Origin: Oscillospiraceae bacterium Zagget6
GTDB lineage: Bacteria; Bacillota; Clostridia; Oscillospirales; Oscillospiraceae
Direction of reading: 5' to 3'
Length of the DNA stretch: 58,958 bases
Assembly: GCA_001941075.1 (NCBI GenBank)
Contig: MSHH01000080.1
Span: 1 to 58,958, forward strand
Shown in pieces: positions 1 through 58,958 of the stretch (position 1 is its first letter; each line of letters starts with the position of its first letter). Under the pieces are notes generated by a model. The model had not been told where the DNA came from. It saw only the letters and a program-made list of their open reading frames with translations, and made no database searches. The translations under genes were made by a program, and so were the position numbers.

Positions 1-21
1 TTCCTTAAGTTGATGACATTG

Positions 22-53
22 CCTTTCAGGGGAGGCAAGAGGGGATAGTGCTT
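22..53. repeat. fragment of dispersed intergenic repeat
   Basis: This stretch of about 30 bases is nearly identical, in reverse complement, to 33041-33071, where it continues into a longer hairpin-rich element. Both copies are intergenic. The remainder of 1-153 shows no gene. Confidence 0.6.
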
Positions 54-153
54 TTCGTTTGGTTTGTGTTTTTTCTTGAAGAGGCGGGGAAACATGCGAA
101 GTGTGGCCTAAAGGAATAACAACATTGAAAATATTCCCCGACAGGCGCAGAAT

Positions 154-179
154 CCCCCTCCCGCCGGAGCGGGAGGGGG
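154..179 (-). terminator. hairpin downstream of araA
   Basis: A perfect 10-bp G+C-only stem (154-163 with 170-179) with a 6-base loop lies 40 bases past the araA stop codon. The T-tract on the minus strand is poor, so it may stabilise the mRNA end as much as terminate. Confidence 0.55.
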
Positions 180-218
180 ACGGACAGGGAAGAAAGAGAA
201 GTGTAAGCGATTGGGTGA

Positions 219-1700
219 TTACTTCAGCTTCCAGGCCAGGTCGTTGAGGAACAGCTCCTGCTTGAGGCCCTCCACGGTGGTGTCCTTGGTGATGTGGACG
301 CACTCGATCTGCATCATCTCGGCCCAGTCGATCATCATCTGGGCGGTGACGGCGGTGGAGAGGACGGTGTGGTGGGCGCCGCCGCAGGTGATCCAGCACT
401 TGAGGCCGGTCAGCAGGTCGGGCATGGCCTTCCACATGACGCGGGCCACGGGCAGGTTGGGCATTTCATAGATGGGCTTGATGCACTCGATGTCCTGAAT
501 GATCATGCGCAGACGGCCACCCATGTCGATGAGGCTGACCACGATGCCCTTTCCGGGCTTGCCCTCGAACACCAGACGGGCGGGGTCCTCCCGGTCGCCG
601 ATGCCCAGGGGATGGACCTCGATGCGGGGTTTGGCGGCGGCCACGCTGGGGCAGACCTCCAGCATATGCGCGCCCAGAGAGACCTCCTTGCCCGGCTCCA
701 GGTCATAGGTGTAGTCCTCCATAAAGGCCACGCCGGTGTCGTCCATGCCCTCAGCCATGGCCTTCATAATGGCGGTCATGGCAGAGACCTTCCAGTCACC
801 CTCGCCGCCGTAGCCGTAGCCGTCGGCCATCATGTTCTGGGAGGCCAGGCCGGGCAGCTGCTTCATGCCGTACAGGTCCTGGAAGGTGTTGATGAATGCC
901 TTTGCGCCCTCCCGGTCCAGGATCTTCCGCATGGCGACCTCTTCCAGCGCCTGATAGCGGACAGCCTCGATGTTGTCGGTGGCCATGTCGTAGCGGGCCT
1001 GGTATTCGGCCATCTTCGCGTCCACCTCTGCGTCGGTGACGCTGTCCATGACCTCCACCAGATGGCCCACCGGCCAGTAGTCCACCTGCCAGCCCAGCTT
1101 GATCTCGGTCTCCACCTTGTCGCCCTCGGTGACGGCCACGTCACGCATGTTGTCGCCAAAGCGGACCACGACCAGGTTCTGAGAGAAGGCGTAGCCCACG
1201 GCGGAGCGCATCCAGTCGCCCAGCTCCTTCTGGACAGGGGCGTCCTCCCAGTAACCGGCGACGATCTTCCGGGGCAGACGCATCCGCGCCCCGATGAAGC
1301 CGTGCTCCCGGTCGCCGTGGGCGGCCTGGTTCAGGTTCATGAAGTCCATGTCGATCTCTTCGTTGGGGATGTTGCGGTTGTACTGGGTGGCGAAGTGGCA
1401 GTAGGGCTTCTGGAGCAGGTTGAAGCCGTGGATCCACATCTTGGAGGGGCTGAAGGTGTGGCACCAGGTGATGACGCCGGCGCAGGCGTCGTCGTTGTTG
1501 GCGGCCTTCATCAGCTTGGCGATGCCGTCCGAGGTGACGCCCATTCCTTTATAGACGATCTTGCAGGGCAGGTTGCCGGACGCGTTCATCTTTTCGCACA
1601 TCTCAGCGGCGCGGCCATTGATGGTCTCCACCACTTCGGGGCCATAGAGGAACTGGGAGCCGACCACAAACCAGAACTCGTACTTGGACATGATAGACAT
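219..1700 (-). CDS. araA: L-arabinose isomerase
   Basis: Converts L-arabinose to L-ribulose, the first cytoplasmic step of arabinose use. The 493-residue length is normal for AraA. The metal and catalytic residues of the family can be placed: Glu300 (GGEGDW), Glu328 (FMEDYTYD), His345 (LGAHML) and His443/His444 (GGAHHTV), with the spacing of the E. coli residues 306, 333, 350 and 450. An AGGAGG site lies 9 bases before the chosen start; a second Met three codons later is possible. The gene faces away from a GntR/LacI-type regulator (2200-3267), the usual AraR arrangement. Ribulokinase and epimerase genes are not in the window, so the pathway must be completed elsewhere. Confidence 0.96.
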   Translation of the reverse strand: MSIMSKYEFWFVVGSQFLYGPEVVETINGRAAEMCEKMNASGNLPCKIVYKGMGVTSDGIAKLMKAANNDDACAGVITWCHTFSPSKMWIHGFNLLQKPYCHFATQYNRNIPNEEIDMDFMNLNQAAHGDREHGFIGARMRLPRKIVAGYWEDAPVQKELGDWMRSAVGYAFSQNLVVVRFGDNMRDVAVTEGDKVETEIKLGWQVDYWPVGHLVEVMDSVTDAEVDAKMAEYQARYDMATDNIEAVRYQALEEVAMRKILDREGAKAFINTFQDLYGMKQLPGLASQNMMADGYGYGGEGDWKVSAMTAIMKAMAEGMDDTGVAFMEDYTYDLEPGKEVSLGAHMLEVCPSVAAAKPRIEVHPLGIGDREDPARLVFEGKPGKGIVVSLIDMGGRLRMIIQDIECIKPIYEMPNLPVARVMWKAMPDLLTGLKCWITCGGAHHTVLSTAVTAQMMIDWAEMMQIECVHITKDTTVEGLKQELFLNDLAWKLK

Positions 1701-1764
1701 AAAACTCTACCTCCTGTAAAAAATAAGTGTGGAAGGGTACTTGGGGAGCCGGTCCCTGACCGGC

Positions 1765-1775
1765 GAAACGCTTTC
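1765..1775. promoter_or_regulatory. possible catabolite-repression-like operator in the araA leader
   Basis: GAAACGCTTTC is a near-palindrome between the araA -10 box and the start codon, resembling the core of a CcpA cre site. The match to the full cre consensus is imperfect, so this is a weak call. Confidence 0.25.
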
Positions 1776-1792
1776 CATTGCTTGTTGTCCTT

Positions 1793-1822
1793 ATCCTAAC
1801 ACGTCTTTCCGCAAAGTGTCAA
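1793..1822 (-). promoter_or_regulatory. araA promoter
   Basis: On the minus strand TTGACA is followed after 18 bases by TAGGAT. This gives a leader of about 85 bases before the araA start codon. Confidence 0.7.
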
Positions 1823-1863
1823 TAGGTTCTTGACGATACTGACAGAAGTTTGTCACCATAGAC

Positions 1864-1903
1864 AATACAAATAAATGATATGTAAAAAATATACAGTACA
1901 AAT
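1864..1903. promoter_or_regulatory. putative AraR operator half-sites
   Basis: AATACAAAT (1864-1872) and AGTACAAAT (1895-1903) are direct repeats 31 bases apart, about three helical turns. A third, inverted copy (ATTTGTATC) is at 2112-2120. They match the GTACAAAT half-site of Bacillus AraR operators, and the neighbouring gene encodes an AraR-like regulator. The rest of 1823-2129 is A+T-rich and carries no gene. Confidence 0.5.
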
Positions 1904-2129
1904 TATGATTGCGGGGAGGGTTTTCGCAATATTTCAAGATAAATGCGGATTTTCACCTGATATTTTATGAATTATTCGGTTCAAAAGCGCATTTTTTGCT
2001 CTTTCTTCTGTTCCGGACGGAGAGAGGAAAGGAAGCACAAAACCCCTAAAATACAATTTCAGGAAGAGACGGAAATTCCTATTGTACGGGCAGGAAAGAA
2101 AATTTTTTTAAATTTGTATCAAAAAATGC

Positions 2130-2158
2130 TTGCAAAAGTCGCCGCGATATTCTATGAT
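2130..2158 (+). promoter_or_regulatory. araR promoter
   Basis: TTGCAA and TATGAT are separated by 17 bases, about 40 bases before the araR start. The inverted AraR-like half-site at 2112-2120 lies just upstream, consistent with autoregulation. Confidence 0.7.
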
Positions 2159-2199
2159 AGAAACAGAGAATTGAAACTGCGGTAGAAGGGGAGATCATC

Positions 2200-3267
2200 A
2201 TGCCGCCCAAATATATGCAGATCGCCAACCAGCTCAGCGCTGAGATCCACGACGGGGTCTATCGCCGGAGCCAGATGCTCCCAACGGAGCGGGAGATCAT
2301 GGAACGGTTTTCTGTCAGCCGCCAGACGGTGCGGCAGGCCCTTTCCATCCTGGTCAATGATGGGCTGATCGAAAAGCGGCAGGGCAGCGGTTCCCATATC
2401 CTGGAGCCGCAGACGACCCGGCAGAACAAGGGCGTGGCCATCGTCACCACCTACATCAATGACTATATCTTTCCCACCATCCTCCGGGACGTGGAAAGCG
2501 TTCTCTCCCGCAAGAACTACGCCACCATGATCTTCTCCACCGAGAACAAAGTGGGGGCGGAGCGGGAGGTGCTGACCAACCTGCTCCAGCGGCCTCTGGA
2601 CGGCCTGTTGGTGGAGGGGACCAAAACCGCCCTGCCCAATCCCAACCTGGATCTGTACCGGCGGTTCCAGGATCAGGGCGTCCCCATCGTATTTATCCAC
2701 GGCTGTTATTCCGGCCTGCCCAACCAGGTGCTGGTGGCGGACGACAACTTTGGCGGCGGCTACCAGCTGACCACGTATTTGATTGAAAAGGGCCACACCC
2801 ACATCGGCAGCATTTTCAAGAGCGACGACATCCAGGGCCAACAGCGGTACGCCGGGTTCCTGGCCGCCCTGCGGGACAGCGGCCTGCCCATCCCCGACGA
2901 CCGGACCCTGTGGTACTCCACCGAGCTGCGGGACCTGATGCTGCTGGGCGACGACGCGATTTTGAACTTCTATATCGACTGCCTGTTAAAGGACTGCACC
3001 GCCGTGGTGTGCTATAACGACGAGATCGCCTACCGGCTCATTGGGGTGCTGACACGGCGGGGCATCCGGGTGCCCCAGGACATGGCGGTGGTCAGCTTCG
3101 ACAACTCCAGCTTCAGCGAAATGCCGCCGGTGCGCATCACCTCTCTGGCCCACGGCTCCAAGCAGCTGGGCCGGGCCGCTGCGGAGCGGCTCATCGACCT
3201 GATGGACGGCAAGAGCGCCGAGTCAGAGGTCATCCCCTGGGTGCTGGTGGAGAAGGATAGCTGCTAG
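2200..3267 (+). CDS. araR: GntR-LacI hybrid transcriptional regulator, AraR-like
   Basis: A probable arabinose-responsive repressor of 355 residues. Residues 1-70 form a GntR-type winged helix (YMQIANQLSAEI, then LPTEREIMERFSVSRQTVRQAL, written here in parts: LPTEREIM and SVSRQTVRQAL). Residues from about 80 form a LacI/periplasmic-binding-like sugar domain (GVAIVTTYI, the FIHGCY region, then VVSFDNSSF near the C-terminus). This domain order is that of Bacillus subtilis AraR. It is divergent from araA, and GTACAAAT-like half-sites lie between the two promoters. An AAGGGGAG site precedes the ATG. The arabinose effector is inferred from family and neighbour. Confidence 0.85.
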   Translation: MPPKYMQIANQLSAEIHDGVYRRSQMLPTEREIMERFSVSRQTVRQALSILVNDGLIEKRQGSGSHILEPQTTRQNKGVAIVTTYINDYIFPTILRDVESVLSRKNYATMIFSTENKVGAEREVLTNLLQRPLDGLLVEGTKTALPNPNLDLYRRFQDQGVPIVFIHGCYSGLPNQVLVADDNFGGGYQLTTYLIEKGHTHIGSIFKSDDIQGQQRYAGFLAALRDSGLPIPDDRTLWYSTELRDLMLLGDDAILNFYIDCLLKDCTAVVCYNDEIAYRLIGVLTRRGIRVPQDMAVVSFDNSSFSEMPPVRITSLAHGSKQLGRAAAERLIDLMDGKSAESEVIPWVLVEKDSC

Positions 3268-3270
3268 AAT

Positions 3271-3423
3271 TAGCGATTAGTCGTTAGCTGTTAGCTGTTA
3301 GCCCAGTGCTGCCAGTCTAAAGCGAACAGCGCGAAACTTCGGTTGGTTGTTAGCGGTTTGTTTTGCAAAGCGCAGAGCGAATCGTTCAGCACCACAAAGC
3401 GAATGGCTAAAAGCTAACAGCTG
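3271..3423. repeat. AGCT/TTAGC-rich dispersed repeat, copy A
   Basis: This 150-base intergenic stretch begins with TTAGCTGTTAGC units and ends with their inverted counterparts (GGCTAAAAGCTAACAGCT). Inside it shares the CAGTCTAAAGC and CACCACAAAGC blocks with the copy at 20843-21072. It separates araR from the alpha-galactosidase gene. Confidence 0.65.
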
Positions 3424-3569
3424 GAAATCATATGATGTTTTCCGGGTTCCATGTCCACATCAGGACAATATTTTATGACATTAGCCTATGGTTCAACAGG
3501 GTATGAACTGCTATTATGCACCCAACAACCGGATACTTTGCCGGGGATTATGCCAAGGAGGAACATGCT

Positions 3570-5822
3570 ATGCCTATCTTTTATCACGAGCAAGCCAGGG
3601 AGTTCCATCTCTGCAACGAAACGCTCAGCTATATCATTTATGCTCTTCCCAACGGCCATTTGGGACAGCTTTACTACGGCAAACGTCTGCGGGACCGGGA
3701 GAGCTTCGCCCATCTGATGGGGAACGGCTGCCGCCCTGTGGCGTCCACCCCCATAAAAGAATACCCCTATTTCTCCCTGGAGTTTTCCATGCAGGAGTAC
3801 CCCTGCTTCGGCTCCACGGATTACCGTCAGCCCGCCTTTGAGCTGATCCAGGAGAACGGCAGCCACATCAATGACTTCCGGCTGACCGGCCACAAGATCT
3901 ACGGCGGCAAGCCGGAGATGAAGGGCCTGCCCCACTCCTACACCGAGGACGACAGCGAGGCCACCACGCTGGAGCTGACGCTGCAAGACCCGCTGACCCA
4001 GGTGGAACTGACCCTGTACTACACCATCTTCGAGGGCGTGGGCGTCATCGCCCGCAGCGCCCGGTTCCGCAACGGCGGCAGCCAGACCCTGCGGCTGGAG
4101 CGGGCTATGTCTCTCAGCGTGGATTTCCCCAACCACGACTTTGAGTGGGTGCAGTTCTCCGGCGCGTGGGGCCGGGAGCGCGCTCCCAAGGTGCGGCCTC
4201 TGGAGATGGGCGTCACGGCGGTGGAGTCCATGCGGGGCCACTCCAGCCCTCACCAGAACCCCTTCGTCATTTTGAAGCGGCCCAACGCCGGCGAAAACAG
4301 CGGCGAGGTCTACGGCTTTTCCTTGGTCTACTCCGGCAACTTCCTGGCTCAGGCCGAGGTGGACACCTACGACGTGACCCGGTTCACCATGGGCATCAAC
4401 CCCCGCCAGTTCTGCTGGAAGCTGACCCCCGGCGAGACCTTCCAGACGCCGGAGGCGCTGATGACCTACAGCACAGCGGGCATGAACGGCATGTCCCAGT
4501 CTCTCCACAAGCTGCTCCAGACCCGCGTGGCCCGGGGCTACTGGCGGGACCGCCCCCGCCCGGTGCTGCTGAACAACTGGGAGGCCACCGGCATGGAGTT
4601 CACCGAGGAGAGCGTCCTCAACATCGCCAAAAAGGGCGCGGAGGTCGGCGTAGAGCTGTTCGTGCTGGACGACGGCTGGTTTGGCAAGCGCACCGAGTTC
4701 TCTGGCCTGGGGGACTGGTTCGTGGACAAGTCCAAGCTGCCCAACGGCGTCAAGGGCCTGGCCGACAAGGTCAACGCCCTGGGCATGGAGTTCGGCATCT
4801 GGATCGAGCCGGAGATGGTCAACGAGGACTCCGAATTGTTCCGGGCGCACCCGGAGTACGTCCTCTGCACCCCCGACCGGCGCAAGAGCCTGGGCCGGAA
4901 CCAGCTGGTGCTGGACTTCTCCAACCCGGAGGTCGTGGATTACATTTACAATCTGCTGGTGAAAGCCTTTGACGGGGCCAACCTCGCTTACATCAAGTGG
5001 GACATGAACCGCTCCATCACCGAATGTTACTCCACCCACTGGCCCGCCGACCAGCAGGGCGAGGTTTACCACCGGTTCATCCTGGGCGTGTACAGCCTCT
5101 ATGAGAAGCTCATCGCCAAATACCCCAAGCTGCTCTTTGAGTCCTGCGCCAGCGGTGGCGCCCGGTTCGACGCCGGTATGCTCTACTACGCGCCCCAGGC
5201 GTGGTGCAGCGACGACACCGACGCCATCGAGCGGGTGAAAATTCAATACGGTTCCTCCTACGGCTACCCCGTCTCCTCCTGGGGGTCCCACGTCTCCGAG
5301 TGCCCCAACCAGCAGACGGGCCGCACCACGCCGCTGTCTACCCGGGCGAACGTGGCCTACTTCGGGGCCTTTGGCTACGAGATGGACCTGAACACCTTGG
5401 ACGAGGAGGAGATCGCCCTGGTGAAGAAGCAGGTGGCCTTTATGAAGGCCAACCGCCAGCTGATCCAGTTCGGCACGTTTTACCGGCTGGAGGACCCCTA
5501 CAAGGGCAACCGGGGGGCCTGGATGGTGGTCAGCCCGGACAAGCGGGAGGCCATCGTGGGTGTGTACAAGCTGCTCAACGGGGTCAACACCGCCGACCTC
5601 CCCTGCATCCGGCTCCAGGGCCTGGACGAGAGCATGGACTACCGCATCAACGGCGGGGCCACTGCCCGCGGCGGCGACGAGTTGATGAGCGTCGGCCTGC
5701 TGCCCCTGGACGCCTCCACCCAGCCCATGGCCGGGGTCTATGGTATGGAACAGCAGCCGGATCTGGCCGGGGACTTCGCCTCCTGCCTGTTCCACCTGAC
5801 TGCGGCTTCGCCGAGCTGTTAG
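3570..5822 (+). CDS. alpha-galactosidase, GH36
   Basis: Hydrolyses alpha-1,6-galactosides such as melibiose and raffinose-type sugars. It has no signal peptide, so it acts in the cytoplasm. The protein has 750 residues, normal for a bacterial GH36 tetramer-type enzyme. The nucleophile is Asp478 in YIKWDMNR and the acid/base is Asp548 in CSDDTD; the SCASGGARFD loop lies between them. The ATG at 3570 is preferred over an upstream in-frame ATG at 3516 because AAGGAGG sits 9 bases before it. AGCT-rich repeats flank the gene on both sides and it ends with its own terminator, so it is probably a single-gene unit. A second GH36 gene lies at 10977-13190. Confidence 0.93.
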   Translation: MPIFYHEQAREFHLCNETLSYIIYALPNGHLGQLYYGKRLRDRESFAHLMGNGCRPVASTPIKEYPYFSLEFSMQEYPCFGSTDYRQPAFELIQENGSHINDFRLTGHKIYGGKPEMKGLPHSYTEDDSEATTLELTLQDPLTQVELTLYYTIFEGVGVIARSARFRNGGSQTLRLERAMSLSVDFPNHDFEWVQFSGAWGRERAPKVRPLEMGVTAVESMRGHSSPHQNPFVILKRPNAGENSGEVYGFSLVYSGNFLAQAEVDTYDVTRFTMGINPRQFCWKLTPGETFQTPEALMTYSTAGMNGMSQSLHKLLQTRVARGYWRDRPRPVLLNNWEATGMEFTEESVLNIAKKGAEVGVELFVLDDGWFGKRTEFSGLGDWFVDKSKLPNGVKGLADKVNALGMEFGIWIEPEMVNEDSELFRAHPEYVLCTPDRRKSLGRNQLVLDFSNPEVVDYIYNLLVKAFDGANLAYIKWDMNRSITECYSTHWPADQQGEVYHRFILGVYSLYEKLIAKYPKLLFESCASGGARFDAGMLYYAPQAWCSDDTDAIERVKIQYGSSYGYPVSSWGSHVSECPNQQTGRTTPLSTRANVAYFGAFGYEMDLNTLDEEEIALVKKQVAFMKANRQLIQFGTFYRLEDPYKGNRGAWMVVSPDKREAIVGVYKLLNGVNTADLPCIRLQGLDESMDYRINGGATARGGDELMSVGLLPLDASTQPMAGVYGMEQQPDLAGDFASCLFHLTAASPSC

Positions 5823-5932
5823 CTAATAGCTCTAAGATTTTAGTTTGGCGGTGCTTCTCTTTTAAGTTCTGCGCATTCGGCCTGCATTTCGTAACTAATG
5901 GCTAGTAGCTAACGGCTAACAGCTAAATCACC
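5818..5932. repeat. AGCT/TTAGC-rich dispersed repeat, copy B
   Basis: AGCTGTTAGCTAATAGCTC at the left and GGCTAGTAGCTAACGGCTAA at the right form imperfect inverted ends around a unique middle. It begins within the last codons of the alpha-galactosidase gene, so the repeat supplies the gene's stop codon region. Confidence 0.55.
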
Positions 5933-5936
5933 CCTG

Positions 5937-5976
5937 CCAGCGGCCTTGGTATCCACCGGGCCGCTGGTTATTTTTT
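5937..5976 (+). terminator. terminator of the first alpha-galactosidase gene
   Basis: A 9-bp stem CCAGCGGCC/GGCCGCTGG (5937-5945, 5959-5967) is followed by TTATTTTTT, a standard intrinsic terminator. Confidence 0.85.
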
Positions 5977-6479
5977 CGGAAAAGAAAAAGAAGCAGAACC
6001 CCCAATTGGATGGGCCAAAAAAGGGCGAAAATGGGCGATTTCAAAAAAGAACCATGCGGATGAAAAGTAATAACGGCAAAAGACTGGTGAAAATGACGAA
6101 AGAGCAATTACACAGTAAAGTTTTTTAAAAAAGGGAGAAAAGAAGCAAAAACATAGAAAAATGAAAGCAAAAAGTCAAAATACAGCCGAAAAACATAGAC
6201 TGAAAGAAGCAACTAATAGAACTGACTTTGTTAAAAACGACGATTTTTTGACAAAAGGATGAACCAATTTTTTCGGTTTTCAAGCGGTTTGTATGAATTG
6301 CATAAAAATTGGTCGCTAAATTTGTGAAAAAAGTCGAACACCTGAAAAATACTAACATCAAATCATGTAAAACTCACATTTTGCTATACAACAAAATTCT
6401 ATGTCGCGGTAAAATCAAATCACCCTCAAAGGGTGGGAAAGCCCACCGATTCAGTGTGATCATGCAAGGAGGAAAACAC
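5977..6479 (+). other. A+T-rich regulatory region before the sugar ABC operon
   Basis: About 500 bases without a credible gene, much richer in A+T than its neighbours. It contains a TTGACA at 6247-6252 without a good -10 partner. Closer to the gene is a candidate activator site (6364-6380) followed by TATACA (6385-6390). Short open frames here have no ribosome site and a biased composition. Confidence 0.5.
6364..6390 (+). promoter_or_regulatory. candidate AraC-regulator site and promoter of the sugar ABC operon
   Basis: CATGTAAAA (6364-6372) directly abuts CTCACATT (6373-6380). The same two words occur in the operator-like palindrome before the AraC gene (9899-9928). TATACA at 6385-6390 could be a -10 box with a poor -35, as expected for an activator-dependent promoter. 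Confidence 0.4.
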
Positions 6480-7838
6480 ATGAAACTGAAAAAACTTGCG
6501 GCTCTGATCCTGGCGCTGGCAATGGTGCTGTCTCTGGCAGCCTGCGGCGGCTCCAGTTCCAGCAGCAGCACCACCACCGGCGACAGCAGCACCACCACTG
6601 CCAGCGCTGACGGCAGCTACAGCGTCACCGAACTGACGGTCAACATCTGGGACAACAACCAGCTGGCTGGCCTGCAGCAGATTGCCGACGAGTGGACCGA
6701 GACCTCTGGCGTCGCTGTCAACATCAACGTGGTTGACTGGGACAACTACTGGACCCTGCTGGAAGCCGGCGCTTCCGGCGGCGACATGCCCGACGTGTTC
6801 TGGATGCACTCCAACACCTCCCAGATGTACATGGAGAACGACCTGCTCCTGAATCTGGACGACTACATCGCGGCGGACGACGCCATCGACCTGGACAACT
6901 ACTATGAAGGCATCGTCGCCCTGTACAACTCCGACGGCGTGCAGTATGCAGTGCCCAAGGACCATGACACCATCGCCCTGCTGTACAACAAGGCCATCTT
7001 CGACGAGTACGGCATTGACTATCCCACCGACGACTGGAGCTGGGACGACGTTTATGAAGCCGCTGCCGCCATCACCGAGGCCGGCGCTGCTGACGGCGTC
7101 TATGGCTTTGCTATGAACACCTCCAACAACCAGGATGGCTGGTACAACCTGGTTCAGGGTTACGGCGGCGAGGTCATCACTGAGGACCACAGCGACACCA
7201 CCATCGACAGCGATGAGGCCAAGGCCGGCATGGAAATGATGCGTCAGATCCTGACCGTCTCTGTTGACCAGACCACCGTGGCCGAGACCGGCACCGACTC
7301 CCTGTTTATGTCCGGCAAGGTCGCCATGATCACCCAGGGCTCCTGGATGGTTTACAGCTTCTACACCGCTGAGAACTCCGCCGACTACTACTGGGTCGAG
7401 ATCCCCTACTGCGATGCCAACGGCAACGGCGAGTGCGACGACGGCGAGCGCGTCTCCTCTTACAACGGCCTCGGCTGGGCTGCCGCTTACAGCGTCGCCG
7501 ATCCTCAGGCCGCTTACGACCTGATTTCCTGGTTCTGCGCTTATGAACAGCAGGTCGAACAGGCCGAGCTGGGCGTGACCATGGCCGGTTACATTGGCGC
7601 TGACGAGGCGTTCTCCGAAGCGTTCGGCGACATGGACGTTTCCGCCTTCCTGAAGGTTGAGGAAGATGGCACCCTGTACTTCCGTCCCTACACCCGGAAC
7701 ACCACCGTTTGGGAGGACGCCCTCCAGCAGACCGGCTGCTTCCTGGACGCCTGGCTGGATCCCTCCGATCCTGACCTGATGAGCCAGGCCTGCGACAACG
7801 CGGGCACCATCATCAGGAACGCCATTGCCGAAGAATAA
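6480..7838 (+). CDS. sugar ABC transporter substrate-binding lipoprotein
   Basis: Captures an oligosaccharide or galactoside outside the membrane and delivers it to the two permeases downstream. The 452-residue protein has a lipoprotein signal peptide (LSLAACGG, lipid-bearing Cys at about residue 22), a Ser/Thr-rich linker and a family 1 (SBP_bac_1) binding fold (VNIWDNNQLAGLQQI; later MSGKVAMITQGSW). The ATG at 6480 follows AAGGAGG by 9 bases; the frame is open further upstream, but that DNA is A+T-rich leader. A terminator-like hairpin after the gene would let it be made in excess of the permeases. The neighbouring alpha-galactosidases suggest alpha-galactosides as cargo, but the sequence alone does not fix the substrate. 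Confidence 0.92.
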   Translation: MKLKKLAALILALAMVLSLAACGGSSSSSSTTTGDSSTTTASADGSYSVTELTVNIWDNNQLAGLQQIADEWTETSGVAVNINVVDWDNYWTLLEAGASGGDMPDVFWMHSNTSQMYMENDLLLNLDDYIAADDAIDLDNYYEGIVALYNSDGVQYAVPKDHDTIALLYNKAIFDEYGIDYPTDDWSWDDVYEAAAAITEAGAADGVYGFAMNTSNNQDGWYNLVQGYGGEVITEDHSDTTIDSDEAKAGMEMMRQILTVSVDQTTVAETGTDSLFMSGKVAMITQGSWMVYSFYTAENSADYYWVEIPYCDANGNGECDDGERVSSYNGLGWAAAYSVADPQAAYDLISWFCAYEQQVEQAELGVTMAGYIGADEAFSEAFGDMDVSAFLKVEEDGTLYFRPYTRNTTVWEDALQQTGCFLDAWLDPSDPDLMSQACDNAGTIIRNAIAEE

Positions 7839-7893
7839 TACCCGGCAGGCTTTCTCCGACGTTCCTACAGCCCTAACTGTTGAATGAACGCAG

Positions 7894-7931
7894 GCGGGCC
7901 AAACCCCACCGTTTGGCCCGCTTGTTTTATT
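7894..7931 (+). terminator. attenuating hairpin inside the ABC operon
   Basis: An 11-bp perfect stem (7894-7904 with 7911-7921) is followed by TTGTTTTATT. It lies between the binding-protein gene and the permeases, where partial termination commonly sets their expression ratio. Confidence 0.75.
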
Positions 7932-8008
7932 CAAATGTTCAAACAGCAGTACAATAGCAGCGCACCCCCACAACATCCTTTTTTATCCAAAATCCAAGGA
8001 GGGAGAGT

Positions 8009-8914
8009 ATGAAAGAAAAAAAGGGTATGACAAAGGCGGAAAAAAACACCGCCATGTGGGCTTATCTGTTCGTAGCTCCTACGATGATCGGCCTGATCGT
8101 CCTGAACTTCTATCCCATCTTTAACACCATCTACCAGGCTTTCTGCAAGACCGGCGACTTCGGCAAGGGCAACACCTTCGTCGGCTTTGCCAACTTCCAG
8201 TCCCTGATTGTGGGCAACAATTCCAGCGAGTTCTGGCAGTCCCTGCTGAACACCGTCAAGTATGCCATCATTGAGGTGCCGTTCTCCATCGTCATCGCGC
8301 TGGTGCTGGCCGTTTTCCTGAACCGGAAAAAGATGCACGGCGTCACCGTTTATCGCACCATCTTCTTCCTGCCTATGGTCTGCGCCCCCGCAGCCGTGGC
8401 CATGGTTTGGAAGTGGCTGTACAACCAGCAGTTCGGCCTCATCAACAACCTGTTTGGTACCAGCATCGCCTGGATCTCCAACCCCAGCATCGCCTGGATC
8501 TCCGTTGGTATCATCGGCGTGTGGTCCATCATCGGTTACAACATGGTCCTGTTCATCTCCGGCTTGCAGGAGATCCCCGGCGACTACTATGAGGCCGCCG
8601 AGATCGACGGCGCCACCGGCATCCGTCAGTTCTTCAGCATCACCATTCCTCTGCTCAGCCCCACCACCTTCTTCATCGTCCAGACCCGTATCATCGGCGC
8701 TCTGACCGTGTTCGACCTGATGTTCATGGTTATGGACAAGACCAACCAGGCTCTGCCCAAGGTTCAGTCCGTGGTTTACGTGTTCTACACCTACGCCTTT
8801 ACCAACGGCAACAAGGGCATGGGCGCGGCTGTTGTCTGCCTGCTGCTGATCTTCATCCTGATCATCACGCTCATCTTGCAGTCCTGCGAGAAGAAGTTCG
8901 TCTTCTATAACTGA
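8009..8914 (+). CDS. sugar ABC transporter permease (MalF/UgpA type)
   Basis: First inner-membrane subunit of the sugar importer, 301 residues with about six membrane segments. The first starts at residue 16 (AYLFVAPTMIGLIVL). The EAA loop that contacts the ATPase is visible as EAAEIDGATGIRQFF followed by ITIPLL. The start follows AAGGAGGGAG. It is separated by 17 bases from the second permease gene, so the two are cotranscribed. No ATPase gene lies in this operon; the MsmX-type ATPase at 24545-25702 is the obvious candidate partner. Confidence 0.93.
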   Translation: MKEKKGMTKAEKNTAMWAYLFVAPTMIGLIVLNFYPIFNTIYQAFCKTGDFGKGNTFVGFANFQSLIVGNNSSEFWQSLLNTVKYAIIEVPFSIVIALVLAVFLNRKKMHGVTVYRTIFFLPMVCAPAAVAMVWKWLYNQQFGLINNLFGTSIAWISNPSIAWISVGIIGVWSIIGYNMVLFISGLQEIPGDYYEAAEIDGATGIRQFFSITIPLLSPTTFFIVQTRIIGALTVFDLMFMVMDKTNQALPKVQSVVYVFYTYAFTNGNKGMGAAVVCLLLIFILIITLILQSCEKKFVFYN

Positions 8915-8931
8915 GAAAGGGGGAGCAATTA

Positions 8932-9774
8932 ATGGAAAGCGCAAAAGCAAGAGATCGCCTGAACAGCGTCATTATCCACGCGATTCTGGTCATCTTCTCC
9001 ATCATCATGATCGTCCCCTTCGCCTGGATGATCCTGACCGCACTGAAAACCAACCAGGAAGCCATCTCCGTCAGCCCCTTCTACATCTTCCCGCACAACG
9101 GCTGGCACTGGGAGAACTTCGCCACGGTTTGGAAGTCCTATAACTTCCTGATCCTCTACAAGAATACCCTGCTGATGATTTTCTTCCGTGTGCTCTGCGC
9201 CTGCCTGACCGCAACCATGGCCGGTTACGCCTTTGGCCGCCTGAAGTTCCCCGGCAAGAACGCTCTGTTCTCTTTGGTTCTGATTCAGATGATGGTCCCC
9301 TCTCAGATCTTCATCATCCCTCAGTACCTGATGGTTTCCAGCCTGGGGATGCTGAACACCATGTTCGGCCTGGTGTTCCCCGGCATCGTCACTGCATTCG
9401 GCACCTATCTGTTGAAAACCGGCTATCAGGGCTTGCCCCGTGACCTGGAGGAAGCCGCCGCGATTGACGGCTGTAACATCGGACAGCAGTTCCTGCGGAT
9501 TATGATGCCGCTGACCCGCTCTTCGATGGTTTCCCTGGGCATCTTCACCGCCGTGTTCGCGTTCAAGGATCTGATGTGGCCCATGATCGTCTGCTCTCAG
9601 GCGACCACCACCACCCTGTCCGCTGCTCTGGCGAAGATGCAGGGCCAGTATTCCAGTGATTACCCCGCTATGATGGCGGCCGCTGCTCTGGCTGTTTTGC
9701 CGATGGTCATCATCTACATCATCTTCCAGAAGCAGTTCGTCGAGGGCATTGCCACCTCCGGCGGCAAGCTTTAA
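8932..9774 (+). CDS. sugar ABC transporter permease (MalG/UgpE type)
   Basis: Second permease of the importer, 280 residues with about six membrane segments (first at residues 18-38, AILVIFSIIMIVPFAWMIL). The cytoplasmic EAA loop reads EEAAAIDGCNIGQQF followed by IMMPLT, typical of the MalG branch. It follows the first permease by 17 bases with an AAGGGGGAG ribosome site. A terminator follows before the AraC regulator gene, so the regulator is probably transcribed mainly from its own promoter. Confidence 0.93.
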   Translation: MESAKARDRLNSVIIHAILVIFSIIMIVPFAWMILTALKTNQEAISVSPFYIFPHNGWHWENFATVWKSYNFLILYKNTLLMIFFRVLCACLTATMAGYAFGRLKFPGKNALFSLVLIQMMVPSQIFIIPQYLMVSSLGMLNTMFGLVFPGIVTAFGTYLLKTGYQGLPRDLEEAAAIDGCNIGQQFLRIMMPLTRSSMVSLGIFTAVFAFKDLMWPMIVCSQATTTTLSAALAKMQGQYSSDYPAMMAAAALAVLPMVIIYIIFQKQFVEGIATSGGKL

Positions 9775-9849
9775 GAAAAACATCGTTTTCGGTGTTTGCA
9801 CCTGAATCAGAGGAGTCTCCCCGCAGGAGGCTCCTGAGGGTGACTCTGT

Positions 9850-9890
9850 GCCGGAGTCGTCGCGTTTGTGATGGCTCCGGCCTCTTTATT
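9850..9890 (+). terminator. terminator of the sugar ABC operon
   Basis: Stem GCCGGAG/CTCCGGC (9850-9856, 9875-9881) with an 18-base loop is followed by CTCTTTATTT. Confidence 0.6.
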
Positions 9891-9898
9891 TGCCAGTA

Positions 9899-9928
9899 TC
9901 TCACATTGTATCCATGTAAAATGTGAGA
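9899..9928. promoter_or_regulatory. operator-like palindrome before the AraC-family gene
   Basis: TCTCACATT (9899-9907) and its exact complement AATGTGAGA (9920-9928) are separated by 12 bases. The right arm overlaps CATGTAAAA, which also occurs beside CTCACATT before the ABC operon (6364-6380). This suggests a common binding site for the regulator encoded just downstream. Confidence 0.5.
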
Positions 9929-9972
9929 AAAGCGACATTTTGAACGATTCGGAAGGAAGGAACGGTGATAAC

Positions 9973-10980
9973 TTGGACAACGCATCAACCCTCCATGAGA
10001 GCAAACGCTTCCGCTGTCTGGAATATCACCAGAAACAGACAGAGGACTTATATCTGACCCTGTGCGGCGTGGAGCACTGCTTACCGGGCAACATCTTTTA
10101 CCCGGACGGGCGGAGCGGCTATCACCTGCACGTCATCCTCTCCGGCAAGGGCACTGTCTGCATCGACGGGCGGGAGCAGCGGCTGCACTTCGGCCAGATG
10201 TTCATGACCAAGCCCGGTGAGGACGGCTGGTATAAACCGGACGACAGCGACCCCTGGACCTACTGCTGGATGACCTTCGACGGGACCAACGCCCCCTACT
10301 ACGCCGAAAGCGCCGGGTTCCGGGAGGGCGTCAACGCGCTGGACTGCTACGTGGACCCCCAGGAGTTCCACCACCTGACCCAGCGTATCCTGGACCGGCC
10401 GGAGCTGACTCTTGCCAACGACCTGCTGCGGCTGGGCATCCTGCTGGAGTACCTGTCTCTGGCGGTGGAGTCCAACTATAAGTCGTCTCAGGTGGTGCGC
10501 CGCCACCACGAGTACGCGCCGGACGTGTACGTCAACCACGCCCTGGACTTTATCCGCTACAACTACGCCAGCATCAAGGTCAACGACGTGGCCAAGTATA
10601 TCGGCATCAACCGCAGCTACCTGACCAACATTTTCAAGAAAAAGATGGGCATTTCTCCCCAGGAGTACCTGTTGCAGTACCGGCTCAGCCGGGGCTGCGA
10701 GCTGTTGCTGGAGACCCGGTATTCCATTCAGGAGATCGCCCAGAAAATCGGCTATGAGAACCCGCTGACCTTCTCCAAGATGTTCAAAAACGTCTACGGC
10801 GTCAGCCCCCGGAACTACCGGATGCAGGGCGGGGTCGTTTCCGCTCCCACCGGGGACAAAAAGGAGAAAACTGCTCCCGCCGGGGACAAAAAAGAGGGAA
10901 CTTCCCCTGCCGCAGACAAAGCGGACCAAAAGGAGAACGACAGCGGCGAAGAAAAGCCCCGAAAGGAGCCTACGGAATGA
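9973..10980 (+). CDS. AraC-family transcriptional regulator
   Basis: Probable activator of the galactoside genes around it. The N-terminal cupin-like sugar domain contains SGKGTVCIDGREQRLHFGQ. The C-terminal AraC domain has two helix-turn-helix motifs (VNDVAKYIGINRSYLTNIFKK, here in two parts: VNDVAKYIGIN and RSYLTNIF; and SIQEIAQKIGYENPLTFSKMF, in parts SIQEIAQKIGY and TFSKMF). The TTG at 9973 is the preferred start (335 residues): GGAAGGAAGG precedes it by about 10 bases, and the longer open frame would translate through the operator-like palindrome and terminator. The last 45 residues are a charged low-complexity tail with repeated GDKKE. Its stop overlaps the next start as ATGA, so it is translationally coupled to the second alpha-galactosidase. 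Confidence 0.88.
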   Translation: MDNASTLHESKRFRCLEYHQKQTEDLYLTLCGVEHCLPGNIFYPDGRSGYHLHVILSGKGTVCIDGREQRLHFGQMFMTKPGEDGWYKPDDSDPWTYCWMTFDGTNAPYYAESAGFREGVNALDCYVDPQEFHHLTQRILDRPELTLANDLLRLGILLEYLSLAVESNYKSSQVVRRHHEYAPDVYVNHALDFIRYNYASIKVNDVAKYIGINRSYLTNIFKKKMGISPQEYLLQYRLSRGCELLLETRYSIQEIAQKIGYENPLTFSKMFKNVYGVSPRNYRMQGGVVSAPTGDKKEKTAPAGDKKEGTSPAADKADQKENDSGEEKPRKEPTE

Positions 10981-13190
10981 GTATCCGCTATGACGAGGAG
11001 CAAAAGCTCCTGACCCTGGAGACCCGCAGTTCCACCTATCAGATGCAGGTGGACCGGTACGGATTTTTGCACCACCTGTACTACGGACGGCAGGTGGACG
11101 GGGCTAACATGGCCTATCTCAACAGCAGCTATGACCGGGGCTTTTCCGGCAACCCTTACGACGTCAAATTTGACCGCACCTTCTCCCTGGACACCCTGCC
11201 CCAGGAATACACCAGCTTCGGTGTAGGGGACTTCCGCATCAACGGCCTCTCCGTAGTCAACGGGGACGGCAGCTATGGCGCGGATTTCCGTTACGCCGGC
11301 CACAAGATTTTGCCGGGGAAATACTCCATTCCGGCCATGCCTGCCGTCTACGACAACGGCGGCGAGGCGGAAACCCTGGAAATCAGCATGATGGACCCGG
11401 TCACCCGGCTGATGGTCAAGCTGCGCTACGGCGTCTTTGAGGACAAGGACATCATCACCCGCTGCGCGGAGATCGTCAACTGGGGCCAGGAAAACGTGCG
11501 GCTGGAGAAGGTGGCCTCCCTTTGCCTGGATATGCCCTTTGGCAAGTGGGACCTGGTGCATTTCCATGGCCGCCACTGCATGGAGCGCCAGGTGGAGCGC
11601 ACCCCGCTGATCCACTCCATCCAGACCATCGCCTCCAAGCGGGGCATGACCAGCCACCACCACAACCCCTTTGTCATCCTCTGCGACCACGAGGCCACCG
11701 AGGACAGCGGCGACTGCTACGGCCTGATGTTCATGTACTCCGGCAACCACAAGACGGAGATCGAGGTGGACCAGCTGGAGAACACCCGGGTGGTCATGGG
11801 CATCCACGACGCACAGTTCCTGTGGACCCTGTCTCCCGGCGAGAGCTTCCACACGCCGGAGGTGCTGCTGACCTACAGCCCCAGCGGGTTCACCCAGCTT
11901 TCCCACAACTACCACACCATCATCCGCCACAACGTCTGCCGGGGCAAGTACAAGCTGGCCCGCCGCCCCCTCCTGCTGAACAACTGGGAGGCCACCTACT
12001 TCAACTTCACCGAGGAAAAGCTGCTGCACATCGCGGAGCAGGCGGCGGAGCTGGGGGTGGAGATGTTCGTGCTGGACGACGGCTGGTTTGGCCACCGGGA
12101 CAGCGACAACTCCGGCCTGGGGGATTGGTTCGTCAACGAGGCGAAGCTCCCCGGCGGACTGCATCCGCTGATCGAGAAGATCAACGAGATGGGGCTGAAA
12201 TTCGGCCTGTGGATCGAGCCGGAGATGGTCAACGAGGACTCCGACCTCTACCGCGCTCACCCGGACTGGGCCTTTTCGCTGCCCAACCGCCACCCCACGA
12301 TGGGCCGGAACCAGCTGGTGCTGGACCTGTCCCGCAAGGACGTGCGGGATTACCTCTATGAGAGCATCGCCCGCCTGCTGCGGGAAAATCACATCGAGTA
12401 CATCAAGTGGGACATGAACCGCTCCCTCTCCGACGTGTACTCCCGCCAGCTGCCCAGAGAGCGGCAGGGAGAGGTCAGCCACCGGTATGTGCTGGGGGTC
12501 TACGAGCTGATGGACCGGCTGACCACGGACTTCCCAGACGTGCTGTTTGAGGGCTGCGCCGGCGGCGGAGGTCGGTTCGACCCGGGCATCCTCTACTACT
12601 CCCCTCAGATTTGGTGCAGCGACGACACGGACCCCATCGAGCGCATCAAAATTCAGTACGGCACCTCCTTCGGGTATCCCGTCTCCACCATGGGCGCCCA
12701 CGTCTCCGCCTCTCCCAACCACCAGACGGGCCGTACCACCCCCTTGAAAACCAGAGGCGTAGTGGCTATGTCCGGCAGCTTCGGCTATGAGCTGGACCCC
12801 AACAAGCTCAGCGAAGAGGACAAGGAGGAGGTCCGCCGCCAAATCGCGGACTTCAAAAAGTATTACTGGCTGATTCAGGACGGGCTTTACTACCGGCTGA
12901 CCAAGCCCCAGGACGACGGGTTTTACAGCGCCTGGCAGTTCGTGGCCCGGGATGGCAGCGAGAGCCTCATCAACATGGTGGTCAGCAGCCCCCAGCCCAA
13001 CTCCGCCCTGGTTCACGTCCGCCTGAAGGGGCTGGACCCCGACGGCGTCTATATCGACGAGGGGCAGGAGCAGCGGCGGTATCGGGGCAGCGCCCTGATG
13101 TACGGCGGCTACACCTTCCCGGTGCTCAACGGCGACTATCCCAGTATGCAGGTCCACCTGGTCCGGGTGGGCGAGGCGGTCAAAGCCTGA
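10977..13190 (+). CDS. alpha-galactosidase, GH36 (second copy)
   Basis: Cytoplasmic alpha-galactosidase of 737 residues. Catalytic residues are Asp479 (YIKWDMNR) and Asp549 (CSDDTD), with GCAGGGGRFD as the substrate loop. The start is the ATGA overlap with the AraC-family regulator, so the two are made together and the regulator most likely responds to an alpha-galactoside. It is clearly related to, but diverged from, the enzyme at 3570-5822 across its whole length, which suggests different substrate preferences rather than a recent duplication. No signal peptide is present. Confidence 0.93.
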   Translation: MSIRYDEEQKLLTLETRSSTYQMQVDRYGFLHHLYYGRQVDGANMAYLNSSYDRGFSGNPYDVKFDRTFSLDTLPQEYTSFGVGDFRINGLSVVNGDGSYGADFRYAGHKILPGKYSIPAMPAVYDNGGEAETLEISMMDPVTRLMVKLRYGVFEDKDIITRCAEIVNWGQENVRLEKVASLCLDMPFGKWDLVHFHGRHCMERQVERTPLIHSIQTIASKRGMTSHHHNPFVILCDHEATEDSGDCYGLMFMYSGNHKTEIEVDQLENTRVVMGIHDAQFLWTLSPGESFHTPEVLLTYSPSGFTQLSHNYHTIIRHNVCRGKYKLARRPLLLNNWEATYFNFTEEKLLHIAEQAAELGVEMFVLDDGWFGHRDSDNSGLGDWFVNEAKLPGGLHPLIEKINEMGLKFGLWIEPEMVNEDSDLYRAHPDWAFSLPNRHPTMGRNQLVLDLSRKDVRDYLYESIARLLRENHIEYIKWDMNRSLSDVYSRQLPRERQGEVSHRYVLGVYELMDRLTTDFPDVLFEGCAGGGGRFDPGILYYSPQIWCSDDTDPIERIKIQYGTSFGYPVSTMGAHVSASPNHQTGRTTPLKTRGVVAMSGSFGYELDPNKLSEEDKEEVRRQIADFKKYYWLIQDGLYYRLTKPQDDGFYSAWQFVARDGSESLINMVVSSPQPNSALVHVRLKGLDPDGVYIDEGQEQRRYRGSALMYGGYTFPVLNGDYPSMQVHLVRVGEAVKA

Positions 13191-13214
13191 TTCTTACGTC
13201 GTTTTCCACACACT

Positions 13215-13239
13215 GAGCCTGCCGGTCTCCGGCAGGCTC
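13215..13239 (+). terminator. intercistronic hairpin
   Basis: A perfect 11-bp stem (13215-13225 with 13229-13239) and a 3-base loop follow the second alpha-galactosidase, without a T-tract. It may stabilise the upstream message rather than terminate. Confidence 0.45.
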
Positions 13240-13273
13240 GCGCCCCATCCCAGCAAAAAGGAGCTTTCCACGC

Positions 13274-13966
13274 ATGAAATGGTTACTTTCCTATCTATCC
13301 GCTGAAAAAGAGAAAATCGCCGCCCTGTCCGGCCCCAGGGCCAAGGCCGAGTACATCTGGCAGTATTACAAGCTGTGGATTATCGGCATCGTCTGCGGCG
13401 TCACCCTGCTGGGGTACATCATCTACCAGGTGAACACCGCCCTGGCGGAGAACTGGCTGTACGTCACCTTTACCAACACCTACGCCGAGGTGGGCACCGG
13501 CTCCGACCTGTGGGAGGACTTCGTGGAGTACGGGGACTTCGACCTGAAGGAGAAGAACGTGGTGTTCAACAACAGCTCCTATTTTGACTACGCCAGCAAC
13601 CAGGGCGTGGGCAACACCTATTACGAGGTGTTTGTGTCCTATGTGGACGCCGGGACCCTGGACTGCGTGACCATGGAGAAGGACTCCCTGGTGGCGCTGG
13701 GAGCCAGCGGGCGGCTGCTGGACCTGAACAGCGAGGAATGTGCTTCCATTGTGGAAAAGTACGGGGACCGGCTGGTCTATTGCGAACCCTACGACGAGGA
13801 GTACAGCGACGACCTGGTGCCGGTGGGCATTGATGTCAGCGACAGCTGCCTGATGACGGAATACGAACTCTACGAGGACAGCTGCGTCATCGGCATCGGC
13901 GCGTACAGCAAGAACCTGGACGCGGTGGAACTCTTTTTAGACTATCTGATCGGGGAGGTTTCGTAA
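13274..13966 (+). CDS. membrane-anchored protein of unknown function
   Basis: A 230-residue protein with a cytoplasmic N-terminus of about 35 residues, one membrane segment at roughly residues 36-57 (LWIIGIVCGVTLLGYIIY), and an acidic extracellular domain rich in Tyr, Asp and Glu. There is no signal cleavage site. AAAGGAG precedes the start by about 10 bases. It ends one base before the DUF624 gene, so the two are cotranscribed and probably act together at the membrane. Function is not recognised. Similar small membrane proteins are often found beside DUF624 genes in sugar loci, which is only a contextual hint. Confidence 0.7.
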   Translation: MKWLLSYLSAEKEKIAALSGPRAKAEYIWQYYKLWIIGIVCGVTLLGYIIYQVNTALAENWLYVTFTNTYAEVGTGSDLWEDFVEYGDFDLKEKNVVFNNSSYFDYASNQGVGNTYYEVFVSYVDAGTLDCVTMEKDSLVALGASGRLLDLNSEECASIVEKYGDRLVYCEPYDEEYSDDLVPVGIDVSDSCLMTEYELYEDSCVIGIGAYSKNLDAVELFLDYLIGEVS

Positions 13967-13967
13967 C

Positions 13968-14756
13968 ATGGCGGAAATGTTTCGGGGATTTTTGAGCAAC
14001 GACAGCGCCTTTGGCCGACTGATGACCCGGCTGGGCATTATCATTGCCGCCAACATCATGTTTATGATTTTCAGTCTGCCGGTGGTGACGATCGGCGCGG
14101 CTTACGTGGCCCTGTACCACGTGATGTTCAAGACGTTGCGGGGGGATGGGGTCATCAACCCCTTCAAGCAGTTCTGGATCGGCTTCAAGACCAACTTCAA
14201 GCAGGCCACCATCTACTGGGTGGTGCTGCTGGCGCTGGTGGCCTTCGGCGCGCTGGACGTGTTCTGGTGCCGTCAGTTCGGCGGGGTGTTCCAGTATTTC
14301 ATCTACCTGATTTTCGCCCTCGGCGTCATCGCTCTGGTGCTGACCATTTATCTGTTCCCCACCATGGCGGCCTTCCAGAACACCATCCCCAACCTGCTGC
14401 GCAATGCCTGGTACTTCGCCCTGCGCAAGCCGCTGAACCTGATCGTCATTGTGTTCTTCAACGTGTTCCCCCTGTACCTGACCTACACGGACGCGCAGAT
14501 GATGCCCCTCTACGGCTTCATCTGGGTCACCTGTGGCTTCGGGCTGGTGGCCCTGCTGGGAACCACCCTGCTGCTGAAGGAATTTAAGCCCTATTTGCCA
14601 AAAGTAGACGCCTGCGGAGACTTTATCTTGGACGAAGAGGACGAGGCGGCCTGGGCGGACAGCCCGGACGGGCCGGAGCGCCTGGGCGCTGGCGGCGGCG
14701 CGCCGGAAAAATCCGAGGCAGAGATTTTGGAGGAAATGAAGAAGCTGGGCATGTAA
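13968..14756 (+). CDS. DUF624 (YesL-like) membrane protein
   Basis: A 262-residue protein of the DUF624/YesL family, which is commonly found in carbohydrate ABC gene clusters but whose biochemical role is not established. Five to six membrane segments are visible, with the family's N-terminal pattern (SLPVVTIGAAYVALYHV) and a central pair of segments near residues 85 and 115. After residue 205 comes a long acidic cytoplasmic tail (DEEDEAAWADSPDG) not typical of short YesL proteins. GGGGAGG lies before the start. It follows the single-span protein without a gap and ends at a strong terminator. Confidence 0.85.
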   Translation: MAEMFRGFLSNDSAFGRLMTRLGIIIAANIMFMIFSLPVVTIGAAYVALYHVMFKTLRGDGVINPFKQFWIGFKTNFKQATIYWVVLLALVAFGALDVFWCRQFGGVFQYFIYLIFALGVIALVLTIYLFPTMAAFQNTIPNLLRNAWYFALRKPLNLIVIVFFNVFPLYLTYTDAQMMPLYGFIWVTCGFGLVALLGTTLLLKEFKPYLPKVDACGDFILDEEDEAAWADSPDGPERLGAGGGAPEKSEAEILEEMKKLGM

Positions 14757-14786
14757 AACCACCGATTTCCACCACAAAACCAGGAA

Positions 14787-14833
14787 AAAAACGGCCCTTT
14801 CTGTCAGACAGACGGAGAAAGGCCGTTTTTTTA
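14787..14833 (+). terminator. terminator after the DUF624 gene
   Basis: The inner stem TTTCTGTC/GACGGAGAAA is extended by AAAACGGCC/GGCCGTTTT and ends in a run of seven T. Confidence 0.88.
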
Positions 14834-14860
14834 TGCGGGAAACACGGGGGGTTCTCCCTG

Positions 14861-14889
14861 TTGCCAAAGGTATCATTTGTTGGTATAAT
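14861..14889 (+). promoter_or_regulatory. promoter of the small XRE regulator gene
   Basis: TTGCCA (14861-14866) and a perfect TATAAT (14884-14889) are separated by 17 bases. It lies inside the longest open frame of the next gene, which argues that translation starts further downstream. Confidence 0.8.
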
Positions 14890-14971
14890 GAACAACATAC
14901 GCTGTTTATTAACGATGTTTTCGGTAAAAAGGGCGCATAATAGACAAAAACGAAGAAAGAAGGGTGTACCC

Positions 14972-15208
14972 TTGCACTACTATCCTCGTCTGCGCGACCT
15001 GAGGGAAGATCATGACCTGACTCAGGGCAAACTGGTTGAGATGCTGGGAATGCACAAAACGACCTACGCGAACTATGAGCAGGGAAAGCGTGAGCCACCT
15101 TTTGAACTGATCGTCCAGCTGGCAGAGTTCTATAACGTGTCCATTGATTACATAGCAGGCTTCACAAACACGCCCCGTCCACTGCGCAAAACCAACCCCA
15201 AAAAGTAA
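14972..15208 (+). CDS. small XRE-family helix-turn-helix regulator
   Basis: A 78-residue DNA-binding protein consisting of a single Cro/C1-type helix-turn-helix (LRDLREDHDLTQGKLVEML, then HKTTYANYEQGKREPP and the closing helix LAEFYNVSIDYIAG). The start is placed at TTG 14972, because AAGAAGGG lies upstream and the promoter at 14861-14889 excludes the longer frame. There is no ligand domain. Its target is unknown; nearby genes are an Ig-like lipoprotein on the other strand and the DUF624 pair. Confidence 0.82.
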   Translation: MHYYPRLRDLREDHDLTQGKLVEMLGMHKTTYANYEQGKREPPFELIVQLAEFYNVSIDYIAGFTNTPRPLRKTNPKK

Positions 15209-15210
15209 AG

Positions 15211-15251
15211 AGAGAACCCCGCCGCTTTTGCAAAAGACGGCAGGGTTCTCT
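15211..15251. terminator. bidirectional terminator
   Basis: AGAGAACCC/GGGTTCTCT outer stem and GCCG...CGGC inner stem lie between the convergent XRE and lipoprotein genes. Confidence 0.8.
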
Positions 15252-15266
15252 TATGTCCTGACAGCG

Positions 15267-16088
15267 TTACTTCACCCGGATAATGACCTCGGCGGTCTGG
15301 CCGTCGCCGCTGGTGCAGGTGACGGTGGTGGTGCCGGAGGCCACAGCGGTGACCGTGCCGCCGGTGGGGGAGACGATGGCGATGGAGCGGTCGGCGCTCT
15401 CCCAGGTGTACGTCCCGTCGCCGCCGGTGGGGGAGAAGGTGTAGCTGTCCCCCGCGCTGACCAGGGTGATGTCGTAGTGGTCCAGGTAGAGATGGGCCAC
15501 CGCGTCAGAGGCCGCTGTGTCCGTTTCCTCGGCTTCCTCATCCTCCTCCGGGACGAAGTCGGGGTTTACCGCGTAAACGAAGCTGGGGACCTCCTCCAGG
15601 TTGTAGAGCTGATTCACGTAGTCAATGAGCAGGGCGGAGAAGCTGTCGAAGTCCGTCTTTGTCTCCGCCAGGGAGAGATAGCAGGTGCAGTCGTTGCTGG
15701 TGAAGGAGAACTCGCAGTAGTAGATGCTCTCCCCGATGACAAAGACCTCCAGGGCGCTGAACACGTCGGCGGGGGCTTCGACGCCTCCGGCCATGCCCGC
15801 GTTTTCGTACCCGGCCAGACCGTCCAGCAGGTCGGCCTCCAGCGTCATGCGCAGGGTGACGGTAGAGTCCCCGGCCCGGTACTCCGCCTGACCGATGACC
15901 TCGTCAATGATGGCGGCGGCGGAGAAGGTCAAATCGTCGTTCTCCGGCTCCAGCAGGTCGTAGCCCAGGGCCTCGGACACCTCGGCGGCGGAGTCTTTTT
16001 CCTCCACCGTGGGGGAATTGTCCCCGCCGCAGCCGGTGAGAGAACAAAGCATGGAAAGGGCCATAAAAAGCGCGAGAAAGCGTCTCAT
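15267..16088 (-). CDS. lipoprotein with a C-terminal bacterial Ig-like (Big_2) domain
   Basis: A 273-residue surface lipoprotein. The signal peptide ends in a lipobox (CSLTGCGG, Cys at residue 20). The middle (about residues 25-190) is acidic and not recognised. The last 75 residues fit a Big_2 Ig-like fold (ITLVSAGDSYTF, then WESADRSIAIVS and GGTVTAVASGTTTVTC), as found in cell-surface and adhesion proteins. It lies alone on the minus strand, downstream of galT and behind the galT terminator, so it may have its own weak promoter. Its role is unknown. Confidence 0.8.
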   Translation of the reverse strand: MRRFLALFMALSMLCSLTGCGGDNSPTVEEKDSAAEVSEALGYDLLEPENDDLTFSAAAIIDEVIGQAEYRAGDSTVTLRMTLEADLLDGLAGYENAGMAGGVEAPADVFSALEVFVIGESIYYCEFSFTSNDCTCYLSLAETKTDFDSFSALLIDYVNQLYNLEEVPSFVYAVNPDFVPEEDEEAEETDTAASDAVAHLYLDHYDITLVSAGDSYTFSPTGGDGTYTWESADRSIAIVSPTGGTVTAVASGTTTVTCTSGDGQTAEVIIRVK

Positions 16089-16112
16089 AGAATCAACCTG
16101 ATTTCAAAAAGA

Positions 16113-16147
16113 AAATGGTACTTCACGGTTTCTGTGAAGTACCATTT
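16113..16147 (-). terminator. terminator of galT
   Basis: A perfect 14-bp stem (16113-16126 with 16134-16147) and a 7-base loop is followed on the minus strand by TTTTCTTTTTG, about 40 bases after the galT stop. Confidence 0.85.
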
Positions 16148-16184
16148 ATCTTATCGGGTTATCGGCAATTTGTCAATGTTGGAA

Positions 16185-17678
16185 TCAAAGCTGCTCCACG
16201 AACCGCAGGAAAGCCGCTCTGCCTTCGGGGGTGCGCTTGTAGACGCCCGCGTCCTCCAGCACGCCCTTGAACACCTGGCCCACCTCCTGCTGGAGGATGG
16301 ACATAAGGTTGAAGTCGGTCATCTCCGGGTGACGGGCCTGCACCTCGTTGGCCCAGACCGCGTGAGGGGCGGTTTTGGGGTCGGCCATCAGGTCCTTGCC
16401 CTCCTGAATGGCGTCCTCCAGAGCGGCCAGCTCGTCCTTCAAGCGGGCGGGGAGGACGGCCAGGCCCATGACCTCGATGAGACCGATGTTCTCCTTCTTG
16501 ATGTGGTGCTTTTCCGCATGGGGGTGGAACACGCCCAGAGGACACTCCTCGGTGGTGATGTTGTTGCGCAGCACCAGGTCCAGCTCGTAGTCCGCTCCCC
16601 GCCGCCGGGCGATGGGGGTGATGGTGGAGTGGGCCTCGCCGTCTGTCTCGTGGAAGATAAAGGCGTCAGGGTCGTCGTAACTTCTCCACTTGTCCAGAAT
16701 GTGGGTGGCCAGGGCGATGACCCGCTGGCGGTCCGGGGACTTGACCCGGATGACGGACATGGGCCAACGGACGATGCCCGTCTCCACGTCCTCGTAGCCG
16801 GGGATGGTGAGGGGAGTCTCCACTTCGGCCCGGGCCATGGGGAAGGTGTAGTTGCCGCCCTGATAGTGGTCGTGGCTCAGCACGGAGCCGCCCACGATGG
16901 GCAGGTCGGCGTTGGAGCCGATGAAGTAGTGGGGGAACAGGGTGACGAAGTCCAGCAGGTTGCCAAACGCCTGCTCGTCGATGTGCATGGGAGTGTGTTC
17001 CTTGTTCAGCACGATGCAGTGTTCGTTGTAGTAGACGTAGGGGCTGTACTGCAAAAAGAACTCCGTCCCGTTGAGGGTGATGGGGATGATGCGGTGGTTC
17101 TGCCGGGCGGGGTGGTTCAGGTGGCCCGCGTAGCCCTCATTTTCCGCGCAGAGCTGGCACTTGGGGTAGCCGGTGCTCTTGGCTTTCCCGGCGGCGGCGA
17201 TGGCCTTGGGGTCCTTCTCCGGCTTGGAGAGGTTGATGGTGATGTCCAGTACGCCGTACTCCGTGTTCACCGTCCACTTTTTGTCCTTGGCAATGCGGTC
17301 CCGGCGGATATAGTTGGTGTCGCCGGAGAAGGTGTAATACCAGTCGGTGGCCGCCTTGGGGCTTTGCTGGTACAGCGTGTTGAACTGCCCGATGACCTCA
17401 GAGGGACGAGGGGTCAGCAAGCCCATCAGCTCCGTGTCGAAGAGGTCATAGTAGGCGGCAGAGTTGCCGTCGATGACGCCCCGCTGATAGGCGTCGTCAC
17501 ACAGGGCGTCCAAAATCTCCTGAATGGGGGGCAGTTGGCCGTCCACAGGCGCCAAACCCTCAAAGCCGCCCCGGTGCAGGGCTTCCAAAATGCGGTTGGC
17601 GGCCCAGAGCCGGTCCGCTTCAGTGATCCAGCCCTTGCGTACGGCGTATTCGATCAGCTGAGAAATTCTTTCTTCCAT
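16185..17678 (-). CDS. galT: UDP-glucose--hexose-1-phosphate uridylyltransferase (Firmicutes type)
   Basis: Leloir-pathway enzyme that swaps UMP between UDP-glucose and galactose 1-phosphate. The 497-residue length and N-terminus (EERISQLIEYAVRKGWI) are those of the long Firmicutes GalT class. The active-site HxHxQ motif is visible as HDHYQGG near residue 275, where the first or second His would be uridylylated. A GAGGAG site precedes the ATG. It is in the same orientation as the MFS gene, galK and the beta-galactosidase, but repeats separate all of them. galE is not in the window. Confidence 0.95.
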   Translation of the reverse strand: MEERISQLIEYAVRKGWITEADRLWAANRILEALHRGGFEGLAPVDGQLPPIQEILDALCDDAYQRGVIDGNSAAYYDLFDTELMGLLTPRPSEVIGQFNTLYQQSPKAATDWYYTFSGDTNYIRRDRIAKDKKWTVNTEYGVLDITINLSKPEKDPKAIAAAGKAKSTGYPKCQLCAENEGYAGHLNHPARQNHRIIPITLNGTEFFLQYSPYVYYNEHCIVLNKEHTPMHIDEQAFGNLLDFVTLFPHYFIGSNADLPIVGGSVLSHDHYQGGNYTFPMARAEVETPLTIPGYEDVETGIVRWPMSVIRVKSPDRQRVIALATHILDKWRSYDDPDAFIFHETDGEAHSTITPIARRRGADYELDLVLRNNITTEECPLGVFHPHAEKHHIKKENIGLIEVMGLAVLPARLKDELAALEDAIQEGKDLMADPKTAPHAVWANEVQARHPEMTDFNLMSILQQEVGQVFKGVLEDAGVYKRTPEGRAAFLRFVEQL

Positions 17679-17720
17679 GAGAAACCGCTCCTCTCTGTAT
17701 TTTTAGAAATCCGACTATTT

Positions 17721-17868
17721 CTTTGAATAAGCTGCGTTATGGTAAGCTATTAGCCGTTGCTGTCAAGCGGCACTTCCAAAGCTGTGCTTCTCCTTGTAGC
17801 TGTTAGTCAGGTACTATCAGTTTAAAGCAAACAGCTAAAAGGCTCATAAGGCTGAGTAAAAGGGATAA
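17721..17868. repeat. MITE-like AGCT repeat, copy C
   Basis: Starts CTTTGAATAAGC and ends GGCTGAGTAAAAGGGATAA, like the copies at 19220-19367 and 20843-21072. It lies between galT and the MFS gene. Confidence 0.7.
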
Positions 17869-17885
17869 ACCAGTTAAGATTATTT

Positions 17886-19100
17886 TCAGGCTTCCCCCTT
17901 TTTTGTTTGTCCTCTCTCAGCCACAAAAAGAATCAATGTCACGACTGCCGCCACTATTGCAAGCGCCAGAGCCAGAATAAACCGGTAAATGGTACTCTCG
18001 TTGCCCGCAACTACCCGTGCGATATTGGTGAGCTGCGGGGTGAGGAATGTTCCGATATTGCTTGCCGCCATGATGACAGCCGCGGCCATGGCAAGTTCCT
18101 GAGATGATTTGCAGAAAGAGGACGCCTGCAAAATGCACTGGGGCGACACCAAGCTGATAGACATACCGGCCAGCAGACATCCGATGTAGAGAAAGACCAC
18201 GTTCGCTCTGGCAATCATAATCAGAAAACCCGCAGCCATAAACAAGAATCCGAGTGGAATCGTAAAAACGCCGAGACACTTTGAAAACTTACCGAAAACA
18301 ATTCCCATCAGCGTTCCACCTAACAGAAATACAGTTGCCGCCCAACCGGCCACTACCGAGTTGCCAATACCGGACTCTGTCACATACATGGAAAGGTTGG
18401 TGGGACCAGCGTTAAATAGAAACAGCAGAATGACCGAGATTACCACATAAATCCACACTTTTCCGTTCTTTAAGAACGCAGCCGCGCTGCCTCCGCTTTC
18501 GGTTTCAGCGTCCCCCTCCTGTGTTCCTTGCCGAGCGGGCGATTCCTTCGGGACGAACAGGATCAGCAGAAGCAACCCCGGCAGAGCAATCAAATACACC
18601 AGATAGTCAAGATTCCAGGCGATTGCGGTGAGTACGCCGCCTATGGCGGTCATAATCATACCGCCCATATTAGCGGCGCTGGTCTGGAGGCCCATGAGGT
18701 TCTCCTTTTCCTGCCCCTCAAAGTAATCGGAAATCAGCGAAACGGTCAGCGCTGCAATCAGTCCCATTCCAATTCCCATCAGAGCAGACCACGCGAAAAG
18801 GAGCGGCAAGCTCTGATGAAAAATGGTTCCGAGCACCGCAGTTGCACAGATGCACAGGCTTCCGGTGCCAATGAGATATTTTTTCGGGAAAATAGATGTC
18901 AGCCACGCAGAAATCAGCGACAGAAAAACGACAAAGATTCCGGGCAGGGTCATCAGCATCTGAATGGTAGACGTTGCCACATCAGGGAACGCCGCCGCCA
19001 TATCTGACATGGCGGGCGACAACCCGTTTGTCGCCATTTGTGAGAAGGTCAAAACCAGAATTGTGATTTTTAGCATCTGTTTGTTAATTGATTTTGTCAT
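17886..19100 (-). CDS. MFS transporter
   Basis: A major-facilitator membrane carrier of 404 residues with about 12 membrane segments and a hydrophilic central loop (residues about 190-215, GTQEGDAETESGG). No substrate-specific motif was recognised; placement between galT and galK suggests a sugar or galactoside, but this is only context. The start at 19100 is chosen because GGAGATGCCAA precedes it; the longer frame adds an unlikely 20 residues. By eye the DNA is clearly lower in G+C than galT and galK and uses more A/T-ending codons, and repeats flank it on both sides, which suggests it was inserted into the gal cluster. Confidence 0.85.
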   Translation of the reverse strand: MTKSINKQMLKITILVLTFSQMATNGLSPAMSDMAAAFPDVATSTIQMLMTLPGIFVVFLSLISAWLTSIFPKKYLIGTGSLCICATAVLGTIFHQSLPLLFAWSALMGIGMGLIAALTVSLISDYFEGQEKENLMGLQTSAANMGGMIMTAIGGVLTAIAWNLDYLVYLIALPGLLLLILFVPKESPARQGTQEGDAETESGGSAAAFLKNGKVWIYVVISVILLFLFNAGPTNLSMYVTESGIGNSVVAGWAATVFLLGGTLMGIVFGKFSKCLGVFTIPLGFLFMAAGFLIMIARANVVFLYIGCLLAGMSISLVSPQCILQASSFCKSSQELAMAAAVIMAASNIGTFLTPQLTNIARVVAGNESTIYRFILALALAIVAAVVTLILFVAERGQTKKGEA

Positions 19101-19219
19101 TTGGCATCTCCTTCCAGAAGCAGAAAACATTGTGGGGTACAAAAGGGGCATATCTGGCAACTTGTCAAAGGAAGAAACCTTTTTAAAACGAAGGCTGTAA
19201 ATTTGTTATCTGACAATCC

Positions 19220-19367
19220 CTTTGAACCAGCCGCGTTGTGATAAGCTGCTGGCTGTTAGCTGTTAGTCAGGTAGTGCAAACCAAAAACGCAGTGCTTAAA
19301 AGGCAGCGCTGCCAAGCCAAAAGCGAATGAATATCAAGATGCTCATAGCGCTGAGCAAAAAGGAAAA
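19220..19367. repeat. MITE-like AGCT repeat, copy D
   Basis: Starts CTTTGAACCAGCC and ends near GCTGAGCAAAAAGG; it includes TGTTAGCTGTTAGTCAGGT, shared with copies C and E. It occupies the gap between the MFS gene and galK. Confidence 0.7.
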
Positions 19368-19390
19368 TCAAACAGAAAATACGTATCAGT

Positions 19391-20686
19391 TCAGTCCATC
19401 AGCACACAGCCGCCCACGGGACGGATGGAGGTGACGCGGCAGGCCCCTTCGCCCAGCAGGGCGTCCATGCCCGCCTGGAACGCGGGAACCTGCGCCAGAG
19501 GGACGTAAGCCTGGATGGTCCCGGCGAAGCCGCCGCCGTGGACCCGGCAGGCCCCCTGACCTGCCAGCAGGTGCTCCGCCACGGCCAGGGCCACGCCCAC
19601 AGGCTGATCGACCGGGTTCCGATAGGTGGCGGCGTTCTGGAGGTACATAAAGGAGGAGCGGCCAGAGGCGTTCACCAGCGCCAGGAAGGAGGGGAAGTCG
19701 CCCCGCTCCAGGGCGGCCACCTGCTCGGTCACACGGGCGCAGTCGCCGTAGTAGTGGACGGCCCGGAGGATGGCCCGGTCACCCACCTGGGCCTTGATGG
19801 AGGGGATGGCGGCGTAGAAGTCCGCCTCCTCCACCTGGGAGAGGACCTCCTTGCCCAGGGCGGCGGCCACAGAGCGCATTTCTGCGGGGACGGCGGCGTA
19901 GTCGCCGGTCAGGTCGGCGTGGTCCGCGCCGGTGTCGATGATGCACAGGGCGTAGCCCGCCGTGGCGAAGTCGAAGTCTACCGCATGATAGACGGGGTTG
20001 GCCTTGTCCTTGAAGTCGATGGTGACGATGCCGCCCAGGGCGCAGCCCATCTGGTCCAGCAGACCGGAGGGCTTGCCGAAGTAAACGTTTTCAGCGTACT
20101 GGCCGATTTTTGCCACTTCATCCAGGGGGAGCACGCCGCCGCAGAAGAGGCCGTTGACCGCCACACCCACCAGCACCTCAAAGCAGGCGGAGGAGGACAG
20201 GCCGGAGCCGCCGGGCACGTCGGAGATCACATAGGCGTCGAAGCCGGAGACCGGGTAGCCCAGCTCATGCACGCGGGCCAGGATGCCCCGGATGAGGGAG
20301 GCGGTGGTGTTTTCCTCGCTGGGGACGGGGGCGAGCTGGGCGCAGTCCACGGAGATCATGCCGTAGCCCTCGGAGAAGATGTTCACCGTGGTGGTGCCGT
20401 TGGGCGCGGCACAGGCCAGGGCGTCCAGATCCACCGAACCGGTCAGGACCTTGCCCTGCTGGTGGTCGGTGTGGTTGCCGCCGATTTCGGTGCGGCCAGG
20501 GGCGGAGTAGATGGCGACCTGGGTGCTGTCGTCTTTGCCAAAGGTCTGGGCGTAGCCCTGGGCCACGTGGAGCACACGGGCGCGGAAGGGAGCCGCCTGC
20601 TCCGGCTTGCGGCAGTAGATGTAGGCCAGCCGGTCGTCGTAAACGCCATCGTTCAGGTTCTGTGTCAGCTGTTGGATCGTCAACAT
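19391..20686 (-). CDS. galK: galactokinase
   Basis: Phosphorylates galactose at C1 to feed GalT. The protein has 431 residues with the three GHMP motifs: the galactokinase signature in variant form (GRTEIGGNHTDH instead of GRxNLIGEHxDY), the ATP loop GGSGLSSSACFEVL, and the C-terminal HGGGFAGTIQAYVP. The variant signature replaces the usual Glu of GEH with Asn, so the sugar-contact site differs from classical GalK. The start at ATG 20686 fits the domain start; AGGAAG lies about 12 bases before it. The frame is open a further 49 codons upstream through leader DNA, which is rejected. Confidence 0.92.
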   Translation of the reverse strand: MLTIQQLTQNLNDGVYDDRLAYIYCRKPEQAAPFRARVLHVAQGYAQTFGKDDSTQVAIYSAPGRTEIGGNHTDHQQGKVLTGSVDLDALACAAPNGTTTVNIFSEGYGMISVDCAQLAPVPSEENTTASLIRGILARVHELGYPVSGFDAYVISDVPGGSGLSSSACFEVLVGVAVNGLFCGGVLPLDEVAKIGQYAENVYFGKPSGLLDQMGCALGGIVTIDFKDKANPVYHAVDFDFATAGYALCIIDTGADHADLTGDYAAVPAEMRSVAAALGKEVLSQVEEADFYAAIPSIKAQVGDRAILRAVHYYGDCARVTEQVAALERGDFPSFLALVNASGRSSFMYLQNAATYRNPVDQPVGVALAVAEHLLAGQGACRVHGGGFAGTIQAYVPLAQVPAFQAGMDALLGEGACRVTSIRPVGGCVLMD

Positions 20687-20842
20687 AGAGAAAACCACTT
20701 CCTGTTCTTTGAAGTTGCCGGGCGGAATGACCGGCCTGTTGTTACCGCCATTATAGCGTGGAGAAATGAAAAAGGATATAGCAGAATGTGAATAAAAGAT
20801 GTAAAAAATGCAGGTTTGCGGGGAGGGAAACAATGGCTATCT

Positions 20843-21072
20843 CTTTGAATCAGCCGTGTTGTGATAAGCTATTAGCTATTAGCCGTTAGCTGTTAGTCAG
20901 GTGCCACCCAGTCTAAAGCAAACAGCCAAATAGGAAACTGAGAGCGGAACCACCCGTTTGTAAAAGAATGTAAACGATAAGCGTAGCACACAAAGCCAAG
21001 CACCACAAAGCTAATAGCTAAAAGCTAGAAGCTAAGAGCTAAAATGGTCATAAGGCTGAGTAAATGGGATAA
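20843..21072. repeat. MITE-like AGCT repeat, copy E (longest)
   Basis: 230 bases with ends CTTTGAATCAGCC and GGCTGAGTAAATG that are imperfect inverted repeats. Inside, a TTAGC-rich left block and an AGCTAAAAGCT-rich right block could fold on each other. It separates galK from the beta-galactosidase gene. Confidence 0.7.
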
Positions 21073-21089
21073 CCAACAAACAACATCTG

Positions 21090-24000
21090 TCACTCCCGCA
21101 TACAGCCCCGGAACCGGAAGGTGAAGGACAGGGGCCGATCCGCAGGCAGCCAGTACTCCGGGTGAGGGACGCTGCCCCAGGTGTCGTCGCCGCCCACGCC
21201 CATCTGCTTCCAGGCGCAGCGGACCACCGTGTAGTGGACCGGAGGCAGCTCGTAGGGGTGCTGGGCGCAGTCGATTTCGTGGGGGGTCCAGGGCAGGGCA
21301 GAGAAGGTCATATCGTCGCCGGAGAACGCCATGCCACGGCCCCGGTAGTCGGTGACCCTGGCCCAGCGGACGCCGGTGTGACTGCCGGACTCCTGGGGCC
21401 GCAGGTAGCGGGCCATCTGGTCTTTGACGGTTCCGTTCCAGATGCCCAGGCGGACGCCGTTTTGCCGGTCTACATAGCTTTCCACCGGGCCGTTGCCGTA
21501 CCACTCCAGCCGGTCATAGTTCGCGTCCAGCTTGAACAGCATCCCGAACTCCGGCATGGGGGGCAGACCCTCCACCGGGTCGTAGGTCAGGGTGCAGGCG
21601 ATTTCGCCGTCTCCCCGGACGGTGTAGGCCACCCGGCAGGAGGAAGCGGGAGCGGTAGGCATGTGGTAGGTGTAGGTGACGGTGAGCTGTCCGTCGTGTT
21701 CCTCCACCTCCGGGGCATAGGCCAGATTCCAGTAACCCATGCCCGGCTGCCGGTGGCTGACGAACTGAGAACCCACCTTCCACTGGGCGGTGATGAGGTT
21801 CACCTGACCGCCCAGGTCGTTGTCCACCATGGGCCGCCAGAAGTTGGGGAGCGGGATGGTTTTCAGCAGCTCCACGCCGCCGTACTGGTAGGAGACCAAC
21901 CCGCCGTCCGACTTGGAGAACAGGGCGCGGAAGTCGTCTCCTATCGCCCCAATGTTGAAATCAGTGCAAATAATACGGAGAGGATTCGCTTTCCGGGGCT
22001 GCGCCGGGGCGGACACCCGGTAAACGCCCTGCCCGAAGGCCACCTCATGGCCCCGTTTTGCCCAGGCCGTATCCTGCCGGAGCCGGAAGGACACGGTGAC
22101 GGCGTACTCGCCGGGACGGGTCTCCGGCGGGAAGGGGAGGGAGTAGGTTTTCTCACTGAGGGGGGCCACATCGGTGGGCAGCGTCGCCCGGCGGAGGGGA
22201 TGGCCGTCCCGCTCTACAATGACCTGGCAGTCATAGGCGGCGGTGGAGGTGAACAGGTGCTTGTTGACGATTTTCACCTTGTCCGCCGTCACCTGGGCGG
22301 TGATGTTCTGGTAGTTGAACTTGACCTCGGCCATTTTGGGGGTCTCGCTGCCGTCGGCGTAGCAGATGCCGTTGCCGGAAAACGCGCCGTCGTGGGGGCG
22401 GTCATCCAGGTCGCCGCCGTAGAAATAGGCGGTGTTGCCGTAGCGGTCCTTGCCCCGGATGGCCTGGTCGATGTAGTCCCAGATAAAGCCCCCCTGATAG
22501 CGGGGTTCCGTGTCGGTCAGGTTCGTGTAGCGGTCCATGCCGCCGGTGGAGTTGCCCATGGAGTGGGAGTACTCGCAGCAGAGGAAGGGTTTGTCCTTGT
22601 GTTCCGCCAGAAACGCCTGAATGTCCGCGGCGGAGGGGTACATCTGGCTCTCCATGTCGGAGCTTTCGGCGCTGTAACGCCGGTCGTGGAAGATGCCCTC
22701 ATAGTGGACCAGCCTGGTGTCGTCCAGGGCGCGGAACCGCCGGGCCATGCCCCGGATGACCGGGCCGCCGTAGCTCTCGTTGCCCAGGGACCAGATGAGG
22801 ACAGAGGGGTGGTTTTTGGCGGTCTGGTAGGTGGATTCCACCCGGTCCAGCAGCAGCGGCTCCCACTCCATATGGTCGCCGGGGAGGGCGCTCTCCGGCA
22901 GGTTGGTGCTGTTCTGCCAGGTGCCGTGGCTCTCCATGTTGTTCTCCGCCATAACGTAGAGGCCCAGTTGGTCGCACAGGTCGTAGAGCAGTTGGCTGTC
23001 CGGGTAGTGGCAGGTGCGCACGGCGTTGATGTTGTTGCGTTTCATGGTCAGCAGGTCCCGGCGGATGTGCTCGGCAGTGACCGCCCGGCCCACGTCGGCG
23101 GAAAAGTCGTGGCGGTTGGCCCCCTTAAAGACGATGCGCTGGCCGTTCAGAAGCATCAGGCCGTCTTTCAGCTCGAACCGGCGGAAGCCCACCTGTTGGG
23201 GGACGATTTCCTGCACCGTCCCCGCCCCGTCAAAGAGGGTCAGCTCCAGGTCGTAGAGGTTGGGCTTTTCCGCGCTCCACAGCAGGGGACGGTTGACTTG
23301 AATGACGGTGGAGAAGCTGTCGCCGCTACCCCGCAGGGTGGCCCAGTGCTGCCCGTTGGCGGTGACGCCCAGCTGCCAGTTGCCCTGACCCAAAATCGTG
23401 CCGGAGAGGGCCAGCCTGCCCCGGGTCAGCCCCTCGTCCAGGGTGGGGACCAGCTTCAAATCCTGAATGTGGAGACTGGGGACGGCGTACAGGTACACGT
23501 CCCGGTAAATGCCGGAGAAGCGGAAGAAGTCCTGATCCTCCAGCCAGCTCCCGGCGCACCACTTGTAGACCCGGAGGGCCAGCTTGTTTTCGCCCTCCTG
23601 CAAAAACTCCGTCAGCTCAAACTCACAGGGGGAGAAGGAGTTGGCGCTGAACCCCACATAGGCCCCGTTGAGCCACAGGGCCACGCAGCTCTCCACCCCC
23701 TGGAAGGAGAGGAACACCCGCTTGCCCGCCAGTTCCTCCGGCAGGGAGAAATACTTCACATAGCAGGCCACGGGGTTGTACTCCTCCGGAAGCTGGCCGA
23801 GGGCCACATCCTGGAGACCATCCCAGGGATACTGCTGGTTGACGTACTGGGGAACGCCGTGGCCTTCCAGCTGGATGTGGGCGGGGACGGCGATGGTCTC
23901 CCAGCCCCGGCAGTCGAAGTCAGCGGCCTCGAAGCCCTGGGGGACCTGGCCCTCGTTCTGTGCGCAGGCGAAGCGCCACACGCCGTTCAGGGAGTGTCTG

Positions 24001-24122
24001 AGGGGGTTCTCGCCCGCCTCCAGCGCCTCCCTGGAGGGATACCAGGCGTGGTCGGAGTGGGCGGGGAGCCGGTTCTCGGCAAAGTAAGCGGGGGAGCCGA
24101 GGGCGCGGTACGAAAAAGGCAT
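21090..24122 (-). CDS. lacZ: beta-galactosidase, GH2
   Basis: Cytoplasmic hydrolase for lactose and other beta-galactosides, 1010 residues. The LacZ five-domain layout is recognisable. The acid/base is Glu449 in SLGNESYGG and the nucleophile Glu517 in CCEYSHSMGN, with spacing like E. coli Glu461 and Glu537. A C-terminal beta-sandwich (small-chain domain) runs from about residue 740. The start at 24122 follows TAGGAGGAATCGCT; the 44 extra upstream codons of the open frame are leader. No signal peptide. It has its own promoter and is divergent from the MsmX-type ATPase gene. Released galactose would enter through GalK and GalT. Confidence 0.95.
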   Translation of the reverse strand: MPFSYRALGSPAYFAENRLPAHSDHAWYPSREALEAGENPLRHSLNGVWRFACAQNEGQVPQGFEAADFDCRGWETIAVPAHIQLEGHGVPQYVNQQYPWDGLQDVALGQLPEEYNPVACYVKYFSLPEELAGKRVFLSFQGVESCVALWLNGAYVGFSANSFSPCEFELTEFLQEGENKLALRVYKWCAGSWLEDQDFFRFSGIYRDVYLYAVPSLHIQDLKLVPTLDEGLTRGRLALSGTILGQGNWQLGVTANGQHWATLRGSGDSFSTVIQVNRPLLWSAEKPNLYDLELTLFDGAGTVQEIVPQQVGFRRFELKDGLMLLNGQRIVFKGANRHDFSADVGRAVTAEHIRRDLLTMKRNNINAVRTCHYPDSQLLYDLCDQLGLYVMAENNMESHGTWQNSTNLPESALPGDHMEWEPLLLDRVESTYQTAKNHPSVLIWSLGNESYGGPVIRGMARRFRALDDTRLVHYEGIFHDRRYSAESSDMESQMYPSAADIQAFLAEHKDKPFLCCEYSHSMGNSTGGMDRYTNLTDTEPRYQGGFIWDYIDQAIRGKDRYGNTAYFYGGDLDDRPHDGAFSGNGICYADGSETPKMAEVKFNYQNITAQVTADKVKIVNKHLFTSTAAYDCQVIVERDGHPLRRATLPTDVAPLSEKTYSLPFPPETRPGEYAVTVSFRLRQDTAWAKRGHEVAFGQGVYRVSAPAQPRKANPLRIICTDFNIGAIGDDFRALFSKSDGGLVSYQYGGVELLKTIPLPNFWRPMVDNDLGGQVNLITAQWKVGSQFVSHRQPGMGYWNLAYAPEVEEHDGQLTVTYTYHMPTAPASSCRVAYTVRGDGEIACTLTYDPVEGLPPMPEFGMLFKLDANYDRLEWYGNGPVESYVDRQNGVRLGIWNGTVKDQMARYLRPQESGSHTGVRWARVTDYRGRGMAFSGDDMTFSALPWTPHEIDCAQHPYELPPVHYTVVRCAWKQMGVGGDDTWGSVPHPEYWLPADRPLSFTFRFRGCMRE

Positions 24123-24164
24123 AGCGATTCCTCCTAAAGATAGGTTGGTGACATTTATGATAGT

Positions 24165-24193
24165 ATTGTAGCAGAGAAGAACAAGCCCCGCAA
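24165..24193 (-). promoter_or_regulatory. beta-galactosidase promoter
   Basis: On the minus strand TTGCGG and TACAAT are 17 bases apart, about 45 bases before the start codon. Confidence 0.65.
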
Positions 24194-24263
24194 GCGGGAG
24201 AGCGGGAAGTTTCTTTCGGCGAAATGACGGAAAATCGGCCTGAAATTTTGACAAGAGCGACAG

Positions 24264-24292
24264 TTGACGGGAGAGTCGTTTTCAGGTAAAAT
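24264..24292 (+). promoter_or_regulatory. promoter of the MsmX-type ATPase gene
   Basis: TTGACG and TAAAAT are separated by 17 bases. Transcription from about 24299 would give an unusually long leader of about 245 bases. Confidence 0.7.
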
Positions 24293-24298
24293 GGAACA

Positions 24299-24544
24299 GG
24301 TAAGAGGGCAGGGTGTGGCTTGCCTGAAATCGATTTCGGTGATTTGGGGCGTTGCCCCTTCACATATTTTATTTTCATGGCGGTGGGCCACTCCACAAAA
24401 ATGGTCGCCGTACATCCAAAAAGGAGGAATCTCATCCCGTTGGCTCACGGTGCGGCAGTGTGGAGACCTGTCGTAATGCGGATCGCTCTATACGGGCGGA
24501 CGTGAGGCGGCCGTAGCGGAGGCTGGGTCGTTAGAGCCGGTACT
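24299..24544 (+). other. long untranslated leader of the ATPase gene
   Basis: About 245 bases with several small hairpins (for example GGGGCGTTGCCCC near 24345) and a strong AAGGAGGAA at 24420-24428 that serves no recognised gene. Short open frames here do not look coding. The ribosome site directly before 24545 is weak. No known riboswitch class was recognised. Confidence 0.4.
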
Positions 24545-25702
24545 ATGTCTGAAGTTTTATTGAAGGATCTGAAGAAAGTCTATGACAACAAGGTGACTGC
24601 TGTTCACGATGTCAACCTGCACATCGCTGACAAGGAGTTCATCGTCCTGGTCGGTCCCTCCGGCTGCGGCAAGTCCACCACCCTGCGTATGGTCGCCGGT
24701 CTGGAAGACATCTCCGGCGGCGAGCTGTACATCGACGGCAAGCTGTGCAACGACATTGCCCCTAAGGACCGCGATATCGCCATGGTTTTCCAGAACTACG
24801 CGCTGTATCCCCATATGTCCGTTTACGACAACATGGCCTTCGCCCTGAAGCTCAAGAAGACCCCCAAGGACGAGATCGACAAGAAGGTCCGCGAGGTCGC
24901 TGAGATCCTGGACATCACCCAGTACCTGGAGCGTAAGCCCAAGGCTCTGTCCGGTGGTCAGCGTCAGCGTGTCGCCATCGGCCGTGCAATGGTCCGTGAC
25001 CCCAAGGTCTTCCTGATGGACGAGCCTCTGTCCAACCTGGACGCTAAGCTGCGTAACCAGATGCGGGCTGAGATCATCAAGCTGCGTAAGCGTATCAACA
25101 CCACCTTTATGTATGTTACCCATGACCAGACCGAGGCCATGACCCTGGGTGACCGGATCGTCGTCATGAAGGACGGTTTCGTCAACCAGATCGGCGCTCC
25201 TCAGGATCTGTTCAACAAGCCGGTGAACCTGTTTGTGGCTGGCTTCATCGGTATGCCCGTTATGAACTTCTTCGACAACTGCAAGCTGGAGCTGAAGAAC
25301 GGTGTTTACTATGCCAACATGAAGGGCGTTTCCTTCAAGCTGGATGAGTTCCAGCAGAAGGCTCTGAAGCAGAACAACCAGCAGCCCTGCGACATCATCT
25401 GCGGCGTCCGTCCCTGCCATGTCACCATCGGCGAGGGCGACCTGAAGGCCAAGATCGAGGTCTCCGAGATGCTCGGCTCCGAGGTCAACCTCCACGCCGA
25501 CTGCGAGGGCGACGAGGTCGTCATGGTTATCCCCACCGTCGATCTGGACGTGGACGTGTCCATGGGCGCTACCGTCAACTTCACCACCCAGCCCCGCCTG
25601 ATTCAGCTGTTCGACAAGGCCACCAGCAACAACCTGATTTGGTATGATGCTGCGTCCGCCGCCGCCAACGCTCCTGTCAGCAAGAGCTACGATTTCGAGT
25701 AA
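24545..25702 (+). CDS. sugar ABC transporter ATP-binding protein (MsmX/UgpC type)
   Basis: Hydrolyses ATP for carbohydrate importers and belongs to the class in which one ATPase can serve several permease sets. The protein has 385 residues. Walker A is GPSGCGKST (about 39-47), the signature LSGGQRQRVAIGRAM, Walker B VFLMDEPLSNLD; the C-terminal third is an OB/TOBE regulatory domain. It is a stand-alone gene with its own promoter and terminator. The sugar importer at 6480-9774 lacks an ATPase, so this protein is its likely partner. The ribosome site is weak and the leader is long, so expression may be controlled after initiation. Confidence 0.92.
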   Translation: MSEVLLKDLKKVYDNKVTAVHDVNLHIADKEFIVLVGPSGCGKSTTLRMVAGLEDISGGELYIDGKLCNDIAPKDRDIAMVFQNYALYPHMSVYDNMAFALKLKKTPKDEIDKKVREVAEILDITQYLERKPKALSGGQRQRVAIGRAMVRDPKVFLMDEPLSNLDAKLRNQMRAEIIKLRKRINTTFMYVTHDQTEAMTLGDRIVVMKDGFVNQIGAPQDLFNKPVNLFVAGFIGMPVMNFFDNCKLELKNGVYYANMKGVSFKLDEFQQKALKQNNQQPCDIICGVRPCHVTIGEGDLKAKIEVSEMLGSEVNLHADCEGDEVVMVIPTVDLDVDVSMGATVNFTTQPRLIQLFDKATSNNLIWYDAASAAANAPVSKSYDFE

Positions 25703-25735
25703 TCTGCGCATAGACTTTCCCTAGCATAAATTTTT

Positions 25736-25768
25736 ATCCCGCTCCGAGAAATCGGAGCGGGATTTTTG
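25736..25768 (+). terminator. terminator of the ATPase gene
   Basis: A perfect 12-bp stem (25736-25747 with 25752-25763) with a GAAA loop, followed by TTTTTG. Confidence 0.92.
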
Positions 25769-25791
25769 TGCCTGATTTTCCGTGTAACGTC

Positions 25792-25821
25792 TTGCAAAAC
25801 CTATCCCGCCTCTGCTATAAT
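25792..25821 (+). promoter_or_regulatory. promoter of the second MFS gene
   Basis: TTGCAA and a perfect TATAAT with an 18-base spacer, about 60 bases before the start codon. Confidence 0.75.
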
Positions 25822-25882
25822 TTCCTCCGCCGCGCAGCTCTGGCGGAACTGCGCAAAACGGAGAGAAAAGGCGGAACGTGCT

Positions 25883-27079
25883 ATGAAAACCATCAGAGCC
25901 AGCTACGACCACACCATCTACGCCTGCTACCTGGGCTACATCACCCAGGCCATTGTCAACAACTTCGCCCCGCTGCTGTTCCTGACCTTCCGCAGCAGCT
26001 ACGGCATCCCCCTGGAGCAAATCACCCTGCTGGTGACGCTGAACTTCGGCGTTCAGCTGACGGTGGACTTCCTCTCCGCCCGGTTCGTGGATAAAATCGG
26101 CTACCGGGTGTGCGTGGTGGCAGCTCACGTCTGCGCCGCTCTGGGCCTGGTGTGCATGGGGACGCTGCCCCAAGTGCTGAGCCGCCCCTTTGTGGGGCTG
26201 TGCCTGTCCGTGGTGCTTTACGCCATCGGCGGCGGTCTCATCGAGGTGCTGGTCAGCCCCATCGTGGAAGCCTGTCCCACGGAACACAAGGAGGCGGCCA
26301 TGAGCCTGCTCCACTCCTTTTACTGCTGGGGGCATGTATTCGTGGTGCTGCTCTCCACACTGTATTTCACCCTGTTCGGGGTGGAAAACTGGCGCTGGCT
26401 GGCCTATTTCTGGGCCGTCCTCCCGGCGGCGAACGCGGTGTACTTCTCTCAGGTGCCCATCCAGACGCTGGTGGAGGAGGGAGAGGGCCTCTCCATCGGG
26501 CAGCTGATGCGGAGCAGATTGTTTTGGCTGCTGTTCCTGCTGATGGTCTGCTCCGGCGCGGCAGAACAGTCTATGAGCCAGTGGGCCTCCACCTTCGCGG
26601 AGGACGGCTTGCAGGTCTCCAAGACCATCGGGGACCTGGCCGGTCCCTGCCTGTTCGCCCTGCTGATGGGCAGCTCCCGCGCCATTTACGGCAAGCTGGG
26701 GGAGCGGCTGCGGCTGGAGCCGTTTATGGCGGGCAGCGCCGTCCTCTGCGTGGTCAGCTACCTGTTGGCCTGTTTCAGCGCAAACCCGGCGCTGGGGCTG
26801 CTGGGCTGCGGCCTGTGCGGGTTCTCCGTGGGTATCCTGTGGCCCGGCACCTTCTCCATCGCCGCCAAGCGCTGCCCGGCGGGGGGCACCGCCCTGTTCG
26901 CGTTGCTGGCCCTGGGAGGCGACGTAGGCTGCGGCGGCGGCCCCACGCTGGTGGGGCTGATGACCGGCGTGCTGGGCGGCAACTTGAAGCGGGGACTGCT
27001 GTTCGGTATCCTCTTCCCAGTGCTGCTGCTGCTCTGCCTGTGGCTGGTGGGGCGAATGAGTGAGAGAAAGGACGCCTGA
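25883..27079 (+). CDS. MFS transporter
   Basis: A 398-residue major-facilitator carrier with 12 predicted membrane segments, beginning near residue 10 (YACYLGYITQAIVNNFAPLLF, in parts YACYLGYITQAI and NNFAPLLF). The pattern AARFVDKIGYR-like loop (here SARFVDKIGYRV) between segments 2 and 3 is the MFS signature. The FucP-like layout suggests a sugar or small organic solute, but no substrate can be read. The start is ATG 25883, after AAAGGCGG; a longer open frame includes the promoter and is rejected. It forms a single-gene unit between two terminators. Confidence 0.85.
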   Translation: MKTIRASYDHTIYACYLGYITQAIVNNFAPLLFLTFRSSYGIPLEQITLLVTLNFGVQLTVDFLSARFVDKIGYRVCVVAAHVCAALGLVCMGTLPQVLSRPFVGLCLSVVLYAIGGGLIEVLVSPIVEACPTEHKEAAMSLLHSFYCWGHVFVVLLSTLYFTLFGVENWRWLAYFWAVLPAANAVYFSQVPIQTLVEEGEGLSIGQLMRSRLFWLLFLLMVCSGAAEQSMSQWASTFAEDGLQVSKTIGDLAGPCLFALLMGSSRAIYGKLGERLRLEPFMAGSAVLCVVSYLLACFSANPALGLLGCGLCGFSVGILWPGTFSIAAKRCPAGGTALFALLALGGDVGCGGGPTLVGLMTGVLGGNLKRGLLFGILFPVLLLLCLWLVGRMSERKDA

Positions 27080-27098
27080 TTTTATCTGGAAACAATGG

Positions 27099-27138
27099 AA
27101 ATCCCAGGCACTCATGGGTGGGCGCCTGGGATTTTGTT
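27099..27138 (+). terminator. terminator of the second MFS gene
   Basis: An 11-bp stem (27099-27109 with 27124-27134) ends in ATTTTGTT. Confidence 0.85.
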
Positions 27139-27267
27139 CGTTGTTATGTGCCTGCTTTTCCATCAATCAACGGGAATCGTTTGTTTACTCGTCCTCTATA
27201 TTCCACCATTCTAAAAGGGGAAAACCAATGATTCCCTTTTGCGCCCGGTCTAATTGACCGGCAGAGC

Positions 27268-27678
27268 CTACCCCTCGTCCAACAACCGGTTGGCAAAGCT
27301 GTTCAGCGCCTCGCAGGGTTCATATTCACAGCGGTAGCCCACCCCGTCGATGATGAGAAACGGGTTATAGGCATTGACCTCCAGGGTGGTCCCGTCCGCC
27401 AGCGTCAGAGAGAACACGCAGCCCTGCCCCATGTATTCGGTATAGGAGTTGTCCTTCCGGTAAATCACCACAGCGTTGAGGTCGGCTGCCAGCTCGTCCA
27501 CCGCTTCGATTTCCACTGTCTCGCCCGGCGGCGTCAACGTGACGGAGGCCGCCGTGATGTCCTCCGCCGAAAGGTTCTTGAAGGGCCGCCGCCCCCATGT
27601 CCCCGACAGCGCCAGCACAGCGGCCCCCACCGCCACGGTGCAGACGAGGACCAGGAGGGCGATTCTTTTCTTTTTCAT
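27268..27678 (-). CDS. small exported or membrane-anchored protein of unknown function
   Basis: A 136-residue protein with an N-terminal hydrophobic segment after KKKR (residues 5-26, IALLVLVCTVAVGAAVLAL) and an extracytoplasmic domain of about 105 residues. The signal segment has no lipobox, so it is probably an anchor or an uncleaved signal. The ATG at 27678 follows AAAGGAG; six upstream codons of the open frame are rejected. It starts 43 bases after the DUF975 gene on the same strand and is probably cotranscribed. No family was recognised. Confidence 0.7.
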   Translation of the reverse strand: MKKKRIALLVLVCTVAVGAAVLALSGTWGRRPFKNLSAEDITAASVTLTPPGETVEIEAVDELAADLNAVVIYRKDNSYTEYMGQGCVFSLTLADGTTLEVNAYNPFLIIDGVGYRCEYEPCEALNSFANRLLDEG

Positions 27679-27720
27679 TGCGAGGCTCCTTTCCACCGTG
27701 AGGGGAGGGGCGCGTCAGAA

Positions 27721-28581
27721 TCAGTTGTAAACGTCCCCGTCCCCGATGCGCCCGCTCTTTTCCTGGCAGATGGCCTGGTAGAAGGCGGCGTTGGTCAGCT
27801 GTTGGTAGGGGGTCACGTAGAAGATGCCCACCAACCCCAGGGTGATGGTGCTGAGCAGGTTCCAGCCGATGAAGGAAAGATCCAGCACGAAAGCTCGCCA
27901 CTTGTTCCCATACATCAAATCGGCGCTGGCGGCAAAGACCTCCTTCCGGCTCATCTCCGGGCACTCGGCCAGCAAATAGGGGACCATCCGGTACTCGTAA
28001 GCCTTGACGATGCCGGGGAAAATAAACAGCAGCGACCACAGGACGATTTTCACGTCCCGCAGCAGCATGGTCGTGACGGTGGTCTTATAGTTGCTGTCGA
28101 AGGCGCAGAGTACCTCCCGCATTTGGGCGGGGAACCGCAAATTCACCAGAAAGAACCGGTGCGCCCCCACCGCCAGCGGGTTCAGCACGAAAATGTCCAG
28201 CACGAACACCACCGCCAGCGCAATGACCGCCGCCACACCGACGAAAGTACCCAAAAGACTGGAGACGGAGAAACTGCTGCCGCCCGTGCCGGTTCCAAAC
28301 TCGATATAGGGGTCGTAATAGTCATCACCGTAGTAGCTGTAGCCATAATAGCTGTCACCGTAGTAGCTGTCACCAAAATAACTGTCGCCATAGTAGCTGT
28401 TGCCGTAATAATTGCCCTCGGTAGCCGTGGAGACAGCGTTGGACGCAGTGCTGCCAGCAGTCGCGCCGGTACTGCCGCCGTTGATGAGCAGGATGATCAG
28501 CCCCAACAGCACCAGCTTCCAGTAATTTGTATGCAGGGACGCTTTGGCCTGCATCTTTAAGGATTCTCTTGTCCGCTTCAT
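27721..28581 (-). CDS. DUF975 family membrane protein with a YYGDS tandem repeat
   Basis: A 286-residue multi-spanning membrane protein of the DUF975 family. The typical parts are present: an N-terminal helix before segment 1 (KMQAKASLHTNYWKLVL), a conserved loop with RFFLVNLR, the MLRDVKIVLWSLLFIFPGI segment (parts MLRDVKIVLW and LLFIFPGI), and ECPEMSRKEVFAASADLM (parts ECPEMSRKEV and ASADLM). Unusually, residues 57-90 between segments 1 and 2 are a near-perfect five-residue tandem repeat (YYGDS), placed outside or in a loop. Promoter-like elements lie at 28657-28685. Function of DUF975 is not established. Confidence 0.85.
   Translation of the reverse strand: MKRTRESLKMQAKASLHTNYWKLVLLGLIILLINGGSTGATAGSTASNAVSTATEGNYYGNSYYGDSYFGDSYYGDSYYGYSYYGDDYYDPYIEFGTGTGGSSFSVSSLLGTFVGVAAVIALAVVFVLDIFVLNPLAVGAHRFFLVNLRFPAQMREVLCAFDSNYKTTVTTMLLRDVKIVLWSLLFIFPGIVKAYEYRMVPYLLAECPEMSRKEVFAASADLMYGNKWRAFVLDLSFIGWNLLSTITLGLVGIFYVTPYQQLTNAAFYQAICQEKSGRIGDGDVYN
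28312..28413 (-). repeat. 15-bp tandem repeat encoding YYGDS units
   Basis: About seven 15-base units (core AGCTGTCACCGTAGT-like) encode repeated YYGDS, YFGDS, YYGYS and YYGDD. The units are in frame inside the DUF975 gene, so length variants would keep the frame. Confidence 0.85.
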
Positions 28582-28656
28582 AGTACGGGCCTCCTTTTGA
28601 CGGTTCCTCTTGATTTAACAGACGTGAACTGTGAGACACCGTCCATCGTTTTAGTA

Positions 28657-28685
28657 ATCATAGCACAATTCAGTGGGGAAGTAAA
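28657..28685 (-). promoter_or_regulatory. promoter of the DUF975 gene
   Basis: On the minus strand TTTACT and TATGAT are separated by 17 bases, about 75 bases before the start codon. Confidence 0.6.
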
Positions 28686-28762
28686 TGAAAAACAGGTTAA
28701 ATTTCGGTAACAGAACCTTTACAAATGGTTACAAAATCCGCTCAGACCGGGCAAATTTGTAC

Positions 28763-28792
28763 TTGACAAACCCCGACTGTCTCCTATATAAT
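28763..28792 (+). promoter_or_regulatory. promoter of the leuA T-box transcript
   Basis: A perfect TTGACA and a perfect TATAAT with an 18-base spacer; transcription would start near 28799, at the foot of the T-box leader. Confidence 0.88.
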
Positions 28793-28798
28793 ATCTTC

Positions 28799-29083
28799 CT
28801 GTGAACGCACAAAGACTGCGAAGGGAAAAAAGACCCTGTGAGCCATTGCAGAGAGCCGCCGGTGGGTGCAAGGCGGCGTGGACGCAGGGGGATGCCTGTT
28901 CCCGGAGTTGACCGCCCGAACCGTTTGCGCAGTAGGGCTGTACGGCTGGACCCCGTTACCGGTCCGGGCCTTGTTAGAGGCTGCTGAGGGCCGTTGTGTG
29001 ACCAACGGCTGAACCAGGGTGGTACCACGTTATGGTTTTGTAACGTCCCTGACCTTCTCAGAGGGTCGGGAGGCGTTTTTTTC
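28799..29083 (+). ncRNA. T-box leader (leucine) before leuA
   Basis: A tRNA-sensing leader. The T-box sequence GAACCAGGGTGGTACCACG is at 29011-29029. The intrinsic terminator follows (CCTGACC 29048-29054 with GGTCGGG 29064-29070, then a T-run). Stem I can be drawn: GGGAA/UUCCC (28823-28827, 28899-28903) and CCCTG/CAGGG (28834-28838, 28885-28889), with the distal CCGCC...GGCGG. The internal loop between the first two helices contains CTG (28896-28898), a fitting leucine specifier. The downstream gene is 2-isopropylmalate synthase, so uncharged leucyl-tRNA should allow read-through. The specifier assignment is inference. Confidence 0.9.
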
Positions 29084-29134
29084 ATGCCTTTTCCCGGCTC
29101 CCGCAACTATACCGTTTTTGGAGGAGTTTTCACT

Positions 29135-30862
29135 ATGCACGGCTACGAAAAGTACATTCCCTTTGTTCCCCAGCCCATCGAGAACCGCACCTGGCCGGAC
29201 AACACCATCACCAAGGCCCCCATCTGGTGTTCTGTGGACCTGCGGGACGGCAACCAGGCCCTCATCGACCCCATGAACATGGACGAAAAGCTGGAGATGT
29301 TCCATATGCTGGTGGACGAGATCGGCGTGAAAGAGGTGGAAATCGGGTTCCCCTCCGCCTCCGACACCGACTATGACATCTGCCGGGAGCTGATCGAGGG
29401 CGGCCACATCCCCGACGACGTGACCATCCAGGTGCTGGTGCAGGCCCGCCCCCACCTCATCAAAAAGACCTTTGAGGCCATCCAGGGGGCCAAACACGTC
29501 ATCTTCCACTTCTACAACTCCACCTCCACCCTCCAGCGGCAGGTGGTGTTCCGCACCGACGTGGCAGGGGTGAAGCAGATCGCCATCGACGCCGCCGATT
29601 TGATTTACGAAATGGCGCAGCCCGTCATCGCCTCCGGCATGGATCTGCGGTATGAGTATTCCCCCGAGTCCTTCATGGGCACCGAGATGGACGCGGCGGT
29701 GGAGATTTGCGCCGCTGTGCTGGATCACCTCCACGCCGACGAGGACCACAAGGTCATCCTCAACCTGCCCACCACCGTGGAGAACTGTATGCCCAACCAG
29801 TTCGCCGACGAGATGGAATATTTCATCCGCAAGCTGCCTGGCCGGGAGCGGGCCATCATCTCCCTGCACCCCCACAACGACAGGGGCTGCGGCGTAGCCA
29901 CCACCGAGGCCGGTCTGCTGGCCGGAGCCGAGCGAGTGGAAGCCTGTCTCTTTGGCAACGGTGAGCGCACCGGCAACGTGGACATGATTACCGTGGCTAT
30001 GAATATGTACGTCCAGGGGGTGGACCCGGAGCTGGACCTGAGCCACATGGAGCGCATCATCGAGATGTATGAGCGCTGCACCAAGATGAAGGTGCCGGAG
30101 CGCCAGCCCTACGCCGGGGACCTGGTGTTCACCGCCTTTTCCGGCAGTCACCAGGACGCCATCAACAAGGGCTTCAACTACATGACGGAGACCGGCACCG
30201 ACAAGTGGATGGTCCCCTATCTGCCCATCAACCCGGAGGACTTGGGCCGCACCTACGAGCCGGTGCGCATCAACTCCCAGTCCGGCAAGGGCGGCGCGGC
30301 CTTTATCATGCACCACAAGTTCGGTTTCGACCTGCCCAAGGCCATGCACCCGGAGTTTGGCGCGGTGGTCCAGGCGGAGTCCGACCGCCAGGGCGTGGAG
30401 CTGAAGCCGGAGACCATCTACCGCCTGTTCGAGCAGGAATACCTGAAGGTGGACGGCCCCTATCGCCTCATCAGCAACAAGCTGGGCGCTACGGTAGAGA
30501 ACGGCGTGGCTCATTCCCACTTCTACGGCAAGCTCCAGCACAAGGACACCGTCTTTGAGGTCATCGGCAACGGCAACGGCCCCATCGACGCCTTCTTCAA
30601 CGCCATTCACGGAGAGCGGATGGACCGCTACCAGTTCATCGACTACAAGGAGCACGCCATCAGCCAAGGCTCCGACTCCATGGCCGTGGCCTATATCCAG
30701 CTGCGCAACAAGGAGGGCGACGACATCTTTGGCGTGGGCATGGACCACAACATCTCCATGGCCTCCATCAAGGGCATCCTCTGCGCCATCAACCGGGGCA
30801 AGGCCCTGGAGCATCGGAAGGAAGCGGAGGCAGCCGCCAAAGCGTCCGGCGATGAGGCGTAA
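29135..30862 (+). CDS. leuA: 2-isopropylmalate synthase (long, LeuA2-type)
   Basis: First committed step of leucine synthesis: condenses acetyl-CoA with 2-oxoisovalerate. The protein has 575 residues and the yeast/actinobacterial LeuA2 N-terminus (PQPIENRTWPDNTITKAP). Catalytic HMGL-type TIM barrel: VDLRDGNQAL near residue 38 and the metal-binding HPHNDRG near residue 245. The C-terminal third (from about residue 430) is the LeuA dimer/regulatory domain that normally binds leucine. The ATG at 29135 follows GAGGAG by 8 bases, after the T-box terminator. No other leucine genes are in the window. The transcript ends without an obvious terminator before nrdR. Confidence 0.95.
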   Translation: MHGYEKYIPFVPQPIENRTWPDNTITKAPIWCSVDLRDGNQALIDPMNMDEKLEMFHMLVDEIGVKEVEIGFPSASDTDYDICRELIEGGHIPDDVTIQVLVQARPHLIKKTFEAIQGAKHVIFHFYNSTSTLQRQVVFRTDVAGVKQIAIDAADLIYEMAQPVIASGMDLRYEYSPESFMGTEMDAAVEICAAVLDHLHADEDHKVILNLPTTVENCMPNQFADEMEYFIRKLPGRERAIISLHPHNDRGCGVATTEAGLLAGAERVEACLFGNGERTGNVDMITVAMNMYVQGVDPELDLSHMERIIEMYERCTKMKVPERQPYAGDLVFTAFSGSHQDAINKGFNYMTETGTDKWMVPYLPINPEDLGRTYEPVRINSQSGKGGAAFIMHHKFGFDLPKAMHPEFGAVVQAESDRQGVELKPETIYRLFEQEYLKVDGPYRLISNKLGATVENGVAHSHFYGKLQHKDTVFEVIGNGNGPIDAFFNAIHGERMDRYQFIDYKEHAISQGSDSMAVAYIQLRNKEGDDIFGVGMDHNISMASIKGILCAINRGKALEHRKEAEAAAKASGDEA

Positions 30863-30915
30863 GTGCCACACATAAAAATATACACCGTCCCGGGCGTTTT
30901 ATACCGGATTTGTGG

Positions 30916-30944
30916 TTGCCAAACCGGGCAGACTGTGTTATAAT
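30916..30944 (+). promoter_or_regulatory. nrdR promoter
   Basis: TTGCCA and a perfect TATAAT are 17 bases apart, 54 bases before the start codon. Confidence 0.8.
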
Positions 30945-30997
30945 TTTAACAATTAAAAACAGCGAGGCCAACTGCGCGGAAAAGGAGTGGTCGCCCT

Positions 30998-31453
30998 ATG
31001 AAATGCCCGTTTTGCGGATATAACGACAGCAAGGTGGTGGATTCCCGCCACGCCGACGAGGGCGACAGCATCCGCCGCCGCCGGGTGTGCCTGAGCTGCG
31101 GCAAGCGCTTCACCACCTATGAGACGGTGGAGCAGGTGCCGCTGATGGTCATCAAACGGGACGGCAGCCGTCAGGCGTTCGATCGGCAGAAGATGCTCTG
31201 GGGCATGATCCGGGCCTGCTACAAGCGGCCCGTCTCCACCGAGACGCTGGAGCAGATCAGCATCGAGATCGAGCAGGAACTGCGCAACACCCTGACCCTG
31301 GAGGTCTCCGCCGAGCAGGTGGGGGAGCTGGTCATGGCGAAGCTGAAAGAGGTGGACGACGTGTCCTATGTCCGCTTCGCCTCGGTGTACCGCCAGTTCC
31401 GGGACATCACCACCTTCCGGGACGAGCTGGACAAGCTGCTCTCCCAGAAGTGA
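30998..31453 (+). CDS. nrdR: transcriptional repressor NrdR
   Basis: Senses ATP/dATP and represses ribonucleotide reductase genes. The 151-residue protein has an N-terminal zinc ribbon with Cys3, Cys6, Cys31 and Cys34 (MKCPFCGY and CLSCGKRF), the DSR and RRRR contacts typical of the family, and an ATP-cone domain from about residue 49 ([17 protein letters not shown]). The length matches NrdR exactly. It has its own promoter and terminator. No ribonucleotide reductase gene is present here, so its targets lie elsewhere. Confidence 0.97.
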
Positions 31454-31486
31454 GATGGGAATCGCAATCCCTCATAAACGAAACAA

Positions 31487-31522
31487 ACCCGCACACCGGT
31501 TTTTGAAGCCCGGTGTGCGGGT
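31487..31522. terminator. bidirectional terminator
   Basis: A perfect 13-bp stem (31487-31499 with 31510-31522) followed by GTTTTTG lies between the convergent nrdR and TVP38 genes. Confidence 0.92.
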
Positions 31523-31532
31523 GTTTTTGCGT

Positions 31533-32237
31533 TCAATTTTCGCCCTGGGGTTTCCGGTGGAGCCGCGCCAGCGCCCAGTCCTGGAGCCTGTCGCCGTAGA
31601 GCAGCCCCAGCACAAAGAGGCACATTCCAACCGCCGCCACCAGCGGCAGCGCCCAGGTGGGGAGGGAGAACAGCGAGGCCCCCATCGCCGAGGCCACGAA
31701 CAGCCCCCAGTGGCGGGTCAGCAGAACGATGAGGGCGAAGCGCCGATGAGGAATGTCTGTCAGCCCCGCCAGAATGCAAATCAGGTCGTCCGGGAAGAAG
31801 GGGAACAGGAACACCATCACCAGAAAGCTGTCCCGCTTGCGCCCAATCAGGTCCAGGTATTTGGGGGGCAGTTTTCGGCTGGCGACTCTCATGGCCCAGT
31901 CCCGCGCCAGCGTCCGGGCCAGGGAGAAGGTGATGAGACTGCCCAGGTTCACCGCCAGAAAGGTGAGGAGGAACCCCCAGCCCAGGCCGAAGCAGGCCCC
32001 GCCCGCCATGGCTGTCAGGTTGCTGGGAATGGGCGCGATGATGACGCTGGAGAGCTGCAACAGGAAAAACACCAGATGGGACCAGGGGGCGGAATCAGCC
32101 AGAAATTCCCGCAGGTTGTCCACACTTTTCAGACTGTGGAGCGCGCCGGTTTTCCAGAGGAAGAGGGAAAGGGCCAGCAGGAGGACGATGGCGGCGGCAA
32201 TGGCGAAAAACCATTGTTTGGAATGTTTCGTGTTCAA
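31533..32237 (-). CDS. TVP38/TMEM64 (VTT domain) family membrane protein
   Basis: A 234-residue polytopic membrane protein of the VTT/DedA superfamily, whose members are linked to lipid scrambling or membrane homeostasis. Visible parts: membrane segment at residues 12-33, the amphipathic re-entrant motif around APIPSNLTAMAGGACFG, and the second VTT element FPFFPDDLICILAG with conserved Pro-Asp. The start is uncertain: TTG 32237 is preferred (GAAGAAGGG just upstream, normal length), but ATG 32297 is possible, and the full open frame would be far too long for the family. Confidence 0.8.
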   Translation of the reverse strand: MNTKHSKQWFFAIAAAIVLLLALSLFLWKTGALHSLKSVDNLREFLADSAPWSHLVFFLLQLSSVIIAPIPSNLTAMAGGACFGLGWGFLLTFLAVNLGSLITFSLARTLARDWAMRVASRKLPPKYLDLIGRKRDSFLVMVFLFPFFPDDLICILAGLTDIPHRRFALIVLLTRHWGLFVASAMGASLFSLPTWALPLVAAVGMCLFVLGLLYGDRLQDWALARLHRKPQGEN

Positions 32238-32431
32238 AAGGACCCTTCTTCCCCAGGTTTTGCGGATTTTGTGGACTTTGTAATTGTATGGTAGCATATC
32301 CGCAGGAAAAAGAACAGTCCTTTTTAAGAATTTTAACAAAAGATTTGAAATATTTATGGAATCTTCATGTTTGGACGGCATAGCCCCGCGCCCTTCCGCA
32401 TAGGATTCACCAGCAAAGGAGGGGGTCAGGG

Positions 32432-32938
32432 ATGGAACGGGAGCTTCCACTGTACGAAAACGGCGTTTTGCGGGGACACATCCTCTGCAAGGACGAGGGC
32501 TGCTACATGACTTTTTCGGTGGACGCGCCCCTCTTGGGCGGCGGCGTGAAAAAGGTCTGGCTGTTCTCGGACGGAGGAGGGCGGCTGCTGTTGGGGACAC
32601 TGGTCCCGGAGGGGCAGCGCCTTCGGCTCCGGCGGCGGGTTTCCCACTCGGACCTCCGGTTCCGGGGCATGGCCGCGCCCACCTCCGGGCAGATCAACCC
32701 CCAGGAGGCCGCGCCCGGCTGGAGCAGCCTCTCTACGCTGCCGCTCCATGACCCGGAACTGGTCGCCGCCCTCGCGGGCTTGCAGGGCAGTTGGCGCAGG
32801 GACGGGGACAGTGTGGAGCTACGCTTCCCCTGGCAGGTGGGGCAGGCGGTGCCGGTGGTCAGCCGCTTTTGCCTGGGCCAGCCGGGGGACAGCTGGTGGC
32901 GGCTGCGGCTGACCATCAGCGAAACCGCCAACGGGTAA
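32432..32938 (+). CDS. hypothetical protein
   Basis: A 168-residue soluble protein not recognised as a known family. AAAGGAGGGGG precedes the ATG by about 9 bases, and base composition fits the surrounding genes, so it is probably real. The N-terminal 60 residues look like beta strands (LPLYENGVLRGHILCKDEG), the middle is basic (RLRLRRRVSHSD), and the C-terminus has Trp/Arg-rich strands (SWWRLRLTIS). It is divergent from the TVP38 gene and no operon partner exists. No signal peptide or membrane segment. Confidence 0.65.
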   Translation: MERELPLYENGVLRGHILCKDEGCYMTFSVDAPLLGGGVKKVWLFSDGGGRLLLGTLVPEGQRLRLRRRVSHSDLRFRGMAAPTSGQINPQEAAPGWSSLSTLPLHDPELVAALAGLQGSWRRDGDSVELRFPWQVGQAVPVVSRFCLGQPGDSWWRLRLTISETANG

Positions 32939-33040
32939 AACAGAACGCCTCCGCGCTGCTTGCAGATAACAGACAGTGCAGAGGCGTGTTTTGTGTGTTT
33001 CAACCTTATGCTTCTTTGGAGAAAGGTCAAACCATAAGAT

Positions 33041-33110
33041 AAGCACTATCCCTCTTGCCTCCCCTGAAAGGGGAGGTGGCGCGGCGTAAGCCGCGACGGA
33101 GGGGTTTCCA
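33041..33110. repeat. dispersed hairpin repeat
   Basis: Contains CCTCCCCT-GAAA-GGGGAGG (33059-33076) and GCGGCGTAAGCCGC, followed by GACGGAGGGG. The first 30 bases recur inverted at 22-53. This looks like a REP-type intergenic element. The stretch 32939-33129 contains no gene. Confidence 0.65.
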
Positions 33111-33129
33111 GCGCGGTTTCATTTTGCTA

Positions 33130-33159
33130 TTGACAGGCCATATATGGGTGTGATATAGT
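33130..33159 (+). promoter_or_regulatory. promoter immediately before the CRISPR-like array
   Basis: A perfect TTGACA (33130-33135) and TATAGT (33154-33159) are 18 bases apart. Transcription would begin near 33166, about 15 bases before the first repeat. Confidence 0.7.
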
Positions 33160-33180
33160 AAGGATACACAAATGGTTGTT

Positions 33181-33329
33181 GTGTTTTCTTACCTCTAAGG
33201 GATTGATACGTAATCTTGTTTGTTGGTCTTGGCTTTCCTGAGTCACGTGTTTTCTTACCTCTAAGGGATTGATACTTTAGACGATACACTAACCTTTGCA
33301 GGATTTTCCGTGTTTTCTTACCTCTAAGG
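33181..33329 (+). CRISPR. orphan CRISPR-like mini-array, two complete repeats and one truncated
   Basis: A 29-base unit starting GTGTTTTCTTACCTCTAAGG and ending GATTGATAC occurs identically at 33181-33209 and 33247-33275. Its first 20 bases recur at 33310-33329. The unique intervals are 37 bases (33210-33246) and 34 bases (33276-33309), normal spacer lengths. The 3' end ATTGATAC resembles the ATTGAAAC handle of type I-B and III repeats, which gives plus-strand orientation with the degenerate terminal repeat distal. No cas gene is in the window. With only two spacers it could be a relic or a non-CRISPR direct repeat. Confidence 0.65.
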
Positions 33330-33348
33330 ACTCCGCCCACAACAACCA

Positions 33349-33394
33349 AAAACCGGGACAGACGAACCAACCACGTCTGTCCCGGTTTTACATT
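33349..33394 (+). terminator. intrinsic terminator closing the mini-array transcript
   Basis: A perfect 16-bp stem (33349-33364 with 33374-33389), loop of 9, with TTTTACATTTT following. It is symmetric enough to act on both strands, but the opposing operon has its own terminator at 33436-33469. Confidence 0.88.
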
Positions 33395-33435
33395 TTGATA
33401 TTCCTCTGAGCTGGCCTGACCGCCCGGACACAAAA

Positions 33436-33469
33436 CCCCCTCCGCCATGCGCTGGCACGGCAGAGGGGG
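33436..33469 (-). terminator. terminator of the TrpXYZ-like ABC operon
   Basis: An 11-bp stem with one wobble pair (33436-33446 with 33459-33469), followed on the minus strand by TTTTG. Confidence 0.75.
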
Positions 33470-33492
33470 GGTACGTTGTATGGGGCGCTATA

Positions 33493-34326
33493 TCATTTTT
33501 TCCCTTCCGGTCCGCTCTCCTGCACCGTAGAGAGCAAAATGCGGTCGTTGTCAAATTCCTTGCCCGTGCCCACGCTGAACTTCTCCAGCAGGTCCTCCAC
33601 GGTCATCTTGGCCCGCTCCGGGCCGGAGACGTCAAAGACGACGTGGCCGGAGTCCATCATCAGCGTCCGGTTGCCCAGCTCCAGGGCCTGGTGCATGTTG
33701 TGGGTGACCATCAGGCAGGTGATGTTCCGTTCCGCCACGATGCGCTTGGTCAGGTCCAGCACCTTTTCCGCCGTGCCGGGGTCCAGGGCGGCGGTGTGCT
33801 CGTCCAGCAGCAGCAGCTTGGGGGTGACGATGGTGGCCATCAGCAGGGTCAGCGCCTGGCGCTGACCGCCGGAGAGGAGGCCCACCGGGTTTTTCATCCG
33901 GTCCTCCAGCCCCATGTTCAGCATGGCCAGGTGCTCCCGGAACATCTCCCGCTCCTTGGCGGAGACCCGGCTCAAAAAAGAGTGCCTGCCCTTGGAGGCC
34001 CGGAGGTAGGCCACCGCCAGGTTTTCTTCGATGGTCATGTTGGGGGCGGTGCCCTTCATGGGGTCCTGGAACAGGTGGCCCAGATACCGCGCCCGCTCGT
34101 ACTCCGGCTTGTAGGTGATGTTTTCCCCGTCCAGAGCCACCAGTCCCTCATCGATGTAAAAGCCGCCGCAGATAGCGTTGAACAGGGTGGACTTGCCCGC
34201 GCCGTTGGAGCCGATGATGGTGATGAAATCCCCGTCGGGGACGTCCAGCGACACCCGATCCAGAGCGGTTTTCTGGTTGACGGTGCCGGGATTGAAGGTC
34301 TTGGAGACGTTGGTCAGCTTCAGCAT
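33493..34326 (-). CDS. ABC transporter ATP-binding protein (TrpZ/YckI-like)
   Basis: ATPase of the three-gene importer with the two genes upstream on the minus strand; 277 residues. Walker A GSNGAGKST (about 39-47), signature LLSGGQRQALTLLMA, Walker B KLLLLDEHTAALDP, H-loop VTHNMHQAL. It resembles the ATPases paired with ABC_sub_bind proteins (the TrpXYZ-type group). It overlaps the permease gene by 7 bases, so translation is coupled. Last gene of the operon, followed by a terminator. Confidence 0.9.
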   Translation of the reverse strand: MLKLTNVSKTFNPGTVNQKTALDRVSLDVPDGDFITIIGSNGAGKSTLFNAICGGFYIDEGLVALDGENITYKPEYERARYLGHLFQDPMKGTAPNMTIEENLAVAYLRASKGRHSFLSRVSAKEREMFREHLAMLNMGLEDRMKNPVGLLSGGQRQALTLLMATIVTPKLLLLDEHTAALDPGTAEKVLDLTKRIVAERNITCLMVTHNMHQALELGNRTLMMDSGHVVFDVSGPERAKMTVEDLLEKFSVGTGKEFDNDRILLSTVQESGPEGKK

Positions 34327-35408
34327 ACTTTACCACCTCTTACCTTTCGGTCAGCCAGGGCGAACCACACCGCCGCCGCCAGGCACAGCACCGCCAGCAG
34401 CACCGCCAGCGCCCGGGAGACGGGCAGCAGCACCGCCCAGACCACACAGCCAACGGTCAGTATAGCCAGGAACAGCGTCATTAATCGGTAGAAGCTCCTG
34501 CCGGAGAGGGCCATTTTCTTCTGCTGGAAGTCGATGAGCTTTTTGATTTGGGGGGAGGCGATAGCCACCGCCACGATGAGGGCGGAGACCAGCTTCAGCG
34601 CCGAGGCGGGCAGATTGAACCGCAGGGCGATGGCAACGATGACCCGGTACAGGCAGCTGCCCAGCACCACGCCCACGGCCCGCAGGGGGATGGTCCCCCG
34701 GTTGCCCACCAGAGTCTCACCGATGATGAGGGAGGCCAGGGCGATGGTCACCATGCCCGACCCCATGTTGATGTCGCAGGACTTCTGGTATTCCCCCAGC
34801 AGACAGCCCCCCAGCCCGGTGATGGCCCCGGAGATACACAGGCCCACCGTGGTGGTGAAGGCCGGGTTGATGGAGGAGGACTTGACCATGTCGGCGTTGT
34901 CGCCGGTGGCCCGGATGGAGAGGCCCAGCCGGGTGTTCAGGAATTGCAGTAGCAGCACCAGCACGACAGCCGTAAACAGCAGTCCCACGATGAGCTTGTA
35001 ATAGTCCACCAGGGGGGTGCCGGAGAGGGCGGATTTCATCATGGTGAAAACCGTCTCGGTGCTGTTCAGGCTCAGGGTGGACTTGCCCATAATAAGGATG
35101 TTGACGGTATAGAGGCCGGTGTTGACAATGATACCGGCCAGCAGGCTTTCGACCCCCAGCCGGGTCTGGAGGAACGCCGTCACGAAGCCGGAGAGCATAC
35201 AGGCTCCCATGGCCGCGAACAGGGCCAGGATGGGGTGACCCGCGATGGCCACCACGGAACCCACCGCGCAGCCCAGGGTAAAGCAGCCGTCGGTGGACAG
35301 GTCGCAGACGTTCAGCATGGAGTAGCTCAGGAACAGCGCCAGGGCCACCAGCGCGTAGATCACGCCCAGCTCCAGCGCGCTTTGGATGATGCTCCAGGTG
35401 ATAAACAT
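34320..35408 (-). CDS. ABC transporter permease (BPD_transp_2 type)
   Basis: Membrane subunit of the importer, 362 residues with about nine membrane segments in the LivH/RbsC-like BPD_transp_2 fold. Family features: the N-terminal GVIYALVALALFLSYSML segment, the STDGCFTLGCAVG loop and a conserved GLCISGAITGLGGCLLGEY stretch (in parts GLCISGAITG and GGCLLGEY). The C-terminal 70 residues add two further segments. It lies 105 bases after the binding-protein gene and overlaps the ATPase gene. Substrate is not deducible; tryptophan-like compounds are one precedent for this group. Confidence 0.9.
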   Translation of the reverse strand: MFITWSIIQSALELGVIYALVALALFLSYSMLNVCDLSTDGCFTLGCAVGSVVAIAGHPILALFAAMGACMLSGFVTAFLQTRLGVESLLAGIIVNTGLYTVNILIMGKSTLSLNSTETVFTMMKSALSGTPLVDYYKLIVGLLFTAVVLVLLLQFLNTRLGLSIRATGDNADMVKSSSINPAFTTTVGLCISGAITGLGGCLLGEYQKSCDINMGSGMVTIALASLIIGETLVGNRGTIPLRAVGVVLGSCLYRVIVAIALRFNLPASALKLVSALIVAVAIASPQIKKLIDFQQKKMALSGRSFYRLMTLFLAILTVGCVVWAVLLPVSRALAVLLAVLCLAAAVWFALADRKVRGGKVC

Positions 35409-35513
35409 GGCAAAAACCGCCTCTTTTCGCTCAAAAAGTCAGAGAGTAGATTGGGGATAAGGGCAAAGGCTCTTATCCCCAAAAAAGTGCCGGAAATCAG
35501 AGAAAGTCAGAGC

Positions 35514-36638
35514 TTACTCGAACTCCTCCGCAGTCTGGATCTCCACGACCTCGGTGCAGAGAGGCGCGAAGGTCTCCTTAATGGTGTCCAGGTCGAAGCC
35601 GATGGCCTCGCAGGTCTCGGTGTTGATGGTGGCGATGCCGTTGTCGAAGGTCATGACGGGGGTGGTGGCGGGGTCAGCGCCGCTCACCAGCAGGTCCACC
35701 ACCATGTCGGCGGTCATGACGCCCAGGTTGGAGTAGTCCACGCCGTAGCCGCAGAACGCGCCGTTCAGGGCGAAGGAGTCCGCGCCAGCGTAGTGGGGGA
35801 TCTGGGCCTCCTGGAGCAGCTCATAGATGGTCAGCTCGGCGGTCATGACGGTGTTGTCGGAGGGGGTGAACACTGCGTCCACGCCGTCGGTGATGAGGCT
35901 CTGGGTGGCCAGCAGGATGTCGTCGGTGGTGGAGCCGGTCTTTTCCTCATAGGCGATGCCGTTCTCATCACACCAGGCTTTGGCGTCCTCGATGGGCTGA
36001 GTGGAGGAATCCTGGGCGGTGTCGTACAGCAGACCCACCAGCGCCAGGTCGGGGTCGGCGGCCAGCATCAGGTTCATGATGGCGGTGGTGTCCAGCGCGT
36101 CAGAGGTGCCGGTCACGTTGCCGCCCGGCTCTTCCATGGATTCCACCAGGCCCGCGCCCACAGGGTCGGAGACGGCGGAGAACACCACGGGGATGTCGGT
36201 GTCCTCAGTGGTGGCCTGCATGACGGTGGCGACGGGGGTGGCCACAGCCACGATCACGTCCACCTGGCTGGCGACCATGTCCGCGCCGATCTGGTTCAGC
36301 ACGGTGGCGTCGGCCTGGGCGTTGTCGTAGTTCACTTCAAAGGTGCAGCCCAGCTCTTCGCCCTTGGCGGCCAGCTCGGTCTGGATGTTCTCCACGATCT
36401 GGTTCAGGGAAGCGTCGTCCACCCAGTTGACGATGCCCACGGTGTAGGTCTCGCCGGAGACTTCGGCGGTGGCAGCTTCGGTGGAGCTGTCTGCGGTCTC
36501 GTCAGCGGCGGCGTCCTCGGTGGCGGCGGAGGATGTGGTATCCTCCGTGGTGGTGGCGGAGCTGGAGCTACTTCCACAGGCCGCCAGGCTCAGGGTCATT
36601 GCCAGGGCCAACAGCAGGGCAAACATTTTTTTCATCAA
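35514..36638 (-). CDS. ABC transporter substrate-binding lipoprotein (ABC_sub_bind family)
   Basis: Extracellular receptor of the importer, 374 residues. Lipoprotein signal peptide with lipobox SLAACG (Cys at residue 21), then an acidic Ser/Thr/Ala-rich linker to about residue 65, then the two-lobed ABC_sub_bind fold (TVGIVNWVDDASLNQIVE; QADATVLNQIGADMVASQVD; LVGLLYDTAQDSS). This family includes the tryptophan-binding TrpX of streptococci, but many members have unknown ligands. GAGGAGG lies 10 bases before the start. The promoter at 36807-36835 drives the operon through a leader of about 160 bases. The flavin transferase gene apbE lies just upstream on the same strand. Confidence 0.9.
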   Translation of the reverse strand: MMKKMFALLLALAMTLSLAACGSSSSSATTTEDTTSSAATEDAAADETADSSTEAATAEVSGETYTVGIVNWVDDASLNQIVENIQTELAAKGEELGCTFEVNYDNAQADATVLNQIGADMVASQVDVIVAVATPVATVMQATTEDTDIPVVFSAVSDPVGAGLVESMEEPGGNVTGTSDALDTTAIMNLMLAADPDLALVGLLYDTAQDSSTQPIEDAKAWCDENGIAYEEKTGSTTDDILLATQSLITDGVDAVFTPSDNTVMTAELTIYELLQEAQIPHYAGADSFALNGAFCGYGVDYSNLGVMTADMVVDLLVSGADPATTPVMTFDNGIATINTETCEAIGFDLDTIKETFAPLCTEVVEIQTAEEFE

Positions 36639-36800
36639 TAAGGACCTCCTCGATCTTTTTCAGGACGGTTACGGGAGCGATGCAGAAAGAAAAAGCACCC
36701 CTCATCCCCACCTCGGGACAAGAGCTGCTGCTTTCGCGGCGGCACCCAAATTGGCAATCATTGCCGACGGGAAGTACGTTGCTCCCGCAACGATTTACCA
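36639..36800 (-). other. structured leader of the TrpXYZ-like operon
   Basis: About 160 untranslated bases. On the minus strand GTTGCGGGAGCAAC forms a hairpin and a TCCC/GGGA-centred helix is followed by GGGGTGCTTTTTCTTT (36689-36705), which resembles a terminator. This is the layout of an attenuator or riboswitch, but no known class was recognised and no T-box sequence is present. The stretch 36836-36950 shows no gene. Confidence 0.45.
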
Positions 36801-36806
36801 ACGTTT

Positions 36807-36835
36807 AGTATAACGGGGTTTTCTGCGTTTGTCAA
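36807..36835 (-). promoter_or_regulatory. promoter of the TrpXYZ-like operon
   Basis: On the minus strand a perfect TTGACA and TATACT are separated by 17 bases. Confidence 0.85.
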
Positions 36836-36950
36836 TGTTTCCTGCGGGGATTTGTACGGAAATGCCCGCAGGAGTTTCGTTCTGACGGCACCGGGGGACG
36901 CAGAAAAAGCAACCGTCGTCCAAAGGCTGGCAGACGGCTGCTGATTCATC

Positions 36951-37991
36951 TCAACTGAGCAGGGTATACCCCGCGTCTGCGGTGACGGCGTCCTCCAGCC
37001 CTGCGGTGACGTAGATTTCGCTGTCGGTAGTGATGAACACGGCCTGAAACTCGTCGCTGTGGGCCTGCCAGTAGGCGGTCCCTTCCTCCAGGCCCATGAT
37101 GAACAGGGCGGTGGAGAGGGCGTCGCCCAATGCGCCGTCGTCGGTGACGATGGTGACGGAGGTCAGGCCGCTGTCCGCCGGGTAGCCGGTGGCGGGGTCG
37201 ATGATGTGGTGGTAGGTCTCGCCGGTGGTCTCGTCGGTGAAGTACCGCTCGTAGGAGCCGGAGGTGATGACCGCCTGGTCCTCCACCTCGATGACCGCGA
37301 CAATGGCCCCCTCGCTGCCCACCGGGTCCTGAATGCCCACCCGCCAGAGGGAACCGTCGGGCTTGGCGCCCAGGCAGTGGATATTGCCGCCCAGGGAGAC
37401 CATGGCGGAGGTCACGCCCATCTCCTTGAACAGCTCCATAATGCGCTGGGAGGTGTAGCCCTTGGCGATGCCGCCCAGGTCGATGGACTGCCCTTCGCCC
37501 AGGGTGACGGTGGAAGTGGCGGCGTCATAGGTGACGCGGTCCGCGCCCACCAGGGCCAGAGCGGATCGCAGGTCGGACGCCTCCGGCACCTGATAGTCCT
37601 GGGTGGTGAAGCCCCACAGCTCCATCAGGGGGTAAACGGTGATGTCGAAAGCCCCGCCGGTGCTGTCATAAATCTCCAAAGCCCGCTCGATGAGGGCGGC
37701 GGTGTCCTCCGAGAGGACGGCGGTCCCGTCCCGGTTCAGCTGAGAGACCTCGCTGTCCTCGCTGCCCACAGACCACAGGGCCTCCAACCGCTGAATTTCC
37801 TCCACGGCGGCGTTCAGGGCCTCGTCCCGGTAACTGCCGTAGGCGGTCAGGGTCATGAAGGTGTCCATGGCGTCCAGGTACTGTGTGCTGGACTCCGCCG
37901 CCTCTGGGTCAGGCTCCACAGTCCCGGCGGCGCAGCCGGTCAGCAGCAGCGCAGAGAGCAGGCAGCAGAGGAAACAAGATAGCTTTTTCAT
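36951..37991 (-). CDS. apbE: FAD:protein FMN transferase, lipoprotein
   Basis: Attaches FMN from FAD covalently to Thr/Ser in target motifs outside the membrane. The 346-residue protein has a lipobox (LLLTGCAAG, Cys at residue 20) and the ApbE fold: DAMDTFMTLTAYG at the start, SQLNRDG, AFDITVYPLMELWGF, the flavin-binding SIDLGGIAKGY, SLGGNIHCLG, and HHIIDPATGYPADSG with the Mg-binding region and GDALSTALFIMG. Its substrates are evidently encoded across the MerR gene: three exported flavoproteins and the RnfD-RnfG fusion, all with flavinylation motifs. It lies alone on the minus strand. Confidence 0.95.
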   Translation of the reverse strand: MKKLSCFLCCLLSALLLTGCAAGTVEPDPEAAESSTQYLDAMDTFMTLTAYGSYRDEALNAAVEEIQRLEALWSVGSEDSEVSQLNRDGTAVLSEDTAALIERALEIYDSTGGAFDITVYPLMELWGFTTQDYQVPEASDLRSALALVGADRVTYDAATSTVTLGEGQSIDLGGIAKGYTSQRIMELFKEMGVTSAMVSLGGNIHCLGAKPDGSLWRVGIQDPVGSEGAIVAVIEVEDQAVITSGSYERYFTDETTGETYHHIIDPATGYPADSGLTSVTIVTDDGALGDALSTALFIMGLEEGTAYWQAHSDEFQAVFITTDSEIYVTAGLEDAVTADAGYTLLS

Positions 37992-38113
37992 GGTCGTTCT
38001 CCCTCGGTTTGGCGGTCACGCATTGTAAAAAGCCCCTTTTTCGCAATATTTCCCCAATTTAACAAAAAATGAAGGAGAAAACGAGAAAAAGACGGCAAAT
38101 TTTACAAAGCCTA

Positions 38114-38144
38114 TTGACCTGAGTGTTACACCCAACTTTATAAT
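38114..38144 (+). promoter_or_regulatory. MerR-type promoter (19-bp spacer) between apbE and merR
   Basis: TTGACC (38114-38119) and a perfect TATAAT (38139-38144) are 19 bases apart, the long spacer typical of MerR-controlled promoters. The spacer contains the palindrome GTGTTACAC. It points into the 3' end of the merR gene as antisense. On the opposite strand GTAACA and TAAAAT are also 19 bases apart and could drive apbE. Confidence 0.5.
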
Positions 38145-38161
38145 ATAGTTATTAGTGATAT

Positions 38162-39013
38162 TTATAATGGTGACGTGGGGGATTCTGTGCGAAGGGGAAT
38201 ACTCATCTGGCAATAATAGAAATATTTCCCGTCCTCCGGCGCTTCAAACAGATGCCGAACCAAAATCGGCCCCGCAGCCTTCTGGCCCTGGGCCTCCAGC
38301 GCGGCCAACGCCGGAGGGAGCATCTTCTGAATCTCTTCCTCATCGCTGCCTGCCTTGCCGCCGATGGTGGAGCGGGGGATCTTCAGGTAGTAGCAAAAGA
38401 CGCGGCAGGCGGGAAAACGCTCCACCTGACTGCCTCCCAGCTCCAGCAGCCGGGCCAGCTCCGCCGAAGCGGTGAAGCCAAAAATCACCTTTCCCTCCCG
38501 AATCAGCCTGCAATATTCCACCGCAGGCGTGGCTTCGGTCCAGTCGGACATGGCGGCGGTGTCCTCCGGAGAGAGGGGCAGGAACTCGGTCATCCCGGAG
38601 AAGGGGAAAAAGACCAGGTCGGGCCGCTCCTCTATGTCCCAGCTGCCCACCAGCGTCCCTTCGATTGCCTTCTGCTGGCAGGTGTGGACGAAGCGCAGCC
38701 CCTCCAGCGCCATGCTCCGCAACAGCTGCTCCCGCTCCAGCGCGGCGATGCGCAGGGCGTTCTCGTCAGTGTATTCCTCCAGGGTGGCCTCGTTGAGGAG
38801 GTGGCCGATCTCCCGCAGGGAGTAGCCCAGGTTTTGCAGCTTCTTGCTGATGAGGATGGCTGGGTACTGCGAGTGGTAGTAGTAACGGTACTGGTTGCCC
38901 TCCTCCCGCCGGGAGGTGAGGATGCCCTGCTTTTCGTAGTGCTTCACCAGGTCCCGGGTGACGCCCAGCCGTTGGGAAAATTCGCCCATGCGATATGTTT
39001 TTTGCTTTGCCAT
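38162..39013 (-). CDS. MerR-family transcriptional regulator
   Basis: A 283-residue regulator. The N-terminal winged helix-turn-helix (residues 5-70) reads YRMGEFSQRLGVTRDLVKHYE, in parts YRMGEFSQRLGV and DLVKHYEKQGIL, followed by the usual dimerisation helix (ALEREQLLRSM). The C-terminal 160 residues look like a ligand-binding domain of the GyrI-like kind, with Trp-, Phe- and Arg-rich strands. The start at ATG 39013 follows AGGAG; the 61 extra upstream codons are rejected. It is divergent from the tat-flavoprotein-rnf genes and convergent with a 19-bp-spacer promoter, so it is the best candidate regulator of this respiratory locus. Effector unknown. Confidence 0.88.
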   Translation of the reverse strand: MAKQKTYRMGEFSQRLGVTRDLVKHYEKQGILTSRREEGNQYRYYYHSQYPAILISKKLQNLGYSLREIGHLLNEATLEEYTDENALRIAALEREQLLRSMALEGLRFVHTCQQKAIEGTLVGSWDIEERPDLVFFPFSGMTEFLPLSPEDTAAMSDWTEATPAVEYCRLIREGKVIFGFTASAELARLLELGGSQVERFPACRVFCYYLKIPRSTIGGKAGSDEEEIQKMLPPALAALEAQGQKAAGPILVRHLFEAPEDGKYFYYCQMSIPLRTESPTSPL

Positions 39014-39199
39014 AGGGGTTCGCTCCTGTTTTATTTGAATTGATTCCTCTGACCTATAGTTTAGCGGAATGACAGCTGCTTTTCGATCATTTTTTTCGAT
39101 TTTTACCGGAATCAGACGGTTTGCGCCGCTCATCCGGTCCCGGTGTCGGCCAAGGGGCGGACACCTATTGAGAAAGGCATGAGAAAGGAGATACAACGC

Positions 39200-39703
39200 A
39201 TGAAAATTGGCTTTATGGAGCTGGTGGTCATCTTTATCGTGGCCCTGGTGGTCATCGGGCCGGACAAACTCCCGGAGTTCGCCAAAAAGCTGGGGGCGGG
39301 CCTGCGGGCCTTCCGGGAGGCCACCAACGACCTGACCTCGGAGATCCGGGAGAACGTGGTGGAACCCCTGGAGGAGGCACAGGCCCCCATCCGGGAGGCC
39401 ATGGAGCCTCTGGAAGAGATGGACAGGGAGATCAAAGGCAGCGTCAAAGAGGTGAAAACCTCTCTGAATAACATCGGAAAGCCGAAGAAAAAGACTGTCG
39501 CTGACAAAACGCAGCAGGCCCCTGCCGCCGAAACGCCGGAGACCCCGGCAGCGGAGACGGCGGTTTCGGAACCGGTGCAGGCCCCGGAGACGGAGAGCGT
39601 CTCCCCGGCCCCGGCGCCCGACGCGGCAGAGGGAGCGGATGCAGTTCCCCCGGCGGCGGAGGACGCCACGCTAAACCAAAATAAAGGAGGAGAAACCACA
39701 TGA
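39200..39703 (+). CDS. twin-arginine translocase TatA/TatB-family protein (long)
   Basis: Subunit of the Tat exporter for folded proteins, 167 residues. One membrane segment (residues 6-22, ELVVIFIVALVVIGP), the GP hinge and an amphipathic helix (DKLPEFAKKLGAGLRAFRE). After the helix comes a long acidic, Pro/Ala-rich tail (residues 85-167) more like TatB than TatA. The ATG at 39200 follows AAAGGAG by 9 bases; the 19 extra codons of the open frame are rejected. Its stop overlaps the next start as ATGA. A Tat system beside three Tat substrates suggests a dedicated exporter. Confidence 0.9.
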   Translation: MKIGFMELVVIFIVALVVIGPDKLPEFAKKLGAGLRAFREATNDLTSEIRENVVEPLEEAQAPIREAMEPLEEMDREIKGSVKEVKTSLNNIGKPKKKTVADKTQQAPAAETPETPAAETAVSEPVQAPETESVSPAPAPDAAEGADAVPPAAEDATLNQNKGGETT

Positions 39704-39885
39704 AAATCGGTACAACTGAGCTGATCGTTGTTCTGCTGATCGTAGTGGTCTTGTTTGGCCCCACGCAGATCCCCAAGCTGACCAAAATGCTGGGCAGCAG
39801 CATCAAGAACTTCCGGGACGGCATGAAGGACGAGGACAAGCCCGAACAGGCGGAGGAGAGCAAGCCCCAGGATGAACAGGCGTAA
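39700..39885 (+). CDS. tatA: twin-arginine translocase TatA-family protein (short)
   Basis: A 61-residue minimal TatA: one membrane segment (ELIVVLLIVVVLFGPTQIP) with the canonical FGP hinge, an amphipathic helix (KLTKMLGSSIKNFRDGMKD) and a short charged tail. It overlaps the long TatA/B gene by 4 bases and tatC by 14 bases, so all three are translationally coupled. AAAGGAGGAG precedes the start. The pairing of a long TatB-like and a short TatA protein is more like a three-component Tat system than the minimal TatAC of most Firmicutes. Confidence 0.92.
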   Translation: MKIGTTELIVVLLIVVVLFGPTQIPKLTKMLGSSIKNFRDGMKDEDKPEQAEESKPQDEQA

Positions 39886-40663
39886 GAAAAAAGCCCCGTC
39901 CGTGCCCGACAACGGGGAGATGAGCCTGAGCGGACACCTGAAAGAGCTGCGCAATCGCATCGTTATTTGCGTGGTCTTTCTGGTGGCCGCAGTGCTGGTG
40001 TGTCTGTTCTTCGCCCCCCAGCTGGTGGAGCTGTTCACCGACTTGGGAGAGGACTACGACTACAAGTTCGTCTACATCGCCCCCCAGGAGCTGCTGACGG
40101 TCCAACTGTCCATCGCCGCCATCGGCGGCCTGGTCATCAGCTCCCCCGTGATTTTCTACCACATCTACGCCTTTTGCGCCCCCGGCCTGAAAAAGCGGGA
40201 ACGGCTGTTCTTCCTGCTGGCCGTGGGCTTTGGCGCGGTGTGCTTTTGCGTGGGCGTGCTGTTCGCTTACAAAATCAGCGTCCCCTTCATGCTCTACTTC
40301 TTCATGGATCTGAGCGTGGGGACCGACGTGTCTGCCTCCGTCAGCATCCAGAGCTATGTCAACTTCCTGCTGACGGTGTTCGTGGTGTTCGGCGCAGTGT
40401 TTGAGCTGCCGGTGGTGTCCGTTCTGCTGACCCGCATCGGTCTGCTCAAACCCCAGTGGCTGGCCAAGTCCCGGAAGGTGCTGTTCGTCCTCATCTTCGT
40501 GCTGGCCGCCATCATCACCCCGCCGGACATCCTTTCCCAAATTATGGTAGCTTTTCCCATGATGGCCTTGCTGGAGCTGAGCATCTTCCTGTGCAAAATC
40601 TGCACAAAGGTGTGGCACCTGGACGAGGACGAGGAGGAGGAAGAATCTACCGGAGAAGCGTGA
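39872..40663 (+). CDS. tatC: Sec-independent protein translocase TatC
   Basis: Receptor of the Tat exporter that binds twin-arginine signals; 263 residues with six membrane segments. The TatC N-terminal motif (MSLSGHLKELRNRI) and the conserved SPVIFYHIYAFCAPGLKKRER region (parts SPVIFYHIYAF and PGLKKRER) are clear, as is FELPVV before segment 5. The tail is acidic (EDEEEEES). It overlaps tatA by 14 bases with GGAGGAGAG upstream. The next genes encode proteins with SRRDFIK signals, its probable cargo. Confidence 0.96.
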   Translation: MNRRKKKAPSVPDNGEMSLSGHLKELRNRIVICVVFLVAAVLVCLFFAPQLVELFTDLGEDYDYKFVYIAPQELLTVQLSIAAIGGLVISSPVIFYHIYAFCAPGLKKRERLFFLLAVGFGAVCFCVGVLFAYKISVPFMLYFFMDLSVGTDVSASVSIQSYVNFLLTVFVVFGAVFELPVVSVLLTRIGLLKPQWLAKSRKVLFVLIFVLAAIITPPDILSQIMVAFPMMALLELSIFLCKICTKVWHLDEDEEEEESTGEA

Positions 40664-40762
40664 CACCCATTCATTTTTGTTATTCCGCGGCCCGTGAGAA
40701 GACCGCCGGTATATAAGCGACCCCCTAGAGAAAACTAGGAATCTATTTGGGAGGAAAAATTT

Positions 40763-42811
40763 ATGGCCAAAAAACAGCCCATTTCCCGCCGGGACTTCAT
40801 CAAGGGCATGGCGGCAGGCGCAGCCAGCGTCGTGACCCTTGGCGTACTCCAGGCATGTGAAGCCGGAGGCTCCACTACTACCGCGGCCTCGTCTGCCGCT
40901 TCGTCTGCTGCTTCCAGCAGCGGCACCACTGCTGCCAGCTCCATGAGTTACACCCCCGGCACCTACTCCGCCAGCGCCGCCGGTATCGCCAGCGATGTCA
41001 CCGTCACCATGACCTTCGACGAGACCAGCATCACCGATGTGCAAATCGATGTTTCCGGCGAGACCGCCGACATCGGCGGCGCGATTGGCGACGATATGGC
41101 CCAGGCCATTCTGGACGCCCAGTCCTGCGATGTGGACGTGGTCTCCAGCGCCACCGTCACCAGCAACGCCATCAAGACTGCCGCCGCCGATTGTATCTCT
41201 CAGGCCAGCGGCACCACCGTCACCGTCAGCGAAGAAGAGGACAACGGCTCCTCCGACTGGCTGGGCGAAGCCCCCGAAATCTCCGAGGACGAGATCACCG
41301 AGACCCTGGACACCGAGGTCCTGGTAGTTGGCTGCGGCTCCGGCGGCTGGATCACCGCCATGACCGCCGCCGAAGAGGGCGCGAAGGTGCTGGTGGTGGA
41401 GAAGAAGGAGTCTCCCACCGGTCCCCGTGAGGACATCGGCTCCATCAACTCCAAGCTCCAGAAGGAATCCTTCGAGGAGTACCCGGAGTTTGAAATTGAC
41501 AAGATGGAAGCCCTCCAGGACATCGTCCGCTACGGCGCGGGCTATGTGAACTCCGACCTGATCCGCTGCTGGGAGGACAACAGCGGCGAGATGGTGGACT
41601 GGCTGACCGAGCTGCTGGAAGGCACCGGCAACTGGTACATGAGCCTGGAAGGTGGCGTGGGCGACACCAGCGACCCCGGCCGCGACAAGGCTTATGCCAC
41701 TGGTCACAGCCCTCACCTGACCGACGACGCTCCCGAGGACACCACTCTGAACTCCACCTTCCAGGCCCACTGTGACGACCTGGGTGTGGAGTGGAAACTG
41801 TCCACCGCTCTGGTCAAGCTGGAGCAGGACGACAGCGGCAAGGTCACCGGCATCATTGCTCAGGATCTGAGCGACAACCACTATGTTCGCGTCAACGCCA
41901 GCAAGGGCGTTATCATGTGTACCGGCGGCTACGCCACCAACACCGAAATGATGAAGGCGCTCCAGCCCCAGACCCTGGAGATGAAGGTCAACTATTCTAA
42001 GGGTTCCACCTGCGACGGCTCCGGCATCAAGGCCATGCTGTGGGCGGGGGCCAAGTTCAGCCCGGTCCACGCCTCCATGATGTTCAACCGCTGCTGCGTC
42101 AAGCCAGAAGACACTGCCGGATACGAGACCACCGGCGAATGGTTCTGGTTCGGTGAGCAGCCCTTCCTGAAAGTCAATCTGAACGGCGAGCGGTTCTGCA
42201 ACGAGTCCGGCCCCTACGAGTTCATGCTCCACTCCATGTGGATGCAGCCCTATCACACCTACTGCGACATCTTCGACGCCAACTGTGAGCAGTACGCCGA
42301 GCAGTTCGACGAAGTGGGCTGCTGCCGCCTGTTCGCCTTCCCCAACGGCGCGCTGTCCAACCGCACCTTTGAGGCTTGCTGGGAGTCCAACGAGGAACTG
42401 ATCGAGGCCGGTTACATCCAGAAGGCTGACACCCTGGAGGAGCTGGCCGAGAAGCTGAACATCCCCGCCGAGACCTTCGTGGCCACCGTGGAGCGCTACA
42501 ACGAGCTGTGCGCCGCCGGTGAGGACACCGATTACGGCAAGGAGACCCACCGCATGACCCCGGTGGACACCGCTCCCTTCTACGGCGTCCGTACCGCTGC
42601 CTGGCACCTGACCACCCTGAGCGGTTGCCTCATCAACACCGATATGCAGGTCATCCAGGAGGATGGCACCCCCATCGAGGGCCTGTACGCCACCGGTGAC
42701 TGCTCCGGCGGCTTCTTCGGCGACACCTATCCCAACCTGTTCACCGGCCTGGCCTGTGGCCGCACTATGACCTTTGGCCGTCGCGCTGCGAAAATCGTCG
42801 CGGCTCTGTGA
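40763..42811 (+). CDS. Tat-exported flavinylated FAD-dependent reductase, lipoprotein (paralog 1)
   Basis: Probable extracellular terminal reductase, 682 residues. Signal: SRRDFIKGMAAGA with lipobox-like VLQAC (Cys32). FMN_bind domain at about 63-147 with flavinylation motif DVVSSAT (FMN on Thr131). FAD_binding_2 domain from about 185 (VLVVGCGSGGW, CTGGYATN, YATGDCSGG). Fumarate reductases have an active-site Arg after NE and another in NRLGG; here the sequences are NESGPYEF and TYPNLFTG, so both are absent, while a His is kept in WHLTTLSG. The acceptor is therefore unlikely to be fumarate. GGGAGG precedes the start. First of three such genes leading into rnf. Cardiac-glycoside and cinnamate-type reductases of gut bacteria are comparable families. 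Confidence 0.9.
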   Translation: MAKKQPISRRDFIKGMAAGAASVVTLGVLQACEAGGSTTTAASSAASSAASSSGTTAASSMSYTPGTYSASAAGIASDVTVTMTFDETSITDVQIDVSGETADIGGAIGDDMAQAILDAQSCDVDVVSSATVTSNAIKTAAADCISQASGTTVTVSEEEDNGSSDWLGEAPEISEDEITETLDTEVLVVGCGSGGWITAMTAAEEGAKVLVVEKKESPTGPREDIGSINSKLQKESFEEYPEFEIDKMEALQDIVRYGAGYVNSDLIRCWEDNSGEMVDWLTELLEGTGNWYMSLEGGVGDTSDPGRDKAYATGHSPHLTDDAPEDTTLNSTFQAHCDDLGVEWKLSTALVKLEQDDSGKVTGIIAQDLSDNHYVRVNASKGVIMCTGGYATNTEMMKALQPQTLEMKVNYSKGSTCDGSGIKAMLWAGAKFSPVHASMMFNRCCVKPEDTAGYETTGEWFWFGEQPFLKVNLNGERFCNESGPYEFMLHSMWMQPYHTYCDIFDANCEQYAEQFDEVGCCRLFAFPNGALSNRTFEACWESNEELIEAGYIQKADTLEELAEKLNIPAETFVATVERYNELCAAGEDTDYGKETHRMTPVDTAPFYGVRTAAWHLTTLSGCLINTDMQVIQEDGTPIEGLYATGDCSGGFFGDTYPNLFTGLACGRTMTFGRRAAKIVAAL

Positions 42812-42891
42812 TTTGCCGCGCAAGGCTGTAAAACTGTCCCGCTGTGTGGAGGCCCCCTGCGCTTTCCACACAGCAGAAAGGAAGAGAAAAT

Positions 42892-44910
42892 ATGGCAAAT
42901 AAGCCCATTTCCCGCAGAAACTTCCTCAAAGGCATGGCTGCGGGCGCTGTCAGCGTGGCGACGATGGGCGCGCTCGGCGGCAGCGAAATTGCCCTGGCCA
43001 GCGACGCGGACACCAGCGCCGCCAGTGCCTCCGGCTCCCTGACCTACACCCCCGGCACCTACTCCGCCAGTGCCGCCGGTATCGCCAGCGATGTCACCGT
43101 CACCATGACCTTCGACGAGACCAGCATCACCGATGTGCAGATCGACGTTTCCGGCGAGACCGCCGACATCGGCGGCGCGATCGGCGACCAGATGGCTCAG
43201 GCCATTCTGGACGCTCAGTCCTGTGACGTGGACGCGGTTTCCAGCGCCACTGTCACCAGCAACGCCATCAAGACCGCCGCCGCCGACTGTATCTCTCAGG
43301 CCAGCGGCACCACCGTCACCGTCAGCGAGACGGAGGACAGCGATTCCTCTGACTGGCTGGGCGAGGCCCCCGAAATCTCCGAGGACGAAATCACCGAGAC
43401 CCTGGACACCGAGGTCCTGGTGGTGGGCTGCGGCTCCGGCGGCTGGATCGCCGCTATGACCGCCGCCGAAGAGGGCGCGAAGGTGCTGGTGGTGGAGAAG
43501 CGCGAGTCTCCCACCGGTCCCCGTGAGGACATCGGCTCCATCAACTCCAAGCTCCAGCAGGAATCCTTTGAGGAGTACCCGGAGTTTGAAATCGACAAGA
43601 TGGAAGCCCTTCAGGACATCGTCCGCTATGGCTCCGGCTACGTCAACTCCGACCTGATCCGCTGCTGGGAGGACAACAGCGGCGAAATGGTGGACTGGCT
43701 GACCGAGTTGCTGGAGGACACCGGCAACTGGTACATGAGCCTGGAAGGTGGCGTGGGCGACACCAGCGACCCCGGCCGCGACAAGGCTTATGCCACCGGC
43801 CACAGCCCCCACACCACCGACGACGCTCCCGAGGACACCACTCTCAACTCCACCTTCCAGGCCCACTGCGATGACCTGGGCGTGGAGTGGAAGCTGTCCA
43901 CCGCGCTGGTCAAGCTGGAGCAGGACGACAGCGGCAAGGTCACCGGCATCATCGCCCAGGACCAGAACGACAGCCACTATGTCCGCGTCAACGCCAGCAA
44001 GGGCGTTATCATGTGTACCGGCGGCTACGCCACCAACACCGAGATGATGAAGGCTCTCCAGCCCCAAACCCTTGAAATGAAGGTGAATTTCTCCGGCACT
44101 GGTTCCACCTGCGACGGCTCCGGCATCAAGGCCATGCTGTGGGCAGGGGCCAAGTTCAGCCCGGTCCACGCCTCCATGCTCTTCAACCGCTGCTGCGTCA
44201 AGCCCGATGAGACCGCTGGATACGAGACCACTGGTCAGTGGTTCTGGTTCGGTGAGCAGCCCTTCCTGAAGGTCAACCTGAACGGCGAGCGGTTCTGCAA
44301 CGAGTCCGGTCCCTACGAGTTTATGCTCCACTCCATGTGGATGCAGCCCTACCACACCTACTGCGACATCTTTGACGCTAACAATAAGGAGTATGCCGAA
44401 CAGTTCGACGAGGTGGGCTGCTGCCGCCTGTTCGCCTTCCCCAACGGTGCGCTTTCCAATATGACCTATGATTATATTTGGTCTGTAAACGAGGGATTAA
44501 TTGAAGATGGCTATATCCAGAAGGCTGACACCCTGGAGGAGCTGGCTGAGAAGCTGAACATCCCCGCTGACACCTTCGTGACCACCGTGGAGCGCTACAA
44601 CGAGATGTGTGCAGCGGGCGAGGACACTGACTACGGCAAGGAGAAGCACCGCTTGACCCCTGTGGACACCGCTCCCTTCTACGGCGTCCGTACCGCTGGC
44701 TGCCATCTGACCACCCTGAGCGGCTGCCTCATCAACACCAACATGCAGGTCATCCAGGAGGACGGCACCCCCATCGAGGGCCTGTACGCCACCGGCGACT
44801 GCTCCGGCGGTTTCTTCGGCAACACCTACCCCAACCTGTTCACCGGCCTGGCCTGTGGACGCACCATGACCTTTGCCCGCCGTGCGGCCCAGATCGTGGC
44901 GGCCCTGTAA
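42892..44910 (+). CDS. Tat-exported flavinylated FAD-dependent reductase (paralog 2)
   Basis: A close paralog of the gene before it, 672 residues, matching it over nearly the whole length. Tat signal SRRNFLKGMAAGA, but no lipobox Cys; instead ALASDAD suggests signal peptidase I cleavage, so it may be released from the membrane. FMN_bind domain with DAVSSAT, then FAD_binding_2 (VLVVGCGSGGW). It shares the altered active-site sequences of paralog 1 (NESGPYEF, TYPNLFTG). Positions 44455-44516 form a distinct A+T-rich patch where the protein also differs (NMTYDYIWSVNEGLIEDGY). The start ATG 42892 follows AAAGGAAGAG. Confidence 0.9.
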   Translation: MANKPISRRNFLKGMAAGAVSVATMGALGGSEIALASDADTSAASASGSLTYTPGTYSASAAGIASDVTVTMTFDETSITDVQIDVSGETADIGGAIGDQMAQAILDAQSCDVDAVSSATVTSNAIKTAAADCISQASGTTVTVSETEDSDSSDWLGEAPEISEDEITETLDTEVLVVGCGSGGWIAAMTAAEEGAKVLVVEKRESPTGPREDIGSINSKLQQESFEEYPEFEIDKMEALQDIVRYGSGYVNSDLIRCWEDNSGEMVDWLTELLEDTGNWYMSLEGGVGDTSDPGRDKAYATGHSPHTTDDAPEDTTLNSTFQAHCDDLGVEWKLSTALVKLEQDDSGKVTGIIAQDQNDSHYVRVNASKGVIMCTGGYATNTEMMKALQPQTLEMKVNFSGTGSTCDGSGIKAMLWAGAKFSPVHASMLFNRCCVKPDETAGYETTGQWFWFGEQPFLKVNLNGERFCNESGPYEFMLHSMWMQPYHTYCDIFDANNKEYAEQFDEVGCCRLFAFPNGALSNMTYDYIWSVNEGLIEDGYIQKADTLEELAEKLNIPADTFVTTVERYNEMCAAGEDTDYGKEKHRLTPVDTAPFYGVRTAGCHLTTLSGCLINTNMQVIQEDGTPIEGLYATGDCSGGFFGNTYPNLFTGLACGRTMTFARRAAQIVAAL

Positions 44911-44934
44911 TCTTCCATATTTCGGCGGTGCGCC

Positions 44935-44961
44935 CGGTTTGGGCGCACCGCAGGAGATAAA
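44935..44961 (+). other. intercistronic hairpin within the flavoprotein operon
   Basis: A perfect 11-bp stem (44935-44945 with 44951-44961), loop of 5 bases and no T-tract. The 235-base gap between paralogs 2 and 3 is otherwise featureless; the hairpin could protect the upstream message or partly reduce read-through. Confidence 0.6.
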
Positions 44962-45145
44962 CCAAATCCACGGGAACGTTTTCTGACCCTCACAGGAGCG
45001 TTTCCAAACGTTCGCAGTTGAGGGGTACGGAACGGTAAAGAGCATCTTCTGAACTGAATCCAGCCTTTCTGCTGCGGACGGCCGCAAATTTTCGCGCTGT
45101 ACGGGGAAACCCTGCCCTCTCCGCCAGCAGAAAGGAAGGAAAACT

Positions 45146-47248
45146 ATGGCAAAACAACCCATTTCCCGCAGAGACTTCATCAAGGGCATGGCTGCTGGCG
45201 CGGCCAGCGTAGCCACGCTGGGCATCCTCAACGCCTGTGAGTACTCTACCTCCAGCAGCACCGCCGCCGCCAGTACCGGCGACACCAGCGCCGCTGCGAC
45301 CGCCGCCAGCTCCGGCGGGTACACCCCCGGCACCTATTCCGCCACCGCCACCGGCATTGGCGAGGTCACCGTCACCATGACCTTCGACGAGACCAGCATC
45401 ACCGATGTGCAGATCGACGTCTCCAACGAGACCGCCGACATCGGCGGGGCCATCGGCGAGGATATGGCCGCCGCCATTCTGGAGGCCCAGTCCGCCGACA
45501 TCGACGGCGTTTCCGGCGCGACCCTGACCAGCAACGCCATTCGCACCGCCGCCGCCGACTGTATCTCCCAGGCCCAGGGCACCGCCACTGCCGCCGCCGA
45601 GGAAACATCTTCCTCCTCCAGCGACGACTGGCTGGGCGAAGAACCCGACATCACCGACGACGACTGCTCCGAGACTTTGGAGTGCGAGGTGCTGGTCATT
45701 GGCTGCGGCGTAGCCGGCGTTGCCGCTGTCCGCGCCGCCGCTGAGGAGGGCGCGCAGGTCATCGCCATCGAGAAGGGCGACAGCCCCCAGTGCCGCAGCG
45801 GTGAATACGCCGTCATCAACGGCAAGGTGCAGGCCAACTGGAACCGGGATTACTGGACCAAGGAGCAAATCAACTCCATCTGCGACTTCCATGTGCAGGA
45901 ATCCTGCTACAAGGTCAAGCAGGCGATTGTCAACAAGTGGGCCAACAACATCGGCGACGTGTTCGACTGGTGGGTGGAGCCCAACACCAGCCTGTACATC
46001 GCGCCGGAGACCCGCTCCCCAATTCCCGATGAGAGCGCGGATAACTTCCTGATTCCCATCTTCTACCCGCTGCCTGAGGCTTACGACTGGACCCAGGAGC
46101 GGTTCCCCTGCTATCCCACCTCCGTGGAGTTCAAGCCCGACCAGAGCGTCAACTTCAACGCCAACATGGACGCGGCTGTGGCCACCGGCAACGTGGACGC
46201 CCACTATGGCTGCTTCGCCGAGAAGCTCATCATGGAGGACGGCAAGTGCGTGGGCGCGTACATCCGCGACGCCAACGAGGGGACCTATTTCCGTGTCAAC
46301 GCCAGCAAGGGCGTCATCCTCGCCACCGGCGACTACTCCCAGAACGAGGCCATGGTGCAGCACTTCTGCCCCGATGTCATCGAGAACGGCATCACCCGGA
46401 TGTTCACCAACGTGGACGTGGAGGGCAACTTCACCAACATGGGCGACGGCATCAAGCTGGGCATGTGGGCCGGAGCGCAGGTGCAGCAGTCCCACGCGCC
46501 GATGATCCACCACATGGGCGGCGGCGCGGACCTGGAGGGCGTCGGCGTCATGGGCATCGCCGGGTTCCTGAATCTGGACCTGAACGGCAAGCGCTTCATG
46601 AACGAGGACCTGCCCGGCCAGCAGATCGAGAATCAGATCGAGCTGCAAAAGGACCGCAAGTCCTGGCAGATTTTCGACGCCAACTGGCCGGAGCAGCTGC
46701 CCTATATGCCCGCAGAGCACGGCGGCGCCTGCTACTATGAGGACTACGCCAGCGAGGACGAGGCCCCTGCCAACAACGCCACTTACCGGAACTACAAGAG
46801 TCCCTATCAGCTGGAAGCCGCTGTGGAGGATGGCCGCTGTGTCACTGCCAACACCCTGGAGGAGCTGGTGGCCCTGATGTATCCCGACGACGAGGACGCT
46901 CAGGAAACTGCGCTGGAGTCCATCGAGCGGTACAACGAACTGGCGGAGGAAGGCTTCGACGAGGACTTCGGCAAGACCGCCAGCCGGATGTGGCCGCTGG
47001 AGAACCCGCCCTATTACGCCGACCAGTTCGAGACCGCCCTGCTGCTGGTCATCATCGGCGGCCTGGAATCGGACGAAAACTGCCACACCTATGACGAAAA
47101 CCGCAACATTATCCCCGGCCTGTATGTGGCCGGCAACATTCAGGGCAGCCGTTTTGCCGCTGAATATCCCATCACGCTGAAAGGCGTGTCCCACTCTATG
47201 GCTATGTATTATGGCTACGTAGCCGGAAAGGAAGTTGCCTCCCTGTAA
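45146..47248 (+). CDS. Tat-exported flavinylated FAD-dependent reductase, lipoprotein (paralog 3, divergent)
   Basis: A third extracellular flavoprotein, 700 residues. Tat signal SRRDFIKGMAAGAAS and lipobox-like ILNAC (Cys31). The FMN_bind domain is nearly the same as in paralogs 1 and 2, with motif DGVSGAT. The FAD_binding_2 domain (VLVIGCGVAGVAAVRAA) is only distantly related to theirs (QCRSGEYAVING; LATGDYSQNEAM; FMNEDLPGQQIENQ). The fumarate-type catalytic Arg after NE is absent here too. The C-terminal YVAGNIQGSRFAAEYP differs from the paralogs. So the same electron-receiving module carries a different substrate domain. AAAGGAAGG precedes the start; rnfC follows after 39 bases. Confidence 0.9.
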   Translation: MAKQPISRRDFIKGMAAGAASVATLGILNACEYSTSSSTAAASTGDTSAAATAASSGGYTPGTYSATATGIGEVTVTMTFDETSITDVQIDVSNETADIGGAIGEDMAAAILEAQSADIDGVSGATLTSNAIRTAAADCISQAQGTATAAAEETSSSSSDDWLGEEPDITDDDCSETLECEVLVIGCGVAGVAAVRAAAEEGAQVIAIEKGDSPQCRSGEYAVINGKVQANWNRDYWTKEQINSICDFHVQESCYKVKQAIVNKWANNIGDVFDWWVEPNTSLYIAPETRSPIPDESADNFLIPIFYPLPEAYDWTQERFPCYPTSVEFKPDQSVNFNANMDAAVATGNVDAHYGCFAEKLIMEDGKCVGAYIRDANEGTYFRVNASKGVILATGDYSQNEAMVQHFCPDVIENGITRMFTNVDVEGNFTNMGDGIKLGMWAGAQVQQSHAPMIHHMGGGADLEGVGVMGIAGFLNLDLNGKRFMNEDLPGQQIENQIELQKDRKSWQIFDANWPEQLPYMPAEHGGACYYEDYASEDEAPANNATYRNYKSPYQLEAAVEDGRCVTANTLEELVALMYPDDEDAQETALESIERYNELAEEGFDEDFGKTASRMWPLENPPYYADQFETALLLVIIGGLESDENCHTYDENRNIIPGLYVAGNIQGSRFAAEYPITLKGVSHSMAMYYGYVAGKEVASL

Positions 47249-47258
47249 GCTTCCATTT

Positions 47259-47285
47259 ATGCTTTAGGAAAGTGAGGGAAAGCAT
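47259..47285 (+). promoter_or_regulatory. hairpin holding the rnfC ribosome-binding site in its loop
   Basis: ATGCTTT (47259-47265) pairs with AAAGCAT (47279-47285). The 13-base loop AGGAAAGTGAGGG contains the ribosome site for rnfC (ATG 47288). It could tune rnfC translation. Confidence 0.4.
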
Positions 47286-47287
47286 TT

Positions 47288-48622
47288 ATGCCAAAACTGA
47301 CATTCCGGGGTGGCGTGCGCTTAAAGGGCTATAAAGAACTGAGCGCAAATGTGCCGATTGTGTTCCATCAGGCCAAGGGAGAACTGGTGTTCCCCCTGAA
47401 CCAGCACGTTGGCAAGCCCGCCATTCCCATTGTAAAACGAGGCGAAGCTGTCCTGGCAGGGCAGATCATCGCCAAAGCGGACGGATTTGAGTCCGCAAAC
47501 ATCATCACCTCCGGCTCCGGCAAGGTCAAGGCCATCGAATCCCGCATGACCTCCGCCGGCGTCATGGCCCCATGTATCGTCATCGACAACGACGGACAGT
47601 ACAACCTGGCCCCCGGCGTGGGAGAGCCTTGCGACTACACCAAGCTGACCAACGAGGAGATCGTGGCCAAGGTCCAGGCTGCGGGCGTGGTCGGTCTGGG
47701 CGGCGCGGCCACCCCCACCCACATCAAGCTCTGCCCGGAGCAGCCGGAGGAAATCGACCACCTCATCGCCAACGGCGCGGAGTGCGAGCCGTACATCACC
47801 TGTGACGACCGGCTCATGCAGGAGCAGCCCGGCTGGATCGTCAGCGGACTGAAGGTCCTGATGCAGATGTTCCCCGCCGCCGACGCGGTCATCGCCATTC
47901 AGGACGACAAGCCCGCCGCCATCGCCGCCATGCAAAAGGCCATCGAGGGCGAGCGGAAGATGTCCGTCATGGTCCTCAAGACCAAGTACCCCCAGGGCAG
48001 CGAGCGCAACCTGGTCCACGCTGTCACCAGACGGAAAATGACCTCGGACGACACCCCCGCCAACCTGGGCTGCATCGTCAACAACGTGACCACCCTGGCC
48101 GCTATCTATCACGCCGTCTGCCTGAACGAGCCGCTGATGGAGAAGGGCTTCACCGTCACCGGCGACGCGGTGGCGGAGCCTCACAACTTCCTGGTGAAGA
48201 TCGGTACCTCCTGTAGTGAAATTCTGGAGGCCGCCGGTGGTCTGAAAGCTGAGCCGAAAAAGGTGCTCATCGGCGGCCCCATGATGGGCATGGCCATCAC
48301 CGACCTGGACATCCCCATCGCCAAGAGCTACAACGCCCTGGTCTGCATGACCCACGACCCGGTGGAGGACTGCGAGATCAAGGAGACCGCCTGCATCCGC
48401 TGCGGGCGGTGCGTCCGGGCCTGCCCGGTGGGGCTGGTGCCCCAGATGATGGCTCAGGCCGCCACCGCCAAGGAGTACGAGCGCTATGTGAAGCTCCACG
48501 GCCTGGACTGCATTGGCTGCGGCTGCTGCGCCTACATCTGCCCGGCCAAGCGCCCGCTGACCCAGATGTTCAAACAAACCAAGCCCATCGTGCTGGACCT
48601 CCAGCGCCAGGGCAAGCTGTGA
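47288..48622 (+). CDS. rnfC: Rnf electron transport complex subunit C
   Basis: Peripheral NADH/FMN and Fe-S subunit of Rnf, 444 residues. The N-terminus carries the RnfC barrel-sandwich (GGVRLKGYKELSANVPIV). The Rossmann-type NADH/FMN region includes GLGGAATPTHIKL and NGAECEPYITCDDRL. Two 4Fe-4S motifs close the protein: CIRCGRCVRACPVGL and CIGCGCCAYICPAKRP. It starts the rnf gene block directly after the third flavoprotein gene, with 13 bases to the next gene. Confidence 0.96.
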   Translation: MPKLTFRGGVRLKGYKELSANVPIVFHQAKGELVFPLNQHVGKPAIPIVKRGEAVLAGQIIAKADGFESANIITSGSGKVKAIESRMTSAGVMAPCIVIDNDGQYNLAPGVGEPCDYTKLTNEEIVAKVQAAGVVGLGGAATPTHIKLCPEQPEEIDHLIANGAECEPYITCDDRLMQEQPGWIVSGLKVLMQMFPAADAVIAIQDDKPAAIAAMQKAIEGERKMSVMVLKTKYPQGSERNLVHAVTRRKMTSDDTPANLGCIVNNVTTLAAIYHAVCLNEPLMEKGFTVTGDAVAEPHNFLVKIGTSCSEILEAAGGLKAEPKKVLIGGPMMGMAITDLDIPIAKSYNALVCMTHDPVEDCEIKETACIRCGRCVRACPVGLVPQMMAQAATAKEYERYVKLHGLDCIGCGCCAYICPAKRPLTQMFKQTKPIVLDLQRQGKL

Positions 48623-48635
48623 GGAGGGATCAGGA

Positions 48636-50183
48636 ATGGAAAAACTGCTTAACGTCTCCTCCTCTCCCCACCTGAGAGAGCCTTATCTGTCCACCGGCCA
48701 CGCCATGTACGACGTGGTTCTGGCCCTGATGCCCGTCACCCTCTTTGGTATCTGGCATTTCGGCTTCCACGCCTTCATGATTCTGGCGGTCAGTGTGCTG
48801 ACAGCGGTGATGACGGAGTTCATCTTCGACTACATCACCCACCGGGAGAACACCGTCAAAGACGGCTCCGCCGTTGTCACCGGCCTGATGCTGGGCCTGT
48901 GCCTGTCCCCCACGGTGCCGCTGTACATCCCCTATCTGGGCAGCCTGTTCGCCATTTTGTTCGTCAAGTGCGTGTTCGGCGGCCTGGGCCAGAACTTTAT
49001 GAACCCCGCTCTGGCGGGCCGCTGCTTCCTGCTGATTTCCTTCAGCACCGTGATGTCTGACTTCGGCATCGACGGCGTCTCCAGCGCCACCCCTCTGGCG
49101 GTGCTGGCCAACGGCGGCACGGTGAACATCACCGAGATGTTCCTGGGCTTCACCGACGGCACCATCGGCGTCAGCTGCGCGGCCATGCTGGTGGGCGCGG
49201 TCTACCTGCTCATCGTGGGCGGCATCACCTGGCACATCCCCGGCTCCTACCTGCTGAGCTTCGTGATTTTCATGGGTCTCTTCGGCGGGCAGGGCTTCGA
49301 CCCCCTGTTCCTGCTGGCGGAGCTGTGCGGCGGCGGCCTGATGTTCGGCGCGCTGTTCATGGCCACCGACCCCGTCACCAGCCCCATCACCTCCCGTGGA
49401 CAAATCTACTACGGTGTGGTGCTGGGCCTGCTGACCGCCATTTTCCGCACCTATGGCAGCTCCACCGAGAGCGTCAGCTACGCCATTATCCTGGGCAACC
49501 TGGTGGTCCCGCTGATTGACCGGATCTCCATTCCCAAGCCCTTCGGCGTGGGCGACAACGCCAAGAAGCCCAAGCCCAAGATCCCCAAGGCCGCAGTTGC
49601 CCTGACGGTCATCACCCTGCTGGCTGGTCTGGCCCTGGGCGGTGTCAACACCCTGACCGCCGAGACCATCGAGCAGCAGGCCATCGCCGCCAACGCCGCC
49701 GCCTATTCGGAGGTCGTGCCGCTGGCAGAAGAGTTCGGCTACGACGACGCGATTTCCGCCAACGTGGAAGAGTTCGCGGAAGATGTCTATGGCCGTGGCA
49801 CCTACGGCAATGTCTACATCAATGACGTGGTGGTCGGCACCGATTCCTCCGGCAACGTGGTTGGCTACGGCATCAACGTGACCACCGCCGACGGCTTCGA
49901 CGGCAACATCACCATGACGGTGGGCATCGACACCGACGGCACCATCCTGGGCATCGCCTTCACCGAGCTGAACGAGACTGCGGGCATGGGTATGCGCGTG
50001 GATGAGGACAGCTTTAAGGAGCAGTTCGTGGGCGTCCAGGTGGAATCCTTCACCCTGAACAAGAACGGCGGCTCCACGGCGGACGATGAAATCGACTCCG
50101 TCTCCGGCGCTTCCACCACCTCCGGCGCGGTGGTCAACGCGGTCAATGCCGCCATCGACTTCTACGCCAACTACATTCAGTGA
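48636..50183 (+). CDS. RnfD-RnfG fusion, flavinylated electron transport subunit
   Basis: A single 515-residue protein that joins two subunits normally made separately. Residues 1-310 are RnfD: about nine membrane segments, N-terminus SSSPHLREP, GSAVVTGLMLGLCLSP, and the covalent FMN site DGVSSATPLA. A Lys/Pro linker (KKPKPKIPK, about 310-318) leads to one more membrane segment and an RnfG-type FMN_bind domain (about 370-510) with the flavinylation motif DSVSGAST near the end. So it should carry two covalent FMNs, both attached by ApbE. GGAGGG precedes the start. The normal rnfD and rnfG genes are absent, so this is the functional form. Confidence 0.93.
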   Translation: MEKLLNVSSSPHLREPYLSTGHAMYDVVLALMPVTLFGIWHFGFHAFMILAVSVLTAVMTEFIFDYITHRENTVKDGSAVVTGLMLGLCLSPTVPLYIPYLGSLFAILFVKCVFGGLGQNFMNPALAGRCFLLISFSTVMSDFGIDGVSSATPLAVLANGGTVNITEMFLGFTDGTIGVSCAAMLVGAVYLLIVGGITWHIPGSYLLSFVIFMGLFGGQGFDPLFLLAELCGGGLMFGALFMATDPVTSPITSRGQIYYGVVLGLLTAIFRTYGSSTESVSYAIILGNLVVPLIDRISIPKPFGVGDNAKKPKPKIPKAAVALTVITLLAGLALGGVNTLTAETIEQQAIAANAAAYSEVVPLAEEFGYDDAISANVEEFAEDVYGRGTYGNVYINDVVVGTDSSGNVVGYGINVTTADGFDGNITMTVGIDTDGTILGIAFTELNETAGMGMRVDEDSFKEQFVGVQVESFTLNKNGGSTADDEIDSVSGASTTSGAVVNAVNAAIDFYANYIQ

Positions 50184-50197
50184 GGAGGGGAATATTG

Positions 50198-50899
50198 ATG
50201 AACAAATATACAGAGCGTATTTATAACGGCGTCGTCAAGGAAAACCCCACCTTTATCATGATGCTGGGCATGTGCCCCACCCTGGCGGTCACCACCTCGG
50301 CCATCAACGGCTTCGGCATGGGCGTCTCCACCCTGGCGGTGCTGATCCTCTCCAACCTGATCATCTCCGCCCTGCGGAAGGTCATTCCAGACCAGGTCCG
50401 GCTGCCGGCGTATATCGTCATTGTGGCCTCGCTGGTGACGGTGATCCAGCTGCTGATCCAGGCGTACATTCCCTTCCTCTACGACGCGCTGGGTATTTAC
50501 ATCCCGCTGATCGTGGTGAACTGCATCATCCTGGGCCGGGCGGAGGCTTACGCCGCCAAGAACCCGCCCCTGCTGTCCGTCATGGACGGCCTGGGCATGG
50601 GCCTCGGCTTCACCCTGGCCCTGACCCTCATCGGCATCGTCCGCGAGCTGTTCGGCGCGGGGACCCTGTTCGGCGTGCAGGTCATGCCCGGCTTCTATGA
50701 GCCGGTGGCCATCCTGACCAAGGCGCCCGGCGCGTTCCTGGTGCTGGCCATCATCATCGCCATTATGAACGGCGCGCAGATCGACACCGCCGCCAACGAC
50801 AAGGTGGAGAGCTGCGACGGCTGCTGCGCCACCTGCGGCAAGCCCTGCGCCACTCCCAAGCAGGAGACCGCTGAGACAAAGGAGGGTGAAACCGTATGA
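50198..50899 (+). CDS. rnfE: Rnf electron transport complex subunit E
   Basis: An integral subunit of Rnf with six membrane segments, 233 residues. RnfE/NqrD features: KENPTFIMMLGMCPTLAVTTSA, in parts KENPTFIMMLG and CPTLAVTTSA, with the conserved membrane Cys that holds Fe-S; GRAEAYAAKN; LGFTLALTLIGIVRELFG. The C-terminal 35 residues are unusual: five Cys in CDGCCATCGKPC, followed by a Glu/Thr-rich tail, not part of the normal family. The ATG 50198 follows GAGGAGGGG. Its stop overlaps rnfA as ATGA. Confidence 0.93.
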   Translation: MNKYTERIYNGVVKENPTFIMMLGMCPTLAVTTSAINGFGMGVSTLAVLILSNLIISALRKVIPDQVRLPAYIVIVASLVTVIQLLIQAYIPFLYDALGIYIPLIVVNCIILGRAEAYAAKNPPLLSVMDGLGMGLGFTLALTLIGIVRELFGAGTLFGVQVMPGFYEPVAILTKAPGAFLVLAIIIAIMNGAQIDTAANDKVESCDGCCATCGKPCATPKQETAETKEGETV

Positions 50900-51474
50900 C
50901 ATCGCTGTTTATGATTGTGATTACCGCCGCCTTCGTCGATAACGTGGTGCTGAACCAGTTCCTGGGGCTTTGCTCCTTCCTGGGCGTTTCCAAGCAGATC
51001 GAGACGGCGGGCAGCCTGGGCGCTGCGGTCATCTTCGTCATTACCATCGCCTCCGGCGTGGCCAACCTGCTCTATGACTTTGTACTGGACCCCCTGGGCC
51101 TGAGCTATTTGCAGACCATCGTGTTCATCCTGGTCATCGCGGCCCTGGTGCAGATGGTGGAGATGTTCCTGAAAAAGGCGGTCCCCGCCCTCCACAGTGC
51201 GCTGGGCATCTACCTGCCCCTCATCACCACCAACTGCGCGGTGCTGGGCGTTGCGCTGAACAACGTCACCGACGGCTACAACTTCATCCAGAGCGTTCTG
51301 GCCGGTTTTGGCACCGCCGTTGGCTACACCATCGCCATCGTCGTCCTGGCCGGTATCCGGGAGCGGCTGGCGTACAACGAAAACATCCCCAAGGCGTTCC
51401 AGGGCGCACCCATCGTGCTGCTCAGCGCCGCGCTGATGGCCATTGCGTTCTGCGGCTTCAGCGGCCTGGCTTGA
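50896..51474 (+). CDS. rnfA: Rnf electron transport complex subunit A
   Basis: An integral subunit paired with RnfE, 192 residues with six membrane segments, normal length. The family motifs VDNVVLNQFLGLCSFLGVSK (in parts VDNVVLNQFLG and CSFLGVSK), with the conserved Cys that shares an Fe-S cluster with RnfE, and LITTNCAVLGVALNN are clear. It is translationally coupled to rnfE by ATGA and followed by rnfB after 18 bases. Confidence 0.96.
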   Translation: MTSLFMIVITAAFVDNVVLNQFLGLCSFLGVSKQIETAGSLGAAVIFVITIASGVANLLYDFVLDPLGLSYLQTIVFILVIAALVQMVEMFLKKAVPALHSALGIYLPLITTNCAVLGVALNNVTDGYNFIQSVLAGFGTAVGYTIAIVVLAGIRERLAYNENIPKAFQGAPIVLLSAALMAIAFCGFSGLA

Positions 51475-51492
51475 GAAAGGGAGGACTGAACG

Positions 51493-52284
51493 ATGACATT
51501 GATTGTTTCCAGTATCCTGATTCTCGCGGTCATTGGCCTGCTGGTGGGCCTGATGCTGGTGTTCGTCAGCGAGACCTTCCACGTGGAGGTGGACGAGCGG
51601 GAAGCCGCTGTCCGGGAGTGTCTGCCCGGCAACAACTGCGGCGGCTGCGGCTACGCCGGCTGTGACGCGGTGGCGGCTGCCATCGTCAAGGGCGAGGCCC
51701 CGGTCAACGCCTGTCCGGTGGGCGGCGCGCCTGTGGCGGATAAGATCTCCGAGATCATGGGCATCAGCGCCGACAGCACCGAGAAAATGGTCGCCTTTGT
51801 CAAGTGCGCGGGTACCTGCGACGTGATGAAGGTCAAGTGCAACTACTTCGGCATCGAGAGCTGCGAGGCGGCAGGCTCCCTGCCCGGCAAGGGCGTTCGC
51901 GCCTGTCAGCAGGGCTGCCTGGGCTATGGCAGCTGCGTGAAAGCCTGTCAGTTCGACGCCATTCACGTGGTCAACGGCGTGGCCGTGGTGGACCGCTCCA
52001 AGTGCGTGGCCTGCGGCAGCTGCGTCAAAGCCTGTCCCCAGAACCTCATTGAGCTGGTGCCGGACCGCAGCACCTACGCCGTCCGGTGCAGCAGCACCGA
52101 GAAGGGCAAGACGGTCAAGGCCCTGTGCGACGTGGGCTGCCTGGGCTGCGGCCTGTGCGTCCGCCAGTGTGAGCAGGGCGCTATCACCCTGAAGGACAAC
52201 GTCGCTCACATCGACTACAACAAGTGCATTGGCTGCGGCAAGTGCGCGGAGAAGTGCCCGGCGAAAATCATCCGCCTGCGGTAA
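51493..52284 (+). CDS. rnfB: Rnf electron transport complex subunit B
   Basis: The ferredoxin-accepting subunit, 263 residues. One N-terminal membrane segment (residues 3-26), the Fe-S motif of RnfB (CLPGNNCGGCGYAGC), a central Cys domain (CAGTCDVMKVKC), and ferredoxin-like 4Fe-4S motifs: GCLGYGSCVKACQF, CVACGSCVKACP, CLGCGLCVRQCEQ and CIGCGKCAEKCP. Several clusters are therefore expected. It ends the operon; a terminator follows. It makes reduced ferredoxin the likely electron source of the pathway. Confidence 0.96.
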   Translation: MTLIVSSILILAVIGLLVGLMLVFVSETFHVEVDEREAAVRECLPGNNCGGCGYAGCDAVAAAIVKGEAPVNACPVGGAPVADKISEIMGISADSTEKMVAFVKCAGTCDVMKVKCNYFGIESCEAAGSLPGKGVRACQQGCLGYGSCVKACQFDAIHVVNGVAVVDRSKCVACGSCVKACPQNLIELVPDRSTYAVRCSSTEKGKTVKALCDVGCLGCGLCVRQCEQGAITLKDNVAHIDYNKCIGCGKCAEKCPAKIIRLR

Positions 52285-52303
52285 ATCAATAGCAATCACA
52301 TAA

Positions 52304-52343
52304 AAAGGGCTGTATCAGGACTTCGGTTTTGATGCAGCCCTTT
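52304..52343 (+). terminator. terminator of the tat-flavoprotein-rnf gene block
   Basis: A 14-bp stem with one wobble (52304-52317 with 52330-52343), ending in CCCTTT, 20 bases after the rnfB stop. Confidence 0.7.
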
Positions 52344-52856
52344 GCTGTGCAGCGCTGTAGCATCGCCGTGTTCACTCCACCGCCCGGCGGCGCGTTTTCG
52401 TGAAAATATACAATACAATTTTTGTGAAATATTTCGGCGGTTGCTATACAAATTGAGAGAAAACCCGCCTGCGGACGGCAGCAGAGGCGTGTCTGCGCGG
52501 AAAAGAGCAGCCGGGCGGCGCGGAACGGTGCGCACCTGGGAGCAACCACCGATTTCACCCGGTCCGATGCAGCCCGGTCAGGGGTTTTGCTGTTATCAAG
52601 TGAGAAAAACCGGCGTTTTTTCCCGGAAAAACCGCTATTTTTCGATACAACATATGTTTTCCGCGCTGCCGGGCACGGAATTGCCGCCGGATGCAGGAGC
52701 GGCGGTCCCTCCTTTCAGGCTGCTAAAGAGTCGCTGGACGGTCCTTTCAACCTCCTCTTTATGGAAAGCGATACAAAAGTTATATGGAAAAATGTGAACA
52801 GACATTGAATTTGTTTTGTTCTATCCGCCGAATTTTGTGTTTCAAGGAAAAAAGAG
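52344..52856. other. intergenic stretch, no gene supported
   Basis: About 510 bases of mixed composition. Open frames here lack ribosome sites and have no recognisable protein features. The A+T-rich part near 52405-52460 and that near 52600-52860 probably belong to the upstream control region of the next ABC operon. Confidence 0.5.
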
Positions 52857-52885
52857 TTGTCTTTTCGACAGAAATGTTGTACAAT
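52857..52885 (+). promoter_or_regulatory. promoter of the Rbs-type ABC operon
   Basis: TTGTCT and TACAAT with a 17-base spacer. The leader to the binding-protein start is about 205 bases long and includes no recognised RNA element. Confidence 0.65.
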
Positions 52886-53098
52886 TTATACAAGTGGAAT
52901 AGGAAGAGACTTGTGGCTAAATGGTTTAGCCTTTTCCGAGGAAATTGCGTGTGGGGATTTGCAGGATTCCTGCCATCTCTTTGCGTTTTCATCGGAAAGG
53001 CGGCCCGGCAGCTCCAGGTCAGTTCATTTCATCGCCTTGGCCTGCCCGGTGCAGGGCAGGCAGTACGTTTCACTAACCCATTCAAGGAGGAAAAACAC

Positions 53099-54289
53099 AT
53101 GAAGAAAAAACTGATCGCTCTGCTCCTGGCGCTGGCCATGGTGCTGAGCCTTGCCGCCTGCGGCGGGTCCAGCTCTACGACCACAACGGACAGTGACTCA
53201 TCCACGACTGCGTCCGACGACAGCGAAACCACGACGACCCAAACCGATATTAAGATCGGCGTCTCCATTTGGAGCTCCACCGACGTGCTCGGCTCCCTGA
53301 GCGCCGACATCATCCAGACCGCCGCCGACGCCCTGGGCGTGGAAGTGGTCTTTGTGGATCAGGGCCACGTCTCCGAGCAGGTCACCGCCTCCGTCGAAAC
53401 CCTCTGCGCCGCCGGCTGTGACGCCATCATCATCTGCAACTCCGCCGACTCCGAAATGACCTCCGCCATCAACACCTGCGACGAGTACGGCACCTATCTG
53501 GTGCAGTTCTACCGCATCATCAGCGAAGAGAACAGCCCCGAAGTCTATCAGACTGCTGTCAACTCCAGCTATTATGTGGGCGCTGTCCATGAGGACGAGT
53601 ATGGCAACGGCTACACCCTGATGAACCTGCTGCTGGAGAACGGCGACCGGAACATCTGTCTGGAAGGCTGGACCGTGGGCGACGCTACCTTCCAGCAGCG
53701 CTGGGAAGGCTACCAGGCTGCGCTGGCAGACTGGAACGAGGCCAACCCCGACGACCAGGCGACCATGACCGACCCCGTCTATGCCAACACCTCCTCTGAG
53801 GAGGGCGCGCAGGTCACAACCAGCTTCATCAACACCTATCCCGACATGGACGCTCTGATCGTGGCCGGCGGCGGCGGCGATCCCCTGGTCGGCTCCATCG
53901 GCGCCATTGAGAACCTGGGTCTGACCGGCACCATCGACGTGGTCTCCACCGACTTCCTGGAGGACCTGGGCGACCAGCTGGAGAGCGGCGGCATGTTCGC
54001 TGAGTCCGGCGGCCACTTCTGCGACCCGCTGTACGCCTTCCTGATGGCTTATCAGGCTTGCACTGGCGATCTGACCGTCACCGCTGGCGAGTTCGGCTAT
54101 GAGATCGAGTTCCCCTATGTGTACGTTTCCTCCGCTGAGGACTATGCCAACTATGAGACCTACTTCGTCGATGATTCTCCTTACACCACCGACGAGATCC
54201 TGGAGCTGGCCACCTATGACTTCGACGCTCTGAAGGAAGCCGCCACCAGCCTGTCCATCGAGGACGTTATGGAGCGCCACGCCAGCTGA
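53099..54289 (+). CDS. ABC transporter substrate-binding lipoprotein (RbsB-like)
   Basis: Extracellular receptor of an Rbs-type importer, 396 residues. Lipobox LSLAACGG (Cys about residue 21), a Ser/Thr/Asp linker, then the periplasmic-binding fold of the ribose/galactose class (IGVSIWSSTDVLGSLSADII, in parts IGVSIWSST and GSLSADII; CAAGCDAIIICNSAD; ALIVAGGGGDPLVGSIGAIE). The ligand cannot be read. Start at ATG 53099, 9 bases after AAGGAGG; the long upstream open frame crosses the promoter and is rejected. Gene order receptor-permease-ATPase-permease follows. Confidence 0.9.
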   Translation: MKKKLIALLLALAMVLSLAACGGSSSTTTTDSDSSTTASDDSETTTTQTDIKIGVSIWSSTDVLGSLSADIIQTAADALGVEVVFVDQGHVSEQVTASVETLCAAGCDAIIICNSADSEMTSAINTCDEYGTYLVQFYRIISEENSPEVYQTAVNSSYYVGAVHEDEYGNGYTLMNLLLENGDRNICLEGWTVGDATFQQRWEGYQAALADWNEANPDDQATMTDPVYANTSSEEGAQVTTSFINTYPDMDALIVAGGGGDPLVGSIGAIENLGLTGTIDVVSTDFLEDLGDQLESGGMFAESGGHFCDPLYAFLMAYQACTGDLTVTAGEFGYEIEFPYVYVSSAEDYANYETYFVDDSPYTTDEILELATYDFDALKEAATSLSIEDVMERHAS

Positions 54290-54429
54290 ATTTCGTAAAC
54301 ACACCAACCGCACGAGAAATCGAGTAATCTTTTACCGCTCGTATATGCAGGGGGAAAGGGACATCTCGCATGTCCCTTTCTCCATACCAGCCCCCGCCGG
54401 GCAGAGACATATACGCAGAAAGGAGAACT

Positions 54430-55380
54430 ATGAAAGAAAAATTTGACAGATTTAAGACATCACAGTGGTACGGCCTGGTTTTGCTGGCTCTGCTGCTGCT
54501 GGTGTTCTGGGGGTTCTTCAAGATTCTGCGGCCCGCCACCTTCGGTACGCCCCAGAAGCTGATCCTCTACGCACAGACCGCCATCATCTACGCGGTGGGC
54601 GGCTGCGGCCTTTACTTCATCGTCTCGATGGGCCTGTTCGACTTCTCCATCGGCGCGAACATCGTGCTGTCCGCCGTTATCGCAGTGTCGGCCAGCCAGT
54701 ACCTCGGCTACGCGGGCCTGATTTTGGCCCCCATCATCAGCGGCACCCTGATGGGCGTTGTCAACGGCATCGTCTATGTCAAGCTGCGCATCCCGTCTAT
54801 GATCGTCACCACCGGTCTGGCGCTCATCTACGAGAGCCTGAGCGTGTTCGCCGCCGGTGGCAGCGAGAAGATTTTGGACAGCTCCCTGCGGGCCTTCGGC
54901 TCCTACCCCTATAACCTGATCGTCGCCGTCATTGCCTATCTGCTGTGCGCGGGCCTGCTGAAATACACCAAGGTCGGCACCTACAGCAACGCCATCGGCA
55001 GCAACGAGTTCGTGGCCAAGAACATGGGCGTGGACGTGAACAAGTACAAGGTCATCTCCTTTACCCTGTGCGGCATGTTCGCGGGCATCATGGCTCTGCT
55101 GACTATCAGCTACGGCACCTCCATGACCTCCGCCTCCAACATGAGCTCCATGAGCCGGAACTTCACCCCCCTGATGGGCGCGTTCTTCGGCGTGGCCTTC
55201 AAGAAGTACGGCCATCCCGTGGTCGCCGTAGTGGTGGGCCAGATGGTGGTTTCCCTGCTGTTCAACGGCTTCGTGGTGCTGGGCGCACCGACCACGGTGC
55301 AGAACATCGTTACCGGCCTGACCCTCCTGGTCATCGTCACCATGACGACCAAGGCGGTCAAGGGCGCGGTCGTCAAGTAA
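54430..55380 (+). CDS. ABC transporter permease (RbsC-like), first
   Basis: One of two membrane subunits, 316 residues with about nine segments in the BPD_transp_2 fold. The first segment follows KFDRFKTSQWYG. Typical motifs: FIVSMGLFDFSIGANIVLSA and RIPSMIVTTGLALIYES. The start at ATG 54430 follows AAAGGAGAA; 20 upstream codons of the open frame are rejected. The operon resembles RbsABC-type sugar importers but encodes two different permeases. Confidence 0.9.
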   Translation: MKEKFDRFKTSQWYGLVLLALLLLVFWGFFKILRPATFGTPQKLILYAQTAIIYAVGGCGLYFIVSMGLFDFSIGANIVLSAVIAVSASQYLGYAGLILAPIISGTLMGVVNGIVYVKLRIPSMIVTTGLALIYESLSVFAAGGSEKILDSSLRAFGSYPYNLIVAVIAYLLCAGLLKYTKVGTYSNAIGSNEFVAKNMGVDVNKYKVISFTLCGMFAGIMALLTISYGTSMTSASNMSSMSRNFTPLMGAFFGVAFKKYGHPVVAVVVGQMVVSLLFNGFVVLGAPTTVQNIVTGLTLLVIVTMTTKAVKGAVVK

Positions 55381-55393
55381 AGGGGTGAGAAGA

Positions 55394-56884
55394 ATGGGAG
55401 AACTGTTATTAAAAGCCGAAAATATCGACAAGTCCTTCGGTCTCACCCACGCGGTCAAAAACGTGTCGCTGGAGTTCAACAAGGGAGAAATCCACGCGCT
55501 GATCGGTGAAAATGGCTCCGGCAAGTCCACCTTCACCAATATGCTCTGCGGCATCTACACCATGGACGGCGGCACCTTCACCCTGGACGGGGAGGAGGTC
55601 CACCCCAAGAACCAGGTGGACGCCAACCACCACGGCATCGCCATCATCGTGCAGGAGCTGGGTACCCTGTCCGGCCTGACGGTGGCGGAGAACATCTTCC
55701 TGGGCAACGAGGACCAGTTCATCAAGTTCGGCATCAAAAACACCGCCGCCATGAACAAAAAGGCCCAGGAACTGCTAAACGAGTACGGGTTCAGCCGCAT
55801 TTCGGCCACAGCCGTCATCGACAACTACAACTTCGAGGACCGCAAGCTCATCGAGATCGTCAAGGCCACCTACTTCCACCCGAAGATCGTGGTCGTGGAC
55901 GAGACCACCACCGCCCTGAACCAGAGCGGCCGTGACGAGCTGTTCAAGCACATGCTCCGCATCCGGGACGAGGGGAGCTGCGTTATCTTCATTTCCCACG
56001 ACCTGGGCGAAGTGCTGCATTACTCTGACCGCATCTCCATCCTCCGCGACGGCGACTTCATCGCAACCATCAACGCCGACGACGTGAACGAGGACGAGCT
56101 GAAGCGCCTGATGGTGGGCCGTGAGTTGGGCGACCGCTACTATCGTACCGATTACGGCGAGAAGGTTTCCGATGAAGTGGTGCTCTCCCTGAAGGACGTT
56201 TCCGTTCCCGGCGAGCTGGACCACGTCAACCTGGAGCTGCACAAGGGCGAGATTCTGGGCATCGGCGGCCTGAGCGACTGCGGTATGCACGAGCTGGGCA
56301 AGGCGGCCTTCGGCGCGTCCTATGACCGCACCGGCACCGTCACCCTGGGCGACGGCACCCCCATCAACGACATCAACACCGCCATCAACCACAGCATGGC
56401 CTACGCCTCCAAGGACCGCGACAACGAGTCCCTGGTCATCAACGACACCATCCAGGACAACATCACCCTCCCCTCCATGCGGGACATGGGATTCCTGCTC
56501 TCCGGCAAGAAGATGAAGGAGTTCGCCAACAAGTACGCCAAGATGATGAGCGTCAAGATGGTCAACGTGGACCAGTTCGTCTCCAATCTGTCCGGCGGCA
56601 ACAAGCAGAAAGTGGTGCTGGCCCGGTGGATCGGCAAAGGGTCAGACATCCTGATTCTGGACAGCCCCACCCGCGGCATCGACGTGATGGTCAAGGCGGA
56701 CATCTACGACCTGATGGACCGCATGAGAAAAGAAGGGAAGGCAGTGCTGATGATCTCCGAAGAGATCATGGAGCTGCTGGGCATGAGCGACCGCATCGTT
56801 ATCATGCGCGACGGAAAGGTCAGCGGCGAGTTTACAAGAAGCCCGGACCTGTCTGAAGAGTCCCTGATCGACAAGATGGTTTAA
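55394..56884 (+). CDS. ABC transporter ATPase, two-domain (RbsA-like)
   Basis: Energises the importer; 496 residues with two ABC domains. Domain 1 Walker A is GENGSGKST (about 35-43); its signature region is degenerate (EDRKLIEIVKATYFHP), with VVVDETTTALNQ as Walker B. Domain 2 (from about 255) lacks a normal Walker A (GLSDCGMHEL) but has the signature LSGGNKQKVVLARW and Walker B LILDSPTRGIDV. This asymmetric pattern is typical of RbsA/MglA proteins. The start ATG 55394 follows AGGGGTGAGAAGA; GTG 55385 is an alternative. 12 bases separate it from the second permease. Confidence 0.92.
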   Translation: MGELLLKAENIDKSFGLTHAVKNVSLEFNKGEIHALIGENGSGKSTFTNMLCGIYTMDGGTFTLDGEEVHPKNQVDANHHGIAIIVQELGTLSGLTVAENIFLGNEDQFIKFGIKNTAAMNKKAQELLNEYGFSRISATAVIDNYNFEDRKLIEIVKATYFHPKIVVVDETTTALNQSGRDELFKHMLRIRDEGSCVIFISHDLGEVLHYSDRISILRDGDFIATINADDVNEDELKRLMVGRELGDRYYRTDYGEKVSDEVVLSLKDVSVPGELDHVNLELHKGEILGIGGLSDCGMHELGKAAFGASYDRTGTVTLGDGTPINDINTAINHSMAYASKDRDNESLVINDTIQDNITLPSMRDMGFLLSGKKMKEFANKYAKMMSVKMVNVDQFVSNLSGGNKQKVVLARWIGKGSDILILDSPTRGIDVMVKADIYDLMDRMRKEGKAVLMISEEIMELLGMSDRIVIMRDGKVSGEFTRSPDLSEESLIDKMV

Positions 56885-56896
56885 GGAGGCGGGGAC

Positions 56897-57829
56897 ATGA
56901 AAAACAAAATCAATCGTTCAACGATTCGGGAAATCCTTCCCGTAGCCGGGCTGGTCTTCGTCATCGTCCTGTTTGCCATCCTGACAGAGGGACGAATCGT
57001 CAACCCCACCAACCTGAAGCTGCTGCTGAGCCAGACTTATATGCTGGCTATCGCCTGCATGGGCGTGTTCTTCGTCATGAGCATGGGCTGCCTGGACTTC
57101 TCCCAAGGCTCCCTGATGGGCGTGACCTGTATCGTGGTCTGCTACCTGTCCAACATCAACCTGTTTCTGGCCATCATCGGCGGCATCGTCGCCGGCGGTC
57201 TGCTGGGCGCGGTCAACGGCTACTTCCATGTGGTCCGTAAGATCCCGTCCTTTATCGTCACCAACTGTATGATGTACGCCCTGCGCGGCGTGGTGGCCTA
57301 CCTGACCACCAAGTCCCCGGTGTACGCTGTCAGCACCATCTCTAACCTGAACACCATGCCCTTCATGCTGACCATCACTCTGGTTGTGCTGGCCATCGGG
57401 TTCTTCTTCTACAAGTTCACCAGCCTGGGCGCCAACCTGAAAGCCATCGGCGCAGGCGAGAAGGCGGCCCGTTTCGCGGGCATCAAGGTCGAAAAGACCA
57501 AGTTCCTGGTCTATGTGGCGGCGGGCGCCATCACCGGCTTCGCGGCGTTCATCAACGCCATCAAGGTTGGCTCCGTCACCTCCACCGGCGGCAACCAGCT
57601 GGAGACCCAGATCCTTATCGCGCTGGTGCTGGGCGGTATGCCCATCTCCGGCGGCGCAAAGTCCCGGTTCACCAATATCATCGTTGGCGTGCTGCTCTAC
57701 AAGTTCCTGACCACCGGCCTGGTCATGCTGGGCTTCACCACTGCTATGCAGCAGCTGATTCAGGGCATCGTGTTCCTGATCGTGGTGTTCCTGTTCAGCG
57801 ACCGTGAGTCCATCCAGGTCATCAAGTAA
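56897..57829 (+). CDS. ABC transporter permease (RbsC-like), second
   Basis: Second membrane subunit, 310 residues with about nine segments. RbsC-type motifs: FFVMSMGCLDFSQGSLMGV and RKIPSFIVTNCMMYALRG (parts RKIPSFIVTN and MMYALRG), then KAIGAGEKAARFAGIKVEK. It probably forms a heterodimer with the first permease. GGAGG lies before the start. A terminator follows. Confidence 0.9.
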   Translation: MKNKINRSTIREILPVAGLVFVIVLFAILTEGRIVNPTNLKLLLSQTYMLAIACMGVFFVMSMGCLDFSQGSLMGVTCIVVCYLSNINLFLAIIGGIVAGGLLGAVNGYFHVVRKIPSFIVTNCMMYALRGVVAYLTTKSPVYAVSTISNLNTMPFMLTITLVVLAIGFFFYKFTSLGANLKAIGAGEKAARFAGIKVEKTKFLVYVAAGAITGFAAFINAIKVGSVTSTGGNQLETQILIALVLGGMPISGGAKSRFTNIIVGVLLYKFLTTGLVMLGFTTAMQQLIQGIVFLIVVFLFSDRESIQVIK

Positions 57830-57867
57830 GCGCAAGTTATCCCTTTTTCGAGCTTATACATCCTGGC

Positions 57868-57899
57868 AAACCCACCCGTTCATGCGGGTGGGTTTTGTC
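57868..57899 (+). terminator. terminator of the Rbs-type ABC operon
   Basis: An 11-bp stem (57868-57878 with 57885-57895) with TTTTG after it. Confidence 0.9.
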
Positions 57900-58020
57900 G
57901 TTGCCGGACGGGGAAGATTTTGGATAAAAGCGAATACAAATAGGATAAAATATATTAAATTACACGGATAGTATCACAATACCGCCGCATCTGCCCCTCG
58001 TAACGGCGGCTGCGGGACGC

Positions 58021-58066
58021 AAAACACGCCCGGCTGACAGAGATTGTCGGTCGGGCGTGTTTTTTA
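58021..58066 (-). terminator. terminator of the hypothetical membrane gene
   Basis: AAAACACGCCCG (58021-58032) pairs with CGGGCGTGTTTT (58052-58063), with an inner GACA/TGTC. It works in either direction; the minus-strand gene ends at 58084. Confidence 0.82.
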
Positions 58067-58083
58067 CACGATGGGAAGGCTTT

Positions 58084-58674
58084 TCACTTGTAGAAAAATA
58101 CATCTTTCACATCACCATTGGAATCTACGATTTCGGCTCGCCCTGTAATTTCTTCTCCGTTGCCGGACCTATAGCTGCCGGACTTATAGCCTGCAAGTGC
58201 ATTTCCAAGCAAAACGCCCTCAATGGAAGGAAGAATAAAAATGACAAGTACACAGACACCAAAAAACACAGTTTCTGAATTTTGCAGCACCGCATATGCA
58301 GCATTGAGAATCAAACTCGGAATTATGCCGATCACCAAATACACAACCAGGAAAAGATATTTCAAAATCAGAGCCAGTATTTGCCCCGGAAACGCCGTCA
58401 GAAATAAATTCGACACTAACGCCAGCACCGGTATCAAAAAGCACAGCACAGCAGTTACAATGGCTCTGCCCTCATGTTCGCAATAGTGATAGTGATGGTT
58501 TCTGATACATTTCACAGCAATCACGCCAACCGCTACGGAAGCGCACATCAGCGCCATGTTGATAATACCAATCTCCCAGTTGTCATAAAAACCAAGGATT
58601 CTGGTAGCATATGAACCAAGAGCAAAGCTGGCAAAAATCGAGATTATATATTTAATCACCGTCAATTTAGACAC
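58084..58674 (-). CDS. hypothetical membrane protein
   Basis: A 196-residue protein with four to five membrane segments: residues 5-25, 33-55, 72-95, 100-125 and 133-158. A His/Cys-rich cytoplasmic loop (HHYHYCEHEG) lies between the second and third. The C-terminal 35 residues are hydrophilic (SGNGEEITGRAEIVDSNGD). The DNA is markedly A+T-richer than the neighbouring operons, which suggests transfer. The start is probably GTG 58674 close to AGGAGAGG, or a TTG three codons later. No family was recognised. Confidence 0.7.
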   Translation of the reverse strand: MSKLTVIKYIISIFASFALGSYATRILGFYDNWEIGIINMALMCASVAVGVIAVKCIRNHHYHYCEHEGRAIVTAVLCFLIPVLALVSNLFLTAFPGQILALILKYLFLVVYLVIGIIPSLILNAAYAVLQNSETVFFGVCVLVIFILPSIEGVLLGNALAGYKSGSYRSGNGEEITGRAEIVDSNGDVKDVFFYK

Positions 58675-58786
58675 CCCTCTCCTATGTTTTCAAACGTTGT
58701 TTGCATCTATCACTTAGCTGTACTTGTCCCGAAAATACAGAGCGGGTATACGAAATCGTATTATGGTTTTGTCCCTTTACAGGGAA

Positions 58787-58814
58787 CCCCCGGTGGGCCA
58801 GGCCCACCGGGGGA
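58787..58814 (-). terminator. hairpin after the partial oxidoreductase gene
   Basis: CCCCCGGTGGGCC and its complement around an AG loop, about 35 bases after the minus-strand stop codon; the T-tract is short. Confidence 0.65.
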
Positions 58815-58848
58815 AAAGGTTATTCACATTGCCACAGGGCGCTGTCTC

Positions 58849-58958
58849 TTACTTGTACAGCTCCTGGAGGCGGGTCAGATGCTCGTAACGGGCCATAGCG
58901 GTGTCCTCGGACTTCTGGAACAGCTTCTCGGCGCGATCCGGGAAGGAGCGGGTCAGAG
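58849..58958 (-). CDS. nifJ: pyruvate:ferredoxin oxidoreductase, C-terminal end (partial)
   Basis: Only the last 36 codons are present; the gene continues beyond the right edge of the window. The peptide LTRSFPDRAEKLF...ARYEHLTRLQELYK matches the C-terminal helix of NifJ/PFOR-type enzymes (PERAEELF...RYEHL), which oxidise pyruvate to acetyl-CoA and reduce ferredoxin. The codon use fits the host. If correct, the enzyme supplies the reduced ferredoxin that Rnf uses. The assignment rests on a short stretch and is therefore moderate. Confidence 0.65.
   Translation of the reverse strand, partial: LTRSFPDRAEKLFQKSEDTAMARYEHLTRLQELYK

Follow-up and report, generated by a model that had tools for sequence, protein, structure and literature searches.

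Among the described systems closest to the locus reported here are the Rnf complexes of Acetobacterium woodii and Clostridium tetanomorphum. Mutants of RnfB and of the RnfA/E cluster have lost ferredoxin-dependent NAD+ reduction, and Na+ passes through RnfA/E and not RnfD (Kumar 2025, PMC11889175). Exported flavoenzymes that join an FMN_bind to an FAD_binding_2 domain are represented by Listeria FrdA and Shewanella UrdA, which are described as receiving electrons from components encoded elsewhere (PMC8238504); such flavinylated reductases are widespread, with 3070 fumarate-reductase-like proteins featuring an FMN-binding domain counted across 1236 genomes in that one survey. In Methanosarcina acetivorans an added redox protein, the multihaem cytochrome MmcA, working with methanophenazine, extends Rnf to outside acceptors (PMC12174285), and outward electron flow has also been proposed for two-subunit Nqr/Rnf-like systems and for clusters with a multiply flavinylated RnfG, where an RnfD-type protein is fused to an NqrF-type domain or RnfG carries extra FMN domains (PMC8238504, PMC11334425). 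A duplicated rnf operon that shed rnfB has in turn been put forward as the ancestor of Na+-NQR (PMC4014512), and two sources describe its RnfC counterpart as free of redox cofactors and its membrane [2Fe-2S] cluster as kept (PMC12174285, PMC4014512).

The window analysed here is a 58,958-nucleotide stretch of the genome of Oscillospiraceae bacterium Zagget6. An earlier note, made from the sequence, had placed in positions 36951-52284 genes for ApbE, a MerR regulator, TatA/B-TatA-TatC, three exported flavoproteins and rnfC to rnfB, and all of them are found there (Table 1), with family matches bearing out the proposed Tat signal, FMN_bind and FAD_binding_2 architecture of the flavoproteins. Likely true starts, read from the sequence, are those tabulated for MerR, TatA/B and reductase 2, in place of 39196, 39143 and 42844, respectively. 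From tatA/B to rnfB the genes share a single strand, as the note had it, with reductases 2 and 3 separated by the widest gap, 235 bases, and ApbE and MerR lie on the opposite one. Terminator-like matches in 36500-53200 number 18, not far above the 12.6 (sd 3.5) of shuffled sequences, a small excess that neither favours nor counts against a single tatA/B-to-rnfB transcript. ApbE has a lipoprotein-like signal (LLTGC), MerR occupies the same place in relatives with DNA reaching that far (e.g., L021, L024-L027, L029-L031), and the small TatA likewise sits between TatA/B and TatC in relatives.

Table 1. Features of the Tat-reductase-Rnf block, in window coordinates.
Feature	Position	Strand	Evidence
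ApbE, FMN transferase	36951..37991	-	PF02424, E=7.8e-93
MerR-type regulator	38162..39013	-	MerR_1 PF13411, E=6.2e-13
TatA/B-type subunit	39200..39703	+	TatA_B_E PF02416, E=2.7e-17
Putative small TatA, 61 aa	39700..39885	+	ORF
TatC	39872..40663	+	PF00902, E=1e-60
Reductase 1: Tat signal, FMN_bind, FAD_binding_2	40763..42811	+	Pfam match
Reductase 2: Tat signal, FMN_bind, FAD_binding_2	42892..44910	+	Pfam match
Reductase 3: Tat signal, FMN_bind, FAD_binding_2	45146..47248	+	Pfam match
rnfC, NADH/FMN subunit	47288..48622	+	TIGR01945, E=3e-149
rnfD-rnfG fusion	48636..50183	+	PF03116, residues 7-304; PF04205, residues 420-507
rnfE	50180..50902	+	TIGR01948, E=6.5e-74
rnfA	50896..51474	+	TIGR01943, E=1.3e-75
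rnfB, ferredoxin-side polyferredoxin subunit	51493..52284	+	TIGR01944, E=2.9e-30, over cut-off

The Rnf of the window is complete. TIGR01945, 01946, 01948, 01943 and 01944 all score over their NCBIfam cut-offs and all six subunits are present, with rnfD and rnfG fused into one gene whose 515-aa product joins NQR2_RnfD_RnfE to FMN_bind; its RnfG part scores 96.9 bits against an NCBIfam cut-off of 102, and PF04205 is over cut-off in the fused protein. RnfC has eight [4Fe-4S] cysteines, RnfA and RnfE each have both of theirs, making up the four of the [2Fe-2S] cluster, and RnfE ends in a cysteine-rich C-terminal tail. The RnfD part features the flavinylation residue T152 together with N123 and D245, and the RnfG part the motif SGAS. 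The window shares with the A. woodii and C. tetanomorphum complexes the six subunits, the RnfA/E cysteines and the RnfD flavinylation and riboflavin residues, but differs from them in the RnfD-RnfG fusion, in the exported reductases and Tat genes of the same block, and in having one related clade without RnfB and the RnfA cluster cysteines. Relative to Listeria FrdA and Shewanella UrdA, it encodes the presumed donor, Rnf, alongside the reductases; where M. acetivorans employs a cytochrome, the window system employs flavin domains; and, unlike the Nqr/Rnf-like systems, it keeps RnfC, RnfD and RnfG all together, with RnfB lost in relatives.

All three reductases combine an export signal with FMN_bind and FAD_binding_2, the combination that defines flavinylated fumarate-reductase-like proteins. 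Their TAT_signal matches (E 3.4e-5 to 1.3e-4) are over the Pfam cut-off in one scan, and that of reductase 1 is just under it in another. Sequence identity is 90% between reductases 1 and 2 and 43% between reductases 1 and 3; a cysteine occupies the would-be lipobox position in reductases 1 and 3 and not in reductase 2. As flavinylation motif, reductase 3 has the canonical SGAT, whereas reductases 1 and 2 depart from it with SSAT. As judged from these motifs, FMN would be covalently attached to the motif Ser/Thr of the reductases and of RnfG.

What the reductases reduce was approached through the active site of reductase 1. The catalytic residues of fumarate reductase are R402, H504, R544 and H365 (Shewanella numbering). 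In a profile alignment made on sequence, reductase 1 presents Tyr485, Leu616, Leu659 and Phe441 at these respective positions, a further difference from FrdA and UrdA, and the fumarate-like acceptor suggested by PDB matches was rejected for this enzyme because the aligned positions differ. The acceptor is thus probably not fumarate-like, the fumarate/urocanate-type comparison having covered reductase 1. Among the NCBIfam matches listed for reductase 1, the top model is vinyl phenol reductase VprA (NF053717), and that assignment was set aside at 217.5 bits, far below the 600-bit cut-off. A 103-aa reductase fragment from about residue 420 had no match in the PDB. The departure from the fumarate reductase active site, together with best PDB matches of the C-terminal part of reductase 1 to ketosteroid dehydrogenases, would also fit exported dehydrogenases that oxidise an outside substrate and send electrons through RnfG to NAD+. 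We consider this very unlikely, since, as a matter of general chemistry, NAD+ is poorly suited to take up electrons from the oxidation of an alkane to an alkene. The enzymes are more readily viewed as reductases, as are the characterised FMN_bind members named in the flavinylation survey (PMC8238504).

The neighbourhood search for reductase genes beside Rnf that the earlier note had called for yielded 29 loci of relatives in which the reductase has 3 kb or more of flanking DNA in each direction; both Tat and Rnf genes are present in 19 of them, Tat alone in 2 and neither in 8. One relative, Clostridiales bacterium NK3B98 (L035), combines ApbE, TatA-type genes and the reductase with a complete Rnf of the fused-D/G form. 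The Tat-Rnf-reductase linkage is kept across differing gene orders (L038, L040, L066), and no Tat or reductase match was found in any of 20 unfused Rnf control loci (6.7-20 kb examined in each), which were taken from high-scoring rows and not at random, and two of which, L158 and L162, proved RnfB-less. Closer inspection of the loci with neither partner was limited to the two from Gordonibacter, whose homologues are without FMN_bind and downstream of an ORF with three CxxCH motifs. The rnfD-rnfG fusion was considered as a marker of reductase linkage and discarded: fused RnfDG occurs without a reductase in L139-L148, so fusion does not itself mark the Rnf-reductase link, and a further fused case, L183, lies outside the main fused clade.

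In the window's genome (G000, 76% complete), TatC has one match, the Tat signals over cut-off are 4/4 on FMN_bind reductases, and the sole Rnf found is the complete one. A second ApbE, encoded on contig C6 next to a protein that has several FMN_bind domains, could also serve the reductases. This pair, the 2 loci with Tat alone, the 8 with neither partner, and the Listeria and Shewanella relatives that draw on electron-transport components encoded elsewhere (PMC8238504) leave room for reductases that are respiratory yet fed by another donor, be it an NADH dehydrogenase working through an exogenous quinone or the C6 system, with Rnf next door as a fellow client for flavinylation. A quinone donor is, however, not supported by the UbiA-family prenyltransferase, present in 1/24 genomes against 14/14 controls, the exception being G003, the genome of the RnfB-less locus L051; quinones supplied by neighbours could still play this part. 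We regard such a separately fed system as unlikely.

One related clade has, adjoining the reductase, an Rnf without RnfB, and the RnfA of this complex has lost cysteines belonging to the RnfA/E [2Fe-2S] cluster. Across the loci scored (RnfB present at no less than 60 bits within 6.5 kb of RnfD, labels assigned by hand), all four RnfA/E cysteines are found in 51/51 loci with RnfB, none of which has lost cysteines or RnfE/A, whereas cysteines are lost or RnfE/A absent in 16/17 loci without it, L181 being the exception with all four. None of these 17 combines RnfB with an intact RnfA/E cluster site as canonical Rnf does, and they fall outside the 2021 survey's definition of RNF because that survey went by RnfB presence (PMC8238504). 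What they retain is the outward half: the RnfD T/N/D cofactor residues in 17/17, Ser/Thr at the RnfG flavinylation position in 17/17, and the eight RnfC cluster cysteines in 20/20, a count that adds L044, L182 and L187, which are cut by contig ends. This speaks against Na+-NQR, as these relatives retain the RnfC cluster cysteines and have lost the A/E cluster site; on the NqrF side the comparison relies on ORFs read in L051 and partly in L138, L158 and L162.

The counts depend on several choices. The 20 candidate RnfB-less loci were picked by eye where an RnfC row had no RnfB row nearby on the contig, leaving out G720:C53, G744:C249, G752:C109 and G751:C337, and L158 and L179 were not credited with RnfB on their weaker ferredoxin-type matches (at most 37 bits). 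Ten loci with 11 bases or fewer beyond the last rnf gene, 9 of which passed the score filter, were classed as RnfB unknown and stand outside the 51 and 17 (L022, L032, L044, L060, L061, L144, L175, L182, L187 and L188). L135-L137 were left out of tree and counts, L135 and L137 repeating, at identical lengths, the contigs of L026 and L030, and L136, for which no duplicate was identified, having RnfB and all four cysteines. Counted loci are not all from separate genomes (L146 and L148 share one), and the tree, obtained by a quick search, has L183 and L185 on long branches. Long RnfC-like proteins (L170, L172-L174, L176-L178, L180) were dropped as RnfB-less candidates, with no RnfD/G adjoining.

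Eight reductase-linked RnfB-less loci form one clade within the main fused-RnfDG clade; L138 also belongs to it, but its reductase is a different one and no Tat genes were found there. RnfE keeps both cysteines in 6/8 of the reductase-linked loci. The divergence of RnfE and RnfA in the eight (24-36% identity), along with the L181 exception and sources that are mostly draft MAGs, might hint at assembly or pseudogene artefacts and at a window with an ordinary Rnf beside unrelated reductases. That is barely credible: eight separate MAG loci share the structure in a single clade, 7 with at least 1.1 kb beyond RnfA, and their RnfC cysteines and the checked RnfD and RnfG residues are preserved. Each of the eight genomes has a second RnfC, and the second Rnf locus is canonical in all six where it was read (L081-L086). 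Common dependence on ApbE leaves unexplained why the Rnf next to the reductase would lose RnfB and RnfA cysteines when the canonical copy at another site in these six genomes stays intact, which argues against the separately fed system. RnfB loss is not a general mark of the window's system, as the subunit is retained in the window and in its nearest relatives; because the window's own Rnf is complete, the co-loss argument reaches it by kinship.

Relatives that have shed the ferredoxin half of the complex and kept the outward half suggest that the pump feeds electrons to exported flavin enzymes, and the block is probably best explained as encoding an Rnf branch with its end point outside the cell. 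The route from Rnf over membrane FMN to exported FMN that the earlier note had put forward gains support from the conserved linkage and its absence from all 20 unfused controls, from the one TatC, the Tat signals and the scarcity of UbiA, and from the loss in relatives of exactly the ferredoxin-side parts of the reductase-adjoining Rnf. Most plausibly, Rnf passes electrons through its RnfD and RnfG flavins to the exported reductases, with a detachable ferredoxin/Na+ arm. We propose that TatABC would export FAD-loaded reductases and ApbE would attach FMN to their FMN_bind domains, to RnfG and to RnfD. Electrons from ferredoxin would enter through RnfB and then the RnfA/E cluster, where the A. 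woodii model places Na+ pumping, and those from NADH through RnfC and RnfD, both reaching the extracytosolic RnfG/RnfD flavins and, from there, the reductase FMN, its FAD and finally a small unsaturated acceptor. With the sole Rnf found in the window species being complete, it would serve both ferredoxin:NAD+ exchange and the outward branch; in the related clade the second Rnf copy may have become an NADH:exported-reductase conduit only, devoid of the ferredoxin arm.

By a modest margin, we favour a modular view of Rnf, in which the ferredoxin/Na+ arm appears to have gone at least three times from Rnf copies in one bacterial family, on a tree that counts changes and not their direction, leaving an RnfC-RnfD-RnfG NADH conduit to extracytosolic flavoproteins, in one clade the Tat-exported reductases. 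If true, this conduit would join Rnf and Nqr as a third type of complex. It would also be a present-day parallel to the loss of rnfB that has been postulated as a stage on the way to Nqr, with the opposite outcome. The block names a candidate donor, amenable to knock-out, for flavinylated reductases in anaerobes without quinones or cytochromes. The RnfB-less relatives resemble a natural subunit-deletion series that predicts which half of Rnf faces outside, and provide a test case for NADH oxidation via RnfC-RnfD-RnfG without the Na+-coupled RnfA/E step.

The gene list of the earlier note (ApbE, a MerR regulator, Tat components, three flavoproteins and Rnf) was borne out in full, with all of these genes found in the block (see table) and rnfD and rnfG joined into a single fused protein of 515 aa. 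Each flavoprotein (reductases 1, 2 and 3, in gene order) carries a twin-arginine signal, FMN_bind and FAD_binding_2; reductase 1 shares 90% identity with reductase 2 and 43% with reductase 3. Searches of the draft window genome (1.98 Mb, 76% complete) returned one TatC, one RnfD-family protein and two ApbE, and all four Tat signals above the Pfam cut-off belong to FMN_bind reductases, namely the three in the block plus one more at the end of contig C29. A second flavin locus, on contig C6 and with ApbE, encodes a protein of 910 aa that carries several FMN_bind domains, with further FMN_bind matches in a 172-aa frame (a small one) and a 1583-aa frame, and is possibly a multi-flavin extracellular electron path. 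ABC transporter genes border the block left and right, and the left set also adjoins it in two relatives' loci, L021 and L075.

Features of the window, its genome (G000) and a related locus
Feature	Sequence	Position	Strand
ApbE, MerR regulator	window	in block 36951-52284	minus
TatA/B, TatA, TatC, three flavoproteins, rnfC, rnfD-rnfG, rnfE, rnfA, rnfB	window	in block 36951-52284	plus
RnfE	window	50180-50902	plus
Left ABC set (ABC_sub_bind/BPD_transp_2/ABC_tran)	window	33493-36638	
Right ABC set (Peripla_BP_4/BPD_transp_2)	window	52784-55380	
Second flavin locus (L079)	G000, contig C6	18000-37000	
Fourth Tat-signal FMN_bind reductase (L080)	G000, contig C29, close to contig end	near 41389-41793	
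RnfB-less fused Rnf and different reductase	L138	5688-11924	

A scan with reductase 1 yielded 58 loci, mostly from Clostridia drafts, whose titles in many cases mention rumen or gut; one (L078) fell under the reductase threshold, leaving 57, among which Rnf is found in 30 and Tat genes in 31, many loci ending early at contig ends. The proposed linkage also held in these relatives: among the 29 loci with at least 3 kb either side of the reductase, 19 have both Tat and Rnf, two Tat only and eight neither, the partners being kept while gene order differs (e.g., L038, L040, L066). Twenty control Rnf loci in which rnfD and rnfG are separate genes, drawn from high-scoring rows of an order-wide search, were all without a match to Tat genes or the reductase across the 6.7-20 kb examined per locus. 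Few genomes carry the rnfD-rnfG fusion (15 of 300 in a family sample, at E up to 1e-120), and in ten fused loci (L139-L148), some ending early at contig ends, no reductase was found. The component parts of the block are of known kinds; for the Rnf-reductase-Tat block, and equally for RnfB-less Rnf loci, no description was found in the open-access literature searched, a scope outside which most subscription papers and supplementary tables fall.

The best alignments of reductase 1 are to flavocytochrome c fumarate reductases, urocanate reductase and ketosteroid dehydrogenases; its top NCBIfam model, vinyl phenol reductase, lies far below cut-off. At the four positions of the fumarate reductase active site, sequence alignment places Tyr, Leu, Leu and Phe in reductase 1, and with low confidence we suggest that the acceptor of the reductase may be a non-dicarboxylate unsaturated compound. 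As to the donor, quinone synthesis requires a UbiA-family prenyltransferase, which was detected in 1 of 24 genomes against 14 of 14 controls; no match was found in the window genome or in three same-genus genomes 98-100% complete, and the sole match comes from G003, the genome that carries RnfB-less locus L051. The reductases may nevertheless be supplied by quinones acquired from neighbours; with the UbiA family in only 1 of 24 genomes, Rnf is the obvious membrane donor. Reductases of this type in Listeria and Shewanella are said to rely on electron-transport components encoded elsewhere (PMC8238504). The same paper reports a flavin/cytochrome swap for this class, as the Gordonibacter homologues show: their catalytic domain is 57-58% identical by alignment, has no FMN_bind match and is preceded by a three-CxxCH ORF. 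Three Coriobacteriia loci (L059, L062, L063) each encode a homologue of reductase 1 whose match has no FMN_bind and which is preceded by an ORF bearing three CxxCH motifs.

Eight reductase-linked loci have no RnfB match (L044, which stops at a contig end, L046, L051, L052, L067, L068, L070 and L071). Compared with the window, their RnfC and fused RnfDG are 49-54% identical and their RnfE/RnfA 24-36%. The first RnfA cluster cysteine is missing in all eight and the second also in six; both RnfE cysteines are kept in six, one being lost in L046 and one in L068. The next sizeable probable gene past RnfA in L051 lies on the opposite strand and resembles TspO. A second RnfC above cut-off occurs in all eight genomes, whereas the five genomes searched that carry a complete reductase-linked Rnf (G011-G015) have a single RnfC each. 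For six of the eight the second locus was read (L081-L086): rnfD and rnfG are separate genes there, RnfB and all four cysteines are present, and neither reductase nor Tat was found in the 13-16 kb examined per locus; in the remaining two (G006, G008) no RnfB above cut-off was found. The window RnfE has a cysteine-rich C-terminal tail, CDGCCATCGKPC, whose cysteine columns are filled in 18 RnfB-containing loci and not in eight RnfB-less ones.

For a wider sample, 101 family genomes were searched for RnfC and RnfB, 20 RnfC places seemingly without RnfB close by were added, and the table was rebuilt with profiles. All four RnfA/E cysteines accompany RnfB in 51/51 loci; of 17 loci with RnfB absent and room downstream, 12 miss at least one cysteine (including L183, also without RnfE), four (L162, L169, L171, L179; ApbE-RnfC-RnfD-RnfG) lack both RnfE and RnfA, and one is intact. 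This lone exception to co-loss, L181, reads rnfCDGEA with all four cysteines and no RnfB match nearby, and its genome (99% complete) gave none at E up to 1e-12. The RnfD residues for the covalent-FMN Thr and riboflavin contacts, as well as an RnfG motif ending in Ser or Thr, are present in 51/51 loci with RnfB and 17/17 without; the eight cluster cysteines of RnfC are retained in 20/20 RnfB-less loci (the 17 plus L044, L182 and L187), and its NADH/FMN motif is recognisable except in L185 and L187. In a 78-row RnfD tree the RnfB label requires four changes, at least three of them at branches with good support. One clade (SH-aLRT 97), nested within the main fused clade (40 rows, SH-aLRT 99), unites the reductase-linked RnfB-less loci with L138 and with L044 and L061, whose DNA stops within 11 bases of the last rnf gene.

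Several loci stand apart. In L138 the RnfB-less fused Rnf lies beside a reductase of another kind, which has two FMN_bind domains, and a search for Tat genes found none; L182, cut by a contig end, is a similar minimal ApbE-RnfC-RnfD-RnfG locus without RnfE, RnfA or RnfB; and in L162 a 160-aa frame with no Pfam match follows rnfG. RnfC-like proteins in frames of 650-810 aa occur at L170, L172, L173, L174, L176, L177, L178 and L180, with no other Rnf subunit found in the DNA examined, and that of L172 adjoins a divergent FAD_binding_2-type protein.

A 2021 survey scored RNF via RnfB (PMC8238504). A 2014 model of NQR origin invokes rnf duplication, rnfB loss and RnfC turning non-functional (PMC4014512); the RnfB-less loci described here share the loss of rnfB but retain RnfC. 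According to the A. woodii structure study, electrons pass from RnfB via the RnfA/E cluster, RnfG and RnfD to RnfC, cluster and RnfB mutations abolish ferredoxin-dependent NAD+ reduction, and Na+ is routed through RnfA/E, not RnfD (PMC11889175). Where RnfB and the A/E cluster are lost, the ferredoxin arm would therefore be gone and, on the A. woodii model, the pump too. RnfC, RnfD and RnfG in such loci would still connect NADH with the outside. If the reductases draw electrons from RnfG/RnfD, one would expect such loss to fall on the Rnf copy beside them while another copy in the genome stays intact, the pattern seen here. We consider an electron route from Rnf to the reductases probable. For the window, whose single known Rnf is complete, ferredoxin and NADH are both possible inputs.
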